Source: Fibrobacter sp. UWH4 (GTDB taxonomy: Bacteria > Fibrobacterota > Fibrobacteria > Fibrobacterales > Fibrobacteraceae). Taken from it: a DNA stretch of 64,000 bases. Below the pieces are notes generated by a model. That model was given only the letters and a program-made list of their open reading frames with translations, had not been told where the DNA came from and did not search any database. Location of the stretch: positions 62,001 through 126,000 of the forward strand of contig NZ_FRAY01000003.1 of NCBI RefSeq assembly GCF_900142475.1, read 5' to 3'. A program made the translations under genes and the position numbers. Below are positions 1 through 64,000 of the stretch, in pieces (positions within the stretch are counted from its first letter, which is position 1; each line of letters opens with the position of its first letter).

Positions 1-53
1 GTTTCGGCGGGGTGGAAGTGGTTGGTTTTATTGATGCCTGCGACCAGATATGA
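1..53 (+). CDS. possible 3' end of a gene entering from the left
   Basis: Reading from base 3, the frame gives GGVEVVGFIDACDQI and then TGA at 51-53, which looks like an ordinary protein C-terminus. Frame 1 is also open, to TAG at 82-84, but its peptide (rich in W, M and R) looks less natural. Only about 16 codons are visible, so the family cannot be named and the choice of frame is a guess. Confidence 0.25.
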   Translation, partial: FGGVEVVGFIDACDQI

Positions 54-191
54 ACATCGTTATGCGATGATGGAAGAAGCATAGGAATTGAAGACTGTTA
101 TTACTCAGAAGATTGCATCTTTCAATCTGGCTTGACTTTGTTCTAAATATTGGATATATTTATGTGTGATAAAAATCACACCGGTGCTATT

Positions 192-1115
192 ATGAAAGAA
201 AGTTGTAAAGAGATTTCATCCATGATTGGAAAGTTTTGGCCGCTTACGGCCTTGATTCTCGCACTCGCATGCGTTTGCTTGTGTGGGTGCGAATATCTTG
301 GGGAAGAGCCGAAACTCGTTGAATCGGGGTCGGCAAAGGATGAAAGTTTTGTCATGGTTAGTGATACGACCGCGCTTTTGGCGGTGCATTACTATGAACG
401 TTACGAATGGAGCAGTGGAGCTGACAGGGAAGATTGTACCAAGATGGGAATGCGATTGGTAGATACGCGAGAGACGGAATATAATTATTGGGAAGGACTT
501 ATTGATTCGTGCTCCGGTTTGAAGATTGAGCCGCTGAGTGATTCCACAGTATTGTATTTGGGTAGAAATGGAAATGAGTGGCTTGAATATTATGTTTGGA
601 AAATAAAAGAGAATCCTGTTCTGAAAAAGGCTAAATGGGTGAACGGACGATTGCCTATATCCCTTCACGCTGCGTTTATGCGCACTTGGGAAAATGGTAA
701 GTTCCTATTTAAGTATTATGACAAATTTGCCCTGCTAGACACAGCTGCGAAAACTATCACGCAGATTACGAAAGAAGAGGCCGGTTGGCCCGATAGTGTG
801 CAGGATGCACAATATTTTAAGGACGATTTGATGACTCTCAACTTTATCTCGGAGAATTACTGTGAATTTGGCATCATGAGAAACCAGACGGATACGGTCG
901 CTGTGCATAGGGAAGATTCTTGCGAAGAGGAGTTTTATTCGACAAGATTTAATGGAAAATACATAAATGCAGGATATTCGAATTTTGAGGAAAAATACAA
1001 TGCTTACCGCACGAACGATTTGATTTTTTCCACCGATAGTAATTGGCAGATTTCGGAAAAACCGGTAGCCAGATATCGCGATCAACGTTATTTTGCCCCT
1101 TTAAATCAAGAGTAA
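192..1115 (+). CDS. putative lipoprotein of unknown function
   Basis: About 307 residues from ATG 192. The N-terminus has a short charged stretch, a hydrophobic core (about residues 15-30) and a lipobox ending LCGC near residue 33, so it should be a lipid-anchored envelope protein. The rest is hydrophilic and rich in aromatic and acidic residues (for example WLEYYVWK, KFLFKYYDKF), as in an extracellular or periplasmic beta-rich domain. I recognise no family. ATG 222 (MIGKFWPLTALI) is an equally sensible start because it begins just before the hydrophobic segment; TTG 150 and ATG 162 are too far upstream. A TTGACT (133-138) and TATATTTA (155-162) pair upstream could be its promoter. The next gene downstream is a remnant only 7 bases away. 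Confidence 0.6.
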   Translation: MKESCKEISSMIGKFWPLTALILALACVCLCGCEYLGEEPKLVESGSAKDESFVMVSDTTALLAVHYYERYEWSSGADREDCTKMGMRLVDTRETEYNYWEGLIDSCSGLKIEPLSDSTVLYLGRNGNEWLEYYVWKIKENPVLKKAKWVNGRLPISLHAAFMRTWENGKFLFKYYDKFALLDTAAKTITQITKEEAGWPDSVQDAQYFKDDLMTLNFISENYCEFGIMRNQTDTVAVHREDSCEEEFYSTRFNGKYINAGYSNFEEKYNAYRTNDLIFSTDSNWQISEKPVARYRDQRYFAPLNQE

Positions 1116-1122
1116 AACAAAT

Positions 1123-1424
1123 ATGAAAAAGAAAATAATCACCCTGTTCGCCCTGGTTCTGGCAAACAGCCTGTATGCCTCTTGGCCCATGGAAAGCGTG
1201 GACAGGTACAATATAGTGCTTGTCCACGGTGCCGCAGACAGATGGCAAGGACCTTTTCCCTTTTCTGAACGACGAATTTTTTGAACCCCCGAATGCTGCT
1301 TATCTCCAGCGACCCTTCGTGAATCCGGCGGTTTCCCCGGCGAACAATGCCGATGAAATCGGCAAGTCAGACTAATGTCTTCTATCCCAAATATGAGCGT
1401 TACTGGCAGTTTTGTGCCGGCTAA
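1123..1424 (+). pseudogene. decayed remnant of a secreted alpha/beta-hydrolase-like protein
   Basis: ATG 1123 opens a good signal peptide (MKKKIITLFALVLANSLYA) followed by YNIVLVHGAADRWQG. This resembles the oxyanion-loop strand 'IVLVHGaa' at the start of alpha/beta hydrolases and lipases. The frame stops at TGA 1282-1284 after 53 codons. Protein-like sequence continues in the +1 frame (FLNDEFFEPPNAAYLQ to TAA 1373) and then in the third frame (TNVFYPKYERYWQFCAG to TAA 1422). Three consecutive frames that each look coding point to a gene damaged by frameshifts and internal deletion: the fragments total about 100 codons, far short of a hydrolase. Family assignment rests on one motif. Confidence 0.5.
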
Positions 1425-1597
1425 GTAGCACTTTGGAGTTGAAAGGCCGTTTTACGTTTAATTTTTTAAACAAAAGGACTGCGACAGGTCGTTCAACCAT
1501 TCCTTATGCCAAATCCTGTTCACATTCCTTCCACAACACGAAAGTCATACTTTTCCTTAGCTATATTGCACATCCGTATATCATATAGGAGCGCTTG
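1425..1597. other. intergenic region before the helicase gene
   Basis: No convincing reading frame or strong hairpin. A TATATTG-like element lies at about 1561-1568. AGGA at 1587-1590 is the ribosome-binding site for the helicase ATG at 1598. Confidence 0.4.
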
Positions 1598-4123
1598 ATG
1601 GCAAACATTGTAGATGGTGCAGTTCTTGATCGTGAATTAAACCCGGAGCAGGCGGCGGCTGCCAAGAAAATTGACGGGCCGATGCTGATTTTGGCGGGTG
1701 CAGGTTCGGGAAAGACGCGTTGCATTACCTATAAGATTGCCCACCTCGTTTCGCAACACGGGGTTGAGGCGGACCGTATTTTGGCGGTGACGTTTACGAA
1801 CAAGGCCGCGCGTGAAATGAAGTCGCGTATCCAGAAGTTACTTGATTGTAATATGAACTTCAGTTGGATGGGGACTTTCCACTCCGTGTGCCTGCGCCTG
1901 TTGAAGCTTTGCCTTTCGAAGGAATCGGTGGTGGCCGCCATGGGCGGTCAGTGGTACGATGGCAATTTTTCGATTTACGACGATGACGACCAGAAACGGA
2001 TCCTCAAGGAAATCTTGAAGGAAGACTTGGGCGACAACTTTGAAGCCTCCGAGGTCAAAAAGTTGCATGCGGCAATTTCGAAGTACAAGAATTCTGTTTT
2101 AAAGAAGGGAAGCCTTGCGCAATTACAGACGCCGGATGTTGTCATGCAGTTGGCAACATACCCTGATGAATTGAAAAATGCGGAGTATTATTCTCAATAC
2201 CAGAAACGCCTCAAGGAATCGAACGCGATGGACTTCGATGACTTGCTGTTCAATACCGTCTATATGTTGCAAAAGATTCCTAAACTTGCGGAACAACTTG
2301 CGTATCGTTTTCGTTATGTGGTAGTGGACGAATACCAGGACACCAACGATGTTCAGTACGAACTGCTGAAGTTGCTGATAAACGAAAAAAAGAACGTGAC
2401 GGTGGTGGGCGACGACGACCAGAGTATTTATGGCTGGCGCGGAGCAAATATTGATATTATCCGCAATTTCCACCGCGACTTTGCCCCGGTGACGATTGTA
2501 AAGCTTGAACGCAACTACCGCTCCACGGCAAACATCGTGAAAGGTGCCGGTTCTGTGATTGCGCACAACATCCGTCCGCAAGAAATGCAGAAGAATGTGT
2601 TCTCCAAGGAAGATGCGGGCGAACTCATTCATGTGCGTCAATTTATAGCAAATGATGATCCTGGTCAGAGATTTGTTCTTCCTTTGGAAAGTGCTGAAGC
2701 AAATGCTATTGCTGATACGATTGCGAAGGCAGGACCTGACTTTTATGCGAAGACGGCCGTGTTCTACCGCACGAATGCGCAGTCCCGCGCCCTGGAAAAG
2801 GCGCTGAATGACCGCCGCATTCCGTCGGTCATTTTCGGCGGCATGCGGTTCTGGGACCGCAAGGAAATCAAGGATGTTCTTGCATACTTGCGCCTACTTG
2901 CGAATGAACGTGATGATGCTGCTCATTTGCGCGTAATCAACACGCCTCCGCGAGCCATTGGCAAGACGACTGTAGAAAACATTTTGGAACGTGAACGCAA
3001 CGGCGAAGGATCCTTCTGGGAAAACTTGCTCGCCGAAGCGAACAGTGTCGGCCGTACAGCCCCCAAGCTCAAGGGCTTCACCGATATGGTGCTTAGCTGG
3101 AAGGCGCTTGTTGCCGCAGGCGAGACCCCGCTCCCGATTTTGGCGGAACGCATCATCAACGATGTGGGCTACAAGGAATTCTTGCGTAAGGAAGATGAAG
3201 TTACTGCCGACGAACGTATCGGTAACTTGGACGAAATGGTGAATGCCATCCGTGAATTTGATGAAGAACACCCGGGGGCGACTCTCGATGCGTTCTTACA
3301 GGACATTTCTCTGTTGACCGATGCCGACAAGAAGGTGGATAATTCCAAGGGCCAGGTGACGCTTATGACGATTCATATGGCAAAGGGGCTTGAATTTAAT
3401 ACGGTTCATATAGCTGGTTGTGATCAAGGCATTTTCCCTTTGGTACGATCATCTTCTATGATGACGACTTCTGAAATGAATGAGCAGATCGAAGAAGAAC
3501 GTCGCTTGTTTTATGTAGGCTGCACTCGCGCAGAAAAGAAGCTCTATTTATATCATATCGATGGTCGTTTTTTCCAGGGCTCTAGTCAGCGCTTTGCAAA
3601 ATCAAAATTTTTGTCTGAAATGGATCCTTCTGTTGTGGATGAAAACGTTCGTCATCTTGGAGGATCTAGCTTCGGTGGCGACGACTTCAATCAGGATTTC
3701 TCGGGTCAACAGTTCTCGCGTCCGCCGCGCCCGAACATTCCGCCCAGTTTCCCGCATAGACCGTCGGGTAGCTTTGGCGGCAGTTCTTCGCGCCCGAACA
3801 ACTTCGGCTCGCACGGCTTTAGCCGGCCTTCTATCCCGAATTCCGTGAAGAAGAACGACAAGCGCATCGTCTACCGTAATCCGATCAAGGTGGCGGCTCC
3901 GCCTAAGCCCGCGGAACCGTCCGGCCCGCGTGTAGTCTTCGACGAATTTAGCGAGAATCCGTTCCATCCGGGAGTCCGTGTACGCCACTCCAAGTATGGC
4001 GTCGGGACGATTGTCAAGTGCTACGGCTCGGGCGACAATGCCCGCGTGGATGTCCGATTCGGTAACGATCCGACGATTCGCACCATTATTTTGAAGTATG
4101 CGGCGCTGCAAATAGTCGGCTAA
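1598..4123 (+). CDS. pcrA: UvrD/PcrA-type DNA helicase
   Basis: Superfamily 1A 3'-5' DNA helicase, acting in nucleotide-excision and mismatch repair and in clearing RecA or stalled forks. 841 residues. Visible motifs: Q-motif region LNPEQAAAA, Walker A GAGSGKT (34-40), Walker B VVVDEYQDTN (about 241-250), motif III GDDDQSIYGWRGA, motif IV ERNYRS, motif V TIHMAKGLEF, motif VI RRLFYVGCTRA. A Gly/Ser/Pro/Arg-rich linker (about 690-780) leads to a C-terminal PcrA-type Tudor-like domain (VRHSKYGVGTIV...VRFGN) used for RNA polymerase contact in the family. ATG 1598 is preferred over TTG 1595 because AGGA lies 7 bases upstream of the ATG. The linker is longer and more glycine/serine-rich than usual. 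UvrD and PcrA cannot be told apart by eye; the C-terminal domain favours PcrA. Confidence 0.93.
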   Translation: MANIVDGAVLDRELNPEQAAAAKKIDGPMLILAGAGSGKTRCITYKIAHLVSQHGVEADRILAVTFTNKAAREMKSRIQKLLDCNMNFSWMGTFHSVCLRLLKLCLSKESVVAAMGGQWYDGNFSIYDDDDQKRILKEILKEDLGDNFEASEVKKLHAAISKYKNSVLKKGSLAQLQTPDVVMQLATYPDELKNAEYYSQYQKRLKESNAMDFDDLLFNTVYMLQKIPKLAEQLAYRFRYVVVDEYQDTNDVQYELLKLLINEKKNVTVVGDDDQSIYGWRGANIDIIRNFHRDFAPVTIVKLERNYRSTANIVKGAGSVIAHNIRPQEMQKNVFSKEDAGELIHVRQFIANDDPGQRFVLPLESAEANAIADTIAKAGPDFYAKTAVFYRTNAQSRALEKALNDRRIPSVIFGGMRFWDRKEIKDVLAYLRLLANERDDAAHLRVINTPPRAIGKTTVENILERERNGEGSFWENLLAEANSVGRTAPKLKGFTDMVLSWKALVAAGETPLPILAERIINDVGYKEFLRKEDEVTADERIGNLDEMVNAIREFDEEHPGATLDAFLQDISLLTDADKKVDNSKGQVTLMTIHMAKGLEFNTVHIAGCDQGIFPLVRSSSMMTTSEMNEQIEEERRLFYVGCTRAEKKLYLYHIDGRFFQGSSQRFAKSKFLSEMDPSVVDENVRHLGGSSFGGDDFNQDFSGQQFSRPPRPNIPPSFPHRPSGSFGGSSSRPNNFGSHGFSRPSIPNSVKKNDKRIVYRNPIKVAAPPKPAEPSGPRVVFDEFSENPFHPGVRVRHSKYGVGTIVKCYGSGDNARVDVRFGNDPTIRTIILKYAALQIVG

Positions 4124-4215
4124 CTTGGAATGCGGAATTCAAAATTCGGATTTTTAAGCTGAAAATTATAATTCCGAACTTCGAAATCTGAAATCCGAAT
4201 TGATTATGCAACTCA
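4124..4215. repeat. GAATTC/TTCGGATTT intergenic repeat (family C)
   Basis: A tract built from degenerate copies of GGAATTC, TTCGGATTT and TCTGAAATCCGAATT, partly self-complementary (attccgaact...gaaatctgaaatccg). The same vocabulary recurs at 14152-14219, 21488-21525, 34283-34313, 57534-57572 and 57669-57698. It could act as a weak transcription terminator after the helicase gene. Confidence 0.6.
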
Positions 4216-4272
4216 GAGTTGCTTTTTGGGCTAGATTATTTGCTATTTTGTGGTCGTAAGAAAAGAGGTTTT

Positions 4273-4560
4273 ATGCTCGAACGTGAAGAAGTTTTGAAAC
4301 TCGCGAAGCTTTCTAGGCTCGAAGTCGCCGAAGAAGATATTGAATCCGTGAAGGGTCACCTGGACAAGATGCTGAACCATCTGGAAGCCCTTAAGGCCCT
4401 GAACCTTTCTGACGTGGAACCGATGACCGCCGTCGAAAACGGCGCGACCATTCTCCGCGAAGATGTTCCGGTGCAGGGTTTCTCGCTCGAAAAGGCTTTC
4501 ATGAATGCCCCGGCGGTCGAAAACGACCACTTCGCCATTCCGAAGGTGATTGGCGGTTAG
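4273..4560 (+). CDS. gatC: Asp/Glu-tRNA amidotransferase subunit C
   Basis: Small subunit of GatCAB, which converts misacylated Glu-tRNA(Gln) and Asp-tRNA(Asn) to the correct amides; GatC wraps and stabilises GatA. 95 residues, the normal family size. Start MLEREEVLKLAKLSRLEV matches the family opening, and the C-terminal half has LREDVPVQGF and NAPAVENDHFAIPKVI, the conserved tail. ATG 4273 has AAGAGGT upstream (4263-4269); TTG 4219 would add 18 residues of translated leader. gatA and gatB are not next to it, so the complex is encoded at scattered loci. kdsB follows after 30 bases and is probably co-transcribed. Confidence 0.92.
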   Translation: MLEREEVLKLAKLSRLEVAEEDIESVKGHLDKMLNHLEALKALNLSDVEPMTAVENGATILREDVPVQGFSLEKAFMNAPAVENDHFAIPKVIGG

Positions 4561-4590
4561 TCCCGAATCTGCTTTGGGGTGCGGAATTTT

Positions 4591-5292
4591 ATGGCTGTGC
4601 ATTGCATAGTTCCTGCCCGTATGGGGTCGTCCCGTTTTCCCGGAAAGCCCCTGGTTAAAATTCTCGGCAAAGAAATGATCGTGCGCACGATGGAACGTGC
4701 GGTGCGGGCGGAATGTTTCGACCGTATTGTCTGTGCGACCGATTCCGAAGAAATTGCCGGGGTAGTCTCTCGGGCGGGATTTGAGTTTGTGTTGACGGGG
4801 CCTGCCGCAACGGGGTCCGACCGCGTGTCCGCTGCGGCGCAGGCGCTTGGCCTGGACTTGGTGGTGAACTTGCAGGGGGACGAACCCCTGGTGGAACCGT
4901 CCGTTCTCCGAGATGTGGCGTCTGCACTCGAAAGTCATCCCGACGAATGGGTGACGGTCGCGTGCCCGCTGAATCCGGCCGAGGCTGAACTGAAGACGGT
5001 CGTCAAAGTTTTGGTGAAAGGCGATTATGCGCTGGATTTTACCCGGTCGGTAGCGGTTGAGGACGCTTCCCGCTGGTTCCAGCATCAGGGCATTTATGCT
5101 TATTCCAGGCGGTGCCGCGATGAGTTCTCGTCTTTGCCGCAAAGTGAAGTGGAAAAGGAACGTTCCCTGGAGCAGATGCGCGTTTTGGGCAAACGCCCGA
5201 TTCGTATTGTCCAGAGCCCGTTTCCGTCTGTTTCGGTGGATGTTCCTTCTGACGTGGCGGCCGTAGAGGCTGCCCTGACGAGGGTGATTTAA
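4591..5292 (+). CDS. kdsB: 3-deoxy-manno-octulosonate cytidylyltransferase
   Basis: Activates KDO with CTP to CMP-KDO, the donor for the inner core of lipopolysaccharide, in the cytoplasm. 233 residues (family about 240-260). Motifs: nucleotide-binding CIVPARMGSSRFPGKPL at the N-terminus, VVNLQGDEPL in the middle, and the C-terminal SVDVPSDVAAVEAAL stretch. ATG 4591 is chosen because the conserved IVPAR motif begins six residues in; GTG 4579 would add MRNF. The gene implies a KDO-containing outer membrane. It lies between gatC and a ComEA-like gene, all on one strand with short gaps. Confidence 0.93.
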   Translation: MAVHCIVPARMGSSRFPGKPLVKILGKEMIVRTMERAVRAECFDRIVCATDSEEIAGVVSRAGFEFVLTGPAATGSDRVSAAAQALGLDLVVNLQGDEPLVEPSVLRDVASALESHPDEWVTVACPLNPAEAELKTVVKVLVKGDYALDFTRSVAVEDASRWFQHQGIYAYSRRCRDEFSSLPQSEVEKERSLEQMRVLGKRPIRIVQSPFPSVSVDVPSDVAAVEAALTRVI

Positions 5293-5331
5293 CAACAACT
5301 GGTGGTCGAGGGTAACCATGGAGGTTATCCT

Positions 5332-5799
5332 ATGAATGGTCCCGAGAAAAACGTGGTCCGGCTGGCACTCTGTCTGCTGGTCCTTGGAATAGTGATGCGT
5401 TATTTGCCCTGGGGGCTTCCCTCCATCGACACCTTTGAGGTGGGCGATGCCCTGATTGTGTCCGCCGATTCGCTGGCCTTGAATGCGGGAGGAAATCTCT
5501 CGTCTGACTCTATTGTGTCAAAAATTGACTCCATTGGGTATTCCTCCGGACAAAAAACTCAAGAAAAACATCCTAGAATGCGAAAAACGGCTCCAAAAGT
5601 GGCTTTGCCTATTCACATTAATACAGCCTCTGTCGACGAACTTTGTGCCCTGAAAGGGGTGGGCCCGAAGCTTGCGGAGAAGATTATTGCGGCCCGGGAG
5701 GCCCACGGACCCTTCAAATCGGGTGCAGATTTGCAAAAAGTGCCTGGAATTGGTAAGAAAAAATTGGAAAACATGATTTCCGGTGTAAATTTTGATTAG
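5332..5799 (+). CDS. ComEA-like membrane-anchored helix-hairpin-helix protein
   Basis: 155 residues: a single N-terminal membrane segment (LALCLLVLGIVMRYL), a linker of about 60 residues, then two HhH motifs (INTASVDELCALKGVGPKLAEKI and FKSGADLQKVPGIGKKKL). This is the layout of ComEA, which binds incoming DNA during natural transformation in other bacteria. Start ATG 5332 has GGAGG at 5320-5324. The next two genes resemble type IV pilus PilM and PilN, which fits a DNA-uptake role, but no comEC is in view. Short HhH proteins of this kind also occur in bacteria not known to be competent, so the role is inferred. Confidence 0.7.
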   Translation: MNGPEKNVVRLALCLLVLGIVMRYLPWGLPSIDTFEVGDALIVSADSLALNAGGNLSSDSIVSKIDSIGYSSGQKTQEKHPRMRKTAPKVALPIHINTASVDELCALKGVGPKLAEKIIAAREAHGPFKSGADLQKVPGIGKKKLENMISGVNFD

Positions 5800-5836
5800 T
5801 TTTAGGGTGTACATTTTTACATAAGTCGTTGATAAT

Positions 5837-6751
5837 ATGAGTGATACGAAGATTTACATGGGTGTCGAAGTGGGGGACGCAAACCTCAAAGTGGCTCTTG
5901 TGGACGGGACCGAACGTCGCGTTCTCAAGACGGCCGTCTTGGATACGGAGACCAGTCCGCTCGATGACGTTTACGCTTTTGAATCGGCCGTTCAGAACTG
6001 GTTGGAATACTGCCAGATTGAATCGGTCGATGCCGTGTCGGTTTCGATCCCTGCCTTTAGGTCCATTGTCCGTCAAGTTTTTGTCCCTCCCGAGGCGGCA
6101 AAGAACATGGACGACTACATCAAGTGGTATGTCTCGCTGATTACCAATGCCGAGGCGAGCGCCTATATCATCGACTATCAGATTTTGAGTGGCGAGGAAT
6201 CGCTTGGCTTTACGGTCATGCTGATTGCCGTGCGTGAAAAGTGGGTTGATAACCTGCGCAAGGGCTTCCGTAGCAAGATGCTCGCTCCGAAGGCGATGGA
6301 TGTCGACGTGCTTTCGATCATGAATCTTGTTGATTTTGCGGAAAACGTGACTGAACTGACCTGCGTGGTGAAGGCTGACTACGCCGGCGTGACGCTGCTC
6401 TGGCTCACCAAGGATAACCTCCAGGCGCTCCGCTGCGTCTCGACGCTTTCGCTGGTGAACAAGACTCAGGAAGAGGCTTACCAGTTCCTGGTGTCGGGCA
6501 TTGCCGAACAGATTCGCGTTGCCCAGGAAGAAAATGCCGCCATCGTGACAAAGCAGATCAGGCTTTGCGGCGATATGGCAAATGACATGATGTTCGTGGA
6601 GGAGCTTCGACAGAAGCTTTCGGACTGTCAGGTGATCCCGATGGATTCCTTCTCGAACCTTAGACTGCCTACCGAGGCGGAAGATTCTGCCGCTGTGCTT
6701 TCTTGCGCCGGTGCGATTGGCGCTGCCCTGAATGTGATGGAGGGTGTATGA
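5837..6751 (+). CDS. PilM-like actin-fold ATPase of type IV pilus/type II secretion type
   Basis: 304 residues. The N-terminus MGVEVGDANLKVALVDG is the phosphate-1 loop of an actin/Hsp70/FtsA fold. Later segments (VSVSIPAFRSIVRQVFVPP, MAPKAMDVDVLSIMNL-like, VVKADYAGVTLLWL) follow the PilM/GspL cytoplasmic pattern. PilM sits on the inner face of the inner membrane and recruits the N-terminal tail of PilN. The downstream gene overlaps by ATGA (ATG 6748, TGA 6749-6751) and has the matching PilN-like design, so the two are translationally coupled. PilO, PilP and PilQ are not adjacent. Assigned by fold and context rather than by a diagnostic motif. Confidence 0.65.
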   Translation: MSDTKIYMGVEVGDANLKVALVDGTERRVLKTAVLDTETSPLDDVYAFESAVQNWLEYCQIESVDAVSVSIPAFRSIVRQVFVPPEAAKNMDDYIKWYVSLITNAEASAYIIDYQILSGEESLGFTVMLIAVREKWVDNLRKGFRSKMLAPKAMDVDVLSIMNLVDFAENVTELTCVVKADYAGVTLLWLTKDNLQALRCVSTLSLVNKTQEEAYQFLVSGIAEQIRVAQEENAAIVTKQIRLCGDMANDMMFVEELRQKLSDCQVIPMDSFSNLRLPTEAEDSAAVLSCAGAIGAALNVMEGV

Positions 6752-7761
6752 TTCATTTGAATTTGATTGATGCCGCTGAACGTCTGGTCGAAGCGGAAAA
6801 CGTCGCTCCGGTCCATGTGACGAGCGTTGCTGACTTGCAGAAGAAGTCTCGCAAGAAGGCCCTGACGGTGGCTCTGGCCGCCCTGTTCGTGGTTGTGGCT
6901 TTCAGCTGCTTCTTGAGTGTTGCTGGCGTTCCTGCTCCGTTGCAGGGACTTCTGCCGGCCCAGTATCTGTCTTTGATCGGTGCGGACGATCCTAGCCGCT
7001 CTGCTTTGATGATGGGCGAAGGACAGCGGACTTCCGCTGGTGGTTCGCTCGAAGCTCAGGCCGCTGCTGCCGAAGCGATCAAGCGCGACCGCGATGCCAT
7101 TACGGTGAAGCAGGTCGTGGGTGAAATCAATCCGCAGGTCCTGTTCAACAACAAGCGTACGGATTACAACTCCTTCTTGCCGCTTGAAAAGCTTTCTTTC
7201 CAGAAGGCCGCGGTCGGACAGTTCGTTGCGTTCCTCAATACGACGACTCCCGATGATGTGGGTTTCTCGGATTGCATCTTCCAGGCTCCGAACTATTTCT
7301 ACCTGCGTGGCGTAGCTGCGAAGTCTGAATCCCAGAAGTCTTTCTTGGAACGAATTCGTGCGGTGAGCTCCGACTTCAGGACTCTGCCTCTGCCTGAAAA
7401 CGCTCCGGCGACGGACATTACTGCTTTTGGTAAGTACAACGTGAATAACGTGAATATGGCGTCGGTATCGAGTTTTGTTTCTTCTGCGGAAGTGGCTGGC
7501 GAAGTCAAGGCTCTCAAGACGCTGGCATCCACAAGCAAGGTTCAGTTGGCCGGGCTGGATAAGCCTGTCATCGAAGATTTCGGCGTCTACAAATGTTATA
7601 CATACAAGGTAACGTCCTCGTCGGACTTCAGCGACCTGCAGGCGTTCTTGGTGGCCTTCTCGGCTTCTCCGGTGCGTATGGGTATCCAGAACATCGAACT
7701 GAAGCAGGCTAAGCGAGACATGTTCTCGACGACACGATTCGAAATGTTTGTTGTCAAGTAG
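6748..7761 (+). CDS. PilN/PilO-like inner-membrane assembly protein
   Basis: 337 residues. The short cytoplasmic N-terminus begins MIHLNLIDAAERL, comparable to the 'INLLP' tail that PilN inserts into PilM. A transmembrane helix follows (about residues 36-56, ALTVALAALFVVVAFSCFL), then a large periplasmic part with Ala/Glu-rich helix and a C-terminal ferredoxin-like region (SPVRMGIQNIELKQAKRD...RFEMFVVK) typical of PilN/PilO. The ORF extends upstream to 6703 but ATG 6748 is chosen because it begins the overlap with the PilM-like gene. The periplasmic domain is longer than in classical PilN (about 200 residues), so it may be a PilN-PilO hybrid. Confidence 0.6.
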   Translation: MIHLNLIDAAERLVEAENVAPVHVTSVADLQKKSRKKALTVALAALFVVVAFSCFLSVAGVPAPLQGLLPAQYLSLIGADDPSRSALMMGEGQRTSAGGSLEAQAAAAEAIKRDRDAITVKQVVGEINPQVLFNNKRTDYNSFLPLEKLSFQKAAVGQFVAFLNTTTPDDVGFSDCIFQAPNYFYLRGVAAKSESQKSFLERIRAVSSDFRTLPLPENAPATDITAFGKYNVNNVNMASVSSFVSSAEVAGEVKALKTLASTSKVQLAGLDKPVIEDFGVYKCYTYKVTSSSDFSDLQAFLVAFSASPVRMGIQNIELKQAKRDMFSTTRFEMFVVK

Positions 7762-7767
7762 CGGAAT

Positions 7768-8316
7768 ATGCCTATTCGCATTACCGGTGGACTCATGCGG
7801 GGAAGGAACGTTCCTTCTCCGGATACTTCCAAGACTAGACCGACGGCTTCCCGTACGAGGGAAGCTCTCTTTAATATCTTGCAGGGAGTCGAAAATTTCC
7901 GTGTGCTTGACCTTTTTGCGGGGACGGGCATTATGGGGATTGAAGCTCTCAGCCGCGGAGCCGCAAGTGTTGTGGCTGTAGAAATGGCTCATGCCCAGGC
8001 GCGGTTGGTGTTGCAGGCGTACAAGGCGCTTTCCTTGGAATCTAGACTTACTTTGTTAGAAAAGAACGCTCTTGCGCTCGACAAGGATTCACTTTGTGCA
8101 AACGAGGGGTTCGATTTGATTTATGCCGACCCTCCGTTCAAGGATATGGATTATCCTGACCTGCGACCCTATTGGGAATGGCTGAATCCGGGTGGTGTAG
8201 CCGTGTTCGAAGCGCCGAGCCATAATTTGCCTGCATGGGTGAAGGAAGCGGACGAGGCGGGAACGGTGCAGGTCCGCCGCTACGGCGAATCGTCACTTGT
8301 GATTTACAGGAAGTAG
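7768..8316 (+). CDS. rsmD: 16S rRNA (guanine966-N2)-methyltransferase
   Basis: Methylates G966 of 16S rRNA in assembling 30S subunits. 182 residues, normal for RsmD. N-terminal MPIRITGGLMRGRNV and TRPTASRTREALFNIL, SAM-binding VLDLFAGTGIMGIEALSRGA, and catalytic LIYADPPF (the [ND]PPF motif for N-methylation of a base amine). It starts 6 bases after the PilN-like gene and is followed by coaD; an rsmD-coaD pair is common in bacteria. Confidence 0.93.
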   Translation: MPIRITGGLMRGRNVPSPDTSKTRPTASRTREALFNILQGVENFRVLDLFAGTGIMGIEALSRGAASVVAVEMAHAQARLVLQAYKALSLESRLTLLEKNALALDKDSLCANEGFDLIYADPPFKDMDYPDLRPYWEWLNPGGVAVFEAPSHNLPAWVKEADEAGTVQVRRYGESSLVIYRK

Positions 8317-8321
8317 ACTGT

Positions 8322-8370
8322 AGACGGAAGGAAGTAGATTTTTTTTGAATAAAAACTTCCTTCTTCCAAT
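8322..8370 (+). terminator. hairpin between rsmD and coaD
   Basis: GAAGGAAGT at about 8328-8336 pairs with ACTTCCTTC at about 8355-8363 across an AT-rich loop holding a run of T. It may end rsmD transcription; coaD then uses the TAAATTGT element (8390-8397) just before its ATG. The flanking TAGACTGTAGACGG text resembles an intergenic repeat at 31880-31920. Confidence 0.45.
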
Positions 8371-8401
8371 TTCTAACATTCTACTTTTCTAAATTGTAGT
8401 C

Positions 8402-8986
8402 ATGAAGAAAATCGCCGTATTTGCAGGGTCGTTCGATCCGTTTACCTTAGGGCACCTCGATATCGTGAAGCGCGCCGCAGCGTTGTTTGACGAACTTTAT
8501 GTGCTTTTGGCGGTGAATGCCTCCAAGAAATACTACTTCGACGAGGCTACCCGCGCCGAGATGGTGCGGAAAGCGGTTGCCGGGCTTTCGAATGTGAAGG
8601 TGGAATTTTTTGACGGCCTTACGGTGGAATTTATGAAACGCGTCGGGGCGAATTTCCTGGTGCGCGGAATCCGCGGGGCCGCCGATGTGGAATACGAACA
8701 ATCGGTTGCCTGGAACAATAAGAACCTTTACCCTGAATGCGAAACGGTTTTCTTGTCTAGCGCTCCGGAACACTTGATGGTATCTAGCACCGTAGTGCGT
8801 GAACTCTTGAAAGTTGGCATCGCGGGCAGCGAAGAAGGCCGCACGAAACTTGCGAAATATGTCCCTGAAGATGTACTTCCTTTATTAATAACATCAACTA
8901 TTGATTCCTCAACTCAGTCATTCTCGACCGAAGGGAGGGAATCCAGCGCTGGATCCCGTCTCCCCTCCGCTACGCTTCGAGGATGA
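8402..8986 (+). CDS. coaD: phosphopantetheine adenylyltransferase with a repeat-encoded tail
   Basis: Penultimate step of coenzyme A synthesis: 4'-phosphopantetheine + ATP to dephospho-CoA. N-terminal VFAGSFDPFTLGHLDIVKRA holds the nucleotidyltransferase H-x-G-H-like signature (TLGH); RGIRGAADVEYE and the STVVREL motif are also present. 194 residues against about 160 in the family. The native end appears to be near KYVPEDVLPLL (residue about 160). The remaining roughly 30 residues are Ser/Thr-rich and come from a palindromic element (8911-9003), whose 'gaTGAc' supplies the stop codon. ATG 8402 is 4 bases after a TAAATTGT element, so the mRNA may be leaderless. I expect the enzyme to be active with a disordered tail. 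Confidence 0.93.
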   Translation: MKKIAVFAGSFDPFTLGHLDIVKRAAALFDELYVLLAVNASKKYYFDEATRAEMVRKAVAGLSNVKVEFFDGLTVEFMKRVGANFLVRGIRGAADVEYEQSVAWNNKNLYPECETVFLSSAPEHLMVSSTVVRELLKVGIAGSEEGRTKLAKYVPEDVLPLLITSTIDSSTQSFSTEGRESSAGSRLPSATLRG

Positions 8987-9003
8987 CACGCTCCAGGATG
9001 ACA
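8911..9003. repeat. GTCAT...GGATGAC palindromic element (family B) at the coaD 3' end
   Basis: An imperfect inverted repeat: outer arms GTCATTCTCGA and TCGAGGATGAC, inner perfect palindrome GGGATCCAGC-like (GGAATCCAGCGCTGGATCC), followed by a second partial arm CTCCAGGATGAC. It overlaps the last codons of coaD and ends 9 bases before the rhomboid start, so it forms the whole intergenic region. Confidence 0.7.
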
Positions 9004-9011
9004 CAATAATT

Positions 9012-9890
9012 ATGAGACCTTTCAGATTTCTCCCCAAAGTCCTTCGAGTGCTGCTGATCATTAACGCGGTCGTTTTTGCACTGGCGTTCATTGGCGGCAA
9101 CATTCTCGGGTTGCACCTGAATTTGCCCGGCCTCGGTTATGGTAGCATTTCCGAATACATTGCCTACTTTGGTGCCTTCTGGCCGTTTGCCCCGGAGCAG
9201 GCTTGGCGCTTTGTAACTTACATGTTCGTGCATGTAGATTTCTGGCATTTCCTCTTCAATATGCTGATGCTCTGGATGTTCGGTAGCGAAGTGGCCGATA
9301 TGATGGGGACAAAGCATTTTACGGGAATGTATTTTTTCTGCGGAATTTTTGCGGCGGTGTTCAGTCTGGCTATGTTCTGGCTCGGTATGACGAATAGCCC
9401 GATTATTGGGGCTTCGGGAGCCTTGATGGGAATTTTCGTGGCGTACTACAAGTTCTTCCCGAACCGGATGCTTTTGATGTTCTTCTTTTTCCCGATGCGA
9501 ATCAAGTACGCGATGTGGTTCATGGTCGCGGTAGACGTGTTCATGGCGCATTCGGGAGATGGCGTGGCGCATTTTGCCCATTTGGGCGGTGTCGTAGGCG
9601 GATTCCTTTATATGCATTTTTACGAACGTGGCTTCGGGAACCTCGGTAAGGCTTTTGAAAAAATGCGTGGCCCAAAGTTTACGGTGCATCAGGGCGGCCG
9701 TTCCGAAAGCAAGCCGCGTGAAGATTCCGATGCCATCGAGGGTGAAGTTTTTTATGTGGACGAAAACAAGCGGATGGATGAAATCCTGAAGAAAGTCAAT
9801 CGCGAAGGAATCAATTCGCTGAACGAGTCCGAACGTCAATTTCTATTACAGGCGAGCGAAAAGTTGCGCCGTCGCAGAGGAGGCTTCTAA
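9012..9890 (+). CDS. rhomboid-family intramembrane serine protease
   Basis: 292 residues with about six transmembrane helices. The catalytic dyad is visible: GASGALMGIF puts the serine at about residue 135, and HFAHLGGVVGG puts the histidine at about residue 190. L1-loop features (FVHVDFWHFLFNMLMLWMFG) match the H-x2-N region. Rhomboids cleave transmembrane segments of other membrane proteins in the bilayer. The soluble C-terminus (MDEILKKVNREGINSLNESERQFLLQ) is a small helical domain seen at the end of Bacteroidetes-type rhomboids. ATG 9012 is chosen over TTG/ATG starts inside the repeat. Its stop overlaps the next ATG (TAATG at 9888-9892). Confidence 0.9.
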   Translation: MRPFRFLPKVLRVLLIINAVVFALAFIGGNILGLHLNLPGLGYGSISEYIAYFGAFWPFAPEQAWRFVTYMFVHVDFWHFLFNMLMLWMFGSEVADMMGTKHFTGMYFFCGIFAAVFSLAMFWLGMTNSPIIGASGALMGIFVAYYKFFPNRMLLMFFFFPMRIKYAMWFMVAVDVFMAHSGDGVAHFAHLGGVVGGFLYMHFYERGFGNLGKAFEKMRGPKFTVHQGGRSESKPREDSDAIEGEVFYVDENKRMDEILKKVNREGINSLNESERQFLLQASEKLRRRRGGF

Positions 9891-10852
9891 TGAAGAAAGT
9901 TTTAGGTATGGGCGCAGCCCTTGTCGATATTTTGGCCAATGTAGATGATGCCTGGATTGCCGCTCAAGGAGTGCAGAAGGGTGGCATGAACATGGTGGAC
10001 TGGCCTCAGATGGAAAAGTTCCTGGGTGCTCTCCAGAATCCGCTGCGCGTGCCGGGTGGTTCTACCTGCAATACCATGGTGGGCCTTTCTCGTCTGGGTG
10101 GCAAGGCTGCCTTTATCTCGAAAATTGGCAACGACGAACTGGGTGACATTTTCAAGAAGCACTTGGTGAATAACGGTGTGGAATCGAAGCTCGGCTTAAG
10201 CGACGCTGCCACGGGTTGCGTTTTTTCTGCAGTGACGCCCGACGCGCAGCGTTCCATGTGGACTTACCTGGGAGCCTCCGATTTCCTCGCTAGTGATGAC
10301 TTTGTACCGGCCCTTTACGATGGCGTAGGCCTGCTGTATGCCGAAGGCTACCGCGCCTTTAATGCCGACTGCTTCAAGAAATCCTTCACCTTGGCCCGCA
10401 GCCTTGGTGTAGAAACAGCTCTCGACTTTAGCAGCTTTGGCGTGGTGGAAGCCTGCCGCAAACTCTTTGACGAACTCTTTGCCGAAGGCATGATCGATAT
10501 CATCATCGCAAACGAAGACGAAGCCTATGCATACGCTGGTGTCAAGGAAGAAGCCGCTCTCGATGTACTTGCCAAGAAGGCGGAGGTTGCCGTGGTGAAA
10601 ATCGGCAAGCGCGGTGCCCTGATAGCGAAAGATGGCAAGGTGGTACATGTGCAGGCGGGCCCTGCCAAGGCTATCGATACCACCGGTGCCGGCGACTTGT
10701 GGGCGTCGGGATTCCTGTACGGCTACATGAACGGCTGGGATATGGAACGCAGTGGAAACCTCGGCAGCGTCGTGAGTAACGAAGTGGTCCAGGTGATGGG
10801 CGCCCAGATTCCCGAAGACGGCTGGAAGCGCATCTTGGCTGCTCGCGGCTAG
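9890..10852 (+). CDS. PfkB-family (ribokinase-like) sugar or nucleoside kinase
   Basis: 320 residues. N-terminal substrate-binding pattern (GGSTCNTMVGLSRLGGKAAFISKIGNDELG, PfkB signature 1) and C-terminal DTTGAGDLWASGFLYG (signature 2, with the catalytic aspartate and anion hole). These enzymes phosphorylate sugars, adenosine or similar alcohols with ATP. MGAALVDI and the GGMN loop resemble adenosine-kinase-like members, but the substrate cannot be fixed by eye. GAGGAGG inside the preceding gene is its ribosome-binding site, and the start overlaps that gene's stop, so the two are coupled. A terminator follows. Confidence 0.85.
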   Translation: MKKVLGMGAALVDILANVDDAWIAAQGVQKGGMNMVDWPQMEKFLGALQNPLRVPGGSTCNTMVGLSRLGGKAAFISKIGNDELGDIFKKHLVNNGVESKLGLSDAATGCVFSAVTPDAQRSMWTYLGASDFLASDDFVPALYDGVGLLYAEGYRAFNADCFKKSFTLARSLGVETALDFSSFGVVEACRKLFDELFAEGMIDIIIANEDEAYAYAGVKEEAALDVLAKKAEVAVVKIGKRGALIAKDGKVVHVQAGPAKAIDTTGAGDLWASGFLYGYMNGWDMERSGNLGSVVSNEVVQVMGAQIPEDGWKRILAARG

Positions 10853-10880
10853 TGTATTTTTCCATTTTGATTAAAAAATT

Positions 10881-10912
10881 AGGCTAAGAGATTTCTTTTA
10901 GCCTTTTTATTT
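10881..10912 (+). terminator. rho-independent terminator after the kinase gene
   Basis: Stem AGGCTAA (10881-10887) with TTAGCCT (10898-10904), extended by weaker pairs, followed by TTTTTATTTT. Well placed 28 bases after the stop. Confidence 0.8.
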
Positions 10913-10965
10913 TGCAGGATTGTAAAGAAGTGGTTATATTTAGGGAAAAGTGGAGGTTTAACGTG

Positions 10966-12060
10966 ATGAAACGAATTCTTTGCTTGGTAATGGTTGCAAT
11001 GGCGTTCTCTTTTGCCGAAGCTGAACCTTACATTCGCAATATCTGCGATACGCTAGGTGCAAAGGAAGTGACTTTGCAATTGCAGCAGATTGAAGAAACC
11101 TTGTGGTACGGCTCGAAAGATCTGTCCAATTCTGATTCCGTCAAGAAAACGGTTTTCAAGGACTATCAAGATGTGAAACCGCTCAATGGAAAATTCATGG
11201 AAAAACTTCCTGAGTCCATAAAGGCTAGCTGCGTAGAAAGCCGAAACCAGTTGTTCCAGTATGCGACGTGGTCTATTGATAAATGGTCGTTTGTCAATAA
11301 TGACAGTGGTTACGCAACCATGATTATGGATGTCAACCAATACCAATTTCCGGGTTTCGACGCAACGAATTCTTTCAACGTACTCGCAATTAGAAAAGGT
11401 TCGCTTCCCGAAAACAACTCTTATTCTAGTAAAGAATTGATGGTTTCAAGAACGTTTGAGCTCAATTTTGACTGGTGGTATTCATTAGCACTTTATTATC
11501 GAGGTCTTAAGTTTTCTTATACTGCTGTTGTTGCTATGGATTCCTTGTCGGCGGTGAAAAGCTCGATTCAATCTTTAAACATTCCAGACTCCATTTCGAA
11601 GGTCCAGCTGCAGATATTTCATGTTGTCTTGACGGATCCGAATAAGAATCAGCCGGTTTCTTCTTCTTCCGAGGAGTCGTCTTCGAGCAACGCTACTTCT
11701 AGTTCGTCTGAAAAATCGGTTTCGTCGAGTTCTTATAGCGGCGCCGGTCCTTGGAATTGTGGTGATAATCCGCTGTTGTCTTGCTCCTCGACTTATTACG
11801 GAAGTAGCAGTTCTACATCAAAAGAAAACTCTTCGAGCAGCTATGTGCAGACATCTAGTTCAGAACAGGAGTCTTCGTCTAGTGAGGAACAATCGACGAT
11901 TATCGGTCGTCTTGGTGTTGCCCCGCGTGTGTTTAACGGTCCACGAGAGGTTCGTAGGCTTGATGGTTCTAAAGTCAAGGCGGGTGAATCGCTTACTCCG
12001 GGCGTGTATTACGTGAAGGGCTTGGACGGCCGTTGGAAAAAACAAGTCGAGTTGCCGTAA
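10966..12060 (+). CDS. secreted protein with poly-serine linkers, unknown function
   Basis: 364 residues. Clear signal peptide (MKRILCLVMVAMAFSFAEA), a globular N-terminal part of about 200 residues of unknown fold, then serine-rich tracts (SSSSEESSSS-type) separated by a small cysteine-bearing piece (WNCGDNP...LLSCSS). The C-terminal segment VRRLDGSKVKAGESLTPGVYYVKG has the 'G-x-Y-Y-V' strand pattern of a secretion or sorting tail. Poly-serine linkers are typical of Fibrobacter surface and fibre-associated proteins. ATG 10966 has GGAGGT at 10952-10957; a TATATTTA element lies at 10935-10942. No enzyme motif was found. Confidence 0.7.
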   Translation: MKRILCLVMVAMAFSFAEAEPYIRNICDTLGAKEVTLQLQQIEETLWYGSKDLSNSDSVKKTVFKDYQDVKPLNGKFMEKLPESIKASCVESRNQLFQYATWSIDKWSFVNNDSGYATMIMDVNQYQFPGFDATNSFNVLAIRKGSLPENNSYSSKELMVSRTFELNFDWWYSLALYYRGLKFSYTAVVAMDSLSAVKSSIQSLNIPDSISKVQLQIFHVVLTDPNKNQPVSSSSEESSSSNATSSSSEKSVSSSSYSGAGPWNCGDNPLLSCSSTYYGSSSSTSKENSSSSYVQTSSSEQESSSSEEQSTIIGRLGVAPRVFNGPREVRRLDGSKVKAGESLTPGVYYVKGLDGRWKKQVELP

Positions 12061-12080
12061 TAAATCAAGTATTGATAATG

Positions 12081-12120
12081 AATGATGAATAATGTTTTTT
12101 AACATTATTCATTTTTCTTT
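12081..12120 (+). terminator. strong rho-independent terminator
   Basis: Perfect 12-bp stem ATGAATAATGTT (12084-12095) / AACATTATTCAT (12101-12112), then TTTTTCTTTT. It separates the serine-rich protein gene from the next promoter at 12137. Confidence 0.85.
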
Positions 12121-12136
12121 TATTGATTGGGTTTTG

Positions 12137-12144
12137 TATATTTG
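12137..12144 (+). promoter_or_regulatory. TAnnTTTG-type -7 promoter element, leaderless spacing
   Basis: TATATTTG ending 4 bases before ATG 12149. It matches the Bacteroidetes primary-sigma -7 consensus TAnnTTTG. With a start site 5-7 bases downstream, the mRNA would begin at or next to the ATG. Confidence 0.6.
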
Positions 12145-12148
12145 AACT

Positions 12149-12568
12149 ATGATGCGTATTGCTAAAATTCTTGCGGTTTCTCTTGTGCTCTGTGGTTCGT
12201 TTGCTATGGCCGAAGATGCTGTTGCCCCTTCACAGATTTCGACTGCAGAGACTGAATTGAAACAGGAACTTGCCGTGCGTGACAGCATCATGCAGGTGCA
12301 AGATAACGCTTGTACCGTAGAAAAGGATTCCTTGCGGGCCGTGATTGATACGGAAAAGGCAAAAAGTGAAAACTGGGAGAAAAGTTACAATACCGTCAAG
12401 AAAGACAATGAAACTTGTGCCCGGATGCTCAGTACATCGATCGAGGTGAACGAAAAGAAAAAGGAAAAAGAGGATGAAGAACACCGTAATGCGGCGATGA
12501 TGACATCGTCTTCTTTCTTGGGGGGTATCGGTATAGGACTCCTGATTATGTGGCTTATTATGAAGTGA
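12149..12568 (+). CDS. small exported protein with coiled coil and C-terminal membrane anchor
   Basis: 139 residues. Signal sequence MMRIAKILAVSLVLCGSFAMA, then a charged helical stretch (about 30-110; alternating Glu/Lys, likely coiled coil) with two cysteines (ACTVEKD, ETCARM), and a C-terminal transmembrane helix (SSFLGGIGIGLLIMWLIM). The layout suggests a periplasmic coiled coil anchored in the inner membrane by its C-terminus. Start is ATG 12149 or the adjacent ATG 12152. Unknown family. The next gene begins 26 bases after its stop and may be in the same transcript. Confidence 0.6.
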   Translation: MMRIAKILAVSLVLCGSFAMAEDAVAPSQISTAETELKQELAVRDSIMQVQDNACTVEKDSLRAVIDTEKAKSENWEKSYNTVKKDNETCARMLSTSIEVNEKKKEKEDEEHRNAAMMTSSSFLGGIGIGLLIMWLIMK

Positions 12569-12594
12569 TTGGGGTTACTTTTTTTGAGGCGAGA

Positions 12595-14151
12595 ATGAAT
12601 AAGTTTATAGCTGTTTGTGTGAGCCTGCTTTTGTGCGCAGGCTTTTGTTTTGCGAAGATGAGGGCTTCTTTGGCGGGGCCTTTCCAGTGGGGGCATTCTC
12701 TTGCTCCGCTTACGACGATTTCGATGAAAACCGCCGAGATATCGGCTTTTATGCCTTCTAAGAATAAATTGTTTGTGGTGGGCGATGGCGGTGTGGTTGA
12801 GGTGGTTGATTTAAGCAATCCTGGCGTCGCCAAGAAGATTTCCGAAATTTCGGTTCAGGGAAATGCCTCTAGCGTGACAGTCCATAATGACCTGGTTGCG
12901 GTTAGCATGCTTGAAGTTGAAGAATGGCGCGAAGGCCAGGTGCAGGTGATGCGCTACACCGATAGCCTTGAAGTGCTTGGAGTGTACAAGGTCTGCAGCC
13001 AGCCGGATATGATCAAGTTTACGCCCGATGGCAAGAATTTGCTGGTGGCTTGCGAAGGATCGCCTAGCTCGGATTTTGCGGTAGACCCCGAGGGTGGGGT
13101 TGCTTTTTTGTCGGTTCCCAAGGCAGATGCCGAATCTTGGAAGACTGCGGAACTTACTGTGGCCGGCTTTGACCATCTCGACACGAATGCGCTGAAAAAG
13201 GCTGGCGTACGCGCTCCTGGAAACCAGGGCTTTTTAAAGTCGCTGGAACCGGAATACATTACGGTGTCTGACGATTCCAAGGTGGCGTGGGTGAGCCTGC
13301 AAGAAAACAATGCCATGGCTGTTATTGATGTTCCCGCCAAGAAAATCAAGAAGGTTTTCCCGCTGGGTTTTGTGGACCATTCCAGAAATGGATTCTCGCT
13401 GGATGCCGTCAGTGACGGTGAAATCAATATCAAGAATTATTATCCGCTGCGTGGATTGCGTCAGCCCGATGGCATTGCTTCTTTCATGGCGGGGGACAGA
13501 CACTTTGTGTTGACCGCAAACGAGGGCGCTCCTGTCAACGATTACAAGGCCTGGACTGATGTAACGAGCGTGCAGGAACTTGTGGCACAGGGCCGTTTAG
13601 ATGAAACCGTTTTTACGGAAAAAATAACGACGGAACTGAAGGATTTGTCTGTCAGTTCGCTGGAACGCTGCGATGAAGGCAAATTCCGCACGCATAATGG
13701 CAAGTGTCCATACGCTTATACGTTTGGCTCTCGCTCCGTGAGTGTTTTCGATGGTGAAACGGGAAAACTCATTTGGGATTCCGGTGAAATGTTTGAACGT
13801 GTCTTGGCTAAGATTGCACCGGAATATTTCAATTGGAATTCCAAAAAGGGCAAAGTGAAAATGGACAAGCGCAGCAGTGATAAGGGCTGCGAACCAGAAA
13901 ACGTCGCCGTGGGCGAGGTGGGCCGTCGCCGCTACGCCTTTGTCGGCTTGGAACGCACCAGCGGTATTGCTGTTTTTGATATTACCGAACCGGAAGCGCC
14001 GAAGTTGGTGGATTACTACTTGGATCCGCTGGACCGCGGCCCCGAAGGTATTTTGTTCATTCCGGCAGATCAGAGCCCGCTCGCGGATCAGGCGCTGCTT
14101 GTTGTGGGCTATGAATACAGCAAAACACTGACGATTTATACGGTGAAATAA
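12595..14151 (+). CDS. secreted choice-of-anchor I family beta-propeller protein
   Basis: 518 residues with a signal peptide (MNKFIAVCVSLLLCAGFCFA). Characteristic blocks of the choice-of-anchor I / PhoX-like esterase-phosphatase family: KNLLVACEGSPS, EPEYITVSDDSKVAWVSLQENNAMAVID, PDGIASF...FVLTANEGAP, and SDKGCEPENVAVGEVGRRRYAFVGLERTSGI. Repeated strand-loop units (surveillance of 'VFDGETGKLIWDSGE') fit a beta-propeller. The family is exported or surface-bound and often annotated as alkaline phosphatase-like; activity here is unproven. ATG 12595 is chosen by the signal peptide. It lacks the terminal anchor or sorting tail seen in many relatives. Confidence 0.75.
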   Translation: MNKFIAVCVSLLLCAGFCFAKMRASLAGPFQWGHSLAPLTTISMKTAEISAFMPSKNKLFVVGDGGVVEVVDLSNPGVAKKISEISVQGNASSVTVHNDLVAVSMLEVEEWREGQVQVMRYTDSLEVLGVYKVCSQPDMIKFTPDGKNLLVACEGSPSSDFAVDPEGGVAFLSVPKADAESWKTAELTVAGFDHLDTNALKKAGVRAPGNQGFLKSLEPEYITVSDDSKVAWVSLQENNAMAVIDVPAKKIKKVFPLGFVDHSRNGFSLDAVSDGEINIKNYYPLRGLRQPDGIASFMAGDRHFVLTANEGAPVNDYKAWTDVTSVQELVAQGRLDETVFTEKITTELKDLSVSSLERCDEGKFRTHNGKCPYAYTFGSRSVSVFDGETGKLIWDSGEMFERVLAKIAPEYFNWNSKKGKVKMDKRSSDKGCEPENVAVGEVGRRRYAFVGLERTSGIAVFDITEPEAPKLVDYYLDPLDRGPEGILFIPADQSPLADQALLVVGYEYSKTLTIYTVK

Positions 14152-14206
14152 TTCGGAATTCAGAGTTCAGAATTCAGAGTTGAAAATAATTCCGAAATCC
14201 GAATTC
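14152..14206. repeat. GAATTC-type intergenic repeat (family C) between convergent genes
   Basis: Tandem degenerate copies of GGAATTCAGAGTTCAGAATTC followed by the complementary orientation (ATTCCGAAATCCGAATTCC). The whole 55-base gap between the + strand gene and hrpB (-) is made of this repeat, and its inverted arms could terminate transcription from both sides. Confidence 0.6.
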
Positions 14207-16888
14207 CTAATTCTGAATTACCTGCTCGGGCCATGGGTGCTTGGGGTAGCGGCCGCGTAACTCTTTACGCACTTCGGCATAGGTGTTTTGCCAGAATCCG
14301 GTCAAGTCCCATGTTTTTTGGATGGTGCGGAAGTTCGGTGCCAGAATGTCGTAGCGGACTTTTAATTTTCCATCGGCAACCTTGTGTTCGCCGCGGAGCT
14401 GCATCAAGTCTTCGATACGGGCCGAGATTTCTACTAGGACGCCTTCGATGCTTTGAACGGATTTCCCGTCGTCGGTAACGGCGACTTCTTGGTAGCTGTA
14501 ACGGGCGCGCTTGCCGTTGGGGAGCATGTAATGGTCGGGGAATGTCTTGCCGAGCCATTGCAGCATGGATTTGCCGAAATATTCTTCGACGATACTGCGG
14601 TAACGGTCTTCGTTGATGTCGCGGAGCAGGAACTTGCCACTTGCGAATTCGTCGAAGATGAGTTCCATGTCTTCTTCGTTGAATTCGGGGAGGCCGTATT
14701 CCGGGTAAAGTTTTGCAGCTAGGCGCATCTTGATGAGCTGCGTTTGCACTGCTTCGGTCAGGAACTTGCCGCTCCAGTTTTCCTTTTCGATTTTTTCGCG
14801 CCATGCATCGACGGTAAGTTTCTTGAGCTCTTCGAGAACCTTAGGCGATGCCTCTTGCGTGAGGATTTCTTTGCGGGAAAGTTCGGTGGTGCTACCGTCG
14901 GCGTTTTCGGATTCGCTGATTTCGACACCGATGAATCTTTCTTGACCGCTGCGCCACAGGAGCTCGTAGCGGGTCTTGGCGCTTTCTCCGCCGAGAAGTT
15001 CCTTGGCGATAGGTGCGTATAAATTAACTTTAAGTTCCGATTTGCTACCGCCGCCGGTACGGAGCATGCTGAGGGCGAGAATGGCGTAGGGCGGTTCTGC
15101 AACCTGCAGGCGAATCACGTTCTGGTTGGCGAGTTTGTAGGCGTTACCGCTCGGAGTAGCAAGCCTGTCCGGGAAAGCCTTGAGCAATTGCTTGCAGGTG
15201 AAGGCTTCTGTGGATTGCTTCGTCGTTGCACTCCTCGCAATGACGTGAGTGGAATAGCCGTTTTTGTCATTGCGCGTTGCGCCATGACAATGCGACTCGG
15301 CAATGAGCCCGCAAGCGGTCTCGCTGCACTCGACTTTTACGTCATTGCGAGCCGTAGGCGAAGCAATCTGGTCGCGGTAGTCGCGGAGCTGTCGGAGAGT
15401 GAAACTCACTTCGCGGGGAATGTCGCGGCTTTTAGACAAAGTATCGCTTGCGAGAGTCAGAATGTCGTAGGCGACTTTGGCCTTTTGCAAGAATTCGGTG
15501 CCGGAATGAATCCAGGCGAGTGCGGCGAGAAGTAAGTCGGGAAGGTCGGCTTTGCTTTTTGCCGATGCGAGGAGCAGCGCGAGCGGAATGCTGGAAACGG
15601 GTGTGTGGATTGCCTTGAGGCCAAGTTCGGTGATGGCGCCGCCCTGAAGCATCCCGAAATTTTCAAGGAGTGCGGTCGCCGTCTTTTCGCGAGCTTCCGG
15701 AATCGCCGTTGGTAGTGTGAGTCTGCTGTCACCCTGGAAGGAGTCCGTAGGACGACTGATAGGGTCCATAGATTCTAGAGCCGCTTTTTGCAGCAACAAT
15801 TCCGAAGGTTCAATCTGCAGGACTTCGGGGACAATTCCTTGTGGCATGCGCTTTTCGGACTCTTCGCTCCAGAGGCGAATGGCGCAACCGTTTTGCGTAC
15901 GGCCGCTACGGCCGCTGCGCTGAATCGCATTCTGCATCGAAATCGGAAGCGTGCGCAGGACGTTCACCTTTTCGCTGTCGTCGTAGATGCTTACACGTTC
16001 GATGCCGCTATCGACAACGCCCGTGACGTTCGGAACAGTGATGGATGTTTCGGCGATGTTTGTCGTGAAGATGACGCGGGGGCGTTCGGTGACTTCAAAG
16101 ATGCGGTCTTGTGTTTCGCGGTCCTGTCCGCCGTAGAGTTCCAGGAATTCGGCACAGTTATTGCCTAATGCTTCGGCGGCGGCGGTGTGGCAGCGGGCGA
16201 TTTCGGCTTTGCCCGGTAAGAATACCAGCGTGGTCTGCCAGATGTTGTTGCGGTAAAGTGTACGGAGCGCCCGCACCACTTCGGCGTCAAGTCCAACACC
16301 CGAAACAAGCGAATTCCCCGTGGCAGGTGTCTGGTTGATGATCTGGACGGGGTAGAGCGGGTGGCCTAGTTGCAGGCATTTCACATCGAGGGCGTTTTCC
16401 AGCTCATCGCGGTTGAGTGCAGCCGACATCACTGCTATACGAGTCTGAGGAGCGCCTGTCTTCGCCGCGTCCCTAAGAAAATACGCGAACAACAAGTCCA
16501 TGTCGGCTTTGCGTTCGTGGTATTCGTCGAACACAATCCAGTCGGCGTCTAGCTTGCCGTGCAAGAGCTCTTGCAGAAAGTTACCGTAGGTCTGAAAGAG
16601 AATGCGCGTGTCTGCGCTTTTGCAGCTGTCTTGCCTGAACTGGTAGCCGACGGTCTTGCCGCAAGGTTCTCCGTGGAGCTTTGCCGAGAACTGGGCGAGT
16701 GCGAGTGCCGCAATGCGGCGGGGCTGCAATACGACCACGCGGCCTTTGCTATGCTTGCTTAAAAAGTAGGGGATGAATAGCGACTTGCCCGAGCCGGTGG
16801 GCGCTTCGATCAATAAATTGCGAGAAGCCGCTATCGCGGCTTCCAGTTTGCCTTCTTCTTCGGCGAGTGCTAAGTCTTTGTAATTCAT
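14207..16888 (-). CDS. hrpB: HrpB-type DEAH-box RNA helicase with a repeat-encoded insertion
   Basis: 893 residues (HrpB about 800-850). N-terminal EAPTGSGKS (Walker A, about 29-36), PRRIAALALA (Ia), FDEYH (DEAH-type Walker B, about 124-128), VMSAAL (III), FLPGKAEI, ATP-dependent motifs TTNIAETSITVPNVTGVVDSG and QRSGRSGR (VI). The C-terminal half carries the HrpB-specific region ending GRYPKHPWPEQ. About residues 507-560 (DNA 15212-15368) are encoded by palindromic repeat elements and read ARND...IARSATTKQST, which no HrpB should contain. The frame stays open through the insert, so the protein may still fold. HrpB is an ATP-dependent helicase of unclear physiological role. ATG 16888 is the natural start. 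Confidence 0.9.
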   Translation of the reverse strand: MNYKDLALAEEEGKLEAAIAASRNLLIEAPTGSGKSLFIPYFLSKHSKGRVVVLQPRRIAALALAQFSAKLHGEPCGKTVGYQFRQDSCKSADTRILFQTYGNFLQELLHGKLDADWIVFDEYHERKADMDLLFAYFLRDAAKTGAPQTRIAVMSAALNRDELENALDVKCLQLGHPLYPVQIINQTPATGNSLVSGVGLDAEVVRALRTLYRNNIWQTTLVFLPGKAEIARCHTAAAEALGNNCAEFLELYGGQDRETQDRIFEVTERPRVIFTTNIAETSITVPNVTGVVDSGIERVSIYDDSEKVNVLRTLPISMQNAIQRSGRSGRTQNGCAIRLWSEESEKRMPQGIVPEVLQIEPSELLLQKAALESMDPISRPTDSFQGDSRLTLPTAIPEAREKTATALLENFGMLQGGAITELGLKAIHTPVSSIPLALLLASAKSKADLPDLLLAALAWIHSGTEFLQKAKVAYDILTLASDTLSKSRDIPREVSFTLRQLRDYRDQIASPTARNDVKVECSETACGLIAESHCHGATRNDKNGYSTHVIARSATTKQSTEAFTCKQLLKAFPDRLATPSGNAYKLANQNVIRLQVAEPPYAILALSMLRTGGGSKSELKVNLYAPIAKELLGGESAKTRYELLWRSGQERFIGVEISESENADGSTTELSRKEILTQEASPKVLEELKKLTVDAWREKIEKENWSGKFLTEAVQTQLIKMRLAAKLYPEYGLPEFNEEDMELIFDEFASGKFLLRDINEDRYRSIVEEYFGKSMLQWLGKTFPDHYMLPNGKRARYSYQEVAVTDDGKSVQSIEGVLVEISARIEDLMQLRGEHKVADGKLKVRYDILAPNFRTIQKTWDLTGFWQNTYAEVRKELRGRYPKHPWPEQVIQN
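15212..15368. repeat. compound GTCATTGCGAG palindromic element (family B) inside hrpB
   Basis: Arms GGATTGCTTCGTCG...CTCGCAATGAC (15212-15245) and GTCATTGCGAG...GCGAAGCAATC (15341-15368) form a long inverted repeat. A third internal copy, GTCATTGCGCG...CCATGACAATG, lies at 15266-15293. The total length, about 157 bases, is translated in frame. Confidence 0.8.
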
Positions 16889-17051
16889 ATTGAGGCGTGA
16901 GGTCGCTCCCCTAATGGGTCGCTTTGAGGTGTGAGTCCGGTTTCTTGAAAGAAACCTTTGGGTTTAATAATTGCACCTTCGGTGCTTTTTGCTCAGAGCG
17001 AATGAAATGAGCGGCCTCATAGCTCAGAGGCGCTTTGCGCCGTGCTCGCTA
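16889..17051. repeat. triloop-hairpin array (family A), copy 1
   Basis: A gap of 163 bases holding several perfect hairpins: GGTTTCT/AGAAACC (16939-16956), GCACC-TTC-GGTGC (16973-16985) and GGCGC-TTT-GCGCC (17029-17041). They are separated by GAGGTGTGAG, GCTCAGAG and CTCATAGCTCAGAG spacers. It lies between hrpB and the small gene upstream of it, both read leftward, so it is probably transcribed as part of the message. Confidence 0.75.
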
Positions 17052-17516
17052 CTACCTTGGGAACTTGAGCTTTTCGCCAGTGGCAACGTCGTTGTAAGGC
17101 TTCTTGCCTTCGTGGAACTTCTGGTTGATGACCAGGTTGTCGATACGGCGACGCAGGCCCTGTTCGGTCTTGCAGAAGAAATAGGCGACCTTGTTGGTGC
17201 CGGGCACCAGGAACATGGCGAGCTTGTACTTCTGGGACACGGCGCGGCGGAAGAACTTGAGGTCTTCTTTCTTGGGAACCACGAGGTGCGAGCCTTCCTT
17301 GACTTCGCAAATCATGTCGGCATCGGCCAAGAGGGCGCGGGACTTCTGCTTGAGGGCGGCAAAGTTCGGTTCGGTATTCTTCTTGATGGTTTCAAGGCTG
17401 AAAGCGCCACCGCCTTCCTTGAGGGCCTTGCGGACGCCGCGGAAAGCGAATACGCCGAGCACGATCAGGACAAGGGCAACGATGAAGGGCCAATAGTTGG
17501 CGAGAAAATCTAACAT
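17052..17516 (-). CDS. small membrane-anchored protein of unknown function
   Basis: 154 residues: N-terminal transmembrane helix (MLDFLANYWPFIVALVLIVLGVFAF) then a basic cytoplasmic or periplasmic domain (KKNTEPNFAALKQKSRALLADADMICEVKEG...VPGTNKVAYFFCKTEQGLRRRID). No family recognised; DUF2726-like features (a small domain about bases of restriction-like or topoisomerase-linked proteins: LLADADMICEVKEG) are only suggestive. The - strand reading is preferred to the overlapping + frame because it has a ribosome-binding site (AAGAGGT read on -, about 17521-17527) and a normal membrane helix. It is upstream of hrpB and separated from it by a hairpin array. Confidence 0.65.
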   Translation of the reverse strand: MLDFLANYWPFIVALVLIVLGVFAFRGVRKALKEGGGAFSLETIKKNTEPNFAALKQKSRALLADADMICEVKEGSHLVVPKKEDLKFFRRAVSQKYKLAMFLVPGTNKVAYFFCKTEQGLRRRIDNLVINQKFHEGKKPYNDVATGEKLKFPR

Positions 17517-17596
17517 AAAAACCTCTTTTCTTTACGAAAGAAAATATAGAAAAATAAATGATTTATGCGGGAGGGGACCCGGCTCGGAGTTTTTTC

Positions 17597-17604
17597 TATA
17601 TTCG
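17597..17604 (+). promoter_or_regulatory. TAnnTTTG-like element before the Omp85-like gene
   Basis: TATATTCG preceded by TTTTTTC. GTG 17610 follows 5 bases later, supporting a leaderless GTG start. Confidence 0.5.
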
Positions 17605-17609
17605 TGATT

Positions 17610-18941
17610 GTGATAAGTCTTTTGAAAAGAGTTTTTTTTACATGTGCTGTAACGGCATTTTTTTCGGGATTGGCTTTTGCTGATGTTGCGGCTTGTCCTG
17701 AAGGTACGGTCATTTCGTCTATTCAGTACGAAGGACTGGAGCATACCAAGAAACGCGTGGTGGATCGCGAACTGTTGAATAAGGCGGGGGAGACGTTCTC
17801 TGCCGAAAAGTTTGAACTTGAAAAGCGCCGCCTGCAAGACCTGGACTTGTTTACGAGTGTCTCGGCTAGGTGTGATGGCGGAACTCTGACATACTCGTTC
17901 GTGGAAATCTTCCGCTGGATTCCGTCCCCGGCAGGGAAGGAAACGGACCGCGACGGGCTGATGATCGGCCTCGCGCTCGCAAACCTCAATGTACTGGGCG
18001 AAGACATCCGGGCCGAGGTGCAGTATCGTACTTCGACAGATCCGTTCCTCGAGAATAACGAGTATGCCTTCTATGTCAGTTCGCCATACCTGTTCGGCGT
18101 TCCGCTCGGTTGGAATTTCGAGTTCCTGCGCACCGATAGCTACGATGATATCCATGGCTATCAGGACGACAGCTGGCTTGTAGATCTTGACCTGGATTAC
18201 GAAATGTTGCCGCACCTGTCTCTCTTGGGAACGGTTGCCGGTCGCGTGCTGAAAAATGCTGATTTCTTGCCGGAATTCGGTCTGGGGTTTGCCTTCGATT
18301 TTCGCGACAGCAAACTGGATACCCGTAAGGGAGTCTACTACGAATACATGCTGACTCACGTAGGGCTTGGCGACGAATCCGATTGCGACATGTCTGTGGA
18401 CAAGAACTGTAAGGATATGGGCGGCGAAAACTACTGGGAGCTTTTGACGGATGCTCGCGCTTACTGGACCTTGAGCCGTTTCGTGACCGGCGCGACTGCG
18501 CTTGCCCGTTACCGTCCGGGTGATGTGAAATTCTACGATTATTACTATCACGGTGGCCCGAATACTTTCCGTGGTCGTGGCGGCAGTGCGCTTGGCGGAA
18601 AAGAAGACGAGGCTGATTCGGTGCGTCTGGGCGTCCACGAAGTCCTGCTGACGCTCGAGGAGCGCTTTGTTTTGATGGAGCGCCACGCGGCCAGTGTCAT
18701 GGGAGTCAACTTCTTCTATGGCGTGCAGCTGGTGGCGGGTTTCGACGGAAGCCTTTTGTGGGATAGCGGCCGACCCGGCTGGGACGATTACGAGGGGGCT
18801 GTCTATGGCGGTCTGCACTTGGTTATCCCGGCGCTAGATCGTATCCGATTCGAAGTCGGTTATAGGCCCGATAGGGGAGAGCCTGCGTTTTATTTTGGAC
18901 TCTTTGACAAGGTGACTTCATCACGTTGGCGGAGCAGGTAG
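17610..18941 (+). CDS. short Omp85-superfamily outer-membrane barrel with one POTRA domain
   Basis: 443 residues from GTG 17610. A signal peptide (LLKRVFFTCAVTAFFSGLAFA) is followed by a single POTRA-like domain (VISSIQYEGLEHTKKRVVDRELLNKAGETFSAEKFEL...LQDLDLFTSV, about 30-105). The rest is a beta-barrel rich in aromatic strands, with GGPNTFRGRGG corresponding to the VRG-x-R loop-6 signature of BamA/FhaC/TamA. At about 340 residues the barrel fits 16 strands. BamA has five POTRAs, so this is not the main assembly factor; it is more like BamA-related 'surface antigen' proteins that export or insert a few partners. GTG 17610 puts KR directly before the hydrophobic core; ATG 17565 would add 15 residues upstream of a promoter-like element. 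Confidence 0.75.
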   Translation: MISLLKRVFFTCAVTAFFSGLAFADVAACPEGTVISSIQYEGLEHTKKRVVDRELLNKAGETFSAEKFELEKRRLQDLDLFTSVSARCDGGTLTYSFVEIFRWIPSPAGKETDRDGLMIGLALANLNVLGEDIRAEVQYRTSTDPFLENNEYAFYVSSPYLFGVPLGWNFEFLRTDSYDDIHGYQDDSWLVDLDLDYEMLPHLSLLGTVAGRVLKNADFLPEFGLGFAFDFRDSKLDTRKGVYYEYMLTHVGLGDESDCDMSVDKNCKDMGGENYWELLTDARAYWTLSRFVTGATALARYRPGDVKFYDYYYHGGPNTFRGRGGSALGGKEDEADSVRLGVHEVLLTLEERFVLMERHAASVMGVNFFYGVQLVAGFDGSLLWDSGRPGWDDYEGAVYGGLHLVIPALDRIRFEVGYRPDRGEPAFYFGLFDKVTSSRWRSR

Positions 18942-19044
18942 TTTTGGTAAACTGCCCTTTACAAATTTTTAATAAATGCTAAATTAGGACTTATATTTAT
19001 ATTAAAAAGATAATATGGGCTCAAAGTGGGCCTTTGGAGTGCAA

Positions 19045-19635
19045 ATGGCTATTAACTATCTGGATCTTCCGATTGGACGCAAGTACCCGTTCGAAGTGGA
19101 CTGCGTCGTGGAAATCGGCAAGGACACCAACCTCAAATACGAATATGATGAACGCTTGCACGTGTTCCGCCTGGACCGCTGCTTGCTGAGCTCCATGAGC
19201 TACCCCTGTACTTACGGCTTTATCCCGAGCACCAAGGCTGATGACGGCGACGCTATCGATATGTTGATTTATAGCCCGGCCTCGATGATGACGGGGACGG
19301 TCTGCACCTGCCGCGTGATTGGTGCGCTTGACATGACCGACGGCGGTCGCAAGGACTATAAGGTCTTGGGCGTACCTGTGTTCAATCCGCGCCCGATCAA
19401 GGACATTACCGATGTGGACCAGATGTTCCTGCGCATTACCAAGAATTTTTTCCAGAACTACAAGGAACTGGAAGGCAAGGATGTGCAGATTGGCGAATGG
19501 AAAGACGCCGCCTTTGCCCGCGAAAAGGTAATTGCCGCACATAAGGCCTATTTCCAGATGCAGGTTCAGGTTCCTGAAACTTGTTACCAGGAACCGGAAA
19601 GTGTTGACCACTTGCCGCCTGACGAACTGATTTAA
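19045..19635 (+). CDS. ppa: inorganic pyrophosphatase (family I)
   Basis: Hydrolyses pyrophosphate in the cytoplasm and pulls biosynthetic reactions forward. Conserved elements: VEIGKDTNLKYEYDE, LSSMSYPCTYGFIPST, metal-binding DGDAIDMLIYSP (D-G-D-x2-D), and ADDGD/KDITDV. 196 residues from ATG 19045, which has GGAG 8 bases upstream; ATG 19015 would add ten residues (MGSKWAFGVQ) and cannot be ruled out. A TATATTTA promoter element lies at 18992-18999. A terminator follows at 19668. Confidence 0.9.
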   Translation: MAINYLDLPIGRKYPFEVDCVVEIGKDTNLKYEYDERLHVFRLDRCLLSSMSYPCTYGFIPSTKADDGDAIDMLIYSPASMMTGTVCTCRVIGALDMTDGGRKDYKVLGVPVFNPRPIKDITDVDQMFLRITKNFFQNYKELEGKDVQIGEWKDAAFAREKVIAAHKAYFQMQVQVPETCYQEPESVDHLPPDELI

Positions 19636-19667
19636 CGACATTCTCTTCACTATACGCTTTGAGCGGG

Positions 19668-19708
19668 ACTCTATTTGGTAAAAAAAAGTTCTAAATAGAG
19701 TTTTTTTG
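19668..19708 (+). terminator. rho-independent terminator after ppa
   Basis: ACTCTATTT (19668-19676) pairs perfectly with AAATAGAGT (19693-19701), followed by a run of seven T. Confidence 0.8.
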
Positions 19709-19777
19709 TATCTATTGGCAAAAAAATGTTTATTTTTAGACCAAAAATAAGCAAAACCTCTTTTGGAGTAGATTTTT

Positions 19778-20515
19778 ATGAAGAAACAGATGTTGGCTCT
19801 CTGTGCCGCTGCTTTGATGATGTCCGTTACCGGCTGTAACGACAAGATGGACCCGAACGATCCGCAGTCCGTGCGCAAGTACCTGACCAAGCAGCAGATT
19901 CCCTTTACCCCGAACCAGTTTGTTTCGTACGCCGCTAGTGGCGATACCGCCAAGATGACGATTTTCCTGCAGGCATCCTTCGAAATCGATGCCCCGGCAG
20001 ACAATGGCAACAATGCCGTGGCTATTGCCGCCAACAAGGGCAATATGGTCGTGCTGAATTACCTGTTCGACCACGGTGCAAAGGCCGATGTCAAGAATGG
20101 CAACGGCGAAGCAGTGATTGACAATGCCGTAATGATGGGCAACAAGGATGTGGTCAACCGTCTTCTGACCCAGCTCAAGGCCGAAGGTGCAGACCTTCAG
20201 ACTCTCGGAACCGCAGTGCTTCTCGCTGCAAAGACCGGTCAGGTCGATATGCTCGAAGTGCTCGCCGATGCCGGTGCTCCGCTCGATTCCCGTAGCGCAG
20301 ACGGTTACCTGCCGATTCACTGGACTGTGAAGAATGGCCAGTATGATGCCATGATGTTCCTCATCAACAAGGGTGTCGACGTGAACGCTAAGTGCGGTCA
20401 GGGCTATTCTGTGCTCGACTGGGCGACCAACGAAGGCTATACTCGCTTGATCAAGGCACTGAAGAAGGCTGGCGCCAAGAATACTCCGCAGTATTTCAAG
20501 GATTCCAAGAAGTAA
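19778..20515 (+). CDS. ankyrin-repeat lipoprotein
   Basis: 245 residues. Lipoprotein signal MKKQMLALCAAALMMSVTGC (lipobox SVTGC), then about five ankyrin repeats (for example NAVAIAANKGNMVVLNYLFDHGAKADVKN, YLPIHWTVKNGQYDAMMFLINKGVDVNAK, YSVLDWATNEGYTRLIKALKKAGAK). Ankyrin arrays mediate protein-protein contacts; here the anchor places the array in the periplasm or on the inner face of the outer membrane. Good ribosome-binding site (TTTTGGAG, 19759-19766) and a promoter-like TTGGCA...TATTTTTA upstream (19714-19738). No partner is evident from context. Confidence 0.85.
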   Translation: MKKQMLALCAAALMMSVTGCNDKMDPNDPQSVRKYLTKQQIPFTPNQFVSYAASGDTAKMTIFLQASFEIDAPADNGNNAVAIAANKGNMVVLNYLFDHGAKADVKNGNGEAVIDNAVMMGNKDVVNRLLTQLKAEGADLQTLGTAVLLAAKTGQVDMLEVLADAGAPLDSRSADGYLPIHWTVKNGQYDAMMFLINKGVDVNAKCGQGYSVLDWATNEGYTRLIKALKKAGAKNTPQYFKDSKK

Positions 20516-20660
20516 CGTCTTCGACTCAGTTGGTAGAACTTAGTCCGCTGCGCCTGTAGAACTTAGACGATTTCAATATTTGATAATTCTAAGCTCTAGG
20601 TTCTTGCAACAAAGTTCTAATGCTCGTTTTTCAACTTATTTTGAAAGAAACCGTGGTCTA
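20516..20660. repeat. TAGAACTTAG intergenic repeat (family F), copy 1
   Basis: Contains GTTGGTAGAACTTAGT (20529-20544), whose reverse complement occurs exactly at 30969-30984. TTCTAAGCTCTAGGTTCT (20587-20604) matches the reverse complement of 30904-30921 with one difference, and AACAAAGTTCTA occurs in both gaps. No gene was seen in this stretch. Confidence 0.65.
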
Positions 20661-20689
20661 GTGGCTGCGGTTCTTTGTATTTTTCGCGT

Positions 20690-21484
20690 ATGAAATTTCA
20701 TTTGTTCCCTAAGATCTTTCTTTGTCTGTGCTTGGCGGGTGTGGTCTCGCAGGCTCAGGAAACGGTAGAGAGCGTACGCCGCCAAATCAAGTCGGTAGAA
20801 GCAGAAACGGCTCGCGAAAAGTCGCTTCACGACTCCGAAAAGAAGCGCCATTCCGAGTTTGTCGAGGTCGGTCGCAAGAAGGTGCAGGCCCTTGCTACGC
20901 AGAACAAGACCTTGAAGGCCGAAATCGATTCCCTGAAGGCTGAACTCAAGAACCTGGCGGATGCCCGGCAGAAGGCCATGGGTACGGTCAAGTACTTTGA
21001 AAACCGTAAGGCCAAGTATGGCGAATCGCTTGCAAAGGTGATTGATTCGCTGGTGCCCGTGTTCGAATCGGACTTCCCTTACCGGAACGACGAGACAATC
21101 AAGAGTGTCCAGGAGATTGCGAGTCAGCTGCATAAGGGACTCATCGAGGCCGACGACGGCCTCAACCGAACCCTCGAGGTTTTCTACGACCGAATCCGCC
21201 TCGGTTACACGACCGAAGTCTACAAGGGCTTTTTGCAGGTGGATGCCCGCAATGTTCCCGGTACATTCCTGCGTTATGGTGCGGTGTCTTCCGTATTCGT
21301 GAGCAACGACGGGAACGACGTGCTTTGGCTTGCCCGGACAAGCGATGGCGGTTACAGTTGGAAGAATGTATCTGACGACTTGAATATGCGATCGGTATTG
21401 AAGGATGTCATGAAGGTGGCCGAAGGTAAGACTGCCCCGAGGCTTGTGACGATTCCCGTTGCAATTCCGAAGGAGGGCAAATAG
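20690..21484 (+). CDS. DUF3450 family periplasmic coiled-coil protein of a TonB cluster
   Basis: 264 residues. Signal peptide (MKFHLFPKIFLCLCLAGVVSQAQ), a long charged coiled coil (about 25-120, RRQIKSVEAETAREKSLHDSEKKRHSEF...KAEIDSLKAELKNL), then a globular part (VPVFESDFPYRNDE, FLQVDARNVPGTFLRYGAVSSVF). This matches DUF3450, a family encoded at the head of TtpC-type TonB operons in marine gammaproteobacteria and others. It is the first gene of the six-gene operon ending at 26103. ATG 20690 is 4 bases after TATTTTTC, again a leaderless arrangement. Confidence 0.8.
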   Translation: MKFHLFPKIFLCLCLAGVVSQAQETVESVRRQIKSVEAETAREKSLHDSEKKRHSEFVEVGRKKVQALATQNKTLKAEIDSLKAELKNLADARQKAMGTVKYFENRKAKYGESLAKVIDSLVPVFESDFPYRNDETIKSVQEIASQLHKGLIEADDGLNRTLEVFYDRIRLGYTTEVYKGFLQVDARNVPGTFLRYGAVSSVFVSNDGNDVLWLARTSDGGYSWKNVSDDLNMRSVLKDVMKVAEGKTAPRLVTIPVAIPKEGK

Positions 21485-23071
21485 ATGAAAATTCAGAATG
21501 CAGAATTCGGAATGAGGAATGCGAAAGGTGGAATGGTGCTGTGTCATCCTGAGCGAAGCGTGAAGCGCGAAGTCGAAGGATCTAGAACTCGAATTTTACT
21601 TCCGTTATTAGTTGCTGCTTTCGCAATTCTTGCTCCGCTCTCTTACGCGCAGCAGAATGCCGATATTGATGCCGTCAAACAACGAGCCGCGTTGAACAGT
21701 GCAAAGGCTGATTTGGAAGAAGCCCGCAAGAAGCGTGACATGGCCGTTGCAGCCCGCTGGAAGGACCGCGAGACGGCGAACCAGGAACGCGAACTCTTTA
21801 ACGAAAAGTACAACGAAAGCAAGGAAAAGGTCGATGCCTTGATGTCGGAACGTGCACGCCTGTTCGAGGATGTGCGTGTAGCCCGTGAGGATTTGGCCCA
21901 GGTCAAGTTGCAGGCGGAAAAGGCGCGTGCCGAGTACCTGTCGCTTGCCGCAGGTCCCGAACGCTTGGAAACCCTTTCAAAATTTGCTGAACAGGGGATT
22001 CCTTTCAAGATTGCCGATCGTGTAGAAGCGCAGAACAAGGTGAAGAAGGAAATGGGCCTTTACCGCGACGACCCTGTTCGCATTGCGACGGCGCTCTTGA
22101 ACGTGGCGAAGGGAGAACTTGCCTTTACCCGTGAAATCCAGTTGGAAAATGCGGAGCTTGTTTTCGGCTCGGCCGTGGCCCAGGGAAGCCGCTTACGTTT
22201 GGGTGGCCTCTATGCGATGCAGATGGCGAATGCCGTCGACATTAACGGTTTGCATCCGGCGGCGTTGATGCTCCCAGTGGCGGGCGAAAAGAAGCGTGCC
22301 TTCAGCTGGCAAGAAAATTTGACTCCCGATACGAAGTCTGAAATCAGCAAGGCCCTTACAAGTTCGAAGGATTCCGCCTATTCGATGGTGCCGGTCGATG
22401 TCCTCTTGAGTACGGAACTTTCGTCGGAAATGGCGAACCATCAGGAAAAAACCTGGAAAGACGAACTCCGCGAATTCTTCAAGAACGGCGGCATTTTGAT
22501 GTATCCGATCGTGACTCTGTTTGCGCTCGGTCTGTTGGTTGCGCTGTGGCGCTTCGTGTGGCTTATGGTGGTGGGCTTCGGCGGACTTTCGACAAGACGC
22601 TGCATCAAGGCCTTGAAGAAGGGCGATATCGATACGGCCCGTCAGTTGTCGGCAAAGGTTCACGGCAAGGTGGGCAAGGTGCTCAAGACGGTGCTTGCCA
22701 AGAATTACGCAGGCCGCGAAGGTGCCGAGAAAGCGCTCGAAGAATTGTTCAGTGCTGATGTTCCTAAACTGGAATCGGGACTCACATGGATTTCCGTGTT
22801 TGCAGCGACGGCTCCGTTGCTTGGCCTTTTGGGTACGGTGATGGGTATGATCGAACTCTTTGACGTGATTACGATGCATGGTACTTCTGACCCGAAGCTT
22901 TTGGCGGGTGGCATTTCGATTGCTCTCGTGACGACTGAAGCGGGCCTTATCGTAGCGATTCCGCTGCAGTTGATTCATACCTTCTTGATGAACCGCGCCG
23001 ATGCCTTACGCACCCGTATGGAAAGCGCCGGTCTTACTGTGCTGAACGCCCTCTGGATTAAGGAAAAGTAA
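21485..23071 (+). CDS. TtpC-like ExbB/TolQ-family proton channel with periplasmic coiled coil
   Basis: 528 residues. A signal sequence core (TRILLPLLVAAFAILAPLSYAQ, about 35-56) is followed by a periplasmic coiled coil (60-300), then the MotA/TolQ/ExbB domain (about 335-528) with three membrane helices and LGLLGTVMGMIELF...GGISIALVTTEAGLIVAIPLQLIH. TtpC proteins work with ExbB, ExbD and TonB to couple proton flow to outer-membrane transport. The first 34 residues are not family sequence: they are encoded by a family C repeat (21488-21525) and a family B repeat (21542-21582). The ribosome-binding site AAGGAGG (21470-21476) is 8 bases before ATG 21485, so this start seems to be used, giving a signal peptide with an odd hydrophilic N-tail. 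Confidence 0.88.
   Translation: MKIQNAEFGMRNAKGGMVLCHPERSVKREVEGSRTRILLPLLVAAFAILAPLSYAQQNADIDAVKQRAALNSAKADLEEARKKRDMAVAARWKDRETANQERELFNEKYNESKEKVDALMSERARLFEDVRVAREDLAQVKLQAEKARAEYLSLAAGPERLETLSKFAEQGIPFKIADRVEAQNKVKKEMGLYRDDPVRIATALLNVAKGELAFTREIQLENAELVFGSAVAQGSRLRLGGLYAMQMANAVDINGLHPAALMLPVAGEKKRAFSWQENLTPDTKSEISKALTSSKDSAYSMVPVDVLLSTELSSEMANHQEKTWKDELREFFKNGGILMYPIVTLFALGLLVALWRFVWLMVVGFGGLSTRRCIKALKKGDIDTARQLSAKVHGKVGKVLKTVLAKNYAGREGAEKALEELFSADVPKLESGLTWISVFAATAPLLGLLGTVMGMIELFDVITMHGTSDPKLLAGGISIALVTTEAGLIVAIPLQLIHTFLMNRADALRTRMESAGLTVLNALWIKEK
21488..21582. repeat. family C plus family B repeats forming the 5' end of the ttpC-like gene
   Basis: ATTCAGAATGCAGAATTCGG (21491-21510) is family C text. 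GTCATCCTGAGCGAAGCG...CGAAGGATCT (21543-21583) is family B. Both are read in frame as the N-terminal 34 residues (for example CHPERSVKREVEGSR). Confidence 0.75.
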
Positions 23072-23890
23072 TTGGAAGCCGTCAATCAAATATCGGTTAT
23101 CGAAGCGGCGATGGCTATCGTGTTTCGCGGTGGCTGGGTGCTTGCCCCTATATTTATTCTGGGGTGGTTCGGCTGGTTTTTGATGATTGAACGCTACGGT
23201 TATTACTTTATGCTGAGAGGCGGAAACATAAACGGCCTCGGCGGATTCTGGCGCACCTTGAAAAAGAACGGCGAAGACGCTGCTTTCAGGAAACTGGAAC
23301 GCCGTCGCTACGGTTATTTTTACGCGCTCGCTTCGGATGTCCGCAGGTATCGCGATCAGGGCCCTGTTGCGGTTCGCAATGCGATGGAAGAAACGCGCCA
23401 CCGCATTTCGGTGAGCTTGTCCCGGTCGCTCAGGACGATTTCCACTTGTGCGGCGATTGCCCCGATGCTTGGCCTTTTGGGGACGGTGTCCGGCATGGTG
23501 CATACCTTCGAGACGATTCAGCTTTTCGGTTTCGGAAACCCGGTGCTGTTGGCCGACGGCATTTCCGAAGCGCTTCTCACGACGCAGGCGGGGCTCTTGG
23601 TGGCATTCCCGCTGATGCTTGCCTACAACTTCTTGTCGAGCCGCGTTGAAAATGTCGAGAAACAGGCGTGGAGCGAAGCCCTTAAGTACGAGTCTTATGT
23701 GTTTTCCGCTGATGGAAGTCATCCTGGAGTGAATAATGCAACTGACGTGGCCGGAGAAAGTCATCCTGGAAAGCGCGAAATTGCGTTCGGAACTGAAAGG
23801 AGCAACGCAACTGAATCTTCCTTCCAAAGTCATCCTGGAGTGAGTGGAACGAGCGACGGGATCCATAGTGAAAATTCTGAGGTGAAATAA
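23072..23890 (+). CDS. exbB: ExbB/TolQ-family proton channel subunit
   Basis: 272 residues. N-terminal membrane helix (GWVLAPIFILGWFGWFLMIERY), then helices two and three with the conserved APMLGLLGTVSGMVHTFE and GISEALLTTQAGLLVAFPLMLAYN. It partners ExbD and TonB in the inner membrane. The start is TTG 23072, immediately after the TAA of the previous gene, with AAGGA at 23060-23064. The last about 55 residues are unlike ExbB: Ser/Asn-rich with three SHPG peptides, encoded by three partial copies of the GTCATCCTGGA repeat (23717, 23759, 23828). The stop overlaps the exbD start (TAATG). Confidence 0.9.
   Translation: MEAVNQISVIEAAMAIVFRGGWVLAPIFILGWFGWFLMIERYGYYFMLRGGNINGLGGFWRTLKKNGEDAAFRKLERRRYGYFYALASDVRRYRDQGPVAVRNAMEETRHRISVSLSRSLRTISTCAAIAPMLGLLGTVSGMVHTFETIQLFGFGNPVLLADGISEALLTTQAGLLVAFPLMLAYNFLSSRVENVEKQAWSEALKYESYVFSADGSHPGVNNATDVAGESHPGKREIAFGTERSNATESSFQSHPGVSGTSDGIHSENSEVK
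23715..23868. repeat. three partial GTCATCCTGGA repeats at the 3' end of exbB (family B)
   Basis: AGTCATCCTGGA occurs at 23717-23728, 23759-23770 and 23828-23839, the last followed by GAACGAGCGACGGGATCC. All three are in the same reading frame, giving SHPG each time. Confidence 0.75.
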
Positions 23891-24294
23891 TGAGCTTTAT
23901 TCGTAAACGTTCGCAGGACGCAGGAAAAATAGACGTGTCGCCGATGCTCGACATGGTCTTTATCCTGCTCATCTTCTTTATCGTAACCTCGACTTTTACC
24001 CGCGAGACGGGTGTTGACGTGACCAAGCCCAAGGCCAGTTCGGCGAAGGACTTGGCGAAGGAAAGTATCCTGATCGGCGTGACGCGTCAGGGCACGATTC
24101 ACATCAATGAAACTCAGGTGAATTTGACGACGCTCAACACGGTGCTGCGCCAGATGATGGCCGAAGCGCCTGACCGTCCGGTGATTATCGTGAGTGACCG
24201 CGATGCTCCTAACGGAGTCGTGGTGGATATCCTTGATGAATGTAACTTGGCCAAGGTCCGCAAGGTTTCCATCTCGGCAAATAAGGAGGAGTAA
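23890..24294 (+). CDS. exbD: ExbD/TolR-family energiser subunit
   Basis: 134 residues, typical ExbD: short cytoplasmic N-terminus, transmembrane helix with the essential aspartate (VSPMLDMVFILLIFFIVTSTF), and a periplasmic domain (VNLTTLNTVLRQMMAEAPDRPVIIVSDRDAP) of the TolR/ExbD fold. Translationally coupled to exbB through TAATG at 23888-23892. A hairpin array separates it from tonB. Confidence 0.93.
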   Translation: MSFIRKRSQDAGKIDVSPMLDMVFILLIFFIVTSTFTRETGVDVTKPKASSAKDLAKESILIGVTRQGTIHINETQVNLTTLNTVLRQMMAEAPDRPVIIVSDRDAPNGVVVDILDECNLAKVRKVSISANKEE

Positions 24295-24461
24295 GAGGAA
24301 CTTAGCACGCTCGTTTCACTCGCTTTGAGCGATGAGGTCGCCTTGCAAGCAAGGCTCTGGGCTAAAGATGGTGCCAATGGCGCGATACTGAAAGCTCAAA
24401 GGACCGTAGGTCCGTGCTCATACCTCAAAGGGCGATGCCCGACCCCATACCTCGTAGTCTT
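24295..24461. repeat. triloop-hairpin array (family A), copy 2, between exbD and tonB
   Basis: Ordered hairpins: GCCTTG-CAAG-CAAGGC (24340-24355), GTGCC-AAT-GGCGC (24371-24383), GGACC-GTA-GGTCC (24401-24413), GGGC-GAT-GCCC (24430-24440). Spacers are CTTTGAG, GAAAGCTCAAA, GCTCATACCTCAAA and CCATACCTC. No reading frame or promoter is apparent, so the element should lie inside the operon mRNA. Confidence 0.85.
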
Positions 24462-25103
24462 ATGATTGATTTTCTCGCAAAATATTTTCGCTTCCCGCTG
24501 GCATTGGTGCTCTCCTTCGTGGTGAGTGCGGTGTTCTTCCTTGCGATTCCGGTCATCAATACGCTTTTCTTCGATAAGGGCGTCAAGACGGAAAAGGAAC
24601 TGGAATCGGTGACGGAAGTCGAGGTTCTCGTGAGCGAGAAGAAACCCGAGGTCAAGCAGAAGGTGCTGCGTACCATGATGAATCCAAACCCGTTCAAGAT
24701 TTCGGCGAATATGGGCGTGTCCCGTAGCCAGAATTTCCAAATGGATCTGTCGCTGGCGCGCGGTGCCGCCGGTGATGGCGTGGCCGTAGGGACGGGCTCG
24801 ATGGAAAATGTCGTTTACGAAGCGGGTGAGGTGGATGAACAGGCGCAGGTGTTGCGTGAAATCCAGCCGAAGTTCCCCGAAAAGGCGAAGCGTATGGGCG
24901 TTTCGGGTTATGTGAAGGTCTTGATTGTGATTGATGTGTATGGCGACGTGGCGCAGGCCCAGGTGCTGACGCAGGAGCCGCCCGGATATGGATTTGACAA
25001 CGAAGCCTTGAAGGCCGTAAGACAGTGGAAGTTCAGCCCGGCGCAGCTGGGCGGTTTCCCCGTGGCGCAGAAAGCCACAAAGGAGTTCCGCTTTGTTAAC
25101 TAG
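24462..25103 (+). CDS. tonB: TonB energy-transducing protein
   Basis: 213 residues. N-terminal inner-membrane helix (FPLALVLSFVVSAVFFLAIPVI), a short periplasmic linker without the usual long Pro-Lys spacer, and a C-terminal TonB domain (QPKFPEKAKRMGVSGYVKVLIVIDVYGDVAQAQVL...NEALKAVRQWKFSPA) that would contact the TonB box of outer-membrane receptors. The short linker is typical of TonB2-type proteins, which depend on TtpC to span the periplasm. ATG 24462 is chosen because the upstream frame runs into the hairpin repeat. No TonB-dependent receptor is encoded in this window. Confidence 0.9.
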   Translation: MIDFLAKYFRFPLALVLSFVVSAVFFLAIPVINTLFFDKGVKTEKELESVTEVEVLVSEKKPEVKQKVLRTMMNPNPFKISANMGVSRSQNFQMDLSLARGAAGDGVAVGTGSMENVVYEAGEVDEQAQVLREIQPKFPEKAKRMGVSGYVKVLIVIDVYGDVAQAQVLTQEPPGYGFDNEALKAVRQWKFSPAQLGGFPVAQKATKEFRFVN

Positions 25104-26103
25104 GGTTCGAGGTACGAGGTGTGAGGTCGCCTTGCTCGCGACCTCATTACTATTATTGATTTTTCTACCTGTATTTTCGTATGCTGCTGAAGATTATTTC
25201 TTCAAGGCGAATGAGTTGTACGACCAGGGAAAATATAAGGAAGCGGTGCCGCTGTACCGTGCGGCGATAGACGAAGGCCGCTATGAGCCCTTTGCCTGGT
25301 TCAACTTGGGAAACGCCTTGGTGCTGCTTGACCGCAAGCAGGTCGCGATGGTGGCGTACAAGCGCACCGTGGAACTTTTGCCGACGTTTGAAAAGGCCTG
25401 GATGCTCCTGGGCGATCTTTATTATTTAGGTGGTGATGTGGGCGAGGCCATAGCGGCTTATAACCGCGCCATCGAACTCGGCGTGGAATCGGACCATGTG
25501 CATTTTGCCCTTGCGGAATGTTACCTTAAGGGTCGCGACTGGACGCTTGCGCAGAAGAATTTTGAACGCGCCCTGCAACTGAATCCGGACCGAATGGATG
25601 CGTGGTACGGCCTTGCCGAAGTCTACGAAAAACTCGGTGACTATGAGTACGCCATCAAGACGCTTCAGAATGCGCTTCAGATGACGGCTACCGCAGGCGC
25701 CGATGTGCACTTTACCATGGCCTACTATTACCGCAGCATGGATTCTACGCGGCAGTCCCTGAACGAGATGGAAAACGGACTCTTGATGGATCCGGAAAAT
25801 GTTTCTGCCCGCCGCTACCTCGCGCAAATGTATGTGCAGAATAATTCTCCGTGGATGGCTATCTTTACTCTCGAAGAGGGTCTCCGTCACAATAAGGGAA
25901 AGGCGGACTTGAACCTAGATTTAGGACAAATTTACTTTACCCAGAAACGCTATGACGAAGCCTTTGATTGCTATATGAGGGCTTGGCTTGCGGGTAATTC
26001 GCAGGGGCGTATCGGCGCCGAAAATGTCGGCCACGTCTTCTCGAATGCGGGCGACACAGAAAAGGCTGAAATTCTGTACAAACGAATCCGCGAAAAGAAG
26101 TAG
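25093..26103 (+). CDS. exported TPR-repeat protein of the TonB operon
   Basis: 336 residues from TTG 25093. Signal-like segment (LLATSLLLLIFLPVFSYAA) then about eight tetratricopeptide repeats (for example ANELYDQGKYKEAVPLYRAAIDEG, AWMLLGDLYYLGGDVGEAIAAYNRAIEL, AWYGLAEVYEKLGDYEYAIKTLQNAL). TPR proteins close many TtpC-type TonB operons and probably scaffold the complex in the periplasm. It overlaps the tonB stop by 11 bases. Codons 4-18 lie in a partial hairpin repeat (GAGGTACGAGGTGTGAGGTCGC...GCGACCTCAT, 25111-25147); an alternative TTG at 25132 would start within it. Confidence 0.85.
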   Translation: MLTRVRGTRCEVALLATSLLLLIFLPVFSYAAEDYFFKANELYDQGKYKEAVPLYRAAIDEGRYEPFAWFNLGNALVLLDRKQVAMVAYKRTVELLPTFEKAWMLLGDLYYLGGDVGEAIAAYNRAIELGVESDHVHFALAECYLKGRDWTLAQKNFERALQLNPDRMDAWYGLAEVYEKLGDYEYAIKTLQNALQMTATAGADVHFTMAYYYRSMDSTRQSLNEMENGLLMDPENVSARRYLAQMYVQNNSPWMAIFTLEEGLRHNKGKADLNLDLGQIYFTQKRYDEAFDCYMRAWLAGNSQGRIGAENVGHVFSNAGDTEKAEILYKRIREKK

Positions 26104-26121
26104 CTGCGATATTATATATTC

Positions 26122-26129
26122 TATATTTG
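26122..26129 (+). promoter_or_regulatory. TAnnTTTG element before the FISUMP lipoprotein
   Basis: TATATTTG, 5 bases before ATG 26135. Leaderless spacing. Confidence 0.6.
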
Positions 26130-26134
26130 CTTGT

Positions 26135-27877
26135 ATGAAGGATTACAAGAGTTTTGTTCTGTTGTCTGCGCTTTGGGTGCTATCTGCATGTGGCGATACG
26201 GCATCTTCAAGTGTCGACGAAAGCTTTAGCCTGAAATCGCCTACAGAAAGTATCGAGGCTCCGATTAAGGATGCGAGGGATAATCGCATTTATTATTCAA
26301 CCCAAATCGGAACCCAAGTCTGGCTTGAAGAAAACTTGCAGTACCAGGCGGAATCTAGCGGATGCTATGATGATGCGGATTCTAATTGCGTAAGATTTGG
26401 CCGTTTGTACACCGGTGGGCTGGAGGGACTCTGTCCCGAAAAGTTCCATATTCCCACTGAAGACGAGTGGAATGAACTGATAGGCTATGTCTCGGTTGTT
26501 CGACCGGATCAAGAACCCGCTAAAAGTTTGAAATCTTATTCCTGGTATCCGGGAACAGGTCTTTTCTCGTTTAATCTTCTTGGAGGGGGGTATCGCTGGC
26601 TGGATGGTTCTTACCGTAAACTTTATGAAGAATCCTATTTGGCGACATCGCGACCTGGTTGTTATTTACAGTTTTTACCGGGAAAGGACTATGGCTTTGT
26701 CTGCGAGGACTCCATTGCGGGGTTCTCGGTGCGTTGCCTGATGGATTCGACCAATGCAAAAGATGTATTGCCTTCTTGCGGGTCGTCGAATAAATATGAA
26801 ATCGTTCACGAAGGAAATGGCTATTATGTCTGCGACGAGAAGGGCTGGCGCCCTGCTAACAAGGCTGAGTACAGCGCTTACGGCAATAAGTGCGTCAATG
26901 GGGTTGTTGTCGAAGGGAAATTTTATCAGGACCACTATTACGATCGGTATATCTGCGATGGTGGCTTATGGAGAGAAGCAACCGAAGTGGAACGCAATAC
27001 TTACGGAAATGACTGCGTTGCGGGAAGTTCCAAAATTATTCAGGGACTTGTTGAAGATTTTAAGTATTTCGTTTGCACGGATTCCGGATTCCGCAGGACG
27101 ACGATGTGGGATTTCCCGAAAGCGGATTATTTGAACCCATCTGTGGAGTACGGAACGTTTGTTGATGCCCGCGACCAAAAAAGCTACAAGACGGTTTCTT
27201 TGGGCTCGCAGGTATGGATGGCTGAAAACTTGAATTACTCGGATAGCATTAGTTCTCCCAATCTGAAGGGAAACAGCTGGTGCTATGAGGACAATCCGTC
27301 GAATTGTGAAAAGGTGGGACGTTACTACACTTTTCTCGCGGCAATGAATTTGGATGCATCTTTTGCGGCAGACAGTGTTGAATATCCACTGATGGAAATC
27401 AATCAGGGAATTTGCCCTGACGGGTGGCGAATCCCTTCTGAAGAGGACTGGAATGCTCTCGTAAATTACATTCTACCAACCTATGGAAAGGAGGCTAATG
27501 CTTGGTGGACGTCATCGATAACTGGTGATGTCACACCGAATGATTACTATACGTTCCCCTATGCGATGAAGTCGGTTACAGGGTGGAATTTTGATTCATG
27601 GACGGAGCCGGCTAATGCGTCTGGTTTTTCATCTATTCCTATGGGACATAGGACTGAAGAAGGATCCTTTGTCGAAGTCGGTGAAAGCGATGGTTTCTGG
27701 TTGGCTTCAATCCATAAGTCGCAAACCTTTATCGCGGGGGCTCCGGCGGGAATGGATGTTGCTAGCTTGAAATATGCTCCCATTGCCTCTGATATGAGGT
27801 CTTGGGAGCTTAACGGCTGGAACTTTAATTTGAGAACCCGGAAGTCCGGATATCCTATTCGTTGCGTCAAGAATTAG
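26135..27877 (+). CDS. FISUMP lipoprotein with two Fibrobacter major paralogous domains
   Basis: 580 residues. Lipobox LSAC (Cys19). Domain 1 (about 44-210) opens with KDARDNRIYYSTQIGTQVWLEENL, includes FGRLYTGG and LCPEKFHIPTEDEWNELIGYV, and ends SVRCL. Domain 2 (about 340-580) opens VDARDQKSYKTVSLGSQVWMAENL, has GICPDGWRIPSEEDWNALV and ends PIRCVKN. Between them are three copies of a small cysteine motif (YYVCDEKGWRPAN, RYICDGGLWREAT, YFVCTDSGFRRTT). FISUMP domains (TIGR02145) are abundant in Fibrobacter and some are linked to cellulose binding; their fold resembles SUMF1/C-type-lectin proteins by my reading of the G-W-x-I-P and RC motifs. Function here is unknown beyond envelope location. 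Confidence 0.85.
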   Translation: MKDYKSFVLLSALWVLSACGDTASSSVDESFSLKSPTESIEAPIKDARDNRIYYSTQIGTQVWLEENLQYQAESSGCYDDADSNCVRFGRLYTGGLEGLCPEKFHIPTEDEWNELIGYVSVVRPDQEPAKSLKSYSWYPGTGLFSFNLLGGGYRWLDGSYRKLYEESYLATSRPGCYLQFLPGKDYGFVCEDSIAGFSVRCLMDSTNAKDVLPSCGSSNKYEIVHEGNGYYVCDEKGWRPANKAEYSAYGNKCVNGVVVEGKFYQDHYYDRYICDGGLWREATEVERNTYGNDCVAGSSKIIQGLVEDFKYFVCTDSGFRRTTMWDFPKADYLNPSVEYGTFVDARDQKSYKTVSLGSQVWMAENLNYSDSISSPNLKGNSWCYEDNPSNCEKVGRYYTFLAAMNLDASFAADSVEYPLMEINQGICPDGWRIPSEEDWNALVNYILPTYGKEANAWWTSSITGDVTPNDYYTFPYAMKSVTGWNFDSWTEPANASGFSSIPMGHRTEEGSFVEVGESDGFWLASIHKSQTFIAGAPAGMDVASLKYAPIASDMRSWELNGWNFNLRTRKSGYPIRCVKN

Positions 27878-27934
27878 CAAGGTGTCGCGGCTTTGAATCG
27901 GTCCGCGACTTACACAGATTGTTTGAGAAAAGAA

Positions 27935-27962
27935 AAAAGGCACGGAATAATCCGCGCCTTTT
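27935..27962. terminator. bidirectional terminator between FISUMP lipoprotein and GH2 gene
   Basis: AAAAGGC-A-CGGA / TCCG-C-GCCTTTT with an ATAA loop: an 11-bp stem with one A-C mismatch, flanked by A-run and T-run, so it can act on both convergent transcripts. Confidence 0.85.
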
Positions 27963-27983
27963 CTAATGTTTGTCTTTGCCGAA

Positions 27984-30836
27984 TTACAGCAGGTTCACGA
28001 TCGTTGCGAACAAGTTGTCTGCCAGCGGGTTCGTTTCGAGGCCTTCGAATACGTTGAACTGGTTGAACATGATCTTGCCCTTGCCGAACGGGTAGAGCTG
28101 CAGGTCTGCACCGGTCTTGACTTCGCCTTCTTTCAGCGTGACGGAGCGGGCGAATACGGTTGCTTCGGGGAGTTCGTTCAGCGAGATGCTTGGCATGATG
28201 GCCGCCGCATTGTGGTCGAGAACGTGAGCTTCGCCAAAGACCGGGGCGAGTGCGGAACCCTTGGGCAGGTAGTGCAGGCTGAGTTCGTTTGCACCGGTGC
28301 TCCAGTGAGATTCAATGTTGCAATCGAACTGGTGACTCTGGTTCAGGTAGTCAATGTCTTCCTGGGTGAGGTCCGAAAGCAGGAGCGTCTTGCCGCCGTT
28401 CTTCACGACGTCCACGAGCTTGTCGAGGATTTCGTCGGGCCAAGAACTCAGGTTAGCCGTAAAGATAATCTGTTCGGGGCCGGTGAGGGCGGCGAGGGCG
28501 TCGCTCGATTCTTCGCTGTTGTCAAGGAAGCAGACCTTCTTCATGGCGCTCTTGACGTCGGCTTCGGCGATAACGATCAAGTCCTCGTAGGAAGTGTGGA
28601 TTTCCTTGCCGTCGTTCTTGAGCGTAATCTGCAACTGGTACTTGCCTTCGTTGCGGGGTGCCATGGTCGTGTAGATGCCCATCTGCGTAAGGCTGGTCTT
28701 GCCTGCGGCTTCTTCCGGAGAAATCTTGTCGCAGGAAATTTCCTTGCCATTTTCGTCAATCAGTCGGATTTCGACGGATACGTCTTCGTAACGGCTGTTG
28801 TTCAGGAGCGTTACCTGGAAGCTGACTTCGCTCTGCGGAGCGACGACGTGTTCAAGTTCACTGACGAGAGCGCGACTCGGGGTCGTGATTTCCTTGATGA
28901 AACTGTCGAAGCCCTTGCTCACGCGGTTTTCGTCGCACAGGCCGTAGAAGTCCGTGCCGCAGTCTGCCCACTGGTCCAGGAAGAAACCGGCGATTTGCGG
29001 GTTGCTCTGGAAGGCGGTAATCTGGTCGAGCTTGCTCTTCAGCGCGATGCGGTTTGCGTCGGCGATAAAGCTCTTGTAGTCCTTCCAGATAGAAAGGTCG
29101 CTTTCGACGAACGTTTCGACAGCTTTGATGAAGGTCTTGATGTTCTTTTGTGCCTTGCCGCTGCGCGGACCTGCGATGTTTGTCGCGTTGGCGGGCAGAA
29201 GCGTGTGGTTCTTCAAGGTCACGAGCATCTTGTTGTTGATGTCGCTTGCCACGTTTTCTTCTTCGTCCTGGAAGTGGCTGTCGCCGAGGCCCGTATCGGG
29301 AACGGACAGCGGTTCTTCGGCGTCGCGGTCGAAGCTGTGGGCGAGGTAGTGGCTGTAGGCCGCGTTCGGTGTCATGCGCGGGTTCACGCGGAGCGTCGCG
29401 TAGGTAGAAATCTTATCGACCGAGACGGGCAGGAGCTTGCCGGTATCCTTGCGGAAGTTGCCTTCGTTGTCGAGGTAGATGCTGTTCAGGTTGCTGATGA
29501 CCGGACGCGTCATGTCGACGGGGCTGATGGCGTTCAGGAGCTTGTTACCGTTCTGCAACAGGAGCGTGCCGTTTTCGGCGCCCATGACCCAGATGCCGAT
29601 GCAGGGGTGGTGGTGCTGTTCTTCGACGATGTCGTTGATCAGCTTCTTCACGATTTCGAGACCCTGCGGGGTAGACCTCATGGTGTGGATGGGGAATTCC
29701 TGGAAAACAATCAGGCCAATCTTGTCGCAGATGTTGAGTGCTTCTTCGGGAAGCGGTGCGCCGCAGGAACGGATGGCGTTGAAGCCTGCATTCTTGACTG
29801 CCAGCAGGTCCTTTTCGAGCTTCGGGTTGTTGAGTGTCCAGAGGCCGCCTTCGCTCCACTGCTGGTTGTAGGAGATGCCCTGGATCTTCAGAATTTGGTC
29901 GTTCAGGTAGTAGTCACCCTTGAGGCAGTCGAACTTGCGGAAACCGAAGGTGCGTACGACCGGGAACGCGTATTCGGCGCGCTTGATTTCCTTGCCGTCC
30001 TTTTCCTTGCCGGCCTTGATTTCCAGCTGGAATTCGATGGCGTAAAGGTTCGGGTGTTCAAGGCTCCACTGGAACTTGTGACGCTGCTGTTCCTTGACTT
30101 CGAACACGAAGCGTTGCGTCATGTTTTCCTTGTCGAGCTTGATGTTGTCCACGAAGTGCTCGTACACGTCGCCGTCGGGATTCTTCATCAGGACGCGGAG
30201 TCTGGTCTGGTAGTTGCGCGGGTTGTTGAAGCTGATGTCGCAGGCGATTCGCTGGGTGTCCGCGTCGGGTTCGAGGCGCACGTCAGAAATAAAGGCGGTC
30301 GTGCCAAGAATCAGGTCCACGTGACCGAAAATGCCGCCAAACGGGTATTGCTGCCACGGGAGGCCAACCGGCATTTCACTCGGGTGGGCATAGCGGTCGT
30401 CGGCGCCGTCTTCGCTTTCGCGGCCGAAGTCGATACGGCCGTTGGTGGTACCCATGTTCGCGACACGGATGCAAAGGATGTTCTCTTCGCCGATTTTCAG
30501 GGCTTTCTGCGGTTCAATGATAAAGGGAGTGTAGGCTCCGAAATGAGTTCCGAGGAGCTTGCCGTTAAGCCATACGGTTGCGTGCGTTGCAATTCGTTCA
30601 AAACGGAGGAAAATACGCTTGGTGACTTGTTTTTCGTCTTCGATAGTGAAACGCTTGAAATAGAAGGCGCAATCTTGCGACATTAGGAGCTTGTCAAAGG
30701 CTTTTTCCCAGATATGTGGAACTTGTACAGTTTCTGTATCCTGGGGATAGGTGGCATACCAACGGTTGGAAATGCCGGCATCTTCAGTGTCCCACTTCAT
30801 CTGCCAGTCGCCGTCAAGGCTCAAAATCTTGCTCAT
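27984..30836 (-). CDS. glycoside hydrolase family 2 protein (beta-galactosidase/mannosidase-like)
   Basis: 950 residues, no signal peptide, so probably cytoplasmic and acting on imported oligosaccharides. Jelly-roll domain at the N-terminus (SLDGDWQMKWD, VQVPHIWEKA, FYFKRFTI, VWLNGKLLGTHFGAYTPF), immunoglobulin-like middle, TIM barrel with NDQILKIQGISYNQQW, FNAIRSCGAPLPEEALNICDKIGLIVFQEFPI, and IGIWVMGAEN where E421 occupies the acid/base position (usually W-x-x-G-N-E). A barrel strand GFFLDQWADCG follows, but I could not find the usual nucleophile motif (S/T-E-Y/F-G). C-terminal extra domains (about 640-950) include a glutamine-amidotransferase-like beta-alpha region (DALAALTGPEQIIFTANL, GGKTLLLSD). 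Start has AAAGGACA on the - strand (30842-30849) and TATCTTTT promoter (30865-30872). Confidence 0.85.
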   Translation of the reverse strand: MSKILSLDGDWQMKWDTEDAGISNRWYATYPQDTETVQVPHIWEKAFDKLLMSQDCAFYFKRFTIEDEKQVTKRIFLRFERIATHATVWLNGKLLGTHFGAYTPFIIEPQKALKIGEENILCIRVANMGTTNGRIDFGRESEDGADDRYAHPSEMPVGLPWQQYPFGGIFGHVDLILGTTAFISDVRLEPDADTQRIACDISFNNPRNYQTRLRVLMKNPDGDVYEHFVDNIKLDKENMTQRFVFEVKEQQRHKFQWSLEHPNLYAIEFQLEIKAGKEKDGKEIKRAEYAFPVVRTFGFRKFDCLKGDYYLNDQILKIQGISYNQQWSEGGLWTLNNPKLEKDLLAVKNAGFNAIRSCGAPLPEEALNICDKIGLIVFQEFPIHTMRSTPQGLEIVKKLINDIVEEQHHHPCIGIWVMGAENGTLLLQNGNKLLNAISPVDMTRPVISNLNSIYLDNEGNFRKDTGKLLPVSVDKISTYATLRVNPRMTPNAAYSHYLAHSFDRDAEEPLSVPDTGLGDSHFQDEEENVASDINNKMLVTLKNHTLLPANATNIAGPRSGKAQKNIKTFIKAVETFVESDLSIWKDYKSFIADANRIALKSKLDQITAFQSNPQIAGFFLDQWADCGTDFYGLCDENRVSKGFDSFIKEITTPSRALVSELEHVVAPQSEVSFQVTLLNNSRYEDVSVEIRLIDENGKEISCDKISPEEAAGKTSLTQMGIYTTMAPRNEGKYQLQITLKNDGKEIHTSYEDLIVIAEADVKSAMKKVCFLDNSEESSDALAALTGPEQIIFTANLSSWPDEILDKLVDVVKNGGKTLLLSDLTQEDIDYLNQSHQFDCNIESHWSTGANELSLHYLPKGSALAPVFGEAHVLDHNAAAIMPSISLNELPEATVFARSVTLKEGEVKTGADLQLYPFGKGKIMFNQFNVFEGLETNPLADNLFATIVNLL

Positions 30837-30864
30837 TCGAGTGTCCTTTATGAAATTTTGGGTG

Positions 30865-30872
30865 AAAAGATA
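30865..30872 (-). promoter_or_regulatory. TAnnTTTG-like promoter element of the GH2 gene
   Basis: On the - strand TTTTTCTATCTTTT, closely matching the TTTTTTCTATATTTG arrangement seen before rplU and fabF. About 28 bases upstream of the start, leaving room for the ribosome-binding site. Confidence 0.5.
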
Positions 30873-30879
30873 GAAAAAG

Positions 30880-30990
30880 TGATTAGTGGTTAGTGGTTAG
30901 TGGTTAGAACTTAGAGCTTAGAAAAGCTTGTTTTTGGTGCTTGCCAAAGGGCCAACAAAGTTCTATTAACTAAGTTCTACCAACTATTTT
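30880..30990. repeat. TTAGTGG triplet and TAGAACTTAG repeat (family F), copy 2
   Basis: GATTAGTGGTTAGTGGTTAGTGG (three tandem units), then AGAACTTAGAGCTTAGAA (30904-30921), AACAAAGTTCTA and ACTAAGTTCTACCAAC (30969-30984). The last is the exact reverse complement of a segment at 20529-20544. Confidence 0.65.
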
Positions 30991-31023
30991 TCCACAATCC
31001 CTTTACACCGAGTGGATTTTTTC

Positions 31024-31031
31024 TATATTTG
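31024..31031 (+). promoter_or_regulatory. TAnnTTTG promoter element of rplU-rpmA
   Basis: TTTTTTCTATATTTGGGG: TATATTTG, 34 bases before the rplU ATG. The same 16 bases precede fabF at 54121-54140. The leader holds AAGGA (31053-31057). Confidence 0.7.
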
Positions 31032-31065
31032 GGGTCCCAATAGCAACCCAAAAAGGATTACAAAA

Positions 31066-31551
31066 ATGTATTCTATTGTTGAAACAGGTGGTTTCCAGTA
31101 TAAAGTTGAGCTGGGCAAGGCTTACAAGGTCCCCACGCTCGATGCCGCTGTTGGTTCCGAACTGGAGCTCAAGTCCGTTCTTCTTTTCGCAGGAAAAGAA
31201 GTGCAAATCGGCACCCCTGTCCTGAACGACGCCTCCGTGAAGGTTGAAGTGCTTGCCCACGGCAAGTATGACACCGTCATCGTTTACAAGAAGAAGCGTC
31301 GTACCCGTTACGAACGTCGTAACGGTCATCGTCAGGGCTATACCGAGGTGCTGGTTACGGAACTTCGCTCCGGCGCAGAATCCGCAAAGGTCGACTCCAA
31401 GGTTATCGAACGCAACCGCGCTCGCGTGGCTGCCCTCGCCAAGCAGAAGGTGCAGTCTGTGCCTCTGACTCGCAAGGAAAAGATTGCCCAGGGTCTCCCG
31501 AAGCCCGCCAAGGTCAAGAAGAACTCTCTGCGTAAGGCTAAGGAGGTATAA
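31066..31551 (+). CDS. rplU: ribosomal protein bL21 with a long basic C-terminal extension
   Basis: 161 residues; bL21 is about 103. Residues 1-100 are canonical (MYSIVETGGFQYKVELGK, GTPVLNDASVKVEVL, KKKRRTRYERRNGHRQGYTEV). The remaining roughly 60 residues are Lys/Arg/Ala-rich (KVIERNRARVAALAKQKVQ...KPAKVKKNSLRKAKEV), probably a helical or disordered rRNA-binding tail. rpmA follows after 3 bases, the universal rplU-rpmA pair. ATG 31066 is preferred over ATG 31012, which would start inside the promoter. Confidence 0.95.
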   Translation: MYSIVETGGFQYKVELGKAYKVPTLDAAVGSELELKSVLLFAGKEVQIGTPVLNDASVKVEVLAHGKYDTVIVYKKKRRTRYERRNGHRQGYTEVLVTELRSGAESAKVDSKVIERNRARVAALAKQKVQSVPLTRKEKIAQGLPKPAKVKKNSLRKAKEV

Positions 31552-31554
31552 TCC

Positions 31555-31815
31555 ATGGCTCATAAGAAAGGTCAAGGTTCAGTACGTAACGGCCGCGACA
31601 GTAACGCCAAGTACCTTGGTGTTAAGAAGTATGCGGGCGAAACTGTCAAGGCTGGCAACATCATCGTTCGTCAGCGTGGTTCTCACTTCCACAGTGGCAA
31701 CAATGTGGGCATGGGCAGGGACTTCACTCTGTTCTCCCTCATCGATGGCAAGGTGAAGTTCGAACGCCTCGATGCAAAGCGTCAGAAGGTTTCTGTCTAC
31801 CCGGAAGAAAACTAA
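31555..31815 (+). CDS. rpmA: ribosomal protein bL27
   Basis: 86 residues. [29 protein letters not shown] and [23 protein letters not shown] are diagnostic; the N-terminal tail reaches the peptidyl-transferase centre. The N-terminus lacks the cleavable extension found in Firmicutes. The ribosome-binding site AAGGAGG lies in the end of rplU. Confidence 0.97.
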
Positions 31816-31836
31816 TCGGTTTTGAATCGTTTAGAG

Positions 31837-31867
31837 CCGACGGTACCACAAGTACCGCCGGTTTTTT
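31837..31867 (+). terminator. rho-independent terminator after rpmA
   Basis: CCG-A-CGGTAC / GTACCG-C-CGG stem with a CACAA loop followed by TTTTTT. Confidence 0.88.
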
Positions 31868-31874
31868 GTTTTAG

Positions 31875-31921
31875 CCCGCTACTGCCTACTGTCTACTGCC
31901 TACTGTCTACTTCCTACTACT
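31875..31921. repeat. TACTGTCTACTGCC simple repeat
   Basis: Tandem degenerate TACTG(C/T)CTAC units (ctactgcctactgtctactgcctactgtctacttcctac). A related TAGACTGTAGACGG text occurs at 8314-8330. It sits just before the promoter-like TATTTTAT (31931-31938) of the next gene. Confidence 0.6.
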
Positions 31922-31945
31922 ATTTTTTGCTATTTTATGTGCGTG

Positions 31946-34282
31946 ATGTCAAAGTCCTTGCTGTACTATTTTTCTTTTGTGGCGTTCCTGCTTTCTTTGG
32001 CGGGAACCTTCTCTGCGTGTTCCGACGACGACAGTTCAACCGAGTTCCTTTTAAACCGTGAAATTTCGGACTTGTCGGTGATTCGTGAATGTGGCAAGGA
32101 TGCCGATAGCGGGGCTTATTGTTTTAAGGTGCGTTTCCGTTACCCGATCGATACGGATAAGCTTAAAAAGGTCTATATCTGGGTCGATGACGATGTTGTC
32201 GGCGATACGGCAAAGACTGTGAACGAGGACAAGCTTGCGAAGGCGACTACGAGCTTTGAGTATGCGTCCGGTTCGGCAAATTTGTTCGATACGGTGGACG
32301 TGACTCCTTATATTCAGGATTATGTGGCGGAACGCTGCAGCCTGCTGGTGGCTTTCTATTGCGAGTATTCGAGCGGTCGTCCGGGTTCTGTCCAGCGAGT
32401 CTATCTGCATTTCTGTGACGATATGGATCCATCCTTGCTCGGCAATATCCGCGATTCCGTATGGACGACGGGTGTCCGCTTGAGGTGGTTGCGTCCAACG
32501 GACCAAACGGTTTATTACAAGCCGAACGAACTTTCTGGACCGATTCTGGGTTACAATATCGTGTTGCATACCGATGACAAGGACGAAGACCTGCGAAATC
32601 TTAAACTCAGGGTAGAAACTCCCGACGGAATCGATTCTACGGGTGGAAGCCTGTTCAAGCGCCATGCAAGATTTTATTCCAACAACGATTCGGTTTGGGT
32701 AGATACGGTTGCCCATAGCGCCGATTCCAAGAAGAATGAACTGCGTATCGCTATCTTTGACGGTAAGGGTTACAATGTCGATAATTCGGATTCCAACGAA
32801 TTCCGCCTGATTATCGAGGGACTCCGCTCCGAAAGCGAGTATTCGGTAGGGTACAGTTCCTGGGACACCAGCGGAAACTATTCGGGAACCGACGGTAACG
32901 CTGCCGCATACGAACTTATCTCGACGACGGATTCGGTGGCCCCGCTATTGGCAACGAAGCTTTATACAATCGAAGATACTCTGTATCCGGGAATGGCGCG
33001 TCTCGACAGCAACAACCATTTGCGAATTTTCTGGAATAGGAGCATTGACCCCTATACAAAGCACCATGGCGTCGTGGTGGATTCCGTCTTGTTCATTCCG
33101 GATTCCTGCCTGTATTCGCTTTGCTACGATACCGTGAAGACCTATATGGTCGAGTATTGGGACCGCATTGAAAAACAGTGGGTTGCCTACAGCAAAAAAC
33201 TTGATGAGTCTGGCCGGTATGGCACCCATTATGGCGTTTCCGCCGATACGTTTGCCGTGTCTACGGTTGGGACTTTCGTAGCGGATACGATCCGCTGGGT
33301 GGCGCCTGGCGACACGCTGATCTTGCGAATCCGTTCTGTCGACAAGTCTGGCTATTTTTCGGCGGCCTTGATTGATACTGTTTATGTTTCGCCGGGGGCA
33401 CTGGCGAAAGAACTGGAATGCCCCGAAGGATTTGTCGCGGTACAGGCTTCAGATTCGCTGAAGTTCTGCATGGAACGCACGGAGCACCGAAACGATTCGG
33501 GTGAGTTCGTGACAAATGTTTTGCATTCCGAGGCGCTTGCGGCTTGCGAGGCGGTCTCGGCGAGCGGCTTTAAGGTGAGCCTTTGCAATGAACGCGACTG
33601 GGAACTAGTCTGCCTTTCGGGCGGAACGCTCGCTTACGGTGTCGTCCAGGATACCCTGGAAATCTCGGATGTCTTGTTCAGGGATTGCAACGTGGCGACC
33701 AACGATTCCGCCTCGGCGTCGGATATAACCAAACGTAATCCTCACTGCATGAATCCGATGGGCGTGCGTGACCTGCCGGGACAGTACCAGGAGTGGGCGA
33801 TGGGTCGCTCCGAGGATTCCGTTGCCGTCATCAAGGGCGGCTCCTACATGGTCTTGAGCGGGATTGACCTTGAGACGCAGGCGCTTTGTACCCGGCGTAG
33901 TTTCCCGGTGTTTACGCGACTGGCCTATACGACAGATTCTATCTACCTGTATCGCGAAGGGACCAAGGTGGATACCGTGTTCCAGGCAGATACATCAAGG
34001 ACTCTCTTCATGGTGTTGACGCAGAAGGATTTCAAGGATACTTTGCAGTTCTTTGATGTACAAGATTCTAGTGGAAATTCCGTGGGGACGGATTATTCCC
34101 TTTATTCGGAATACAAGAAAGGCGGCGATGAATGGCTTGAAAAGATCGGTAATGGCATGAAGTACGTGCCCGACCACATCGAAGTCGTGTTCCTGACGGG
34201 CGAGCGGATTTCTTACCGCGGCGCGGCGAATTTCTACAAGTCGCCGAGTATCGGATTTAGGTGCTGCGCATACAAGGAATAA
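31946..34282 (+). CDS. large lipoprotein with C-terminal SUMF1/FGE-like domain
   Basis: 778 residues. Signal peptide with lipobox FSAC (Cys25). The middle (about 170-480) looks like beta-sandwich repeats of fibronectin type III style (SVWTTGVRLRWLRPTD...GYNIVLHT; LRIFWNRSIDPYTKHHGVVV...YMVEYWDR; VAPGDTLILRIRSVDKSGYFS). The C-terminal part (about 488-778) has the formylglycine-generating-enzyme/lectin pattern: PEGFVAV, HSEALAACEA, CNERDWELVC, MNPMGVRDLPGQYQEWAMG, AVIKGGSY and SIGFRCCAY. Catalytic copper-binding cysteines of true FGE are not evident, so a binding role is likelier than an enzymatic one. ATG 31946 is 7 bases after TATTTTAT. Confidence 0.75.
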   Translation: MSKSLLYYFSFVAFLLSLAGTFSACSDDDSSTEFLLNREISDLSVIRECGKDADSGAYCFKVRFRYPIDTDKLKKVYIWVDDDVVGDTAKTVNEDKLAKATTSFEYASGSANLFDTVDVTPYIQDYVAERCSLLVAFYCEYSSGRPGSVQRVYLHFCDDMDPSLLGNIRDSVWTTGVRLRWLRPTDQTVYYKPNELSGPILGYNIVLHTDDKDEDLRNLKLRVETPDGIDSTGGSLFKRHARFYSNNDSVWVDTVAHSADSKKNELRIAIFDGKGYNVDNSDSNEFRLIIEGLRSESEYSVGYSSWDTSGNYSGTDGNAAAYELISTTDSVAPLLATKLYTIEDTLYPGMARLDSNNHLRIFWNRSIDPYTKHHGVVVDSVLFIPDSCLYSLCYDTVKTYMVEYWDRIEKQWVAYSKKLDESGRYGTHYGVSADTFAVSTVGTFVADTIRWVAPGDTLILRIRSVDKSGYFSAALIDTVYVSPGALAKELECPEGFVAVQASDSLKFCMERTEHRNDSGEFVTNVLHSEALAACEAVSASGFKVSLCNERDWELVCLSGGTLAYGVVQDTLEISDVLFRDCNVATNDSASASDITKRNPHCMNPMGVRDLPGQYQEWAMGRSEDSVAVIKGGSYMVLSGIDLETQALCTRRSFPVFTRLAYTTDSIYLYREGTKVDTVFQADTSRTLFMVLTQKDFKDTLQFFDVQDSSGNSVGTDYSLYSEYKKGGDEWLEKIGNGMKYVPDHIEVVFLTGERISYRGAANFYKSPSIGFRCCAYKE

Positions 34283-34313
34283 TTCGGATTTCGGATTTCG
34301 GAATTCGGAGTTG
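34283..34313. repeat. TTCGGATTTCGG intergenic repeat (family C)
   Basis: ATTCGGATTTCGGATTTCGG AATTCGGAG fills the gap between the lipoprotein stop and the next start; same vocabulary as 57534-57572. Confidence 0.6.
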
Positions 34314-34320
34314 ATTACAA

Positions 34321-35106
34321 ATGGAATATCAAAATTATTTAAAAGTGGCTGAGGCGCTTGCTAAAGAAGCGGGCGCTCGTTGTCTTGAAATACAACAGAA
34401 CCTGGGCGATGTCAAGTACAAGTCCAAGAAAGACGTGGTGACCCGCGCCGATATCGCGAGTGAAAAGTTGATTGTGGAAGGACTCCGCAAGGCGTTTCCC
34501 GAACATTCGATTCGTACAGAAGAAGCGGGCGTTATCGAGGGGACCGACCCGCGTTTCCGCTGGATTATCGATCCGGTGGACGGTACGGTGAACTTTAGCC
34601 GCGGAATTCCCTTATGGGGAATTTCCGTTGCGCTCCACTTTGAAGGCAAACCGTTGGTGGCTGTAGTGAACTTGCCGAAGCTCGGCGAACTCTATACCGC
34701 AGTGAAGGGCGGGGGAGCGTTCATGAACGGCAAGCCGATTCACGTGAGCGATGAAGCGGATCCTGTGCATGCCATTGTCAGTAACGGCGACTTTAATGTG
34801 GGTGTTGCCGAAAAAATCAATGCGCAGAACTCGAAAAACTTTGCAGCCGAAGCTGAAACGTTCGAACGCGTGAAATGCCTGGGTTCGGCGGTGATCGAAG
34901 GTTGCTTTACGGCTTGCGGACGCATCGACTGTTTCGTGATGACGATGAGTTACCCCTGGGATATCGCGGCGATTGCGCTCCTGGTCGAGGAAGCGGGTGG
35001 AAAATCGACTCGTATTGACGGTTCGACGATGCAATTCGTTGATGGAGAACAAGTTGCGTTCTCTAACGGCGTTTTGCACGAAATTTTGTTGGGTTGCCTT
35101 AAATAG
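34321..35106 (+). CDS. suhB: inositol monophosphatase family phosphatase
   Basis: 261 residues. Motifs of the Mg-dependent IMPase fold: DVVTRADIASEKL, RTEEAG (Glu metal ligand), WIIDPVDGTVNFSRG (D-P-x-D-G-T), and the C-terminal SYPWDIAAIALLVEEAGG (W-D-x-A-A). Family members hydrolyse inositol-1-phosphate, related sugar phosphates or 3'-phosphoadenosine phosphates; SuhB also joins rRNA antitermination complexes in enterobacteria. The exact substrate cannot be read here, so the gene symbol is tentative. Confidence 0.85.
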   Translation: MEYQNYLKVAEALAKEAGARCLEIQQNLGDVKYKSKKDVVTRADIASEKLIVEGLRKAFPEHSIRTEEAGVIEGTDPRFRWIIDPVDGTVNFSRGIPLWGISVALHFEGKPLVAVVNLPKLGELYTAVKGGGAFMNGKPIHVSDEADPVHAIVSNGDFNVGVAEKINAQNSKNFAAEAETFERVKCLGSAVIEGCFTACGRIDCFVMTMSYPWDIAAIALLVEEAGGKSTRIDGSTMQFVDGEQVAFSNGVLHEILLGCLK

Positions 35107-35151
35107 ACTTGTTTCTTGTAAAAAGAATTTTACTTTAATGCAAAATAAATG

Positions 35152-35178
35152 AAAACCTACATTTTTGTAGGTTTTTGT
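35152..35178 (+). terminator. hairpin 1 in the gdhA upstream region
   Basis: AAAACCTACA / TGTAGGTTTT around a TTTT loop (35152-35175) followed by TGTTGTTT. It can terminate the upstream gene; its core TACATTTTTGTA is the reverse complement of the core of the second hairpin. Confidence 0.7.
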
Positions 35179-35235
35179 TGTTTACGCCCTTTAATTTTAA
35201 CGAAAAAAGGCAATTTTGAAAACTTGCAAAATACT

Positions 35236-35262
35236 AACTTACAAAAATGTAAGTTTTTGAAG
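35236..35262 (+). promoter_or_regulatory. hairpin 2 in the gdhA upstream region
   Basis: AACTTACA / TGTAAGTT around an AAAA loop (35236-35255), then TTTTGAAGATTTTT. It lies 40-65 bases upstream of the TATCTTTA promoter element (35302-35309). It could be an operator with TACAAAAATGTA symmetry or a second terminator. Confidence 0.5.
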
Positions 35263-35328
35263 ATTTTTCCCGTTTTTTCACTATTTGTGATAGCTGTTTG
35301 CTATCTTTACAACCGTTGAAAACATTAA

Positions 35329-36708
<1,380 letters not shown>

Positions 36709-36728
36709 TTAATACACGCCACGCGAAA

Positions 36729-36767
36729 TGTCATCCTGGAGCCCCGTAGGGGCGATAGGATCCATAA
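36729..36767. repeat. GTCATCCTGGA...GGATCC element (family B) after gdhA
   Basis: TGTCATCCTGGA-GCCCC-GTA-GGGGC-GATAGGATCC. The inner GCCCC/GGGGC hairpin has a GTA triloop, the same design as the family A hairpins. Confidence 0.75.
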
Positions 36768-36798
36768 AAGTCCTCGGTCAAAAGCCGGGGGCTTTTTT
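36768..36798 (+). terminator. rho-independent terminator after gdhA
   Basis: AAGTCCTCGG / CCGGGGGCTT (10 bp with G-U pairs) around TCAAAAG, then TTTTTT. A similar stem ends fabF at 55403. Confidence 0.85.
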
Positions 36799-36810
36799 GT
36801 TAAAAAAGCT

Positions 36811-36818
36811 ATATTTGT
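36811..36818 (+). promoter_or_regulatory. TAnnTTTG promoter element before the GLUG gene
   Basis: TATATTTG, 25 bases before ATG 36844. GGTTAGGA in the leader can serve as ribosome-binding site. A five-codon frame (ATG 36820 to TGA 36834) precedes the real start. Confidence 0.6.
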
Positions 36819-36843
36819 ATGGAAACAAAATGAGGTTAGGAAA

Positions 36844-37521
36844 ATGCATTTAATCAAAGTTTGTGTAGCAGTTGTTTTATTCCAATTGTCTGTGTTTGCC
36901 GCTTCGGATGTGTGGACGGGCAATGTGGCAGAGCGTTTTAAATCTGGTATAGGAAAAATTGAAAATCCCTACATTATTTCAACGGCAGAAGAGTTTGCCT
37001 TGATGGCTAAGCGTTATTCTGATTCGGCCTATTACCGCTTGGATGCAGATATTGTTTTGAATACGGGTGACGCCAAGGATTGGGCAACGTCTGCGCCAAA
37101 GAACAAATGGACCGTTTATGGGGATACCACTAAATTTGCCCGAGTTCACTTGGACGGTAATGGGCATTCTATTAGCGGCCTTTATATCAATAGTGATAAG
37201 GACTATCAGGGCTTGTTCGGTGCTTGGAGTGGAATTGCCACGAATATCGTAATTAAGAATTCTTATGTCAAGGGGCGTGATTTTGTGGGAACCCTTGCCG
37301 GTTCTTTTGAATACGAACGATCAAGAGATTATTATAATCCGTTTGGAAATAGGGCGGGTGGAAATGTTGAAAATATTGAAGCAGATGTGATTGTTGAAGG
37401 ACGCAAGTTTGTGGGCGGCCTAGTCGGTTTAGCAGGGGCAACTCGGCTAAATTCAGTAGTTCTTGGAGGATTAATTACTCAAAAAAAGAACGTATTTCAG
37501 AATATGATTTTAATGTATTGA
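36844..37521 (+). CDS. GLUG-repeat surface protein, 5' part in frame 0
   Basis: 225 residues before the stop. Signal peptide (MHLIKVCVAVVLFQLSVFAA), then the standard opening of GLUG/right-handed-helix proteins: GIGKIENPYIISTAEEFALMAKRYSD, FARVHLDGNGHSISGLYI, YQGLFGAWSGIATNIVIKNSYVKGRDFVGTLAG, VEGRKFVGGLVGLAGATRLNSVVLGG. Coding homology then continues in the -1 frame: after ITQKK (AAG at 37486-37488) frame 0 runs only to TGA 37519. At the junction stands A-AAA-AAG (37482-37488), in the correct phase for -1 slippage. A fused product would have about 1216 residues. Either a homopolymer change or frameshifting is needed to make it. Confidence 0.75.
   Translation: MHLIKVCVAVVLFQLSVFAASDVWTGNVAERFKSGIGKIENPYIISTAEEFALMAKRYSDSAYYRLDADIVLNTGDAKDWATSAPKNKWTVYGDTTKFARVHLDGNGHSISGLYINSDKDYQGLFGAWSGIATNIVIKNSYVKGRDFVGTLAGSFEYERSRDYYNPFGNRAGGNVENIEADVIVEGRKFVGGLVGLAGATRLNSVVLGGLITQKKNVFQNMILMY
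37481..37488 (+). promoter_or_regulatory. possible -1 slippery site A-AAA-AAG in the GLUG gene
   Basis: Seven A followed by G; in frame 0 the codons are CAA AAA AAG, giving the heptamer A-AAA-AAG known to promote -1 slippage on bacterial ribosomes. No strong downstream stem or upstream Shine-Dalgarno-like stimulator is obvious, so an indel in the run is an equal explanation. Confidence 0.4.
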
Positions 37522-40493
37522 ATATCGACGTGTCGGGAAGTGTTAAGGCAGACTCTGTTGTCGGAGGTGTATTTGGAAGCGTGTTCGAAGCAAGAAAAAG
37601 TATGGGGTTAATAAATCGGGCTTCTGTGACAGGATCTTTGAAGGTGGGAGGGATTTGCGGTGAGCTTGCTTGTAGATCAGGGCTGATTCAGCATAATTTT
37701 AATTTCGGAACAGTTAAAGGTTCCGATGCGGTAGCTGGATTAATAGGTTATTTTGAAATTTCCGATAGGTATAATTTCAATGAATTGGAAAATCTTGCTA
37801 ATCTGGGAAATGTATCGGGAAATAGTAGGGTGGCTGGATTATTGAATTCAAGTCGCGGACGGGTTTCCAATTCTTACAATGCGGGCTCGGTTGTTGGGGA
37901 AGATAAGGTGTCGTCACTGTTTTTAAATGATACCTGTTCTCGCAAATGCCTAGACTCTTTGCATCTATATGACTTTTCTGAAGAACATATAGATTCTATT
38001 CATGCGTATGCGGACTCAATGGGGGCATACTTCTTCCCAGATACGGGGGCAAAGCCTATCAATAGAGGTTATCCCTTGTCGGCTTATTTTTATTCAGACA
38101 TGTTGTTTGACCATGGGCGTGGTACATTCGAAGATCCGTTCTTGATTGGATCGTTACATGATTTACGCCGCTTTGAACGTCATGCTGGAGTGAATCTAAC
38201 TCGCTATACAACGGAAAAATCTTTTTTTAGACAAACGGCCGATATTGTTTTTCCGAAGGAGGATAACGAATGGACTCCTGTAACAGCAAACAACATTGTT
38301 TATGATGGCGACGGTCATTCTGTATCTGGTTTTGCTATTCATGATACATGGCTGGATTTAGATGCGTTGTCTTCAATTGATTCGTCTTTGCTGTTTGGTG
38401 ATTATTGGTCTAAAAATTGGCGCCAAAGCTTTCCTCAAGCCAATTATTGTTCTGGATTTTTCAAATATCTAGAAGAATCAACGATTGATAATTTAAAACT
38501 TAAAGATATTGATGTCGAAGGTGATTTGGCTGTCGGAGGTCTCTTAGGGTGTACAAGTTCTAATACATCAGATAATGTCATTTTGTCACGCGTTTCTGTA
38601 GATGGAAGTGTGAAGGGTCTTGTTATGGTTGGCGGTATTGGCGGAAACTTACGTGCCAAGTTATATGATGTTGCAAACTTTGCGACTGTAACAGGATCAA
38701 AATATGTTTCTGGAATAATGAATGAGGCTGATCCCGGATTAGGAATGTATCGCTTTGTCCGAAATCATGGTGATGTGACTGGATATGCTTATGTGGCTGG
38801 AATTGCGAGCGAAAGGCAGTCTCGTTCATGGCTTATGTATGCTCCGGAATACTATGTCTATAACAGGGGGAATATTTCTGCACAAGAAGGACCTGCAGGT
38901 GGGTTATTCGCAGAAGCCACTATTAGAAACGAGGGCCATGTATTACATGGCGCCTACAATGCGTCCAATGTGTCAGCGAAAAGAGTATATGGAGCATTTT
39001 ATGGTGATTTGTATACCGATATGGATTTAAAAGAATGTTTAGATTCAATGCTTTATGATAAGAATTTGATGTCTGACCCGAGGAATGTGTACTTGATAAG
39101 CTTTAGTTCTGATACTACGATTGTATCTGATGTTACTGTTGCTTCTGTTGATTCAAAAACGCTTAAGTCTGCTGGAGCAAAGGAATTGGGTGTCTTTTAT
39201 GGCGTTGATGAAAATAATGAAAATGACGGATATCCTGTATTTCATTTCCTTAATGGCGACGGCTCTTCTGAATCTCCGTACATTATAGCTACGGCAGAGG
39301 ATTTTTGGAAACTATATGATTTGATTTATAGGGATCCTCGTTCACCTAATCATTACAGTAATTCGAATTATAAGTTAGTTGCTGATATCAATTTGAATGC
39401 ATCGGCAAAGAGGCCTTGGATGCCAGTAAGTTTGGGGCCGTGGGGCACTTTTGATGGTGGAGGACATACTGTTTCGGGAATTTATGTGGATACGACCGTG
39501 AAAACGTACAGTAATGATGCTGTTTATGCTGGACTATTTAGAGAAAATCTTGGAACAATCAAAAATTTAGGTATTGCGGATTCCTATATCTTTGGTGATA
39601 CGGCGGGTGCTGTTGTTGCTGTAAATGCTGGCATTATTGAAAACTGCTGGAATAAAAATGCTGTCGTGGAAGCTACTGATGTTGCGGGGGGTATTGCTGG
39701 TGTAATGAGATCCGGTCATATTCATCCTGTTTCAACTCGTTGGCCGGAAAGTGATGAGGAACAACGGGCTATTGCAAATCATGATGTTTTTATAAATAAA
39801 ACATACAACGGAGGTGTTGTTCGCGGAAATTATAGTGCTGGGATTGTTGGGTATGTCCTGTTTGATGATTTTAAAGATGGCTATATATCCCGCAATGTTG
39901 TGAAGTCTCGTGTGGCAAATAGTTATAATGTGGGCGAGGCTTTGAATGGTATTGTAGGTTCTATTTATGGAAGTAAAAATTTCTTGTATTATCACGACAT
40001 TCATTTCGAAATTGTGAATGTTTATAATGCTGACAAGAGATGCCATAAAATATCAAGTGACGATGCAGAATTTGCTGTAAATGCATATTATGTAGTAATG
40101 GGTCAAGAAGAATGTAAAGATATTGGGATTTCTCAAGCAATCGATGAAATGAAAACCAAGAACTTTGCGAAAAAAATGGGGGAGGCGTTTAAGTATGATG
40201 CCGATGGAGTGAACAACGGTTTTCCGATTTTTTCAGACAAGAGGGGGCTTGATCCCGATGCTCCTATTAGCATCGGACAGCGGCCTTTTATCTACAAGGC
40301 GCTACAGGTGAGTGTCATTGACCGCGAAATTCATCTTAATAATTTAGTTAATGGCGCAAATACAGCTCTGTTCGACCTGAGCGGCAAACGCGTGTGGAAT
40401 GGAACGGGAAAATCTGCCGTAATTCCTGTCCAGAAGGCGGGCGTGTATATTGTCCGGAACAAGTACCAGATAAAAAAAGTGATTATTCGTTAG
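37518..40493 (+). CDS. GLUG-repeat surface protein, 3' part in the -1 frame, with sorting tail
   Basis: 991 residues from the nominal TTG 37518; the frame is open back to the A-run at 37481-37487 and reads INYSKKERISEYDFNVLNIDVSG. Many GLUG units (VVGGVFGSV, KVGGICGEL, AVAGLIGYF, RVAGLLNSS, VSGIMNEA, VAGIASE, GPAGGLFAEA, AGIVGYVL) separated by G-x-F-E/S-S/D-P-Y/F-x-I-x2-A-E-D openings of new modules. The last 60 residues (LNNLVNGANTALFDLSGKRVWNG...VIPVQKAGVYIVRNK...KKVIIR) have the shape of a type IX-like C-terminal sorting domain. Much richer in AT than its neighbours. There is no good ribosome-binding site at 37518, so independent translation is unlikely. Confidence 0.75.
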   Translation: MNIDVSGSVKADSVVGGVFGSVFEARKSMGLINRASVTGSLKVGGICGELACRSGLIQHNFNFGTVKGSDAVAGLIGYFEISDRYNFNELENLANLGNVSGNSRVAGLLNSSRGRVSNSYNAGSVVGEDKVSSLFLNDTCSRKCLDSLHLYDFSEEHIDSIHAYADSMGAYFFPDTGAKPINRGYPLSAYFYSDMLFDHGRGTFEDPFLIGSLHDLRRFERHAGVNLTRYTTEKSFFRQTADIVFPKEDNEWTPVTANNIVYDGDGHSVSGFAIHDTWLDLDALSSIDSSLLFGDYWSKNWRQSFPQANYCSGFFKYLEESTIDNLKLKDIDVEGDLAVGGLLGCTSSNTSDNVILSRVSVDGSVKGLVMVGGIGGNLRAKLYDVANFATVTGSKYVSGIMNEADPGLGMYRFVRNHGDVTGYAYVAGIASERQSRSWLMYAPEYYVYNRGNISAQEGPAGGLFAEATIRNEGHVLHGAYNASNVSAKRVYGAFYGDLYTDMDLKECLDSMLYDKNLMSDPRNVYLISFSSDTTIVSDVTVASVDSKTLKSAGAKELGVFYGVDENNENDGYPVFHFLNGDGSSESPYIIATAEDFWKLYDLIYRDPRSPNHYSNSNYKLVADINLNASAKRPWMPVSLGPWGTFDGGGHTVSGIYVDTTVKTYSNDAVYAGLFRENLGTIKNLGIADSYIFGDTAGAVVAVNAGIIENCWNKNAVVEATDVAGGIAGVMRSGHIHPVSTRWPESDEEQRAIANHDVFINKTYNGGVVRGNYSAGIVGYVLFDDFKDGYISRNVVKSRVANSYNVGEALNGIVGSIYGSKNFLYYHDIHFEIVNVYNADKRCHKISSDDAEFAVNAYYVVMGQEECKDIGISQAIDEMKTKNFAKKMGEAFKYDADGVNNGFPIFSDKRGLDPDAPISIGQRPFIYKALQVSVIDREIHLNNLVNGANTALFDLSGKRVWNGTGKSAVIPVQKAGVYIVRNKYQIKKVIIR

Positions 40494-40574
40494 TACAGTC
40501 GCCTAATAAAAAAGTTTACGCTTATTTGTCCTTTAGGCTTTTTTGAGTATATATTGCTTGGTAAGAGGGCGAAA

Positions 40575-42554
40575 ATGAAGATACAGGCGTTTTTATTGGT
40601 GATGTTGTTGGGCGGAGCGGGACTTGCGAGTGCGCATGTCCTGAAAATGCCCGATTTTAAGGACATCCGCGATGGTCGCACCTATAAGACGGTGCAGATC
40701 GGGGAGCAGCGTTGGTTTGCCGAAAATTTGCGCTTTAATGTGAAGGGGAGCTGGTGCTACGACAAGAAAGACTATAATTGTGAAAGGTATGGCAGACTCT
40801 ATGATTGGGCGATGGCCATGAGGATGAGTGACTATTACAATAGTCATTTCATTAAGAAATTTGATTTCTCCAAATTGAAACCGGGGCAGTACCATGATGC
40901 GTGTCCGGTCGGTTGGCATGTACCAACGAATAAGGACTGGTACAAGCTTAAATATTTTGTCGCTAAAAAAGGGATTAGCGATGGAGTGGGAATAAGTCTG
41001 AAATCAACCGAATTGTGGGAGAAGGAATTGCGTATACCGGCGGCATCCGACGAATTTGGTTTCAATGCCATTCCGGCCGGCATTAAGCAACCTTATAGCG
41101 GCTTTATGGACTTGGGTCGAACGACGCAGTTTTGGTCTTCAAATGAGATTGATGACGGTGGAGCTTATTATTGGAACCTGATGTATGATTCAAGAACTTT
41201 AGAAAAGGTTTATTCCGGCAAAGATGACGGAATCTCAATCCGATGTGTAGAAGATAAATTATACGAAGTCAAGGAACCTCCTCCGCCGCCACGCAAGGTG
41301 GTTCCGCAGGTGGTAAAGGTGAAGAATAAGGTGCTTCGGACTGTTCACATTGGTGACCAGGTTTGGATGGTCGATAACTTGAATGTGAATGTGCCGGGAA
41401 GTTTTTGCTATGAGTACAAGGAAGAAAATTGTGAAAAATATGGCAGGCTTTATCCGTGGACCGTGGTAATGAAACTTGATGAAAAGTTTTCTAAAACGGT
41501 TGCGCGAGATTCTGTTATGAAACGCAAGCCGAGAGGAATTTGTCCGAATGGTTGGCATATTCCGACGGTTTTCGATTTTCAGAACTTGATTGCGTATTTA
41601 AAGGATATTGATGATGCCGTAGGTGCGGGAACGAATTTGCGTGCTCGCGAAGGATGGCAAGAAAGCGACGATGTCCTGTTGGGGGAGGACGGTTTTGGTT
41701 TTACGGGGCTTGCCGCAGGATATCGCGACACGATGGGTGTCTTTGTTGGCCGGGAGTTCTTTACGGGTTTCTGGTCTGGGACAGAGGGGGATTCCCTGCG
41801 GGCTCTTGCTTGGACATTGCCTTATGATAATGATGATTTTGTGATGGAGTCTGCAATTAAGGACAATGCTTATTCTGTGCGTTGCCTGATGGATCCGCCG
41901 GATGACGATGAATTGTACGACAGTACATCGCTTACGGATATTCGCGATGGAAATCGTTACAGGACGGTTGCTGTTGGTGAAGATGTGTGGATGGCCGAAA
42001 ATTTGCGCTTTGCAGCCCTAGGGAGTTTCTGTTACGAGGACAAGGATAATCGTTGTCGCAATTATGGAAGGCTTTATCCGTGGCATGTGGCGATGCGCCT
42101 TCCGGAAGATTTTATCGAGAGTTCGCTAGACAGTGCTTCGCTAGAAGCGGTTGCGCAGGATCATCAGGGAATTTGTCCCGATGGTTGGCATATTCCGCGG
42201 CAAGAAGAATGGCTGCGTCTTGGAAAGTACGCTGTTGGCTTGCGCAAGGGATTGGGGGCGGCGCTGAAAAGCCGTGATGGCTGGGTGCAGGGCGGAGAAC
42301 CTGTAAACAATGCTAGCGGATTTAACGCACTTCCTGCAGGAAGCCGCTATATTGATGGCGAGTATGCCGAGCTGGGGTCAAGTGCTTATTTTTGGGCTGC
42401 CGAAGGTGGCGCCGGTATGGGCGCCGTTTATTGGAACCTGATTAATTCCAAGGATGATTTTGCAACGGCGGAAGATTTTGAACACTCAGCATTTTCGCTT
42501 AGGTGCGTGAAAAATAAGACGGGGAGCGCCAAGGCTCCCGAGTCTGCAAGATAG
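40575..42554 (+). CDS. secreted protein with three FISUMP domains
   Basis: 659 residues. Signal peptide MKIQAFLLVMLLGGAGLASA. Three paralogous domains at about 28-215, 250-440 and 455-650, each starting with (D-I-R-D-G-x-x-Y)-K/R-T-V-x-I/V-G-x-x-x-W-x-x-x-N-L and followed by x-Y-G-R-L-Y-x-W, C-P-x-G-W-H-I/V-P and a closing S-x-R-C-(V/L). Domain 2 lacks the DIRDG opening. A proline stretch (EPPPPPRK) links domains 1 and 2. No lipobox, so it is secreted or outer-membrane-associated. ATG 40575 has AAGAGGGCG at 40562-40570 and a TATATTGC element at about 40547. Confidence 0.85.
   Translation: MKIQAFLLVMLLGGAGLASAHVLKMPDFKDIRDGRTYKTVQIGEQRWFAENLRFNVKGSWCYDKKDYNCERYGRLYDWAMAMRMSDYYNSHFIKKFDFSKLKPGQYHDACPVGWHVPTNKDWYKLKYFVAKKGISDGVGISLKSTELWEKELRIPAASDEFGFNAIPAGIKQPYSGFMDLGRTTQFWSSNEIDDGGAYYWNLMYDSRTLEKVYSGKDDGISIRCVEDKLYEVKEPPPPPRKVVPQVVKVKNKVLRTVHIGDQVWMVDNLNVNVPGSFCYEYKEENCEKYGRLYPWTVVMKLDEKFSKTVARDSVMKRKPRGICPNGWHIPTVFDFQNLIAYLKDIDDAVGAGTNLRAREGWQESDDVLLGEDGFGFTGLAAGYRDTMGVFVGREFFTGFWSGTEGDSLRALAWTLPYDNDDFVMESAIKDNAYSVRCLMDPPDDDELYDSTSLTDIRDGNRYRTVAVGEDVWMAENLRFAALGSFCYEDKDNRCRNYGRLYPWHVAMRLPEDFIESSLDSASLEAVAQDHQGICPDGWHIPRQEEWLRLGKYAVGLRKGLGAALKSRDGWVQGGEPVNNASGFNALPAGSRYIDGEYAELGSSAYFWAAEGGAGMGAVYWNLINSKDDFATAEDFEHSAFSLRCVKNKTGSAKAPESAR
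42520..42541 (-). terminator. possible ligA terminator inside the end of the FISUMP gene
   Basis: Read on the - strand: GGGAGCC-TTGG-CGCTCCCC followed by GTCTTATTTTT. The stem is encoded in the last codons of the convergent FISUMP gene. Confidence 0.5.
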
Positions 42555-42555
42555 G

Positions 42556-45653
<3,098 letters not shown>

Positions 45654-45657
<4 letters not shown>

Positions 45658-46979
45658 TTTTCTTGCTGAAAAATAAAGTGGGCTCCTTGTTGCTCTTGTT
45701 GGTTGCAGTCTGCCTTGCGGGGTGCAGTTCCGTGATGCGTCCGCCTCCGGCGGCAGCCTACATGGACAGCTACGCGAAGGACGGCGCAATCGGGAGTTTA
45801 GGACTGTCGTATTATGCGGGCGACCTGGAAAACGGCAAGCACGAGAACAAGTCCTATAGCCATTACAGCTATGCCGAGTGGTGGGGTGACGTGAACCTCG
45901 CCGGCTATATCAGCGGAGGGTATTTCACCTTCGGGATGGGCTACCAGACTTTTTCTCCCTTCATGCAGATGGGCTTTGTCTCTCCCTATTTTGGGTTTAC
46001 GGCCTGGAGCGACATGAATGCGCTTGCCATTCCCGCGATAAAATCCAGTGAACGCGGCGCTCTGTGGCGTTATTCCGGTGGCGGCATGGCGATTGAACAG
46101 ATTCCGCTCAATGATAGCTGGAAAATTGGTTTTACGGAACACCTTTCCAGGAACGGCCGCGAAGTTTATTTTGTCGATGACGACTGCATTTCGATTGGTT
46201 GCGGTTTCCCGAGCCCGCGGCACCGTTTCTACACGGAAGTCGGCGGCGGATTCTATGTGTCAAGGAAAATCGGGAACGAGAGCAAGGTGTCGCTGGAATT
46301 CCGCTATGGCCGCGACTTGGATGAAGACCGGAACCGCTTTGCTCTGACTTTGGATATCTGGACGTCCACCACGGCTACACTCGGCGGAAACGACGTGATG
46401 CGTTCGATGGCGAAAAAGAATGCCAAGAAAATGAGGGGAATTGATGCAGTATATGCCGACAGCTTGCGGGATGAAAATGGGAAAATCGATTCGCTGCATG
46501 CCATCAAGCGTCAGTGGTTCCGGATTCCGGATTCCTCGAAAACCATGTCGCTTGCGGAACACCCGAGTGATTCCGTGACTGCGGTTACGTCCAAGGGGAT
46601 CTGTTATGACGAAGGTTCCAGGAGTGTATGGCTCAAGCAGGATTACGGGAATACGGCCTACAGGGTGCCCGTCGATTCTTTCGATTATTGTCAACAGATG
46701 GAACGCGAAATTCTCTTTTGGCCTTCTCTGCTTGTTGGGGGTGCATCGTTCTTGCCGGGAGGGATGGCCACCAATAGCACTATGGGAGGGCTTGCTGTTG
46801 CCCTTGGTGTAGCCGTTGCTTACTGGACTGTAACGAATTTTGTGCTTGATCCCGAAGACCTTGTGCCGAAGGTCTATCCCGAATTGTGCTCCGAAAAGCA
46901 TTCCAGGGAAGAAGTTCTTGCCTGGTTGGAACAGTACCCCTGCCGTGTCGACAAACAACCGAAGGATGCTGCGAAATGA
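45654..46979 (+). CDS. lipoprotein of the outer-membrane cassette, unknown
   Basis: 441 residues. Lipobox LAGC (about residues 21-24) after MIFLLKNKVGSLLLLLVAVC. Mature protein: an aromatic N-terminal half with strand-like repeats (GSLGLSYYAGDLENG, GYISGGYFTFGMGYQTFSPFMQMGFVSPYFGFTAW) as in a second barrel-like or beta-sandwich domain, then a hydrophilic region and near the C-terminus a hydrophobic Gly/Ala-rich stretch (LLVGGASFLPGGMATNSTMGGLAVALGVAVAYW). Coupled by 4-base overlaps to both neighbours. No family recognised. Confidence 0.6.
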
Positions 46980-47815
46980 GGATGGGCGCGAAATACTTTC
47001 TGTTTGCCGCATGCGCCTTGCTGTTTGCGGCCTGCATCGACGAAGGCGTTGCGCCCAGGGACATCCGCGGGGATAAAAGGTACGATATCCCGGTCTCCAG
47101 TTCGAGCGTTGCTTCGAGTTCATCTGTGTCCCAGTCGTCGAGTTCAAAAGAATCCTTGTCGAGCGCCGAAGAAACTTCATCGAGTTCCCAGGAATCCTCG
47201 TCGAACTCTGCGCATTATACCGTCGGATATATCGCCCATAGCATTGATGCGCATTACAAGTTCACGTCATTTAGGGGTTTCACCTGGATTGCGAAAAACG
47301 AGGCTTCGGACTGTTACGATTTCTGGAAATCGGACTGCGCAGATTCGCTAGGGGTCTGCTACGACATCGATGAGGAGAATTGCGCACAGTACGGAAGGCT
47401 CTACACCTGGGCCGAGGCGATGCACCTGCCGGATTCGTGCAATTACACGCAGTGCGAATATTCGGAGAAGCAACGGAGCGTATGTACCGCTGGCTACCAT
47501 GTTGCGACCTACCAGGATTGGCAGAATCTGGACTTTGTACTGGAAGAATCATGGGACTTTGAGAATATGTCCTATTATCTGAAATCTTCTGACGAGTGGA
47601 ACGGCGTAAATCAGTTCGAGTTTAACATATTGCCCGGCGGCTACCTGCAAGACGATGATCAGTTTGTGGGGCTAGGGGAGAAAACCCGGTTCTGGGCTCC
47701 GTATGATGGTGGCTTGTCGGGCTTTATGTTATTTGACAGTTCAGATGCCGCGACATTCATTACCGAAACTCGACCGGGAAACGCCCGCGCCTATATCCGC
47801 TGCGTTCACGATTAA
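46976..47815 (+). CDS. FISUMP lipoprotein with poly-serine linker
   Basis: 279 residues. Signal MRMGAKYFLFAACALLFAAC with lipobox FAAC (Cys20), poly-serine/glutamate linker (about 41-77), then one FISUMP domain (about 85-279: FTWIAKNEASDCYDFW, YGRLYTWAEAMHLPDSC, AGYHVATYQDWQNLDFVL, FNILPGGYLQDDDQFVGLGEKTRFWAP, YIRCVHD). The domain is divergent: the DIRDG opening is replaced by HYKFTSFRG. ATG 46976 overlaps the previous stop; ATG 46982 is an alternative. Third gene of the cassette, so it may be the exposed part of a complex with the barrel. Confidence 0.75.
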   Translation: MRMGAKYFLFAACALLFAACIDEGVAPRDIRGDKRYDIPVSSSSVASSSSVSQSSSSKESLSSAEETSSSSQESSSNSAHYTVGYIAHSIDAHYKFTSFRGFTWIAKNEASDCYDFWKSDCADSLGVCYDIDEENCAQYGRLYTWAEAMHLPDSCNYTQCEYSEKQRSVCTAGYHVATYQDWQNLDFVLEESWDFENMSYYLKSSDEWNGVNQFEFNILPGGYLQDDDQFVGLGEKTRFWAPYDGGLSGFMLFDSSDAATFITETRPGNARAYIRCVHD

Positions 47816-47840
47816 AGACTTGCAAGAGTCTTTACGGAAA
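47815..47840 (+). terminator. weak terminator after the cassette
   Basis: AAGACT / AGTCTT stem around TGCAAG followed by TTTACGG; short and without a long T-run. Confidence 0.4.
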
Positions 47841-47965
47841 ATGTAATATTGTTGTGTCTTTTTACAATTTATGGAATTTAAAATTTTCCTGAACTTGTAG
47901 GTTTTCCTTATTATTTTACATATTCTTTCTGCCTTTTCAATAATTGGCGGGTTGTGCTGAGATTT

Positions 47966-47982
47966 GGCACGGTTTTTGCATA
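47966..47982 (+). promoter_or_regulatory. sigma-54 (-24/-12) promoter of gltBD
   Basis: TTGGCACG-GTTT-TTGCA: GG at 47968-47969 and GC at 47980-47981, exactly 12 bases apart, matching the RpoN consensus TTGGCACG-N4-TTGCW. Transcription would start near 47993, 22 bases before ATG 48015, leaving a leader with AAGGA. No TAnnTTTG element is equally well placed. Confidence 0.8.
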
Positions 47983-48014
47983 AACAGAGCGCAAAAAACA
48001 AGAAAAGGAATTTT

Positions 48015-51000
48015 ATGAACGCTCAAGCACTTTACGATCCGGCCAACGAACACGATGCCTGCGGTGTCGGCCTGGTCGCCAATATTAATAATGTTGCCTC
48101 GCACCAGATTGTGCTGCAGGGCATTACCGTTTTGAAGAGGCTCATGCACCGCGGTGCAGCAGGTGGAGACCCGGAAACCGGCGACGGTGCGGGTCTCTTG
48201 CTTTCGATGCCCCACAAGTTTTTCCGCAAGGTGAATCCGGAACTCCCTGCCCGCTACGGCGTGGCGATGTCCTTTGTGGACAATACGCTGGATGCCGATG
48301 CCTTTGATGCGAAGATCAAGGAGATTGCCGCTGCCGAGGGCGTGAAGGTGCTGAACTTCCGCGAGGTGCCGGTGAATCCTGAAAAGATTGGCCGCACGGC
48401 CCGCGAAACCTTGCCGCATATCCGCCAGGTGTTCTTTGACGGAACTGCGTTTGAAAACGACGGTGCGTTTGATATTAAGTTGTATGTGGTTCGCCGCCTG
48501 ATGGAAAAGGCTTGCAATGGCTTATATGTTTGCAGTTGCAGCCGCCGTAGCATCGTCTATAAGGGCCTGCTTCTGGCGAGCCAGATTGAAGGCTTCTACA
48601 AGGACTTGAACGATCTCGATTTCGAGAGCCCGATTGCCCTTGTTCACCAACGCTACTCCACGAACACGTTCCCCACATGGCCGCTGGCGCATCCGTTCCG
48701 CTACCTCGCTCACAACGGCGAAATCAACACCCTGCGCGGTAACCTCAACAGTCTGCGCGCCCGCGAACCGCACCTGAAGAGCGAAATTATCGGTGACGAT
48801 TTGCAGAAGCTTTTGCCGCTCGTTCCGGCGGGGCAGAGTGACTCGGCCAGCCTTGACAACATGTTTGAGCTCCTCGTCGCTGCGGGTCGTAGCCTTCCGC
48901 ATGCGATGATGATGCTCATGCCTCAGGCCTGGGGCAAGAAACATTACCTGGGCCGCGACGTGCGCGGGTTCTTTGAATACGAATCCATGCTCATGGAACC
49001 GTGGGATGGCCCTGCTGCCGTGGCGTTCAGCGATGGCGTGAATGCGGGTGCGATTCTCGACCGCAACGGCCTTCGTCCGGCGCGTTACACTCTGTGTAAA
49101 GACGGTCTTTTCGTGATGGCCTCCGAGACGGGCGTGCTCGACCTCCGCGATGACGAGGTGGAAGAAAAGGGCCGCCTCAAGCCCGGCGAAATCATTTATT
49201 TGGACCTGGAAAACCACCGCATTTTGAAGAATGCGGAGATGAAGGCGCAGGTAGCCCGCGCCAAGCCTTACCGCCGCTGGGTTGCCGAAAACAAGATGAG
49301 CGTTCGCGGGCTCTTCAGTGAAATCAACCCGTCCGACGTTCCCGACGACATTCTGGTGCAGCAGAAGCGTTTTGGCTATTCTGCCGAAGACCTCTCCATC
49401 ATTTTGCAGCCCATGGCGAAGAACGGTGCAGAGCCGATTGGCTCTATGGGTAACGATGCCGCGCTGGCCGTGCTTTCGGACAAGCCGCAGCCGTTGTTCA
49501 ACTACTTCAAACAGCTGTTCGCCCAGGTGACTAACCCGCCGATTGACCCGATCCGCGAAGAGCTGGTGATGAGCCTTACGACCTACATTGGGAACCACGG
49601 CAACATCCTGGAAGAGACTCCGGAGCAGGCGCACCTCATCAAGATTCCGCGCCCGATTGTGAGCGAAGACGAAATTCGCCGCTTTGAAAATATCGGCGAC
49701 AAGGCTTTCAAGGCGAAGGTGCTCAAGATGCAGTTCCCGCTGGGCGGTGACGGTTCCGTGCTGGAAGCGGCCCTGCAGAACTTGGCTGGCGATGCCGTGC
49801 GCGCCGTGCAGGACAACTACGATATTATCGTGCTTTCGGACAAGAATATTGACTGGGGCTACGTGCCTATACCTTCGCTTCTCGCGACGGCTTGCGTGAA
49901 CCGCGCCCTGGTGGAAGCGGGTGTTCGCCCCGAAATCGGCTTGATCGTGCAGAGCGGCGAAGTCCGCGAAGTGATGCACTTTGCCCTGCTCCTCGGTTAC
50001 GGTGCCACGGTCATCAACCCGTATCTCGCGTTTGAAAGCATCACCAACATGTGTCACAACGGAGACCTGGATGTGGATCCGGTGACGGCTGCTGCAAATT
50101 ATGTAAAGGCTGTCGATAAGGGCCTGCTCAAGATTATGAGCAAGATGGGTATTTCTACCCTCCGCAGCTACCGCAGTGCACAAATTTTCGAAGCCGTGGG
50201 CCTGAACCGCGAACTCATCGAGAAGTTCCTGCCGGGTACCGCAAGCCGCATCGAAGGTATCGGCCTCGAAGAGATTGCCCGTGAAGTGGGTGAGCGCCAG
50301 AAGATTGCGTTTGCCGATGCAAGTAAGGTTCTGCAGTCGGGCGGCCAGTATGCATTCCGCAAGGAAGGCGAGAAGCACCTGTGGACTCCGCAGTCTCTTG
50401 CCGCATTCCGCCAGGCGGTGCAGGGTGGCGACTATGAGAAGTTCAAGGTCTACAGCAAGCTGATTAATGACCAGTCCGAACGTCAGGCGACTTTGCGCGG
50501 GCTCTTCAAGTTCAAGGCTGCAACGCCGATTGATATTTCTGAAGTTGAATCTCGCGAATCTATCGTGAAGCATTTTGTGGCTGGTGCAATGAGCCTGGGT
50601 TCCTTGAGCCCCGAAGCCCACGAGACGATTGCCATTGCGATGAACCGCATCGGTGCCATGAGCAACTGCGGTGAAGGTGGTGAAGACCCTGACCGCGATA
50701 CGCCCGCCCCGAACGGCGATATCCGTAGTTCTGCCATCCGCCAGGTGGCATCGGGCCGCTTTGGCGTGACCATCGATTACCTGCGCCATGCGAAGGATTT
50801 GCAAATCAAGATGGCCCAGGGCGCAAAGCCCGGTGAAGGTGGCCAGCTGCCGGCGCACAAGGTGAACGAGTTCGTTGCACGCATCCGTCACTCCATTCCG
50901 AACGTGTCGCTGATTTCTCCGCCACCGCATCACGATATTTACTCCATCGAAGACCTGGCGCAGCTGATTTACGACCTGCGCAACGCCAACCCGAAGGCCC

Positions 51001-52457
51001 GTGTTTCCGTGAAGCTCGTATCCGAAGTAGGTGTGGGCACGATTGCCGCAGGTGTGGCGAAGGCCCATGCCGACGTGGTGCTGATTTCCGGTCACGATGG
51101 CGGTACGGGTGCATCTCCGCTGACATCCATCAAGCATGCCGGCCTCCCGTGGGAACTGGGCATTGCCGAAGCGGAACAGACGCTGGTGCTGAACGATTTG
51201 CGCGGGCGCATCAAGCTCCAGGTGGATGGCCAGCTCAAGACGGGCCGCGACGTGGTGGTGGCCGCCCTCCTCGGTGCCGAAGAGTTCGGATTTGCGACGA
51301 ACCTTCTCGTGAGCCTTGGCTGCGTGATGGACCGCAAGTGCCATACGAACCAGTGCCCCATGGGTATCGCTACGCAGGATCCTGAATACCGCAAGCGTTT
51401 TGCGGGCAAGCCCGAATACGTGGAAAACTTCCTCTACTTCATTGCCGACGAAGTTCGCGAGATTCTCGCAAGCCTTGGCCTGCGCTCGTTGGCGGAAGCC
51501 TGCGGCCGTAGCGATTTGCTGGAACGGGACGAGGCGATTGCCTTCTACAAGGCGCACAACCTGGACTTCTCCAAGATTTTCGAAACTGTTGATGGCGGTA
51601 TAAAGTCCTTCGACAAGAACTTCGTGAAGGAACCGCTTGAAAACTTCGACCGTCGTGAACTCCTGCCGTTTGTGGTCGACACTCTCAAGAGTGGCGCTTC
51701 GGTGGAACTTTGCACGGTGGTGCACAACGTTGACCGTACGGTGGGTACGGAACTTTCCGGCGAGGTGGATGAACACTTCGGTGTGAAGGGCCTCCCCGAA
51801 GATACCATCAAGATTCACCTGCAGGGTGTCGCGGGCCAGAGCTTCGGTGCATTCCTCGCTCCGGGTATCACTCTCGATTTGCAGGGCGAAGCCAACGATT
51901 TTATGGGCAAGGGTCTTTCGGGCGGTAAGATTATCGTGCGCCCGCCTAGCAATGCAAGCTTCAAGGCCGAAGACAACGTGATTGCGGGTAACGTCATCGG
52001 TTACGGCGGAACCTCGGGCAAGATTTTCATCAACGGCCTCGCGGGCGAACGCTTCGGCATCCGCAACTCGGGCATGCTTCTGGTCAGCGAAGGCGTGGGT
52101 GACCACGGCTGCGAATACATGACTGGCGGTCGCGTTGTAGTGCTTGGTCGCGTGGGCGTGAATTTCGCCGCAGGTATGACAGGTGGCTTTGCCTATGTCT
52201 ATGATGAGACGGGGCATTTTGACCTGAGCTGCAACGTGGATTCCGCCGACCTGGAAAGCGTACTTCCGGGCACCGAGAGCGAAAGCGAACTGCTCGATAT
52301 CATCAAGCAGCACGTGGAGGCGACTGGCAGCGAGAAGGGCAAGCGCATTCTCGAGAACTGGAATAGCGAACGTCCGAAGTTCGTGAAGATTTTCCCGGTG
52401 GATTACAGGAACGCACTTTTGAAAGGAGGTGAGCGCGCCTTGCAAGCAAGGCTTTGA
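48015..52457 (+). CDS. gltB: glutamate synthase large subunit
   Basis: 1480 residues. Glutamine + 2-oxoglutarate + 2 e- to 2 glutamate. Class II amidotransferase domain with nucleophile Cys16 in DACGVG (a 15-residue propeptide is presumably removed), HQRYSTNTFPTWPLAHPFRYLAHNGEINT; central domain; FMN-binding synthase domain with GEGGEDPDRD, SVKLVSEVGVGTIAAGVAKAHAD, SGHDGGTGASP; 3Fe-4S ligands Cys1103, Cys1109, Cys1114 (CVMDRKCHTNQC); C-terminal GXGXG beta-helix. The last residues (ERALQARL) and the stop codon come from a hairpin array. ATG 48015 with AAGGA at 48004-48008; ATG/TTG 47964 lies upstream of the sigma-54 start site. Ammonium scavenging under nitrogen limitation, with GltD. Confidence 0.96.
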   Translation: MNAQALYDPANEHDACGVGLVANINNVASHQIVLQGITVLKRLMHRGAAGGDPETGDGAGLLLSMPHKFFRKVNPELPARYGVAMSFVDNTLDADAFDAKIKEIAAAEGVKVLNFREVPVNPEKIGRTARETLPHIRQVFFDGTAFENDGAFDIKLYVVRRLMEKACNGLYVCSCSRRSIVYKGLLLASQIEGFYKDLNDLDFESPIALVHQRYSTNTFPTWPLAHPFRYLAHNGEINTLRGNLNSLRAREPHLKSEIIGDDLQKLLPLVPAGQSDSASLDNMFELLVAAGRSLPHAMMMLMPQAWGKKHYLGRDVRGFFEYESMLMEPWDGPAAVAFSDGVNAGAILDRNGLRPARYTLCKDGLFVMASETGVLDLRDDEVEEKGRLKPGEIIYLDLENHRILKNAEMKAQVARAKPYRRWVAENKMSVRGLFSEINPSDVPDDILVQQKRFGYSAEDLSIILQPMAKNGAEPIGSMGNDAALAVLSDKPQPLFNYFKQLFAQVTNPPIDPIREELVMSLTTYIGNHGNILEETPEQAHLIKIPRPIVSEDEIRRFENIGDKAFKAKVLKMQFPLGGDGSVLEAALQNLAGDAVRAVQDNYDIIVLSDKNIDWGYVPIPSLLATACVNRALVEAGVRPEIGLIVQSGEVREVMHFALLLGYGATVINPYLAFESITNMCHNGDLDVDPVTAAANYVKAVDKGLLKIMSKMGISTLRSYRSAQIFEAVGLNRELIEKFLPGTASRIEGIGLEEIAREVGERQKIAFADASKVLQSGGQYAFRKEGEKHLWTPQSLAAFRQAVQGGDYEKFKVYSKLINDQSERQATLRGLFKFKAATPIDISEVESRESIVKHFVAGAMSLGSLSPEAHETIAIAMNRIGAMSNCGEGGEDPDRDTPAPNGDIRSSAIRQVASGRFGVTIDYLRHAKDLQIKMAQGAKPGEGGQLPAHKVNEFVARIRHSIPNVSLISPPPHHDIYSIEDLAQLIYDLRNANPKARVSVKLVSEVGVGTIAAGVAKAHADVVLISGHDGGTGASPLTSIKHAGLPWELGIAEAEQTLVLNDLRGRIKLQVDGQLKTGRDVVVAALLGAEEFGFATNLLVSLGCVMDRKCHTNQCPMGIATQDPEYRKRFAGKPEYVENFLYFIADEVREILASLGLRSLAEACGRSDLLERDEAIAFYKAHNLDFSKIFETVDGGIKSFDKNFVKEPLENFDRRELLPFVVDTLKSGASVELCTVVHNVDRTVGTELSGEVDEHFGVKGLPEDTIKIHLQGVAGQSFGAFLAPGITLDLQGEANDFMGKGLSGGKIIVRPPSNASFKAEDNVIAGNVIGYGGTSGKIFINGLAGERFGIRNSGMLLVSEGVGDHGCEYMTGGRVVVLGRVGVNFAAGMTGGFAYVYDETGHFDLSCNVDSADLESVLPGTESESELLDIIKQHVEATGSEKGKRILENWNSERPKFVKIFPVDYRNALLKGGERALQARL

Positions 52458-52590
52458 GGGATGAGCTCGCTCCCTTCGGTCGCTTTGAGTAATGGTTTGG
52501 CGCCTTTGGCGCGATTATAATACTCAAAGTGCCCCTGTGGGGCACGACCCCATACCTCAAAGGCGTGTAACGCCGACCTCATAGCTTTTA
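52428..52590. repeat. triloop-hairpin array (family A), copy 4, between gltB and gltD
   Basis: GCCTTG-CAAG-CAAGGC (52437-52452), GCGCC-TTT-GGCGC (52500-52512), TGCCCC-TGT-GGGGCA (52530-52544), GGCGT-GTA-ACGCC (52562-52574). Spacers: CTTTGAG, ATACTCAAAG, CCATACCTCAAAG, GACCTCATAG. The gltB stop TGA lies inside the first spacer. Confidence 0.88.
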
Positions 52591-52600
52591 CGGAGTTATT

Positions 52601-53962
52601 ATGCAGCAAACTAACCGAATCGCAGACATCTACCGCCCTGTCGAAGAGCGTGTCAAGGACAACAACGAAGTCGAGCGCAAGCTCACTTCAATCGAAATCA
52701 TCGGCCAGGCGGAACGCTGCCATACATGCGGTATTCCGTTCTGCCATGGTGCAGGTTGCCCGCTCGGTAATCTCGTCCCTGAATTCAATGCGGCTATTGC
52801 CGCCGGGAATGCGGAACGGGCCTACGATATCATCAGCAAGACAGCGTTTTTCCCTGAGTTTACGGGCCGCGTTTGCCCTGCGCTCTGCGAATCCGCCTGT
52901 ACTGGTAACGTGCATAACGATCCGGTGATGGTGCGCCAGATCGAGAAATTCATCATCGAGACAGCCTTCGAGGAAGGTCGCGTGGTACTCCCGACGGCTG
53001 AACCGAACGGGAAGACTGCGGCAGTTATCGGTTCTGGTCCTTCGGGGCTCTTTGCTGCCGAGGCCTTGCGCCGTAAGGGTTATTCTGTTACCGTTTATGA
53101 AAAACGCGAAAAGGCGGGTGGCCTGCTGCGTTACGGCATCCCGAACTGGAAGCTTGACAAGTCCATTATCGACCGTCGTATCGCCCTGTTGGAATCCGCT
53201 GGAATCAAGTTTGTCTACAATACCGAAATCGGTAAGGACATCGCGGCGGAATACATCCACAAGAATTTTGACGAGGTGTTCCTCGCCATCGGTACACCGA
53301 ACGCCCGTGACTTGAAAATCCCGGGCCGCGAAGCCGAAGGTATTTTCCTTGCTCTAGATTTCTTGCACGGTGCCGAAATGCCGGGCGAAACCAATCCCGA
53401 AAAGTTCAGCGCCAAGGGTCGCAAGGTTCTGGTGATTGGCGGTGGCGATACGGGTAACGACTGCGTGGGTAAGGCCATCCGCGAAGGATGCGAAAGTGTA
53501 CTCCAGGTGGAATTCATGCCCAAGCCGCCTGAGGAACGTTCTCCGTCTACGCCGTGGCCGGATTGGCCGTACATGCTGCGCACGAGCTATGCCCAGCACG
53601 AAGGTGGCGAACGCCGCTGGAATGTGTCGTCCAAGCAGTTCATCGTGAAGGATGGTCGCGTGGCCGGTGTCGAAGCTGTCCGCGTGGAATGGGAAATGTC
53701 CCCGCAGGGCCGTCCGCTTAAGCCGAACGAAGTCCCGAATTCTACCGAGGTCATCGATACCGACCTGGTGGTGCTTGCCATGGGCTTTACCGGAGTGCCT
53801 GCCGAGGGCCTGGTGAACGACCTTGGCCTGCAGCTCACTCCGCGAACAGCGATTATCCCGGACCCCGCACGGCACATCTATGCGGTGGGCGACTGCGCCA
53901 ACGGTGCTTCCCTCGTGGTTCGTGCCATGGCCGATGCGAAGCGAGTCGTGATTTCGTTGTAG
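52601..53962 (+). CDS. gltD: glutamate synthase small subunit
   Basis: 453 residues. Transfers electrons from NADPH through FAD and two 4Fe-4S clusters to GltB. N-terminal cysteine motifs CHTCGIPFCHGAGCPLGN and CPALCESAC bind the clusters; FAD site AAVIGSGPSGLFAAEALRRKGYSVTVYEKREKAGGLLRYGIPNWKLDK; NAD(P) site KVLVIGGGDTGNDCVG; C-terminal IYAVGDCANGASLVVRAMADAKR. Separated from gltB by a hairpin array of about 140 bases without a promoter, so it is co-transcribed. TTACGGAG upstream serves as ribosome-binding site. Confidence 0.96.
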   Translation: MQQTNRIADIYRPVEERVKDNNEVERKLTSIEIIGQAERCHTCGIPFCHGAGCPLGNLVPEFNAAIAAGNAERAYDIISKTAFFPEFTGRVCPALCESACTGNVHNDPVMVRQIEKFIIETAFEEGRVVLPTAEPNGKTAAVIGSGPSGLFAAEALRRKGYSVTVYEKREKAGGLLRYGIPNWKLDKSIIDRRIALLESAGIKFVYNTEIGKDIAAEYIHKNFDEVFLAIGTPNARDLKIPGREAEGIFLALDFLHGAEMPGETNPEKFSAKGRKVLVIGGGDTGNDCVGKAIREGCESVLQVEFMPKPPEERSPSTPWPDWPYMLRTSYAQHEGGERRWNVSSKQFIVKDGRVAGVEAVRVEWEMSPQGRPLKPNEVPNSTEVIDTDLVVLAMGFTGVPAEGLVNDLGLQLTPRTAIIPDPARHIYAVGDCANGASLVVRAMADAKRVVISL

Positions 53963-53983
53963 AAAAAAGTATCTTGACTCCAC

Positions 53984-54020
53984 AAAAGACAGGTTGTCCT
54001 AGCGACGACTTGTCTTTTTT
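53984..54020 (+). terminator. strong terminator after gltD
   Basis: 15-bp stem AAAAGACAGGTTGTC / GACGACTTGTCTTTT (two G-U pairs) around CTAGC, followed by TTT. Confidence 0.88.
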
Positions 54021-54130
54021 TAGGGGCAAAAAACAGCTTATTTGTTGTTTTGTGGTAAAAAAGTAATAAAAATGTCATATAATTCTACAAATTAAGGATA
54101 AAATACTAGAAAGTAAGTTTGCTTTTTTTC

Positions 54131-54138
54131 TATATTTG
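54131..54138 (+). promoter_or_regulatory. TAnnTTTG promoter element of fabF
   Basis: TTTTTTTCTATATTTGGGC; TATATTTG ends 8 bases before ATG 54147, so the leader is absent or a few bases. Confidence 0.65.
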
Positions 54139-54146
54139 GGCGCATT

Positions 54147-55379
54147 ATGGAAGAAGTCGTAATCACTGGTATGGGGTGTGTTTCCGCCCTCGGCAATACG
54201 CCGGAACTCCTTTGGAACAACCTGCTGGAAGGTAAATCCGGACTCGCAACGATCGATCGCTTCGACGTGACCAACTATCCGATCAAGATAGCTGCCGCCG
54301 TCAAGGAATTCGATGGTTCTGAATTTATTTCCCCGCGCGATTCGTCCCGCCTCTCTAGGTGCATCCAGTACGCTGTGTATGCTTCTTTCCAGGCTCTTAA
54401 GAACGCCGGTATTTCTCCTGAAAACGAAGATCCGACCCGTTCTGGCGTGATTATCGGTTCCGGTATCGGCGGTATGCAGATCTATAGCGATTCCGTCGTT
54501 TCGCTTTCGAACCGTGGCCCGAGCCGCGTGTCCCCGTTCTTCATTCCGATGTCTATCGTGAACATGCCCGCTGGTGAAGTTTCCAACCGCACCGGCTGGA
54601 TGGGCCCCTGCTACGCAGTGGTTTCCGCATGCGCAACCTCTAACCACTCTATCGCCGCCGCCTACGACCAAATCCGCTTGGGCCGCGCCGATATCATGCT
54701 CGCCGGTGGTACCGACGAAACCGTGAACAATGTCGCTCTCGCTGGCTTTACCTCTATGAAGGCCTTGAGCAAGCGCAACGACGATCCGACGACGGCATCC
54801 CGCCCGTTCGATAAGGACCGCGACGGTTTCGTGATCGGTGAAGGTTCTGGCATTCTCGTTCTCGAAAGCCTTACGCACGCTAAGAAGCGTGGCGCCAACA
54901 TTCTCGCTCGCGTGGCTGGTATCGGCGTGAGCGCTGATGCTCACCATATGTCTGCTCCGCGTGAAGACGGCGAAGGCGTCCGCCTCGCTATCGAAATGGC
55001 TCTCCGCGAAGCCGGTATTTCCCCGAAGGATGTGGGCTACGTGAACACCCACGGTACTTCGACTCCGCTCGGCGACGTTGCTGAATGCTCCGCACTCGAA
55101 AAGGTCTTTGCCGGCGCCACCGACAGCCTCAAGGTGAACTCTTCCAAGTGCATGATCGGCCACGCTCTCGGCGCCGCCGGTGCTCTCGAAGCCATCATCA
55201 CCGTGAAGTCCTTGCAGAATCAGATGATTCACGCGACCACGAACGTGTTCAACCAGGACGAACGCATCCACCTCGATGTGTGCGCCAACAAGAACACCAG
55301 CCACTCGTTCAACTACGCCATGTCCGACAGCTTCGGCTTCGGTGGCCAGAACAGCGTGCTGCTCCTCGGCCGCAACTAG
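54147..55379 (+). CDS. fabF: 3-oxoacyl-[acyl-carrier-protein] synthase II
   Basis: 410 residues. Condenses malonyl-ACP with acyl-ACP in fatty-acid elongation. Catalytic triad in view: Cys162 in VVSACATS, His302 in NTHGTSTPLGD, His339 in KCMIGHALGAAGA (with Lys334). The N-terminus VVITGMGCVSALGN and GSGIGGMQ are typical. Residues around the nucleophile read SACATS where most FabF have TACATG/A. Highly biased codons suggest strong expression. No other fab gene is adjacent. Terminator follows. Confidence 0.94.
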   Translation: MEEVVITGMGCVSALGNTPELLWNNLLEGKSGLATIDRFDVTNYPIKIAAAVKEFDGSEFISPRDSSRLSRCIQYAVYASFQALKNAGISPENEDPTRSGVIIGSGIGGMQIYSDSVVSLSNRGPSRVSPFFIPMSIVNMPAGEVSNRTGWMGPCYAVVSACATSNHSIAAAYDQIRLGRADIMLAGGTDETVNNVALAGFTSMKALSKRNDDPTTASRPFDKDRDGFVIGEGSGILVLESLTHAKKRGANILARVAGIGVSADAHHMSAPREDGEGVRLAIEMALREAGISPKDVGYVNTHGTSTPLGDVAECSALEKVFAGATDSLKVNSSKCMIGHALGAAGALEAIITVKSLQNQMIHATTNVFNQDERIHLDVCANKNTSHSFNYAMSDSFGFGGQNSVLLLGRN

Positions 55380-55402
55380 TCGCATCCCACATTCCACATT
55401 TA

Positions 55403-55442
55403 CAAAAGCCTTCTGGAGATTGTCCTCCGGGGGCTTTTTTAT
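55403..55442 (+). terminator. terminator after fabF
   Basis: AAAAGCCTTC...GGGGGCTTTTTT with an inner GGAG/CTCC pair; imperfect stem followed by TTTTTTATA. Similar in sequence to the gdhA terminator. Confidence 0.75.
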
Positions 55443-55500
55443 ATTCTATAACGATTGTTATGTCGGCTGTAATGGGTATACAAACTTTTAAAGGCGGAAA

Positions 55501-56505
55501 ATGATTTGTCCAAAATGCAATCGAAAATATGAAGACGATATGCCCCGTTGTCTGTGGTGTGACGCTTTGAATCCGAATTACGGTAAGGCCCCGTCATTGC
55601 AGAAGAAAAAAAAGAATGTTAAAAAAAGAGAAATTTTTGATGATGAATCTTTTGAAGACGGAACAATCTTTAAATTAGAAACCGACAAGTTTGTTGTAAA
55701 CGTTATGGCGATCCTCTATATGGTAAGCCTTATGATATTGGGCGTAGTAGCATGGTGCATGATAGAAGAGAAAGGCTTTCTGTGGTTCTTTTTCGTGCCG
55801 ATGGAACTTTTTTTGGCGTTCTTTGTTTATACTTTCTCAAAGAAAGTTTTGAAAGTAAAATGGCTCAAAGATAAATTTGTATTGGTTACGCGCTATGGGA
55901 AAAAGGAATTCTTGTTAGGTAAACAGGCAATCTATAAGTCTGAAATAACGAATTTTGGAAATCATTACCTAATTTTCAAAAAAGGATGGCAAACATTTCG
56001 ACTAGATGAAAGTGACTACCCAAAGGTTGTGAAAAAGATAATCAAAAATCAAAGTGAATTAACTGAAAAAAACATAAAATGTGATGAAAAAGGAGACGAA
56101 CAAGTCGTTTATTATCCGATGGCAACTTCTGGAGGAAAGCCTCTAATCTTTGTAGAATTTTTTTGTTCGCTAATTTTATTAATTCTAATTTTTTTGAAAA
56201 TTCCTGAAAGAGATGGATATTCTCCGGCAATATGTTTTCTGATTGCATCATTTGGCTTTTTTCGTGCTTATATTCATTCCTTGGCAATACTTGAGATAAA
56301 GTGGTTTAAAAACGGTTTTGTCCTTAGAAATCATTATGGAGAAAGAACTTTTTTCTTTGATGAAACCATCCCATATAAAAAGGAAACAGATAAAAATGGA
56401 ATTGTTCGATTTGTTTTCAAAAAAGGATTTCAATTATTTGTAGTGAATGAGCTTGATTTTCCTGAAATTGTAAAAAAAATGAAGATACTTTATAATGTAG
56501 ACTGA
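55501..56505 (+). CDS. zinc-ribbon membrane protein with an internal duplication
   Basis: 334 residues. N-terminal zinc ribbon MICPKCNRKYEDDMPRCLWC (C-x2-C ... C-x2-C), a lysine-rich linker, then two similar halves: each has two membrane helices (VVNVMAILYMVSLMILGVVAW, FVPMELFLAFFVYTF; and LIFVEFFCSLILLILIFL, ICFLIASFGFFRAYI) followed by a PH-like cytosolic unit (VKWLKDKFVLVTRYGKKEFLLG...IFKKGWQTFRLDESDYPKVVKKI; IKWFKNGFVLRNHYGERTFFF...VFKKGFQLFVVNELDFPEIVKKM). AT-rich and Lys-rich, unlike neighbours. GGCGGAAA just upstream is a weak ribosome-binding site. No named family; a membrane sensor or scaffold is only a guess. Confidence 0.65.
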   Translation: MICPKCNRKYEDDMPRCLWCDALNPNYGKAPSLQKKKKNVKKREIFDDESFEDGTIFKLETDKFVVNVMAILYMVSLMILGVVAWCMIEEKGFLWFFFVPMELFLAFFVYTFSKKVLKVKWLKDKFVLVTRYGKKEFLLGKQAIYKSEITNFGNHYLIFKKGWQTFRLDESDYPKVVKKIIKNQSELTEKNIKCDEKGDEQVVYYPMATSGGKPLIFVEFFCSLILLILIFLKIPERDGYSPAICFLIASFGFFRAYIHSLAILEIKWFKNGFVLRNHYGERTFFFDETIPYKKETDKNGIVRFVFKKGFQLFVVNELDFPEIVKKMKILYNVD

Positions 56506-56593
56506 TGTAGAGAGCCTTGATGAGTTGAATGACACAAGTAATTAAAAAGCCCTCAATTTAGTCCGCAAATTAATTAGTCTGCCTGTTTTTTTC

Positions 56594-56601
56594 TATCTTT
56601 G
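56594..56601 (+). promoter_or_regulatory. TAnnTTTG promoter element with leaderless GTG
   Basis: TTTTTTTCTATCTTTGTCCCC; TATCTTTG ends 5 bases before GTG 56607. Confidence 0.65.
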
Positions 56602-56606
56602 TCCCC

Positions 56607-57533
56607 GTGAAATTTTTTCGTTCCCTATCGATTGCGCTGGTGACGCTCCTGTTTGCAAGCATTTCCTTGCAGGCCGCCCCTTACGATCCGCCGACCTGGC
56701 GCGATTCTACGTGGGATTACCGCAGCGAAGACCCCGGTGATACGACCGAGCTTTCGATTGCCAAGGGCGTGGGCGTGGCCTCGACGGTCCTGATTGCCTA
56801 CGGTGCAGCCTACTGGCTCGTTTTCCACAAGGGATGGTGGGACGAACAGGGGAACGATTTCCATTTCGAGAATGACTTTGACTATGCCCTGAACCTGGAC
56901 AAGCTCGGACATTTCGCTTCGGGTGTCATGATGGGCGAAACCTTCTACGAGGCTTACCGTTGGGCGGGAATTTCCGAGTTCAACTCTTACCTTTTTGCGG
57001 GACTTTCTGCTTTTGCGACGCATGTGGCGATTGATGTGAAGGACGGCTTTGCGCCCAAGTGGGGCTTTAGCGTTTTCGACGTATTGTCGGGTACCTTGGG
57101 AGGCTTTCTGCCTATGGCAGAGCGCTATGTTCCCGTGTTCAAGTATGTGGATCTCAAGTGGAGTTACTGGATCAATTCCAAGGCGTATTACAGACAAAGT
57201 GATACGGGCGTGTTTACGGATGATTACTGCAATCAGACCTTCTGGGCTTCGTTCAAGGTTTATCGCCTGTTGCCGAAGGCCGCCCGTGCGTATTATCCGA
57301 GCTGGCTTGCCCTGGCGGCGGGTCTCAGTATCGACGAGGGCGTGTTTACGGGGGATCCGCACCCGCATCGTGAAGTCTATATTGCGCTGGATTACGACCT
57401 GGAAGCTTTCCGCCCGCAGAGCCGTATGGCGCGCACCATCGTGAAGTACCTGAATTACTTCAAGCTGCCGGCCCCGACCGTGCAAGTTTATCCCGAATTC
57501 CACTGGTATTTGCTGTACCCGATTAAGTTCTGA
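56607..57533 (+). CDS. DUF2279-like exported protein
   Basis: 308 residues from GTG 56607 (MKFFRSLSIALVTLLFASISLQA signal). A hydrophobic segment (GVASTVLIAYGAAYWLVF) and the pattern NLDKLGHFASGVMMGETFYEAYRW ... HVAIDVKDGFAPKWGFSVFDVLSGTLGGFLP match DUF2279/YfiM-type proteins (conserved D-K-x-x-H and K-D/E-x2-D...D-x2-N/S-x2-G). The C-terminal third (SWLALAAGLSIDEGVFTGDPHPHREVYIALDYDLEA...FHWYLLYPIKF) has the strands of an outer-membrane-associated protein. Function unknown. The GTG start is supported by the promoter spacing; no ATG lies before the signal core. Confidence 0.65.
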   Translation: MKFFRSLSIALVTLLFASISLQAAPYDPPTWRDSTWDYRSEDPGDTTELSIAKGVGVASTVLIAYGAAYWLVFHKGWWDEQGNDFHFENDFDYALNLDKLGHFASGVMMGETFYEAYRWAGISEFNSYLFAGLSAFATHVAIDVKDGFAPKWGFSVFDVLSGTLGGFLPMAERYVPVFKYVDLKWSYWINSKAYYRQSDTGVFTDDYCNQTFWASFKVYRLLPKAARAYYPSWLALAAGLSIDEGVFTGDPHPHREVYIALDYDLEAFRPQSRMARTIVKYLNYFKLPAPTVQVYPEFHWYLLYPIKF

Positions 57534-57699
57534 GTTCGGAATTCGGATTTCAGATTTCAGATTTCAGATTTGTATAAACTTCAAATGCTTGCCTAAATTA
57601 TAGGTTCGCAAGTAACTGTACAATGTTCGGCTTACTTATTTGTAGGAGTTATATCCTACTTATAACACTCCGAATTCAGAATTCTGAATTCTGAATTTC
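57534..57699. repeat. family C repeats and a short palindrome before ribE
   Basis: GTTCGGAATTCGGATTTCAGATTTCAGATTTCAG (57534-57568) and CCGAATTCAGAATTCTGAATTCTGAATTTC (57670-57699) flank a region holding GTAGGA-GTTATA-TCCTAC (57642-57659). No RFN (FMN riboswitch) consensus is present despite the riboflavin genes downstream. Confidence 0.6.
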
Positions 57700-57707
57700 T
57701 ATATTTG
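57700..57707 (+). promoter_or_regulatory. TAnnTTTG promoter element of the riboflavin operon
   Basis: TTCTATATTTGTGCCGTATG; TATATTTG ends 6 bases before ATG 57714. Confidence 0.65.
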
Positions 57708-57713
57708 TGCCGT

Positions 57714-58313
57714 ATGTTTACGGGAATTATTCAATCTACCGGTGAAATCGTTTCTATCGAAAGTAGGGGCGATGCGCTTACCATGCGCCTTAAGTCACCG
57801 GGCTTTTTTAAAAATTGTAAGTTGGGCGACAGTGTCGCCAACGACGGTGTTTGTCTTTCCATTGAATCTTGCACCGATGACGAAGCTACTTTCTGCCTGA
57901 TGCACCAGACAGTCGAAAACACGGCTTTTAAGCAGGCCGCTGTCGGCAAGTTGGTGAATCTGGAACTTCCGTGCCGTGCAGACAGCTTTATGGGCGGTCA
58001 CTTTGTGATGGGCCATGTGGACTGCATTACCGAAGTCATCAAGGTGACTCCGCGTGAAACGGGTGTGGAAGTGGATTTGAAACTTCCGGCGGATTTGCGT
58101 CGCTACGTGATTCGCCGCGGTTCGATTTCGCTCAACGGAATCAGCCTGACGGTCGCTGAAAAGTTCGAAGATTCCATTCGCGTGTGTATTATCCCTGAAA
58201 CCTTGGCCCGCACGAACCTGCGCAACTGGGTTCCGGGAACCATCGTGAATGTGGAAGTCGACATGCTCGGCAAGTATATTGAAAATTATCTGAAGGAACG
58301 TGACCTTGCTTAA
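57714..58313 (+). CDS. ribE: riboflavin synthase (alpha subunit)
   Basis: 199 residues. Dismutates two 6,7-dimethyl-8-ribityllumazine molecules to riboflavin. Two lumazine-binding repeats: [17 protein letters not shown]...[13 protein letters not shown] (residues 1-95) and [19 protein letters not shown]...[12 protein letters not shown] (96-190). ATG 57714 gives the canonical MFTGII start; TTG 57705 overlaps the promoter. The next gene begins inside its 3' end. Confidence 0.95.
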
Positions 58314-59559
58314 TACCATTGAAGAGGCCATCGAAGATTTTAAGAACGGCAAGTTTTTGATTGTGGTCGACGACGAAGACCGCGAAAACGAAGGCGACTT
58401 TGTCATCGCTGCCGAAAAGATTACGCCCGAAAAGGTGAACTTCATGCTTCACGAAGGTCGTGGCGTGCTTTGCGCACCGCTCCCGATTAAGCGTTGCCAT
58501 GAACTGAACCTCACGCGGCAGACCGCCGAGAATACCTCGATTCTCGGGACTCCGTTTACCATCATGGTCGATAAAATTGAAGGCTGCACCACGGGTGTAT
58601 CCGCTCACGACCGTGCGGCGACGATTCTAGCGCTTTCGGACCCGAATTCCAAGCCCAGCGACTTTGGGCGGCCGGGGCATATTTCGCCCCTGTACGCCCA
58701 GGAAGAGGGCGTACTCCGTCGCGCAGGCCATACTGAAGCCGCAGTCGATCTCGCAAAGCTTGCTGGACTAAGACCTGCAGCCGCCCTTATCGAAATCATG
58801 AACGAAGACGGCACCATGGCTCGCATGCCGCAACTTCAGGAAGTGGCGAAGAAGTTTAACCTCAAGATTATCTCGATCCACGACCTCATCGATTACCGCC
58901 TGAAAAATGAAAAGCTCGTGCAGCGCGTAGCCGCTCCGCATGTGCAGACCAAGTACGGTGATTTTACCGCTTACGCTTACCGCAGCAAGACCGATGGCGT
59001 AGAACATGTGGCCTGGGTTGCCGGAAACCCCGACTTCAGCAAGCCGGTTTACGTGCGCGTTCATAGCGAATGCCTTACGGGCGATATCTTTGGCAGTCTT
59101 CGCTGCGACTGCGGCGAACAGCTGGCCGCCGCCATGAAGTTCATCGGCGAGCACGGCGGCGTGTTCCTTTACATGCGCGGCCAGGAAGGCCGTGGAATCG
59201 GTCTTTGCAACAAGCTCCGCGCCTACGAGTTGCAAGAAAAGGGCATGGACACGGTCGAAGCGAACCTGCACCTTGGGTTCAAGTCGGACCTGCGTCAGTA
59301 CGGTACGGGCGCCCAGATTTTGGCAGACCTCGGCGTCAAGGAAATGCGTCTCTTGACGAATAACCCGAGCAAGATTTCGGGCATTACGGCTTATGGCCTT
59401 AAGATTGTGGAACGCGTGCCAATCGAAATCAAGCCGAACAAGGAAAACCTGTTCTACCTGCTCACGAAGCAGAAAAAGATGGGGCACCAGCTGCATGTCG
59501 ATGAAGCTGCCGGTGCTGCAGGCATTGCGTCCCAAGAGAATTTGAAAGAGGAAAAATAA
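58300..59559 (+). CDS. ribBA: bifunctional DHBP synthase / GTP cyclohydrolase II
   Basis: 419 residues. N-terminal RibB domain (about 1-205) makes 3,4-dihydroxy-2-butanone 4-phosphate from ribulose 5-phosphate: [47 protein letters not shown]-terminal RibA domain opens [27 protein letters not shown] (zinc cysteines), [41 protein letters not shown]. Start is GTG 58300 or, better spaced from AAGGA (58293-58297), TTG 58306; both overlap the ribE end by at least 8 bases, so translation is coupled. Confidence 0.95.
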
Positions 59560-60024
59560 ATGGTGAACGAAATCAAGAATTCCCTCAATGGTAGTGGCCT
59601 CAAGGTGGCAATCGCCGTTGCCCGCTTTAACGAGGTCGTGACGGACAAGCTCCTGGAAGGGGCCGTGCGTCAGCTGGAACTTCTCGGCGTTGCCGACAAG
59701 GATATCACCGTCGCGCATGTGCCTGGCGCATTCGAACTTCCGGGCGTGTGCCGTCGCCTCGCTGACAGCGGCAAGTACAGTGCCGTGATGGCGCTCGGCG
59801 CCGTGATTCGCGGCGAGACCAGCCACTACGACGTGGTAGTAAACGCTTCTACCGGCGGTATCGCAAACATCGCCGCCGAAGGCAAGCTCCCCGTGATTCT
59901 TGGAATCCTCACCACCGACACCGTGGACCAGGCGATGAACCGTGCAGGCCTCAAGGCCGGCAACCTCGGCGCAAGCTGGGCATCCACCGCCGTCGAAATG
60001 GCAAATTTGTATAAAGAGGTATGA
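59560..60024 (+). CDS. ribH: 6,7-dimethyl-8-ribityllumazine synthase
   Basis: 154 residues. Condenses the RibA- and RibB-derived precursors; forms icosahedral or pentameric shells. Motifs VAIAVARFNEVVTDKLLEGA, VPGAFELPGVCRRLADSGKYSAVMALGAVIRGETSHYDVV, GILTTDTVDQAMNRAG. Starts one base after ribBA (TAAATGG context) with GAGGAAAAATAA as ribosome-binding site. Its last codons (GAGGTA TGA) are the first bases of a hairpin array. Confidence 0.96.
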   Translation: MVNEIKNSLNGSGLKVAIAVARFNEVVTDKLLEGAVRQLELLGVADKDITVAHVPGAFELPGVCRRLADSGKYSAVMALGAVIRGETSHYDVVVNASTGGIANIAAEGKLPVILGILTTDTVDQAMNRAGLKAGNLGASWASTAVEMANLYKEV

Positions 60025-60185
60025 GTAATGAGCGATGAGGACGCCTTGCTAAGCAAGGCTTTGAGCTAAAGAATGGCGCCTGCGGCGCGATTAAAATGAA
60101 CTCAAAGGGAACCACAGGCGACCGTGCTCAAACCTCAAAGCGACCGTAGGGCGCGACCTCATACCTGAAACCTTAAACCTGAAAC
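60018..60185. repeat. triloop-hairpin array (family A), copy 5, between ribH and nusB
   Basis: Opens GAGGTATGAG and closes CTCATACCTG, complementary ends. Hairpins GCCTTGC-TAA-GCAAGGC (60043-60059), GCGCC-TGC-GGCGC (60076-60088) and an imperfect GCGACC-GTA-GGGCGC (60140-60154). Spacers CTTTGAG, ATGAACTCAAAG, GTGCTCAAACCTCAAAG. Ends with CTGAAACCTTAAACCTGAAACCTGA, a simple repeat. Confidence 0.85.
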
Positions 60186-60191
60186 CTGATT

Positions 60192-60626
60192 ATGAAGATT
60201 AGTTACAGACCCGCTCGTGTATTTGCGATGCAACTGTTGTACGCGATGGAAATTGCCGGTGTTACGGCGGGGGAGGCTCTTCCGGGAGTTCTCGAATCCC
60301 AGCCCCTTCACGCAGAACAGAAAAAGTACGGAATGAAGCTGGTGGACCTGGTGCAGGCCCATCGCGAAGAACTTGATGACAATATCAAGACTGCCGCCGC
60401 CCATTGGGACATCGAGCGTATGGCGAGCCTTGATCGCATTATTCTCCGCATTGCGATGGTGGAACTTTCCTATGTTCCCGAAATTCCGATGAAGGTCGCC
60501 ATTACCGAAGCGGTCCAGATTGCCGCCAAGTACAGCACCGACAATTCGGATTCCTTTGTCAATGGCCTTTTGACCGGCTTTATGCGTAACCGTGGCATGG
60601 TTGTCACCGAACCCAAGGAAAAGTAA
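60192..60626 (+). CDS. nusB: transcription antitermination factor NusB
   Basis: 144 residues. All-helical RNA-binding protein that pairs with NusE (S10) on boxA of rRNA operons. SYRPARVFAMQLLYAMEIAG (R-x-x-A-x-Q-x-L-Y), ERMASLDRIILRIAMVEL, PMKVAITEAVQIAAKYSTDNSDSFVNGLL (E-A-[V/I]-x-[I/L]-A-K-x-[Y/F]-x3-[D/E]-S-x2-F-[I/V]-N-G) are diagnostic. The ribH-nusB link is common in bacteria. Start ATG 60192 follows the simple repeat. Confidence 0.95.
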   Translation: MKISYRPARVFAMQLLYAMEIAGVTAGEALPGVLESQPLHAEQKKYGMKLVDLVQAHREELDDNIKTAAAHWDIERMASLDRIILRIAMVELSYVPEIPMKVAITEAVQIAAKYSTDNSDSFVNGLLTGFMRNRGMVVTEPKEK

Positions 60627-60627
60627 G

Positions 60628-63600
60628 ATGCTCAAGGAAAAATGGATGAAACATATCTTCGCTGGCATTGCTGCTCTCGTGGCTCTGGTCGTGTATGTAC
60701 TCACGATGGCCCCCACGGTCAGCTTCTGGGACTGTGGCGAATTTGTCGCTTGCGCCAATACGCTTGGCATTCCGCATCCTCCTGGAACGCCCTTCTTTGT
60801 GTTCCTTGCCCGCGCAGTCATCGTGCTGCTCCCGTTCGTGGGTGAAATTGCGAAGCGCGTGAACTACATCTCGGTGGTGAGTTCCGCCGCGACCGTCTAT
60901 GTGACGGCTCTCTTTGCCTGGGAACTGTTGGCGACTGTCCTTAAGACTGATGCTTTGGCCGAAAAGATTACCGGTAAGGTCCGCACGGCTGTGCTTGGCT
61001 CTGCCGCTCTCGTGGCCGGTTTCCTCCTGACTTTTTCCGACACCTTCTGGTTCAACGCTGTCGAAGCCGAAGTCTACGGCATCGCCATGCTTATCTTGAT
61101 GCTCGTTTCTTACCTTGGCCTCGTCTGGTACAACAAGCGTAACGAAGAATACAGCGACCGCATCCTCATCTTTATTTGCTACATCGCGTTCCTCGGCGTG
61201 GGCGCTCATCTTTACACCATGCTTACGGTGCCTGCTGTGTTTGCACTCCTGCTCGTGGCGGAACCCAAGAAGATTGTGGAACGCATTCCTATCTGGATTA
61301 CGGGTACGCTCCTTTGCTCCGTCATCTACATGGTGTCCGCCTTTATCGAAGTCTCGTTCATCTGCCTGATTGCTCTTTCGATCCTTTGCCTTGCAAAGCC
61401 CATCAAGAACAAGGGTGTTCAGCGCAGCATGCGTCTTTCCCTGGCTTTCGCGTTCTTCGCCCTGATCGGTTACAGCACGCACCTCTACATTCCGATTCGT
61501 TCGGAACTGAACCCGATTATCGACGAAAACGATCCTGAAATCAACATCCGCGACGAGCAGGGGAACTTCCAGCTCGGTAACCTGTTCAAGGACGAAAACT
61601 GGGTCGCCTTCAATAACTTCATCGAACGTAAGCAGTACGGCTCCGAAAGTATGATTAGCCGTGCCTTCTACCGTCGTGCCCGCGTGAGCCACCAGTTCCT
61701 CTCGTTCCCGCATATGGGTTACGGTGGATACCAGATGGCGCAGTACCTGCCTTACAAGGTTGGCGACGTGAACTATGCTAACGGCATCTATACCTTCGAT
61801 GCTGCAGACAACCAGCCGGTGGAACGTTTCGGAATCAAGTTCCCCACACAGATGAGCTTCATGGGCGATGCGACACTGCCGCAGTTCCTCATGTTCCTGA
61901 TCTTTAATGGCCTTTTGATCATGGTTTGCGTGTTCGTCTGGAAGCGTAACCGCAACATGGGCGTGTTTGTTTCTGTGCTTTACGCCCTTTGCTCCCTCGG
62001 CTTGCTGTTCTACATCAACTTTGCCGACGGCACCCGTATGGAGCAGCGTGAACACGATTACTGGGTCTCCGTAATGAGCCGCAACGTTCAGGACTTGAAC
62101 AGCCGTGGTATGGGCATTACGGCCCTTCCGGATCCGAACGAACTCATCGACATGCGTCAGAATATCGAGCATGCCAAGATCCGTATGGAAACGCTCAAGG
62201 CTCGCGGTGCAAGCGATGCTCAGCTTGCAACCCTGCAGCGTGAAATCGACGATTACTCCAATTCTGCCGTCTGGCAGAACTGGCAGAAAATCGAGAACGG
62301 TTTTGCCCAGGTGGGTGCCCGCGCTCCGTTCCCTGATGCCGTGCATTTGGAAGTCCGCGAACGTGACTATTTCTACACGCCTGCCTTCATTTTCATGAGT
62401 ATGATTTACGGTATCGGTGCTGGTATCCTCGTGTTTATGGTGGCGACATCCTCCTTTGCCGCCTTTGCAAATCCGGTGGCCGCCGCCTTGGTGGCTGTGT
62501 CCTTCCTGGTGCCCTGCATTTCGAACTACAAGGAACATGATCGTTCCGGCCTCTGGGTACCTTGGGATTACGCTTTCAACCTGCTCAATAGCTGCCGTCC
62601 GAACGCCATCCTCTTTACGAACGGTGACAACGATACCTTCCCGCTTTGGTTTGCCCAGGAAGTGGCTGGTGTGCGTAAGGATGTTCGCGTGGTGAACCTC
62701 TCGCTCGGCAATACCGACTGGTACATCAAGCAGATGCTCGACAACGAGCCGATTCTGAAGCTCAGCTACGACAAGGCCGCTATCGACCGCGACATGGTGC
62801 TCGACAATAGCTCTGCTTCTAACCCGAACCATCAGGTGTCTACTTGGGTGAAAAACGCCCAGCGCCTGATGCCGCAGCTCAAGAACCGTATCGATGCTAT
62901 GGAAGGCCAGCAGCTTTCTGCGGCCGATTCCGCTAAGCTCATGCAGTTCAAGGTGCATTACCAGGTGTGGGATGCTTTTACCGAATGGGCTAACCGTACC
63001 CGTAGCGGCATGATGCTCACGCAGCATAAGCTGGTGATTGACCTTGCTCTCCAGAATATGGACAAGCCGATTGAAATTTCGACGACCGTCGGTACGTCCA
63101 ACTTCATGGGTCTTGAAAAGTACATGGTGCAAGAAGGCATGGTCTACAACTTCGTGAAGGGTGACCTGAACCCGAAGCGTAACGCCTTCGATGCAAAGTA
63201 CACGGCAAACCTGATTGATTCCGTGTTCAAGTTCCGTGGCCTTGGCGATGGTACCGCTTATATCAACAGCGAAACGGAACGTCTCCTTTCGGGCTACGTG
63301 TCGCTTTACCTGCAGATTTCGTTCGATACCCGCGACAAGATTTCGAACCTCCGCAACAGCCATCCGTTTACGGCCGAAAAGAAGGCCCAGGTGGATAGCC
63401 TTGCCGCCTCTGCTTCCAAGTACCTTGAATTGGGTATGAAGCAGTTCCCCTCGGAATGGCGTAATTACTGGGCTGCCGCATTTGTCTACGAAGCTGCAGG
63501 CCAGAAGGCCAAGGCTCAGGAAGTGCTGAACCGCGGTCTCGAAAACGTGCCTGCCTACGAAGAAGGCGGTCGCGCACGTCTCCTCATGAGTGGTCGCCAG

Positions 63601-63714
63601 ATCGAGATGATGTCCGACGAACCGCTCAAGGTCGAAGCTCCGGCTGAACCCGCTACGGATTCCGCCGAGAAGGATTCTGCAAAGGAACCTGCGGTGGTTG
63701 CTGCCGCAGAATAA
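60628..63714 (+). CDS. DUF2723 polytopic membrane protein (GT-C-like)
   Basis: 1028 residues. N-terminal MAPTVSFWDCGEFVACANTLGIPHPPGTPFF is the DUF2723 signature, resembling the first loop of protein O-mannosyl/arabinosyltransferases, where the acidic residue (D/E in CGE) binds lipid-linked sugar. About 12-14 membrane helices (30-660), then a soluble domain with SCRPNAILFTNGDNDTFPLWFAQEVAGVRKDVRVVNLSLGNTDWYIKQM, and a C-terminal helical region. Probably transfers a sugar from a polyprenyl carrier in the periplasm. It starts 1 base after nusB; ATG 60643 is an alternative start. The following GT2 enzyme could supply its polyprenyl-phosphate sugar. Confidence 0.85.
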   Translation: MLKEKWMKHIFAGIAALVALVVYVLTMAPTVSFWDCGEFVACANTLGIPHPPGTPFFVFLARAVIVLLPFVGEIAKRVNYISVVSSAATVYVTALFAWELLATVLKTDALAEKITGKVRTAVLGSAALVAGFLLTFSDTFWFNAVEAEVYGIAMLILMLVSYLGLVWYNKRNEEYSDRILIFICYIAFLGVGAHLYTMLTVPAVFALLLVAEPKKIVERIPIWITGTLLCSVIYMVSAFIEVSFICLIALSILCLAKPIKNKGVQRSMRLSLAFAFFALIGYSTHLYIPIRSELNPIIDENDPEINIRDEQGNFQLGNLFKDENWVAFNNFIERKQYGSESMISRAFYRRARVSHQFLSFPHMGYGGYQMAQYLPYKVGDVNYANGIYTFDAADNQPVERFGIKFPTQMSFMGDATLPQFLMFLIFNGLLIMVCVFVWKRNRNMGVFVSVLYALCSLGLLFYINFADGTRMEQREHDYWVSVMSRNVQDLNSRGMGITALPDPNELIDMRQNIEHAKIRMETLKARGASDAQLATLQREIDDYSNSAVWQNWQKIENGFAQVGARAPFPDAVHLEVRERDYFYTPAFIFMSMIYGIGAGILVFMVATSSFAAFANPVAAALVAVSFLVPCISNYKEHDRSGLWVPWDYAFNLLNSCRPNAILFTNGDNDTFPLWFAQEVAGVRKDVRVVNLSLGNTDWYIKQMLDNEPILKLSYDKAAIDRDMVLDNSSASNPNHQVSTWVKNAQRLMPQLKNRIDAMEGQQLSAADSAKLMQFKVHYQVWDAFTEWANRTRSGMMLTQHKLVIDLALQNMDKPIEISTTVGTSNFMGLEKYMVQEGMVYNFVKGDLNPKRNAFDAKYTANLIDSVFKFRGLGDGTAYINSETERLLSGYVSLYLQISFDTRDKISNLRNSHPFTAEKKAQVDSLAASASKYLELGMKQFPSEWRNYWAAAFVYEAAGQKAKAQEVLNRGLENVPAYEEGGRARLLMSGRQIEMMSDEPLKVEAPAEPATDSAEKDSAKEPAVVAAAE

Positions 63715-63744
63715 TCGAGCTTGAAAATAAATTAAGGTAATTTC

Positions 63745-64000
63745 ATGGATTTGAGTCTTGTCATTCCGGTCAAGGAAGAAAGTGAAAATCTTCCCGAACT
63801 CCTTAAGGAAATCGTCGACGCTATCAATCCGACGGGTTTCGAGTTCGAAGTAATCATTATCGATGACGGTAGCCGCGATAATACTTGGGACGTGATTGAG
63901 AATTTGTCGAAGGAGTATTCCTTTATTCGCGCTTTCCGCTTCCAGTTCAATTGCGGAAAGGCGGCAGGGCTCGCTTTCGGTTTCTCCAAGGCGCGTGGCA
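63745..64000 (+). CDS. family 2 glycosyltransferase (polyprenol-phosphate sugar type), cut by the window end
   Basis: First 85 residues only. MDLSLVIPVKEESENLPELLKEIVDAI, EVIIIDDGSRDNTWDVIENLSKEY and FNCGKAAGLAFGF match the DPM1/GtrB-like GT2 family (D-D-G-S nucleotide-binding motif). Such enzymes load a sugar onto polyprenyl phosphate on the cytoplasmic face, which would feed the GT-C-like protein just upstream. The Mg-binding D-x-D and C-terminal region lie outside the window. Confidence 0.88.
   Translation, partial: MDLSLVIPVKEESENLPELLKEIVDAINPTGFEFEVIIIDDGSRDNTWDVIENLSKEYSFIRAFRFQFNCGKAAGLAFGFSKARG

Follow-up and report, generated by a model that had tools for sequence, protein, structure and literature searches.

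Dispersed heptameric repeat arrays with nested mini-hairpins in gaps between Fibrobacter genes

In the 64-kb window, the whole stretch of Fibrobacter DNA that we analysed, four gaps between genes are each occupied by an inverted array in which short hairpins separate degenerate 7-bp repeats (CTCATAC/CTCAAAG). On balance, and judging from sequence, these arrays are probably dispersed, non-coding gap DNA repeats, a Fibrobacter branch of the STRR-type heptameric repeats with built-in mini-hairpin cassettes, and their hairpins would matter as single-stranded DNA. They look more like spreading DNA repeats than like regulatory RNA. The 7-bp heptamer backbone is already known; the nested hairpins are the new part.

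Results

The arrays were delimited from sequence and Pfam matches, together with open reading frames for array 1, and their modules from sequence. Array 1 (16889..17051, minus strand) lies between two minus-strand genes, one without a Pfam match (17052-17516) and one for a helicase (14207-16888), and includes a module with the insert GCGACCCATTAGGGGAGC (16898..16928, minus strand). Array 2 (24295..24461, plus strand), in the exbD/tonB gap, has plus-strand modules with the hairpins GGACC-GTA-GGTCC (24395..24420) and GGGC-GAT-GCCC (24424..24447). The gltB coding sequence runs into array 3 (52428..52590, plus strand; gltB/gltD gap), whose first CTTTGA is the gltB stop. Its upstream-arm module (52462..52489, minus strand), GCGACC-GAA-GGGAGC, has tandem G.A mismatches, and its plus-strand modules form the hairpins GTGCCCC-TGT-GGGGCAC (52523..52552) and GGCGT-GTA-ACGCC (52556..52581). 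Array 4 (60018..60185, plus strand; ribH/nusB gap) likewise provides the stop codon of ribH. It combines an upstream-arm module with the hairpin GCCTTGC-TTA-GCAAGGC (60036..60065, minus strand), plus-strand modules with the inserts GGGAACCACAGGCGACC (60101..60130), which pairs poorly, and GCGACCGTAGGGCGC (60134..60161), and a plain C-rich heptamer tail (CCTGAAA/CCTTAAA; 60155..60192, plus strand); among the four, only this array has a period-7 run by our gap test. The initial annotation had assigned one plan to all four gaps. Copies 2-4 follow its inner part (CTTTGAG, hairpin, core hairpin, CTCAAAG, hairpin, CTCAAAG, hairpin), and copy 1 does so loosely and also lacks the CCTTG/CAAGG hairpin; the outer ends are looser than had been described, with GAGGTATGAG exact in copy 4 only.

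The module unit can be written CTCAAA-G[stem]-loop-[stem']C-GACCTCATAC. That stems vary and still pair, as first proposed, was borne out strongly, with a search pattern that itself imposes no pairing. Among 97 distinct inserts, 463 of 545 facing positions pair, compared with a mean of 322 (sd 11, maximum 359 in 2000) after arm swapping. Pairing is kept in copies across the genus, where 146 distinct inserts pair at 699/825 facing positions (85%) and arm-swapped inserts at a mean of 462 (sd 13; 56%); 16 out-of-family pattern matches, serving as a control, pair at 22/99 positions (22%). The covariation score is far above that of shuffles (0.738 vs 0.161, sd 0.025). Even very strong covariation is not by itself proof of a functional RNA. 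Under the folding rule used, 16 of the 146 genus inserts form no hairpin and 130 folded words remain, and such hairpin "words" recur at many sites.

The loops of these 130 words are strongly asymmetric: GNA occurs in 53 and TNC in 4, GNNA in 11 and TNNC in none. The closing pair is C-G in 114/130, 77 of 108 mismatches are G.A or A.G, and tandem 5'GA/3'AG is found in 36 words and the reverse order in none; GCGAAGC is among the smallest modules. In either arm the loop motif tracks the strand of the module itself, such that the transcript reads GNA downstream and TNC upstream. On the module strand, GNA/GNNA is present in 13/27 sense, 13/18 antisense and 9/17 convergent-gap modules, and TNC/TNNC in none of these. 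The loops, the C-G closing pair, the G.A mismatches and the module-strand rule thus point to mini-hairpins of single-stranded DNA. A GNA/GNNA loop is present in 64 of the folded words; the 66/130 with other loops count against a role as DNA. When its second pair is also C-G, the opposite strand of C-GNA-G can be a UNCG tetraloop, which is stable in RNA, and since this condition on the second pair holds for 32 of the 64 GNA/GNNA words, the upstream arm may have a role as RNA. In the part of the source available, DNA mini-hairpins with a GNA/GNNA loop and two or more G-C pairs are described as extraordinarily stable, with GCGAAGC melting at 78 C (PMC4686876). The d(GCGAAGC) mini-hairpin resembles our modules in loop rule, G-C pairs and minimal sequence, but there it is a motif that stabilises synthetic DNA and is not presented as a repeat cassette in genomes.

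Period-7 runs were found in 28 of 214 gaps (0.20 expected) and periods 5, 6 and 8-11 in 0-1 gaps; per Mb there are 335 period-7 runs in gaps and 2.9 in coding sequence. In CTCAAAG arrays the 7-bp units are broken up by the hairpins. Given the dominance of period 7 in gaps, we group the arrays with the heptameric repeats of cyanobacteria and Xanthomonas. Units stand head to head, with the G-rich arm first and the C-rich arm last whichever strand is read; 31 of 33 arms are G-left/C-right, across the heptamer families seen, and module polarity is as expected in 42/45 cases in co-directional gaps and 17/17 in convergent gaps. The sampled genome has arrays in about 43 gaps, and 8 of 75 CTCAAAG modules lie inside called genes. 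The proposed link to co-directional genes proved weak (30/44 array gaps vs 130/214 gaps, P=0.20). Arrays under-use divergent gaps (4/44 vs 47/214, P=0.02), the background being 214 gaps from 400 kb with home-made gene calls; L299, among the four array gaps of this kind, looks like a chance match.

Among Fibrobacter genomes, pattern matches range from 0 to 85 per genome. Relatives with an unambiguous CTCAAAG array number 1/29 at ribH-nusB, 1/29 at gltB-gltD and 4/29 at exbD-tonB (2 of the 29 having no call there). Most relatives examined lack the array in these three gaps, some may carry unrelated 7-bp arrays there, and empty sites were found. These counts do not fit the suggestion that the arrays are an RNA of operons whose products are needed in fixed ratios, and that idea was rejected, as most of these gaps in the relatives examined are either empty or occupied by other arrays. 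Modules are gained and lost as whole units. In 13 of 15 comparisons (11 at 100%), the identity of shared modules equals or exceeds that of the closest 100 bases of flank, modules having had to fit the search pattern in both genomes; 5 of 20 pairs had no shared module, and one comparison (L361/L397, 0.571) appears misaligned. The high identity could reflect selection, although pattern-based finding biases the comparison, and strong conservation was dropped as proof of function on account of this choice of modules.

Discussion

From sequence, we suggest that the hairpins act while their DNA is single-stranded, in the course of lagging-strand synthesis, repair or recombination. In that state, the GNA/GNNA-type loops would have exceptional stability. 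Units could multiply, stems return to perfect pairing and words be shuffled through stalling of the polymerase and slippage from one heptamer to another, together with template switching and recombination among copies. Counting against this reading, a switch of template from arm to arm is reported to leave the spacer inverted (PMC8604942, available in part), yet inverted loops are rare here (4 vs 53), so free template switching cannot be the whole explanation; nor was a mobilising enzyme identified. Arrays would be tolerated chiefly far from promoters, 3' of a stop codon, and any effect on mRNA would be secondary and not specific to a gene.

A possible, if somewhat unlikely, account is that the arrays are a neutral mutational by-product, in which heptamer slippage and quasipalindrome template switching make and repair hairpins without selection on structure. 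Whole units are gained and lost, and in 120 contigs picked for another repeat, period 7 leads with 19 runs, followed by period 14 with 13, with at most 6 for each of the other periods from 3 to 13. Template switching is able to create and maintain hairpins, according to the part of PMC8794818 available. However, this account needs an extra preference to predict GNA/GNNA loops, C-G closing pairs and the rarity of inverted loops.

It is unlikely that the arrays are cis-acting intercistronic mRNA structures that set transcript stability, decay boundaries or translational uncoupling, as has been proposed for cyanobacterial STRRs, which the portion of PMC2670836 at hand links to transcript stability or translational coupling. 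Such a role would suit the position of arrays between stop and start codons, the compensatory stems, the arms able to pair and the under-use of divergent, promoter-containing gaps. Array gaps also fold slightly better than others, with a mean RNA folding z of -2.89 (the 38 of 44 array gaps that are 60-420 bases long, with 60 shuffles each) vs -2.28 (126 other gaps; 30 shuffles each), but both this score and the pairing of outer thirds (23/38 vs 76/126) resemble those of other gaps, and z falls below -4 in 10/38 vs 28/126. Folded as a single multibranch RNA, as had been envisaged, the whole gap is unexceptional. Rfam gave no matches in the window at the gathering threshold and none at E<=1 around array 4, and with folding only slightly above that of other gaps, an RNA element was rejected. 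The same operons lack an array in most relatives examined, and the transcript loop is GNA downstream but TNC upstream. The initial annotation had offered selection for structure or a process of inverted-repeat copying; the stems are indeed kept paired, but a new structured operon RNA is unsupported, given the patchy gaps, unit-wise gain and loss, ordinary folding and a loop identity set by the DNA module.

REP/BIME elements are intergenic, palindromic, mosaic and dispersed, and REP stems are fixed in sequence. The arrays share the first four features, and their conserved flanks with a hairpin, inverted ends, patchy presence and many copies in some genomes would suit a REP/MITE-like element moved in trans by a hairpin-recognising transposase. 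We nonetheless consider this quite improbable: stems here vary freely, with 146 distinct inserts, and REP/BIME are tied to the Y1 transposase/RAYT domain PF01797, whose profile had no matches in this genome, while the control was positive in 5/14 genomes. A RAYT-driven REP was rejected on that ground. It is least likely of all, and very doubtful, that the arrays are terminators or insulators separating genes: a terminator-like hairpin in 6/9 convergent array gaps favours this, but only 5/27 co-directional ones have it, and arrays border terminator-like cores, where seen, instead of forming them.

The arrays have partial precedents, described here as far as the available parts of the cited papers go. 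The initial annotation knew of no described family with this design; Rfam agrees, but the 7-bp backbone and polarity match published repeats (PMC2670836, PMC4692102). Cyanobacterial STRR sequences usually have 7-bp units and are of unknown function; like our arrays, they are tandem gap units, hairpin-capable and also found inside operons (hupS-hupL), but they belong to another phylum and the available text does not mention nested variable mini-hairpins (PMC2670836). Nothing matched a 44-base heptamer in a search of plasmids meant as a cyanobacterial yardstick. Period 7 is also common to the GGGAATC and GGGGA(C/T)T heptamers of Xanthomonas and Nostoc, which form close inverted pairs (70 and 75 cases in two Xanthomonas genomes, few in Nostoc) and, as here, are under-represented in divergent gaps and vary in length and sequence between relatives. 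Those heptamers are G-quadruplex-forming G tracts, whereas CTCATAC/CTCAAAG has no GGG tract per unit and carries hairpin cassettes; most heptamer sites are common to two Xanthomonas species, and few are shared in Fibrobacter (PMC4692102). The TAACTGA heptanucleotide repeats of Beggiatoaceae are mostly direct and 5' of start codons, and hairpin cassettes go unmentioned in the text available (PMC4679880). In the literature on Fibrobacter repeats, judged by titles and the starts of abstracts, we found neither a paper about the arrays nor any nested hairpin cassettes.

Heptameric repeats are the commonest long simple repeat class in most bacterial genomes surveyed, according to the available part of PMC4679880, and the arrays add an unusual variant to this poorly understood class. 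In the Fibrobacter heptamers the hairpin is an internal marker, free in its stem but biased in its loop, closing pair and type of mismatch, so that the mechanism of copying, and whether selection acts on DNA or on RNA, can be tested from sequence and in culture. The rule for the centre of the hairpin was measured in one other dispersed family, the TCATTGCGA..GAAGCAATC repeats, and is the same there. We would speculate, while holding it distinctly unlikely, that a general bacterial process, perhaps with its own enzyme, rewrites the tips of dispersed repeats into new GNA/GNNA DNA mini-hairpins with flanks intact, across unrelated families including the CTCAAAG modules, the TCATTGCGA..GAAGCAATC repeats and apparently the GTCATCCTG..GGATCC repeats. 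The TCATTGCGA..GAAGCAATC repeats occur in viral-collection contigs, which are not necessarily from Fibrobacter. By eye, the GTCATCCTG..GGATCC repeats appear to share the centre rule.

Architecture and stem pairing of the CTCAAAG arrays

The feature described by the initial annotation, arrays of triloop hairpins in operon gaps, is real and striking, but it was misread as an operon RNA: the arrays are a variant of the heptameric repeat class, and their new part is the DNA-type mini-hairpin cassettes. Read straight from the sequence of four gaps in a genome of 3.70 Mb (22 contigs), all four arrays have a repeat unit of ~29-33 bases, comprising CTCAAAG, a short hairpin and CGACCTCATAC before the next CTCAAAG. 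Units on the side of the upstream gene are reversed (GTATGAGGTCG-hairpin-CTTTGAG), which makes each gap an inverted repeat centred on a core. According to Pfam, array 1 (window 16889-17051, minus strand) separates a gene without a Pfam match from a helicase gene, while arrays 2 (24295-24461), 3 (52428-52590) and 4 (60018-60185) occupy the exbD-tonB, gltB-gltD and ribH-nusB gaps. The repeat furnishes the ribH stop codon in array 4, and gltB runs into the repeat in array 3. The C-terminal end of GltB is altered by the array, with a short extra tail read from the repeat (locus L203, compared with relatives such as L224-L226).

Pairing was assessed with a pattern that fixes two anchors and does not demand pairing (CTCAAAG N{10,18} GACCTCA). 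It gave up to 87 matches per genome, against 0-1 for the reversed control pattern in the same six genomes. Watson-Crick pairs occupied 463 of 545 facing positions in 97 distinct inserts; exchanging 3´ arms among equal-length inserts gave a mean of 322 (sd 11, maximum 359 in 2000 trials). The 16 matches from genomes of other families were paired at 22 of 99 positions, not above their own arm-swapped mean of 26. The stems of the CTCAAAG arrays are thus free in sequence yet paired, as the initial annotation proposed: in the wider genus set of 146 distinct inserts, 699 of 825 positions were paired against 462 after arm swapping (sd 13, maximum 506), and 51 aligned 26-base modules scored 0.738 for covariation against 0.161 (sd 0.025) in shuffles and at most 0.178 in slid versions. 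One of the five stem pairs is invariant in the aligned modules, and its G belongs to the search anchor.

A possible RNA role and a probable DNA rule of the hairpins

The reading as an operon RNA was not supported, and the arrays are not an ordinary RNA element. Rfam returned no match, the mean folding z-score was -2.89 in 38 array gaps against -2.28 in 126 other gaps of 90-300 bases, and outer-third long-range pairing was found in 23 of the former and 76 of the latter. Terminator-like hairpins were seen in most convergent array gaps (6 of 9) but in few co-directional ones (5 of 27). A Y1 transposase domain was sought in the window's genome, and none was found.

The hairpins themselves lean to a DNA rule, judging by their sequences. 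Among the 130 words that folded, out of 146 distinct inserts, the closing pair was C-G in 114 and the loop was GNA in 53, GNNA in 11, and the inverted forms TNC in 4 and TNNC in 0; another 60 had other 3- or 4-base loops and 2 had longer ones. By comparison, gaps outside these families yielded 176 triloop hairpins with 5 or more bp, of which 48 had C-G closing and 41 had GNA or TNC loops. G.A or A.G made up 77 of 108 mismatches at facing positions, with tandem 5'-GA/3'-AG in 36 words and the reverse order in none. The smallest modules are GCGAAGC, GCGTAGC, GCGCAGC and GCAAAGC. As far as excerpts of PMC4686876 go, mini-hairpin DNA that has two or more G-C pairs and a loop of GNA or GNNA type forms an extraordinarily stable class, in which GCGAAGC melts at 78 C; the first three modules fit this class.

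Scored always on the CTCAAAG strand, GNA/GNNA loops were present in 13 of 27 modules running along the transcript and 13 of 18 running against it in co-directional gaps, and in 9 of 17 modules of convergent gaps; TNC/TNNC loops were present in no module of co-directional gaps, in either orientation, or of convergent gaps. This bias to the module strand is established. Since the loop motif follows the CTCAAAG strand, the two arms show opposite loops in a transcript, and the motif is not accounted for by selection acting on loops in RNA. A point that tempers this, and leaves some room for an RNA role of the upstream arm, is that the UNCG tetraloop is stable in RNA, and that the opposite strand of C-GNA-G can be such a tetraloop provided that C-G is also the second pair, which holds for 32 of the 64 GNA/GNNA words.

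The same rule recurs in another repeat family, which favours a property of DNA over one peculiar to these operons. The window's genome also has GTCATCCTG..GGATCC repeats, known by inspection, and TCATTGCGA..GAAGCAATC repeats, to which the centre statistics refer; in both, the flanks are fixed while the centre varies but stays self-complementary. The latter has 56 copies with 42 distinct centres, in which 144 of 193 positions are paired; arm swapping lowers this to 107 (sd 5.5). Loops in the 38 folded centres include 21 GNA and no TNC, and tandem GA/AG numbers 17 against 0 for the reverse order. This family occurs in at least 120 stretches of a viral collection, where 120 contigs gave 106 distinct centres, paired at 354 of 562 positions against 265 (sd 9) arm-swapped; 65 of the 106 fold (GNA 21, TNC 1), and GCGAAGC is the commonest (26 of 177 matches). 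Five words are common to this family and the CTCAAAG arrays. A literature search with pieces of sequence had no paper on the TCATTGCGA..GAAGCAATC repeat among the matches listed. Copies in the window lie at 15213-15243 (minus) and 15342-15368 (plus), inside an open helicase ORF (14207-16888) that remains in frame across both oppositely oriented copies, and at 44342-44366 (plus), within ORF 42556-45003.

Heptamer backbone and polarity

The backbone of the CTCAAAG arrays is a heptamer array. Among 214 gaps of 40-1000 bases within 400 kb of this genome, 28 held period-7 runs, where dinucleotide shuffles predict 0.20; for periods 5, 6, 8, 9, 10 and 11 the counts were 0, 0, 0, 0, 1 and 0 gaps. By a stricter test, period-7 runs numbered 335 per Mb of gap and 2.9 per Mb of coding sequence. 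Several unrelated types occur in gaps (TTCGGAA, AGTGGTT, AGTAGAC, GAACTTA, AATGTGT, CTCATAC). In 1.07 Mb of contigs picked for another repeat, period 7 gave 19 runs, period 14 gave 13 and other periods from 3 to 13 at most 6 each. Among the window's arrays, a period-7 run was detected in array 4 only, because hairpins break up the heptamers.

The polarity is also established: 31 of 33 runs have their G-rich arm on the left and their C-rich arm on the right, independent of gene orientation, and the rule is kept by 42 of 45 CTCAAAG modules from co-directional gaps and by all 17 from convergent gaps. In the part of PMC4692102 consulted, G-rich heptamers of Xanthomonas and Nostoc have the same polarity and under-use divergent gaps, as the CTCAAAG arrays do; paired inverted heptamer repeats are common in Xanthomonas but scarce in Nostoc. 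Passages of other papers describe cyanobacterial 7-bp STRRs that form hairpins between genes (PMC2670836) and heptanucleotide repeats in Beggiatoaceae, where heptamers are cited as the class of long repeats that most genomes have most often (PMC4679880). Core hairpins may be common to several heptamer families. The gltB-gltD gap of other species (loci L204, L227) has a different family, AGTAGAC / ACTTCCT, around a core hairpin resembling that of the CTCAAAG arrays (in L204, GGCGGC-TTT-GCCGC then GATTAT).

Distribution, turnover and a possible mechanism

Presence is patchy. CTCATACCTCAAAG, with at most one mismatch, has 0 to 85 copies per genome and at least one in 54 of 61 genus genomes of varied completeness. 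The strict module matched at least once in 54 of 120 phylum genomes. Abundance is confined to the genus, with 0 to 58 matches per genome, and to a single genome (G141, 28) from a different genus of the same family; elsewhere in the phylum the module has 0 to 3 matches, the 16 listed from other families being unpaired. For arrays 2-4, occupancy of the site was compared across 30 loci each, from the window's genome and 29 relatives (best protein matches among 61 genomes searched). CTCAAAG arrays, other heptamer arrays and neither numbered 2, 9 and 19 by our criteria at ribH-nusB, where one locus scored as lacking an array (L187) retains a remnant; 2, 4 and 24 at gltB-gltD; and 5, 6 and 17 at exbD-tonB, with 2 unscored. 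The exbD-tonB gaps of L237 and L239 hold a single GGGC-GTA-GCCC mini-hairpin between stop and start codon, without heptamers, its first base being the last base of the stop codon.

Turnover of whole modules is likewise established. Between two species other than the window's (40 loci each, 13 pairable), some paired loci differ by entire modules including the hairpin word (for example L345/L384 and L352/L396), and one genome has 87 modules with 44 words, the top word 15 times. Such differences and recurrent words argue that words are copied between sites, not only changed base by base at each.

We suggest that the hairpins may act as single-stranded DNA, that slippage, template switching and recombination could copy modules and keep stems paired, and that gaps away from promoters would tolerate arrays; as stated, we give this DNA-repeat explanation a slightly better than even chance. 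Template switching is reported to be able to generate hairpins and preserve them (PMC8794818) and to homogenise arms with spacer inversion (PMC8604942). Inverted loops are scarce here, which means that simple inversion either seldom happens or is not tolerated. Heptamer arrays of other sequence families lie in window gaps at 14152-14187, 30873-30923, 31875-31921, 57534-57576 and 57665-57702.

Follow-up and report, generated by a model that had tools for sequence, protein, structure and literature searches.

Two overlapping reading frames in the genome of Fibrobacter sp. UWH4 each encode part of a putative surface protein, and the overlap contains an in-phase A_AAA_AAG heptamer. The locus raises the question of whether the full-length protein is produced by -1 slippage at this motif, whether its gene is switched by the A run, or whether the frame was broken by a mutation or by an error in the assembly. 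The question was addressed in the window, by which is meant the whole 64,000-nt stretch of DNA that was analysed (G000:C3:62001-126000), taken from a 3.7 Mb Fibrobacter-genus draft genome of 22 contigs.

Reading frames at the locus

On the forward strand, a 225-aa ORF extends from an ATG at 36844 to a TGA at 37519-37521 (36844-37521) and encodes a signal-like N-terminus and the first beta-helix segment, as assigned from the ORF list, orthology, and a structural model with a fold match to 3n6z. Its 0-frame at 37480-37488 reads CAA AAA AAG, placing A_AAA_AAG in phase at 37482-37488 (+ strand), inside an A7 run at 37481-37487. The -1 frame of the same strand is free of stops from 37398 to a stop ending at 40493, and its 37488-40493 portion encodes the remaining beta-helix and a C-terminal T9SS-like tail, as assigned by orthology, profile and fold matches. 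Slippage at the heptamer would join 215 and 1001 residues in a computed fusion of 1216 residues. An earlier, sequence-only reading of this DNA had reported the in-phase heptamer, the 225-residue 0-frame, the -1 frame to 40493 and a fusion of about 1216 residues, all of which were confirmed in the sequence. It had further held that the two frames meet exactly at the heptamer; the phase of the heptamer stands, but the frames are both open over 37398-37518 (124 nt, + strand), with open fusions obtained from 41/41 joins tried, and join scores lean upstream (see below). Because both frames are open there, any join in this overlap gives a fused protein. Besides the A7 run, the overlap holds a G4 run.

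The TGA stop of the first ORF overlaps a TTG start (TTGA, 37518-37521), from which termination-reinitiation could produce a separate 991-residue protein. This is barely credible, given that the sequence shows no SD-like element shortly ahead of the TTG and that the product would be devoid of a signal peptide, unlike every orthologue.

Identity of the encoded protein

Both halves were aligned to the same single-frame orthologues of a Fibrobacter family with open frames of ~1160-1300 codons, and by this homology the two halves are parts of one protein. The fusion logic of the earlier reading is thereby borne out, since each orthologue is one protein that agrees with the fusion in length and architecture. 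AlphaFold models of the 5' and 3' halves (mean pLDDT 75 and 68, respectively) both matched the GLUG/M26-type protein of PDB 3n6z (E 3.4e-4 for the former, 6e-6 for the latter), and the tail was matched by fold with C-terminal domains of T9SS proteins, at E 0.008-0.035; the score of the tail against TIGR04183 (NCBIfam) was 17.2 bits, under the cut-off of 23. T9SS tails have been proposed for envelope enzymes of F. succinogenes (PMC6851124). In its entirety the gene probably encodes a beta-helix protein that is secreted (T9SS-exported) and sorted to the surface. The description of both frames as GLUG repeats holds in part: it agrees with the fold match to 3n6z and with weak Glug matches in 3/7 members of the family alignment (best E 0.038), but neither half reached the cut-off for Pfam Glug (PF07581) in a Pfam search. 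An intact paralogue with an open frame of 1157 aa and ~34% identity is present in the same genome, outside the window (G000:C7:90185-93628), and loss of the split gene could therefore be tolerated.

Orthologues in the genus

Orthologues were sought in 80 genomes of the genus. Seven full-length orthologues of 32-60% identity were recovered (60% for G008, G018, G015 and G090, 44% for G009 and G020, and 32% for G007), all of them uninterrupted single frames of 1204-1301 codons with no internal stops. More distant family members were also single-frame, and four Fibrobacter MAG loci were likewise whole, of which three coincide with the G008, G018 and G015 contigs. Conserved anchors at 37411 and 37530 lie 119 nt apart in the window versus 120 nt in the four 60% orthologues; the window is net one nucleotide short relative to its orthologues. 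By these comparisons, the pattern is that of a frameshift unique to this genome. An A7 or longer tract at the equivalent site was absent from every orthologue scanned (G090 was unscanned there, and forms one clade with G008). A 401-bp segment of junction DNA gave 37-bp matches only when searched against the 80 genus genomes, among which a sister strain was not found, and the flanking 21-mer was not found in viral contigs.

Constraint downstream of the break was assessed from amino acid replacements specific to the window and to G008, which numbered 11 vs 13 upstream and 59 vs 57 downstream. Third codon positions downstream are far more diverged than first and second positions, giving strong codon-position periodicity. 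The pattern of substitution argues that the downstream part was under normal constraint until very recently. As no decay is visible there, the break is recent, or is suppressed by slippage, or is an assembly error.

In the last case, the true gene would be uninterrupted and the draft would be one base off within 37398-37518. Such an error would agree with the wholeness of all relatives and with the lack of relaxed constraint downstream, and the overlap, with its A7 and G4 runs, lies in a 22-contig draft; the genome is however nearly complete and in few contigs, and several other pairs of overlapping ORFs in the window proved, when checked with Pfam, to be different genes rather than split ones, so that errors do not appear to be rife. 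An error is considered unlikely.

Among the overlapping pairs, the window regions 25021-27877 and 46850-47815 encode Fib_succ_major (PF09603) proteins; taken from stop to stop, their frames share 125-130 nt with the ORF before them. The neighbour of 25021-27877 is a TPR protein, so both pairs look like adjacent genes and not like split ones. Noise in a mechanically compiled list of overlapping ORFs was too high for split genes to be counted from it.

Position of the frame change

The linker that joins the first conserved beta-helix segment to the second (37446-37530) is hypervariable, with ~13% identity between species and 60-70% in its flanks. Every join in the overlap was scored against orthologues G008 and G009 (BLOSUM). 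The best sum, 385, was obtained at 37458, and the join at A7 scored 364, 21 points worse. For calibration, artificial frameshifts were put into intact low-identity stretches; the true site was beaten by at least 21 points in 6/251 cases (3/92 at the lowest identity), and an excess of at least 21 had been seen in 0/336 cases of a smaller first calibration. Because of the result of the larger low-identity calibration, a first conclusion that the change is not at A7 was softened to one that it leans upstream. By codon usage, the best join was at 37428 and A7 was 4.5 nats worse; an excess this large was seen in 6% of calibrations, or in 2.4% if the best join also had to lie 30 nt or more upstream. 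The DNA alignment placed a gap near 37431, which was not significant in a shuffle test (p ~0.12). Homology and codon usage thus lean towards a frame change within the overlap but upstream of A7, more likely at 37428-37476, a placement that is suggestive only and is read from a linker of 13% identity.

The chance of an in-phase A_AAA_AAG per overlap was estimated as 1.5% from dinucleotide shuffles and as ~0.65% from how often it occurs in phase within genes (21 times in 399,561 coding bases). The motif is thus unlikely for any one overlap, and the low figure argues for some involvement of A7, but the heptamer was found by looking for one. A-runs are indel hotspots as well. The indel may have arisen at the heptamer as a hotspot, or the heptamer may be no more than a bystander.

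Slippery site, SD-like element and RNA structure

A_AAA_AAG ranks among the most efficient slippery motifs in E. coli, in which SD-like stimulators have been used at a spacing of 6-17 nt (PMC4066793). At the present locus, an SD-like GGAGG at 37465-37469 (+ strand), which also encodes Gly-Gly, ends 12 nt upstream of the heptamer, within this range, and the 16S of this genome carries the anti-SD CCTCC. Together with the canonical heptamer in phase and a downstream frame that shows no decay, these elements are what would be expected if GGAGG-stimulated -1 frameshifting, programmed or otherwise useful, supplied a fraction of full-length, sortable protein. Background counts were taken from a 464-kb sample (the window plus 20 stretches, 347 ORFs). 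In-phase A_AAA_AAG occurs 21 times in the 347 sampled ORFs, 20 of them besides this one, and in one case (L067:7729-9105) an unbroken ORF of 458 codons carries the motif at codon 27, with AGGAG placed 10 nt before it. Genome-wide, GGAGG-N5-14-A7G was counted 3 times versus 2 in a reversed control, which is control level. The sequence-only reading had called for a search for structure in the 60 bases downstream; this was run, and over 60-120 nt of downstream RNA stem-loops gave z of +0.4 to +1.3, with none beyond chance (not every bacterial case has structure). No match to Rfam was found, and the heptamer with its two-frame arrangement was conserved in none of the relatives. With the homologous frame change possibly upstream of the heptamer in addition, frameshifting at this site is improbable. 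A narrower version, in which an SD-stimulated -1 shift without structure has newly arisen in one Fibrobacter lineage, yielding a low dose of full-length sortable protein and mostly a short secreted stub, is very improbable. A literature search gave nothing specific on frameshifting or phase variation in Fibrobacter.

A7 run and phase variation

Expression of the surface protein could instead be toggled by slipped-strand mispairing in the A7 run. Poly-A phase variation is known for the class to which such a tract belongs, that of homopolymers in the 5' portion of genes for surface proteins (PMC3711429), and the downstream frame is intact. Against this, the 347 sampled ORFs hold 54 A7 and 18 A8 or longer runs (72 A7+ runs); such runs are common in genes here, and this A7 is short and ordinary for the genome. 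No such run is present at the site in the orthologues scanned, and this one may lie downstream of the frame change. Phase variation, which the sequence-only reading had offered beside programmed frameshifting, is quite improbable here, and neither of these two options is upheld.

Proposed explanation

The best explanation, to which a probability of roughly 0.6 is given, is that a recent lineage-specific indel broke the frame of a gene whose product is a beta-helix surface protein, secreted and probably exported by T9SS. In this scheme the indel would leave the gene net one nucleotide short versus its orthologues and break the reading frame, and normal translation would yield a 225-residue product with a signal sequence that is devoid of most of the beta-helix and of the sorting tail. 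Because the sorting tail is missing, the short product should not reach the surface by sorting. The heptamer would be either a bystander ~10-60 nt downstream of the true change or the homopolymer hotspot of the indel, and ordinary slippage on it may yield a small amount of full-length protein; there is no indication that it was selected for such leakage. The split, its absence from every relative found, the net -1 length and the lack of structure and of decay are observations, from which we go on to infer a true mutation and a short product with no function. In the GeneTack survey, frame changes that were found in a single genome and validated by homologues were attributed either to errors of sequencing or to mutation by indel (PMC3711429). 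The earlier reading had listed sequencing error among its alternatives; the locus is best read as recently broken by an ordinary indel, or as misassembled. Counting against a recent indel are the low chance of a heptamer in the overlap (0.65-1.5%), the dependence of the upstream placement on a hypervariable linker with weak backing at the DNA level, and the lack of decay downstream, as if the downstream part were still expressed.

A canonical heptamer in an overlap looks compelling, yet the relatives show that the break is unshared and possibly not at the heptamer, and the locus is mainly a caution. If slippage were true, it would be an unusual case of non-mobile frameshifting, one that sets how much of a secreted surface protein a Fibrobacter makes.

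Comparison with known systems

The homologue-validated singleton frameshifts of GeneTack (PMC3711429) are alike in having a homologue-supported split in one genome with no conserved recoding signal; unlike them, the overlap described here happens to hold a canonical heptamer and an upstream SD-like element. Frameshifting of the dnaX type and the IS3/IS911 type, also -1, shares the same heptamer in the right phase, and a candidate SD-like GGAGG lies at a permitted distance, but here there is no stem-loop, no conservation and no known two-product logic for the protein. The poly-A phase-variable p78 of Mycoplasma fermentans (cited in PMC3711429) is likewise a surface protein with a 5' A homopolymer, whereas the tract here is only A7 and is absent in relatives. 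GLUG/M26-N beta-helix proteins (3n6z) and T9SS cargo resemble the present protein in that both of its halves match the 3n6z fold and its tail matches T9SS C-terminal domains; it differs from them in scoring under the Pfam Glug and TIGR04183 cut-offs.
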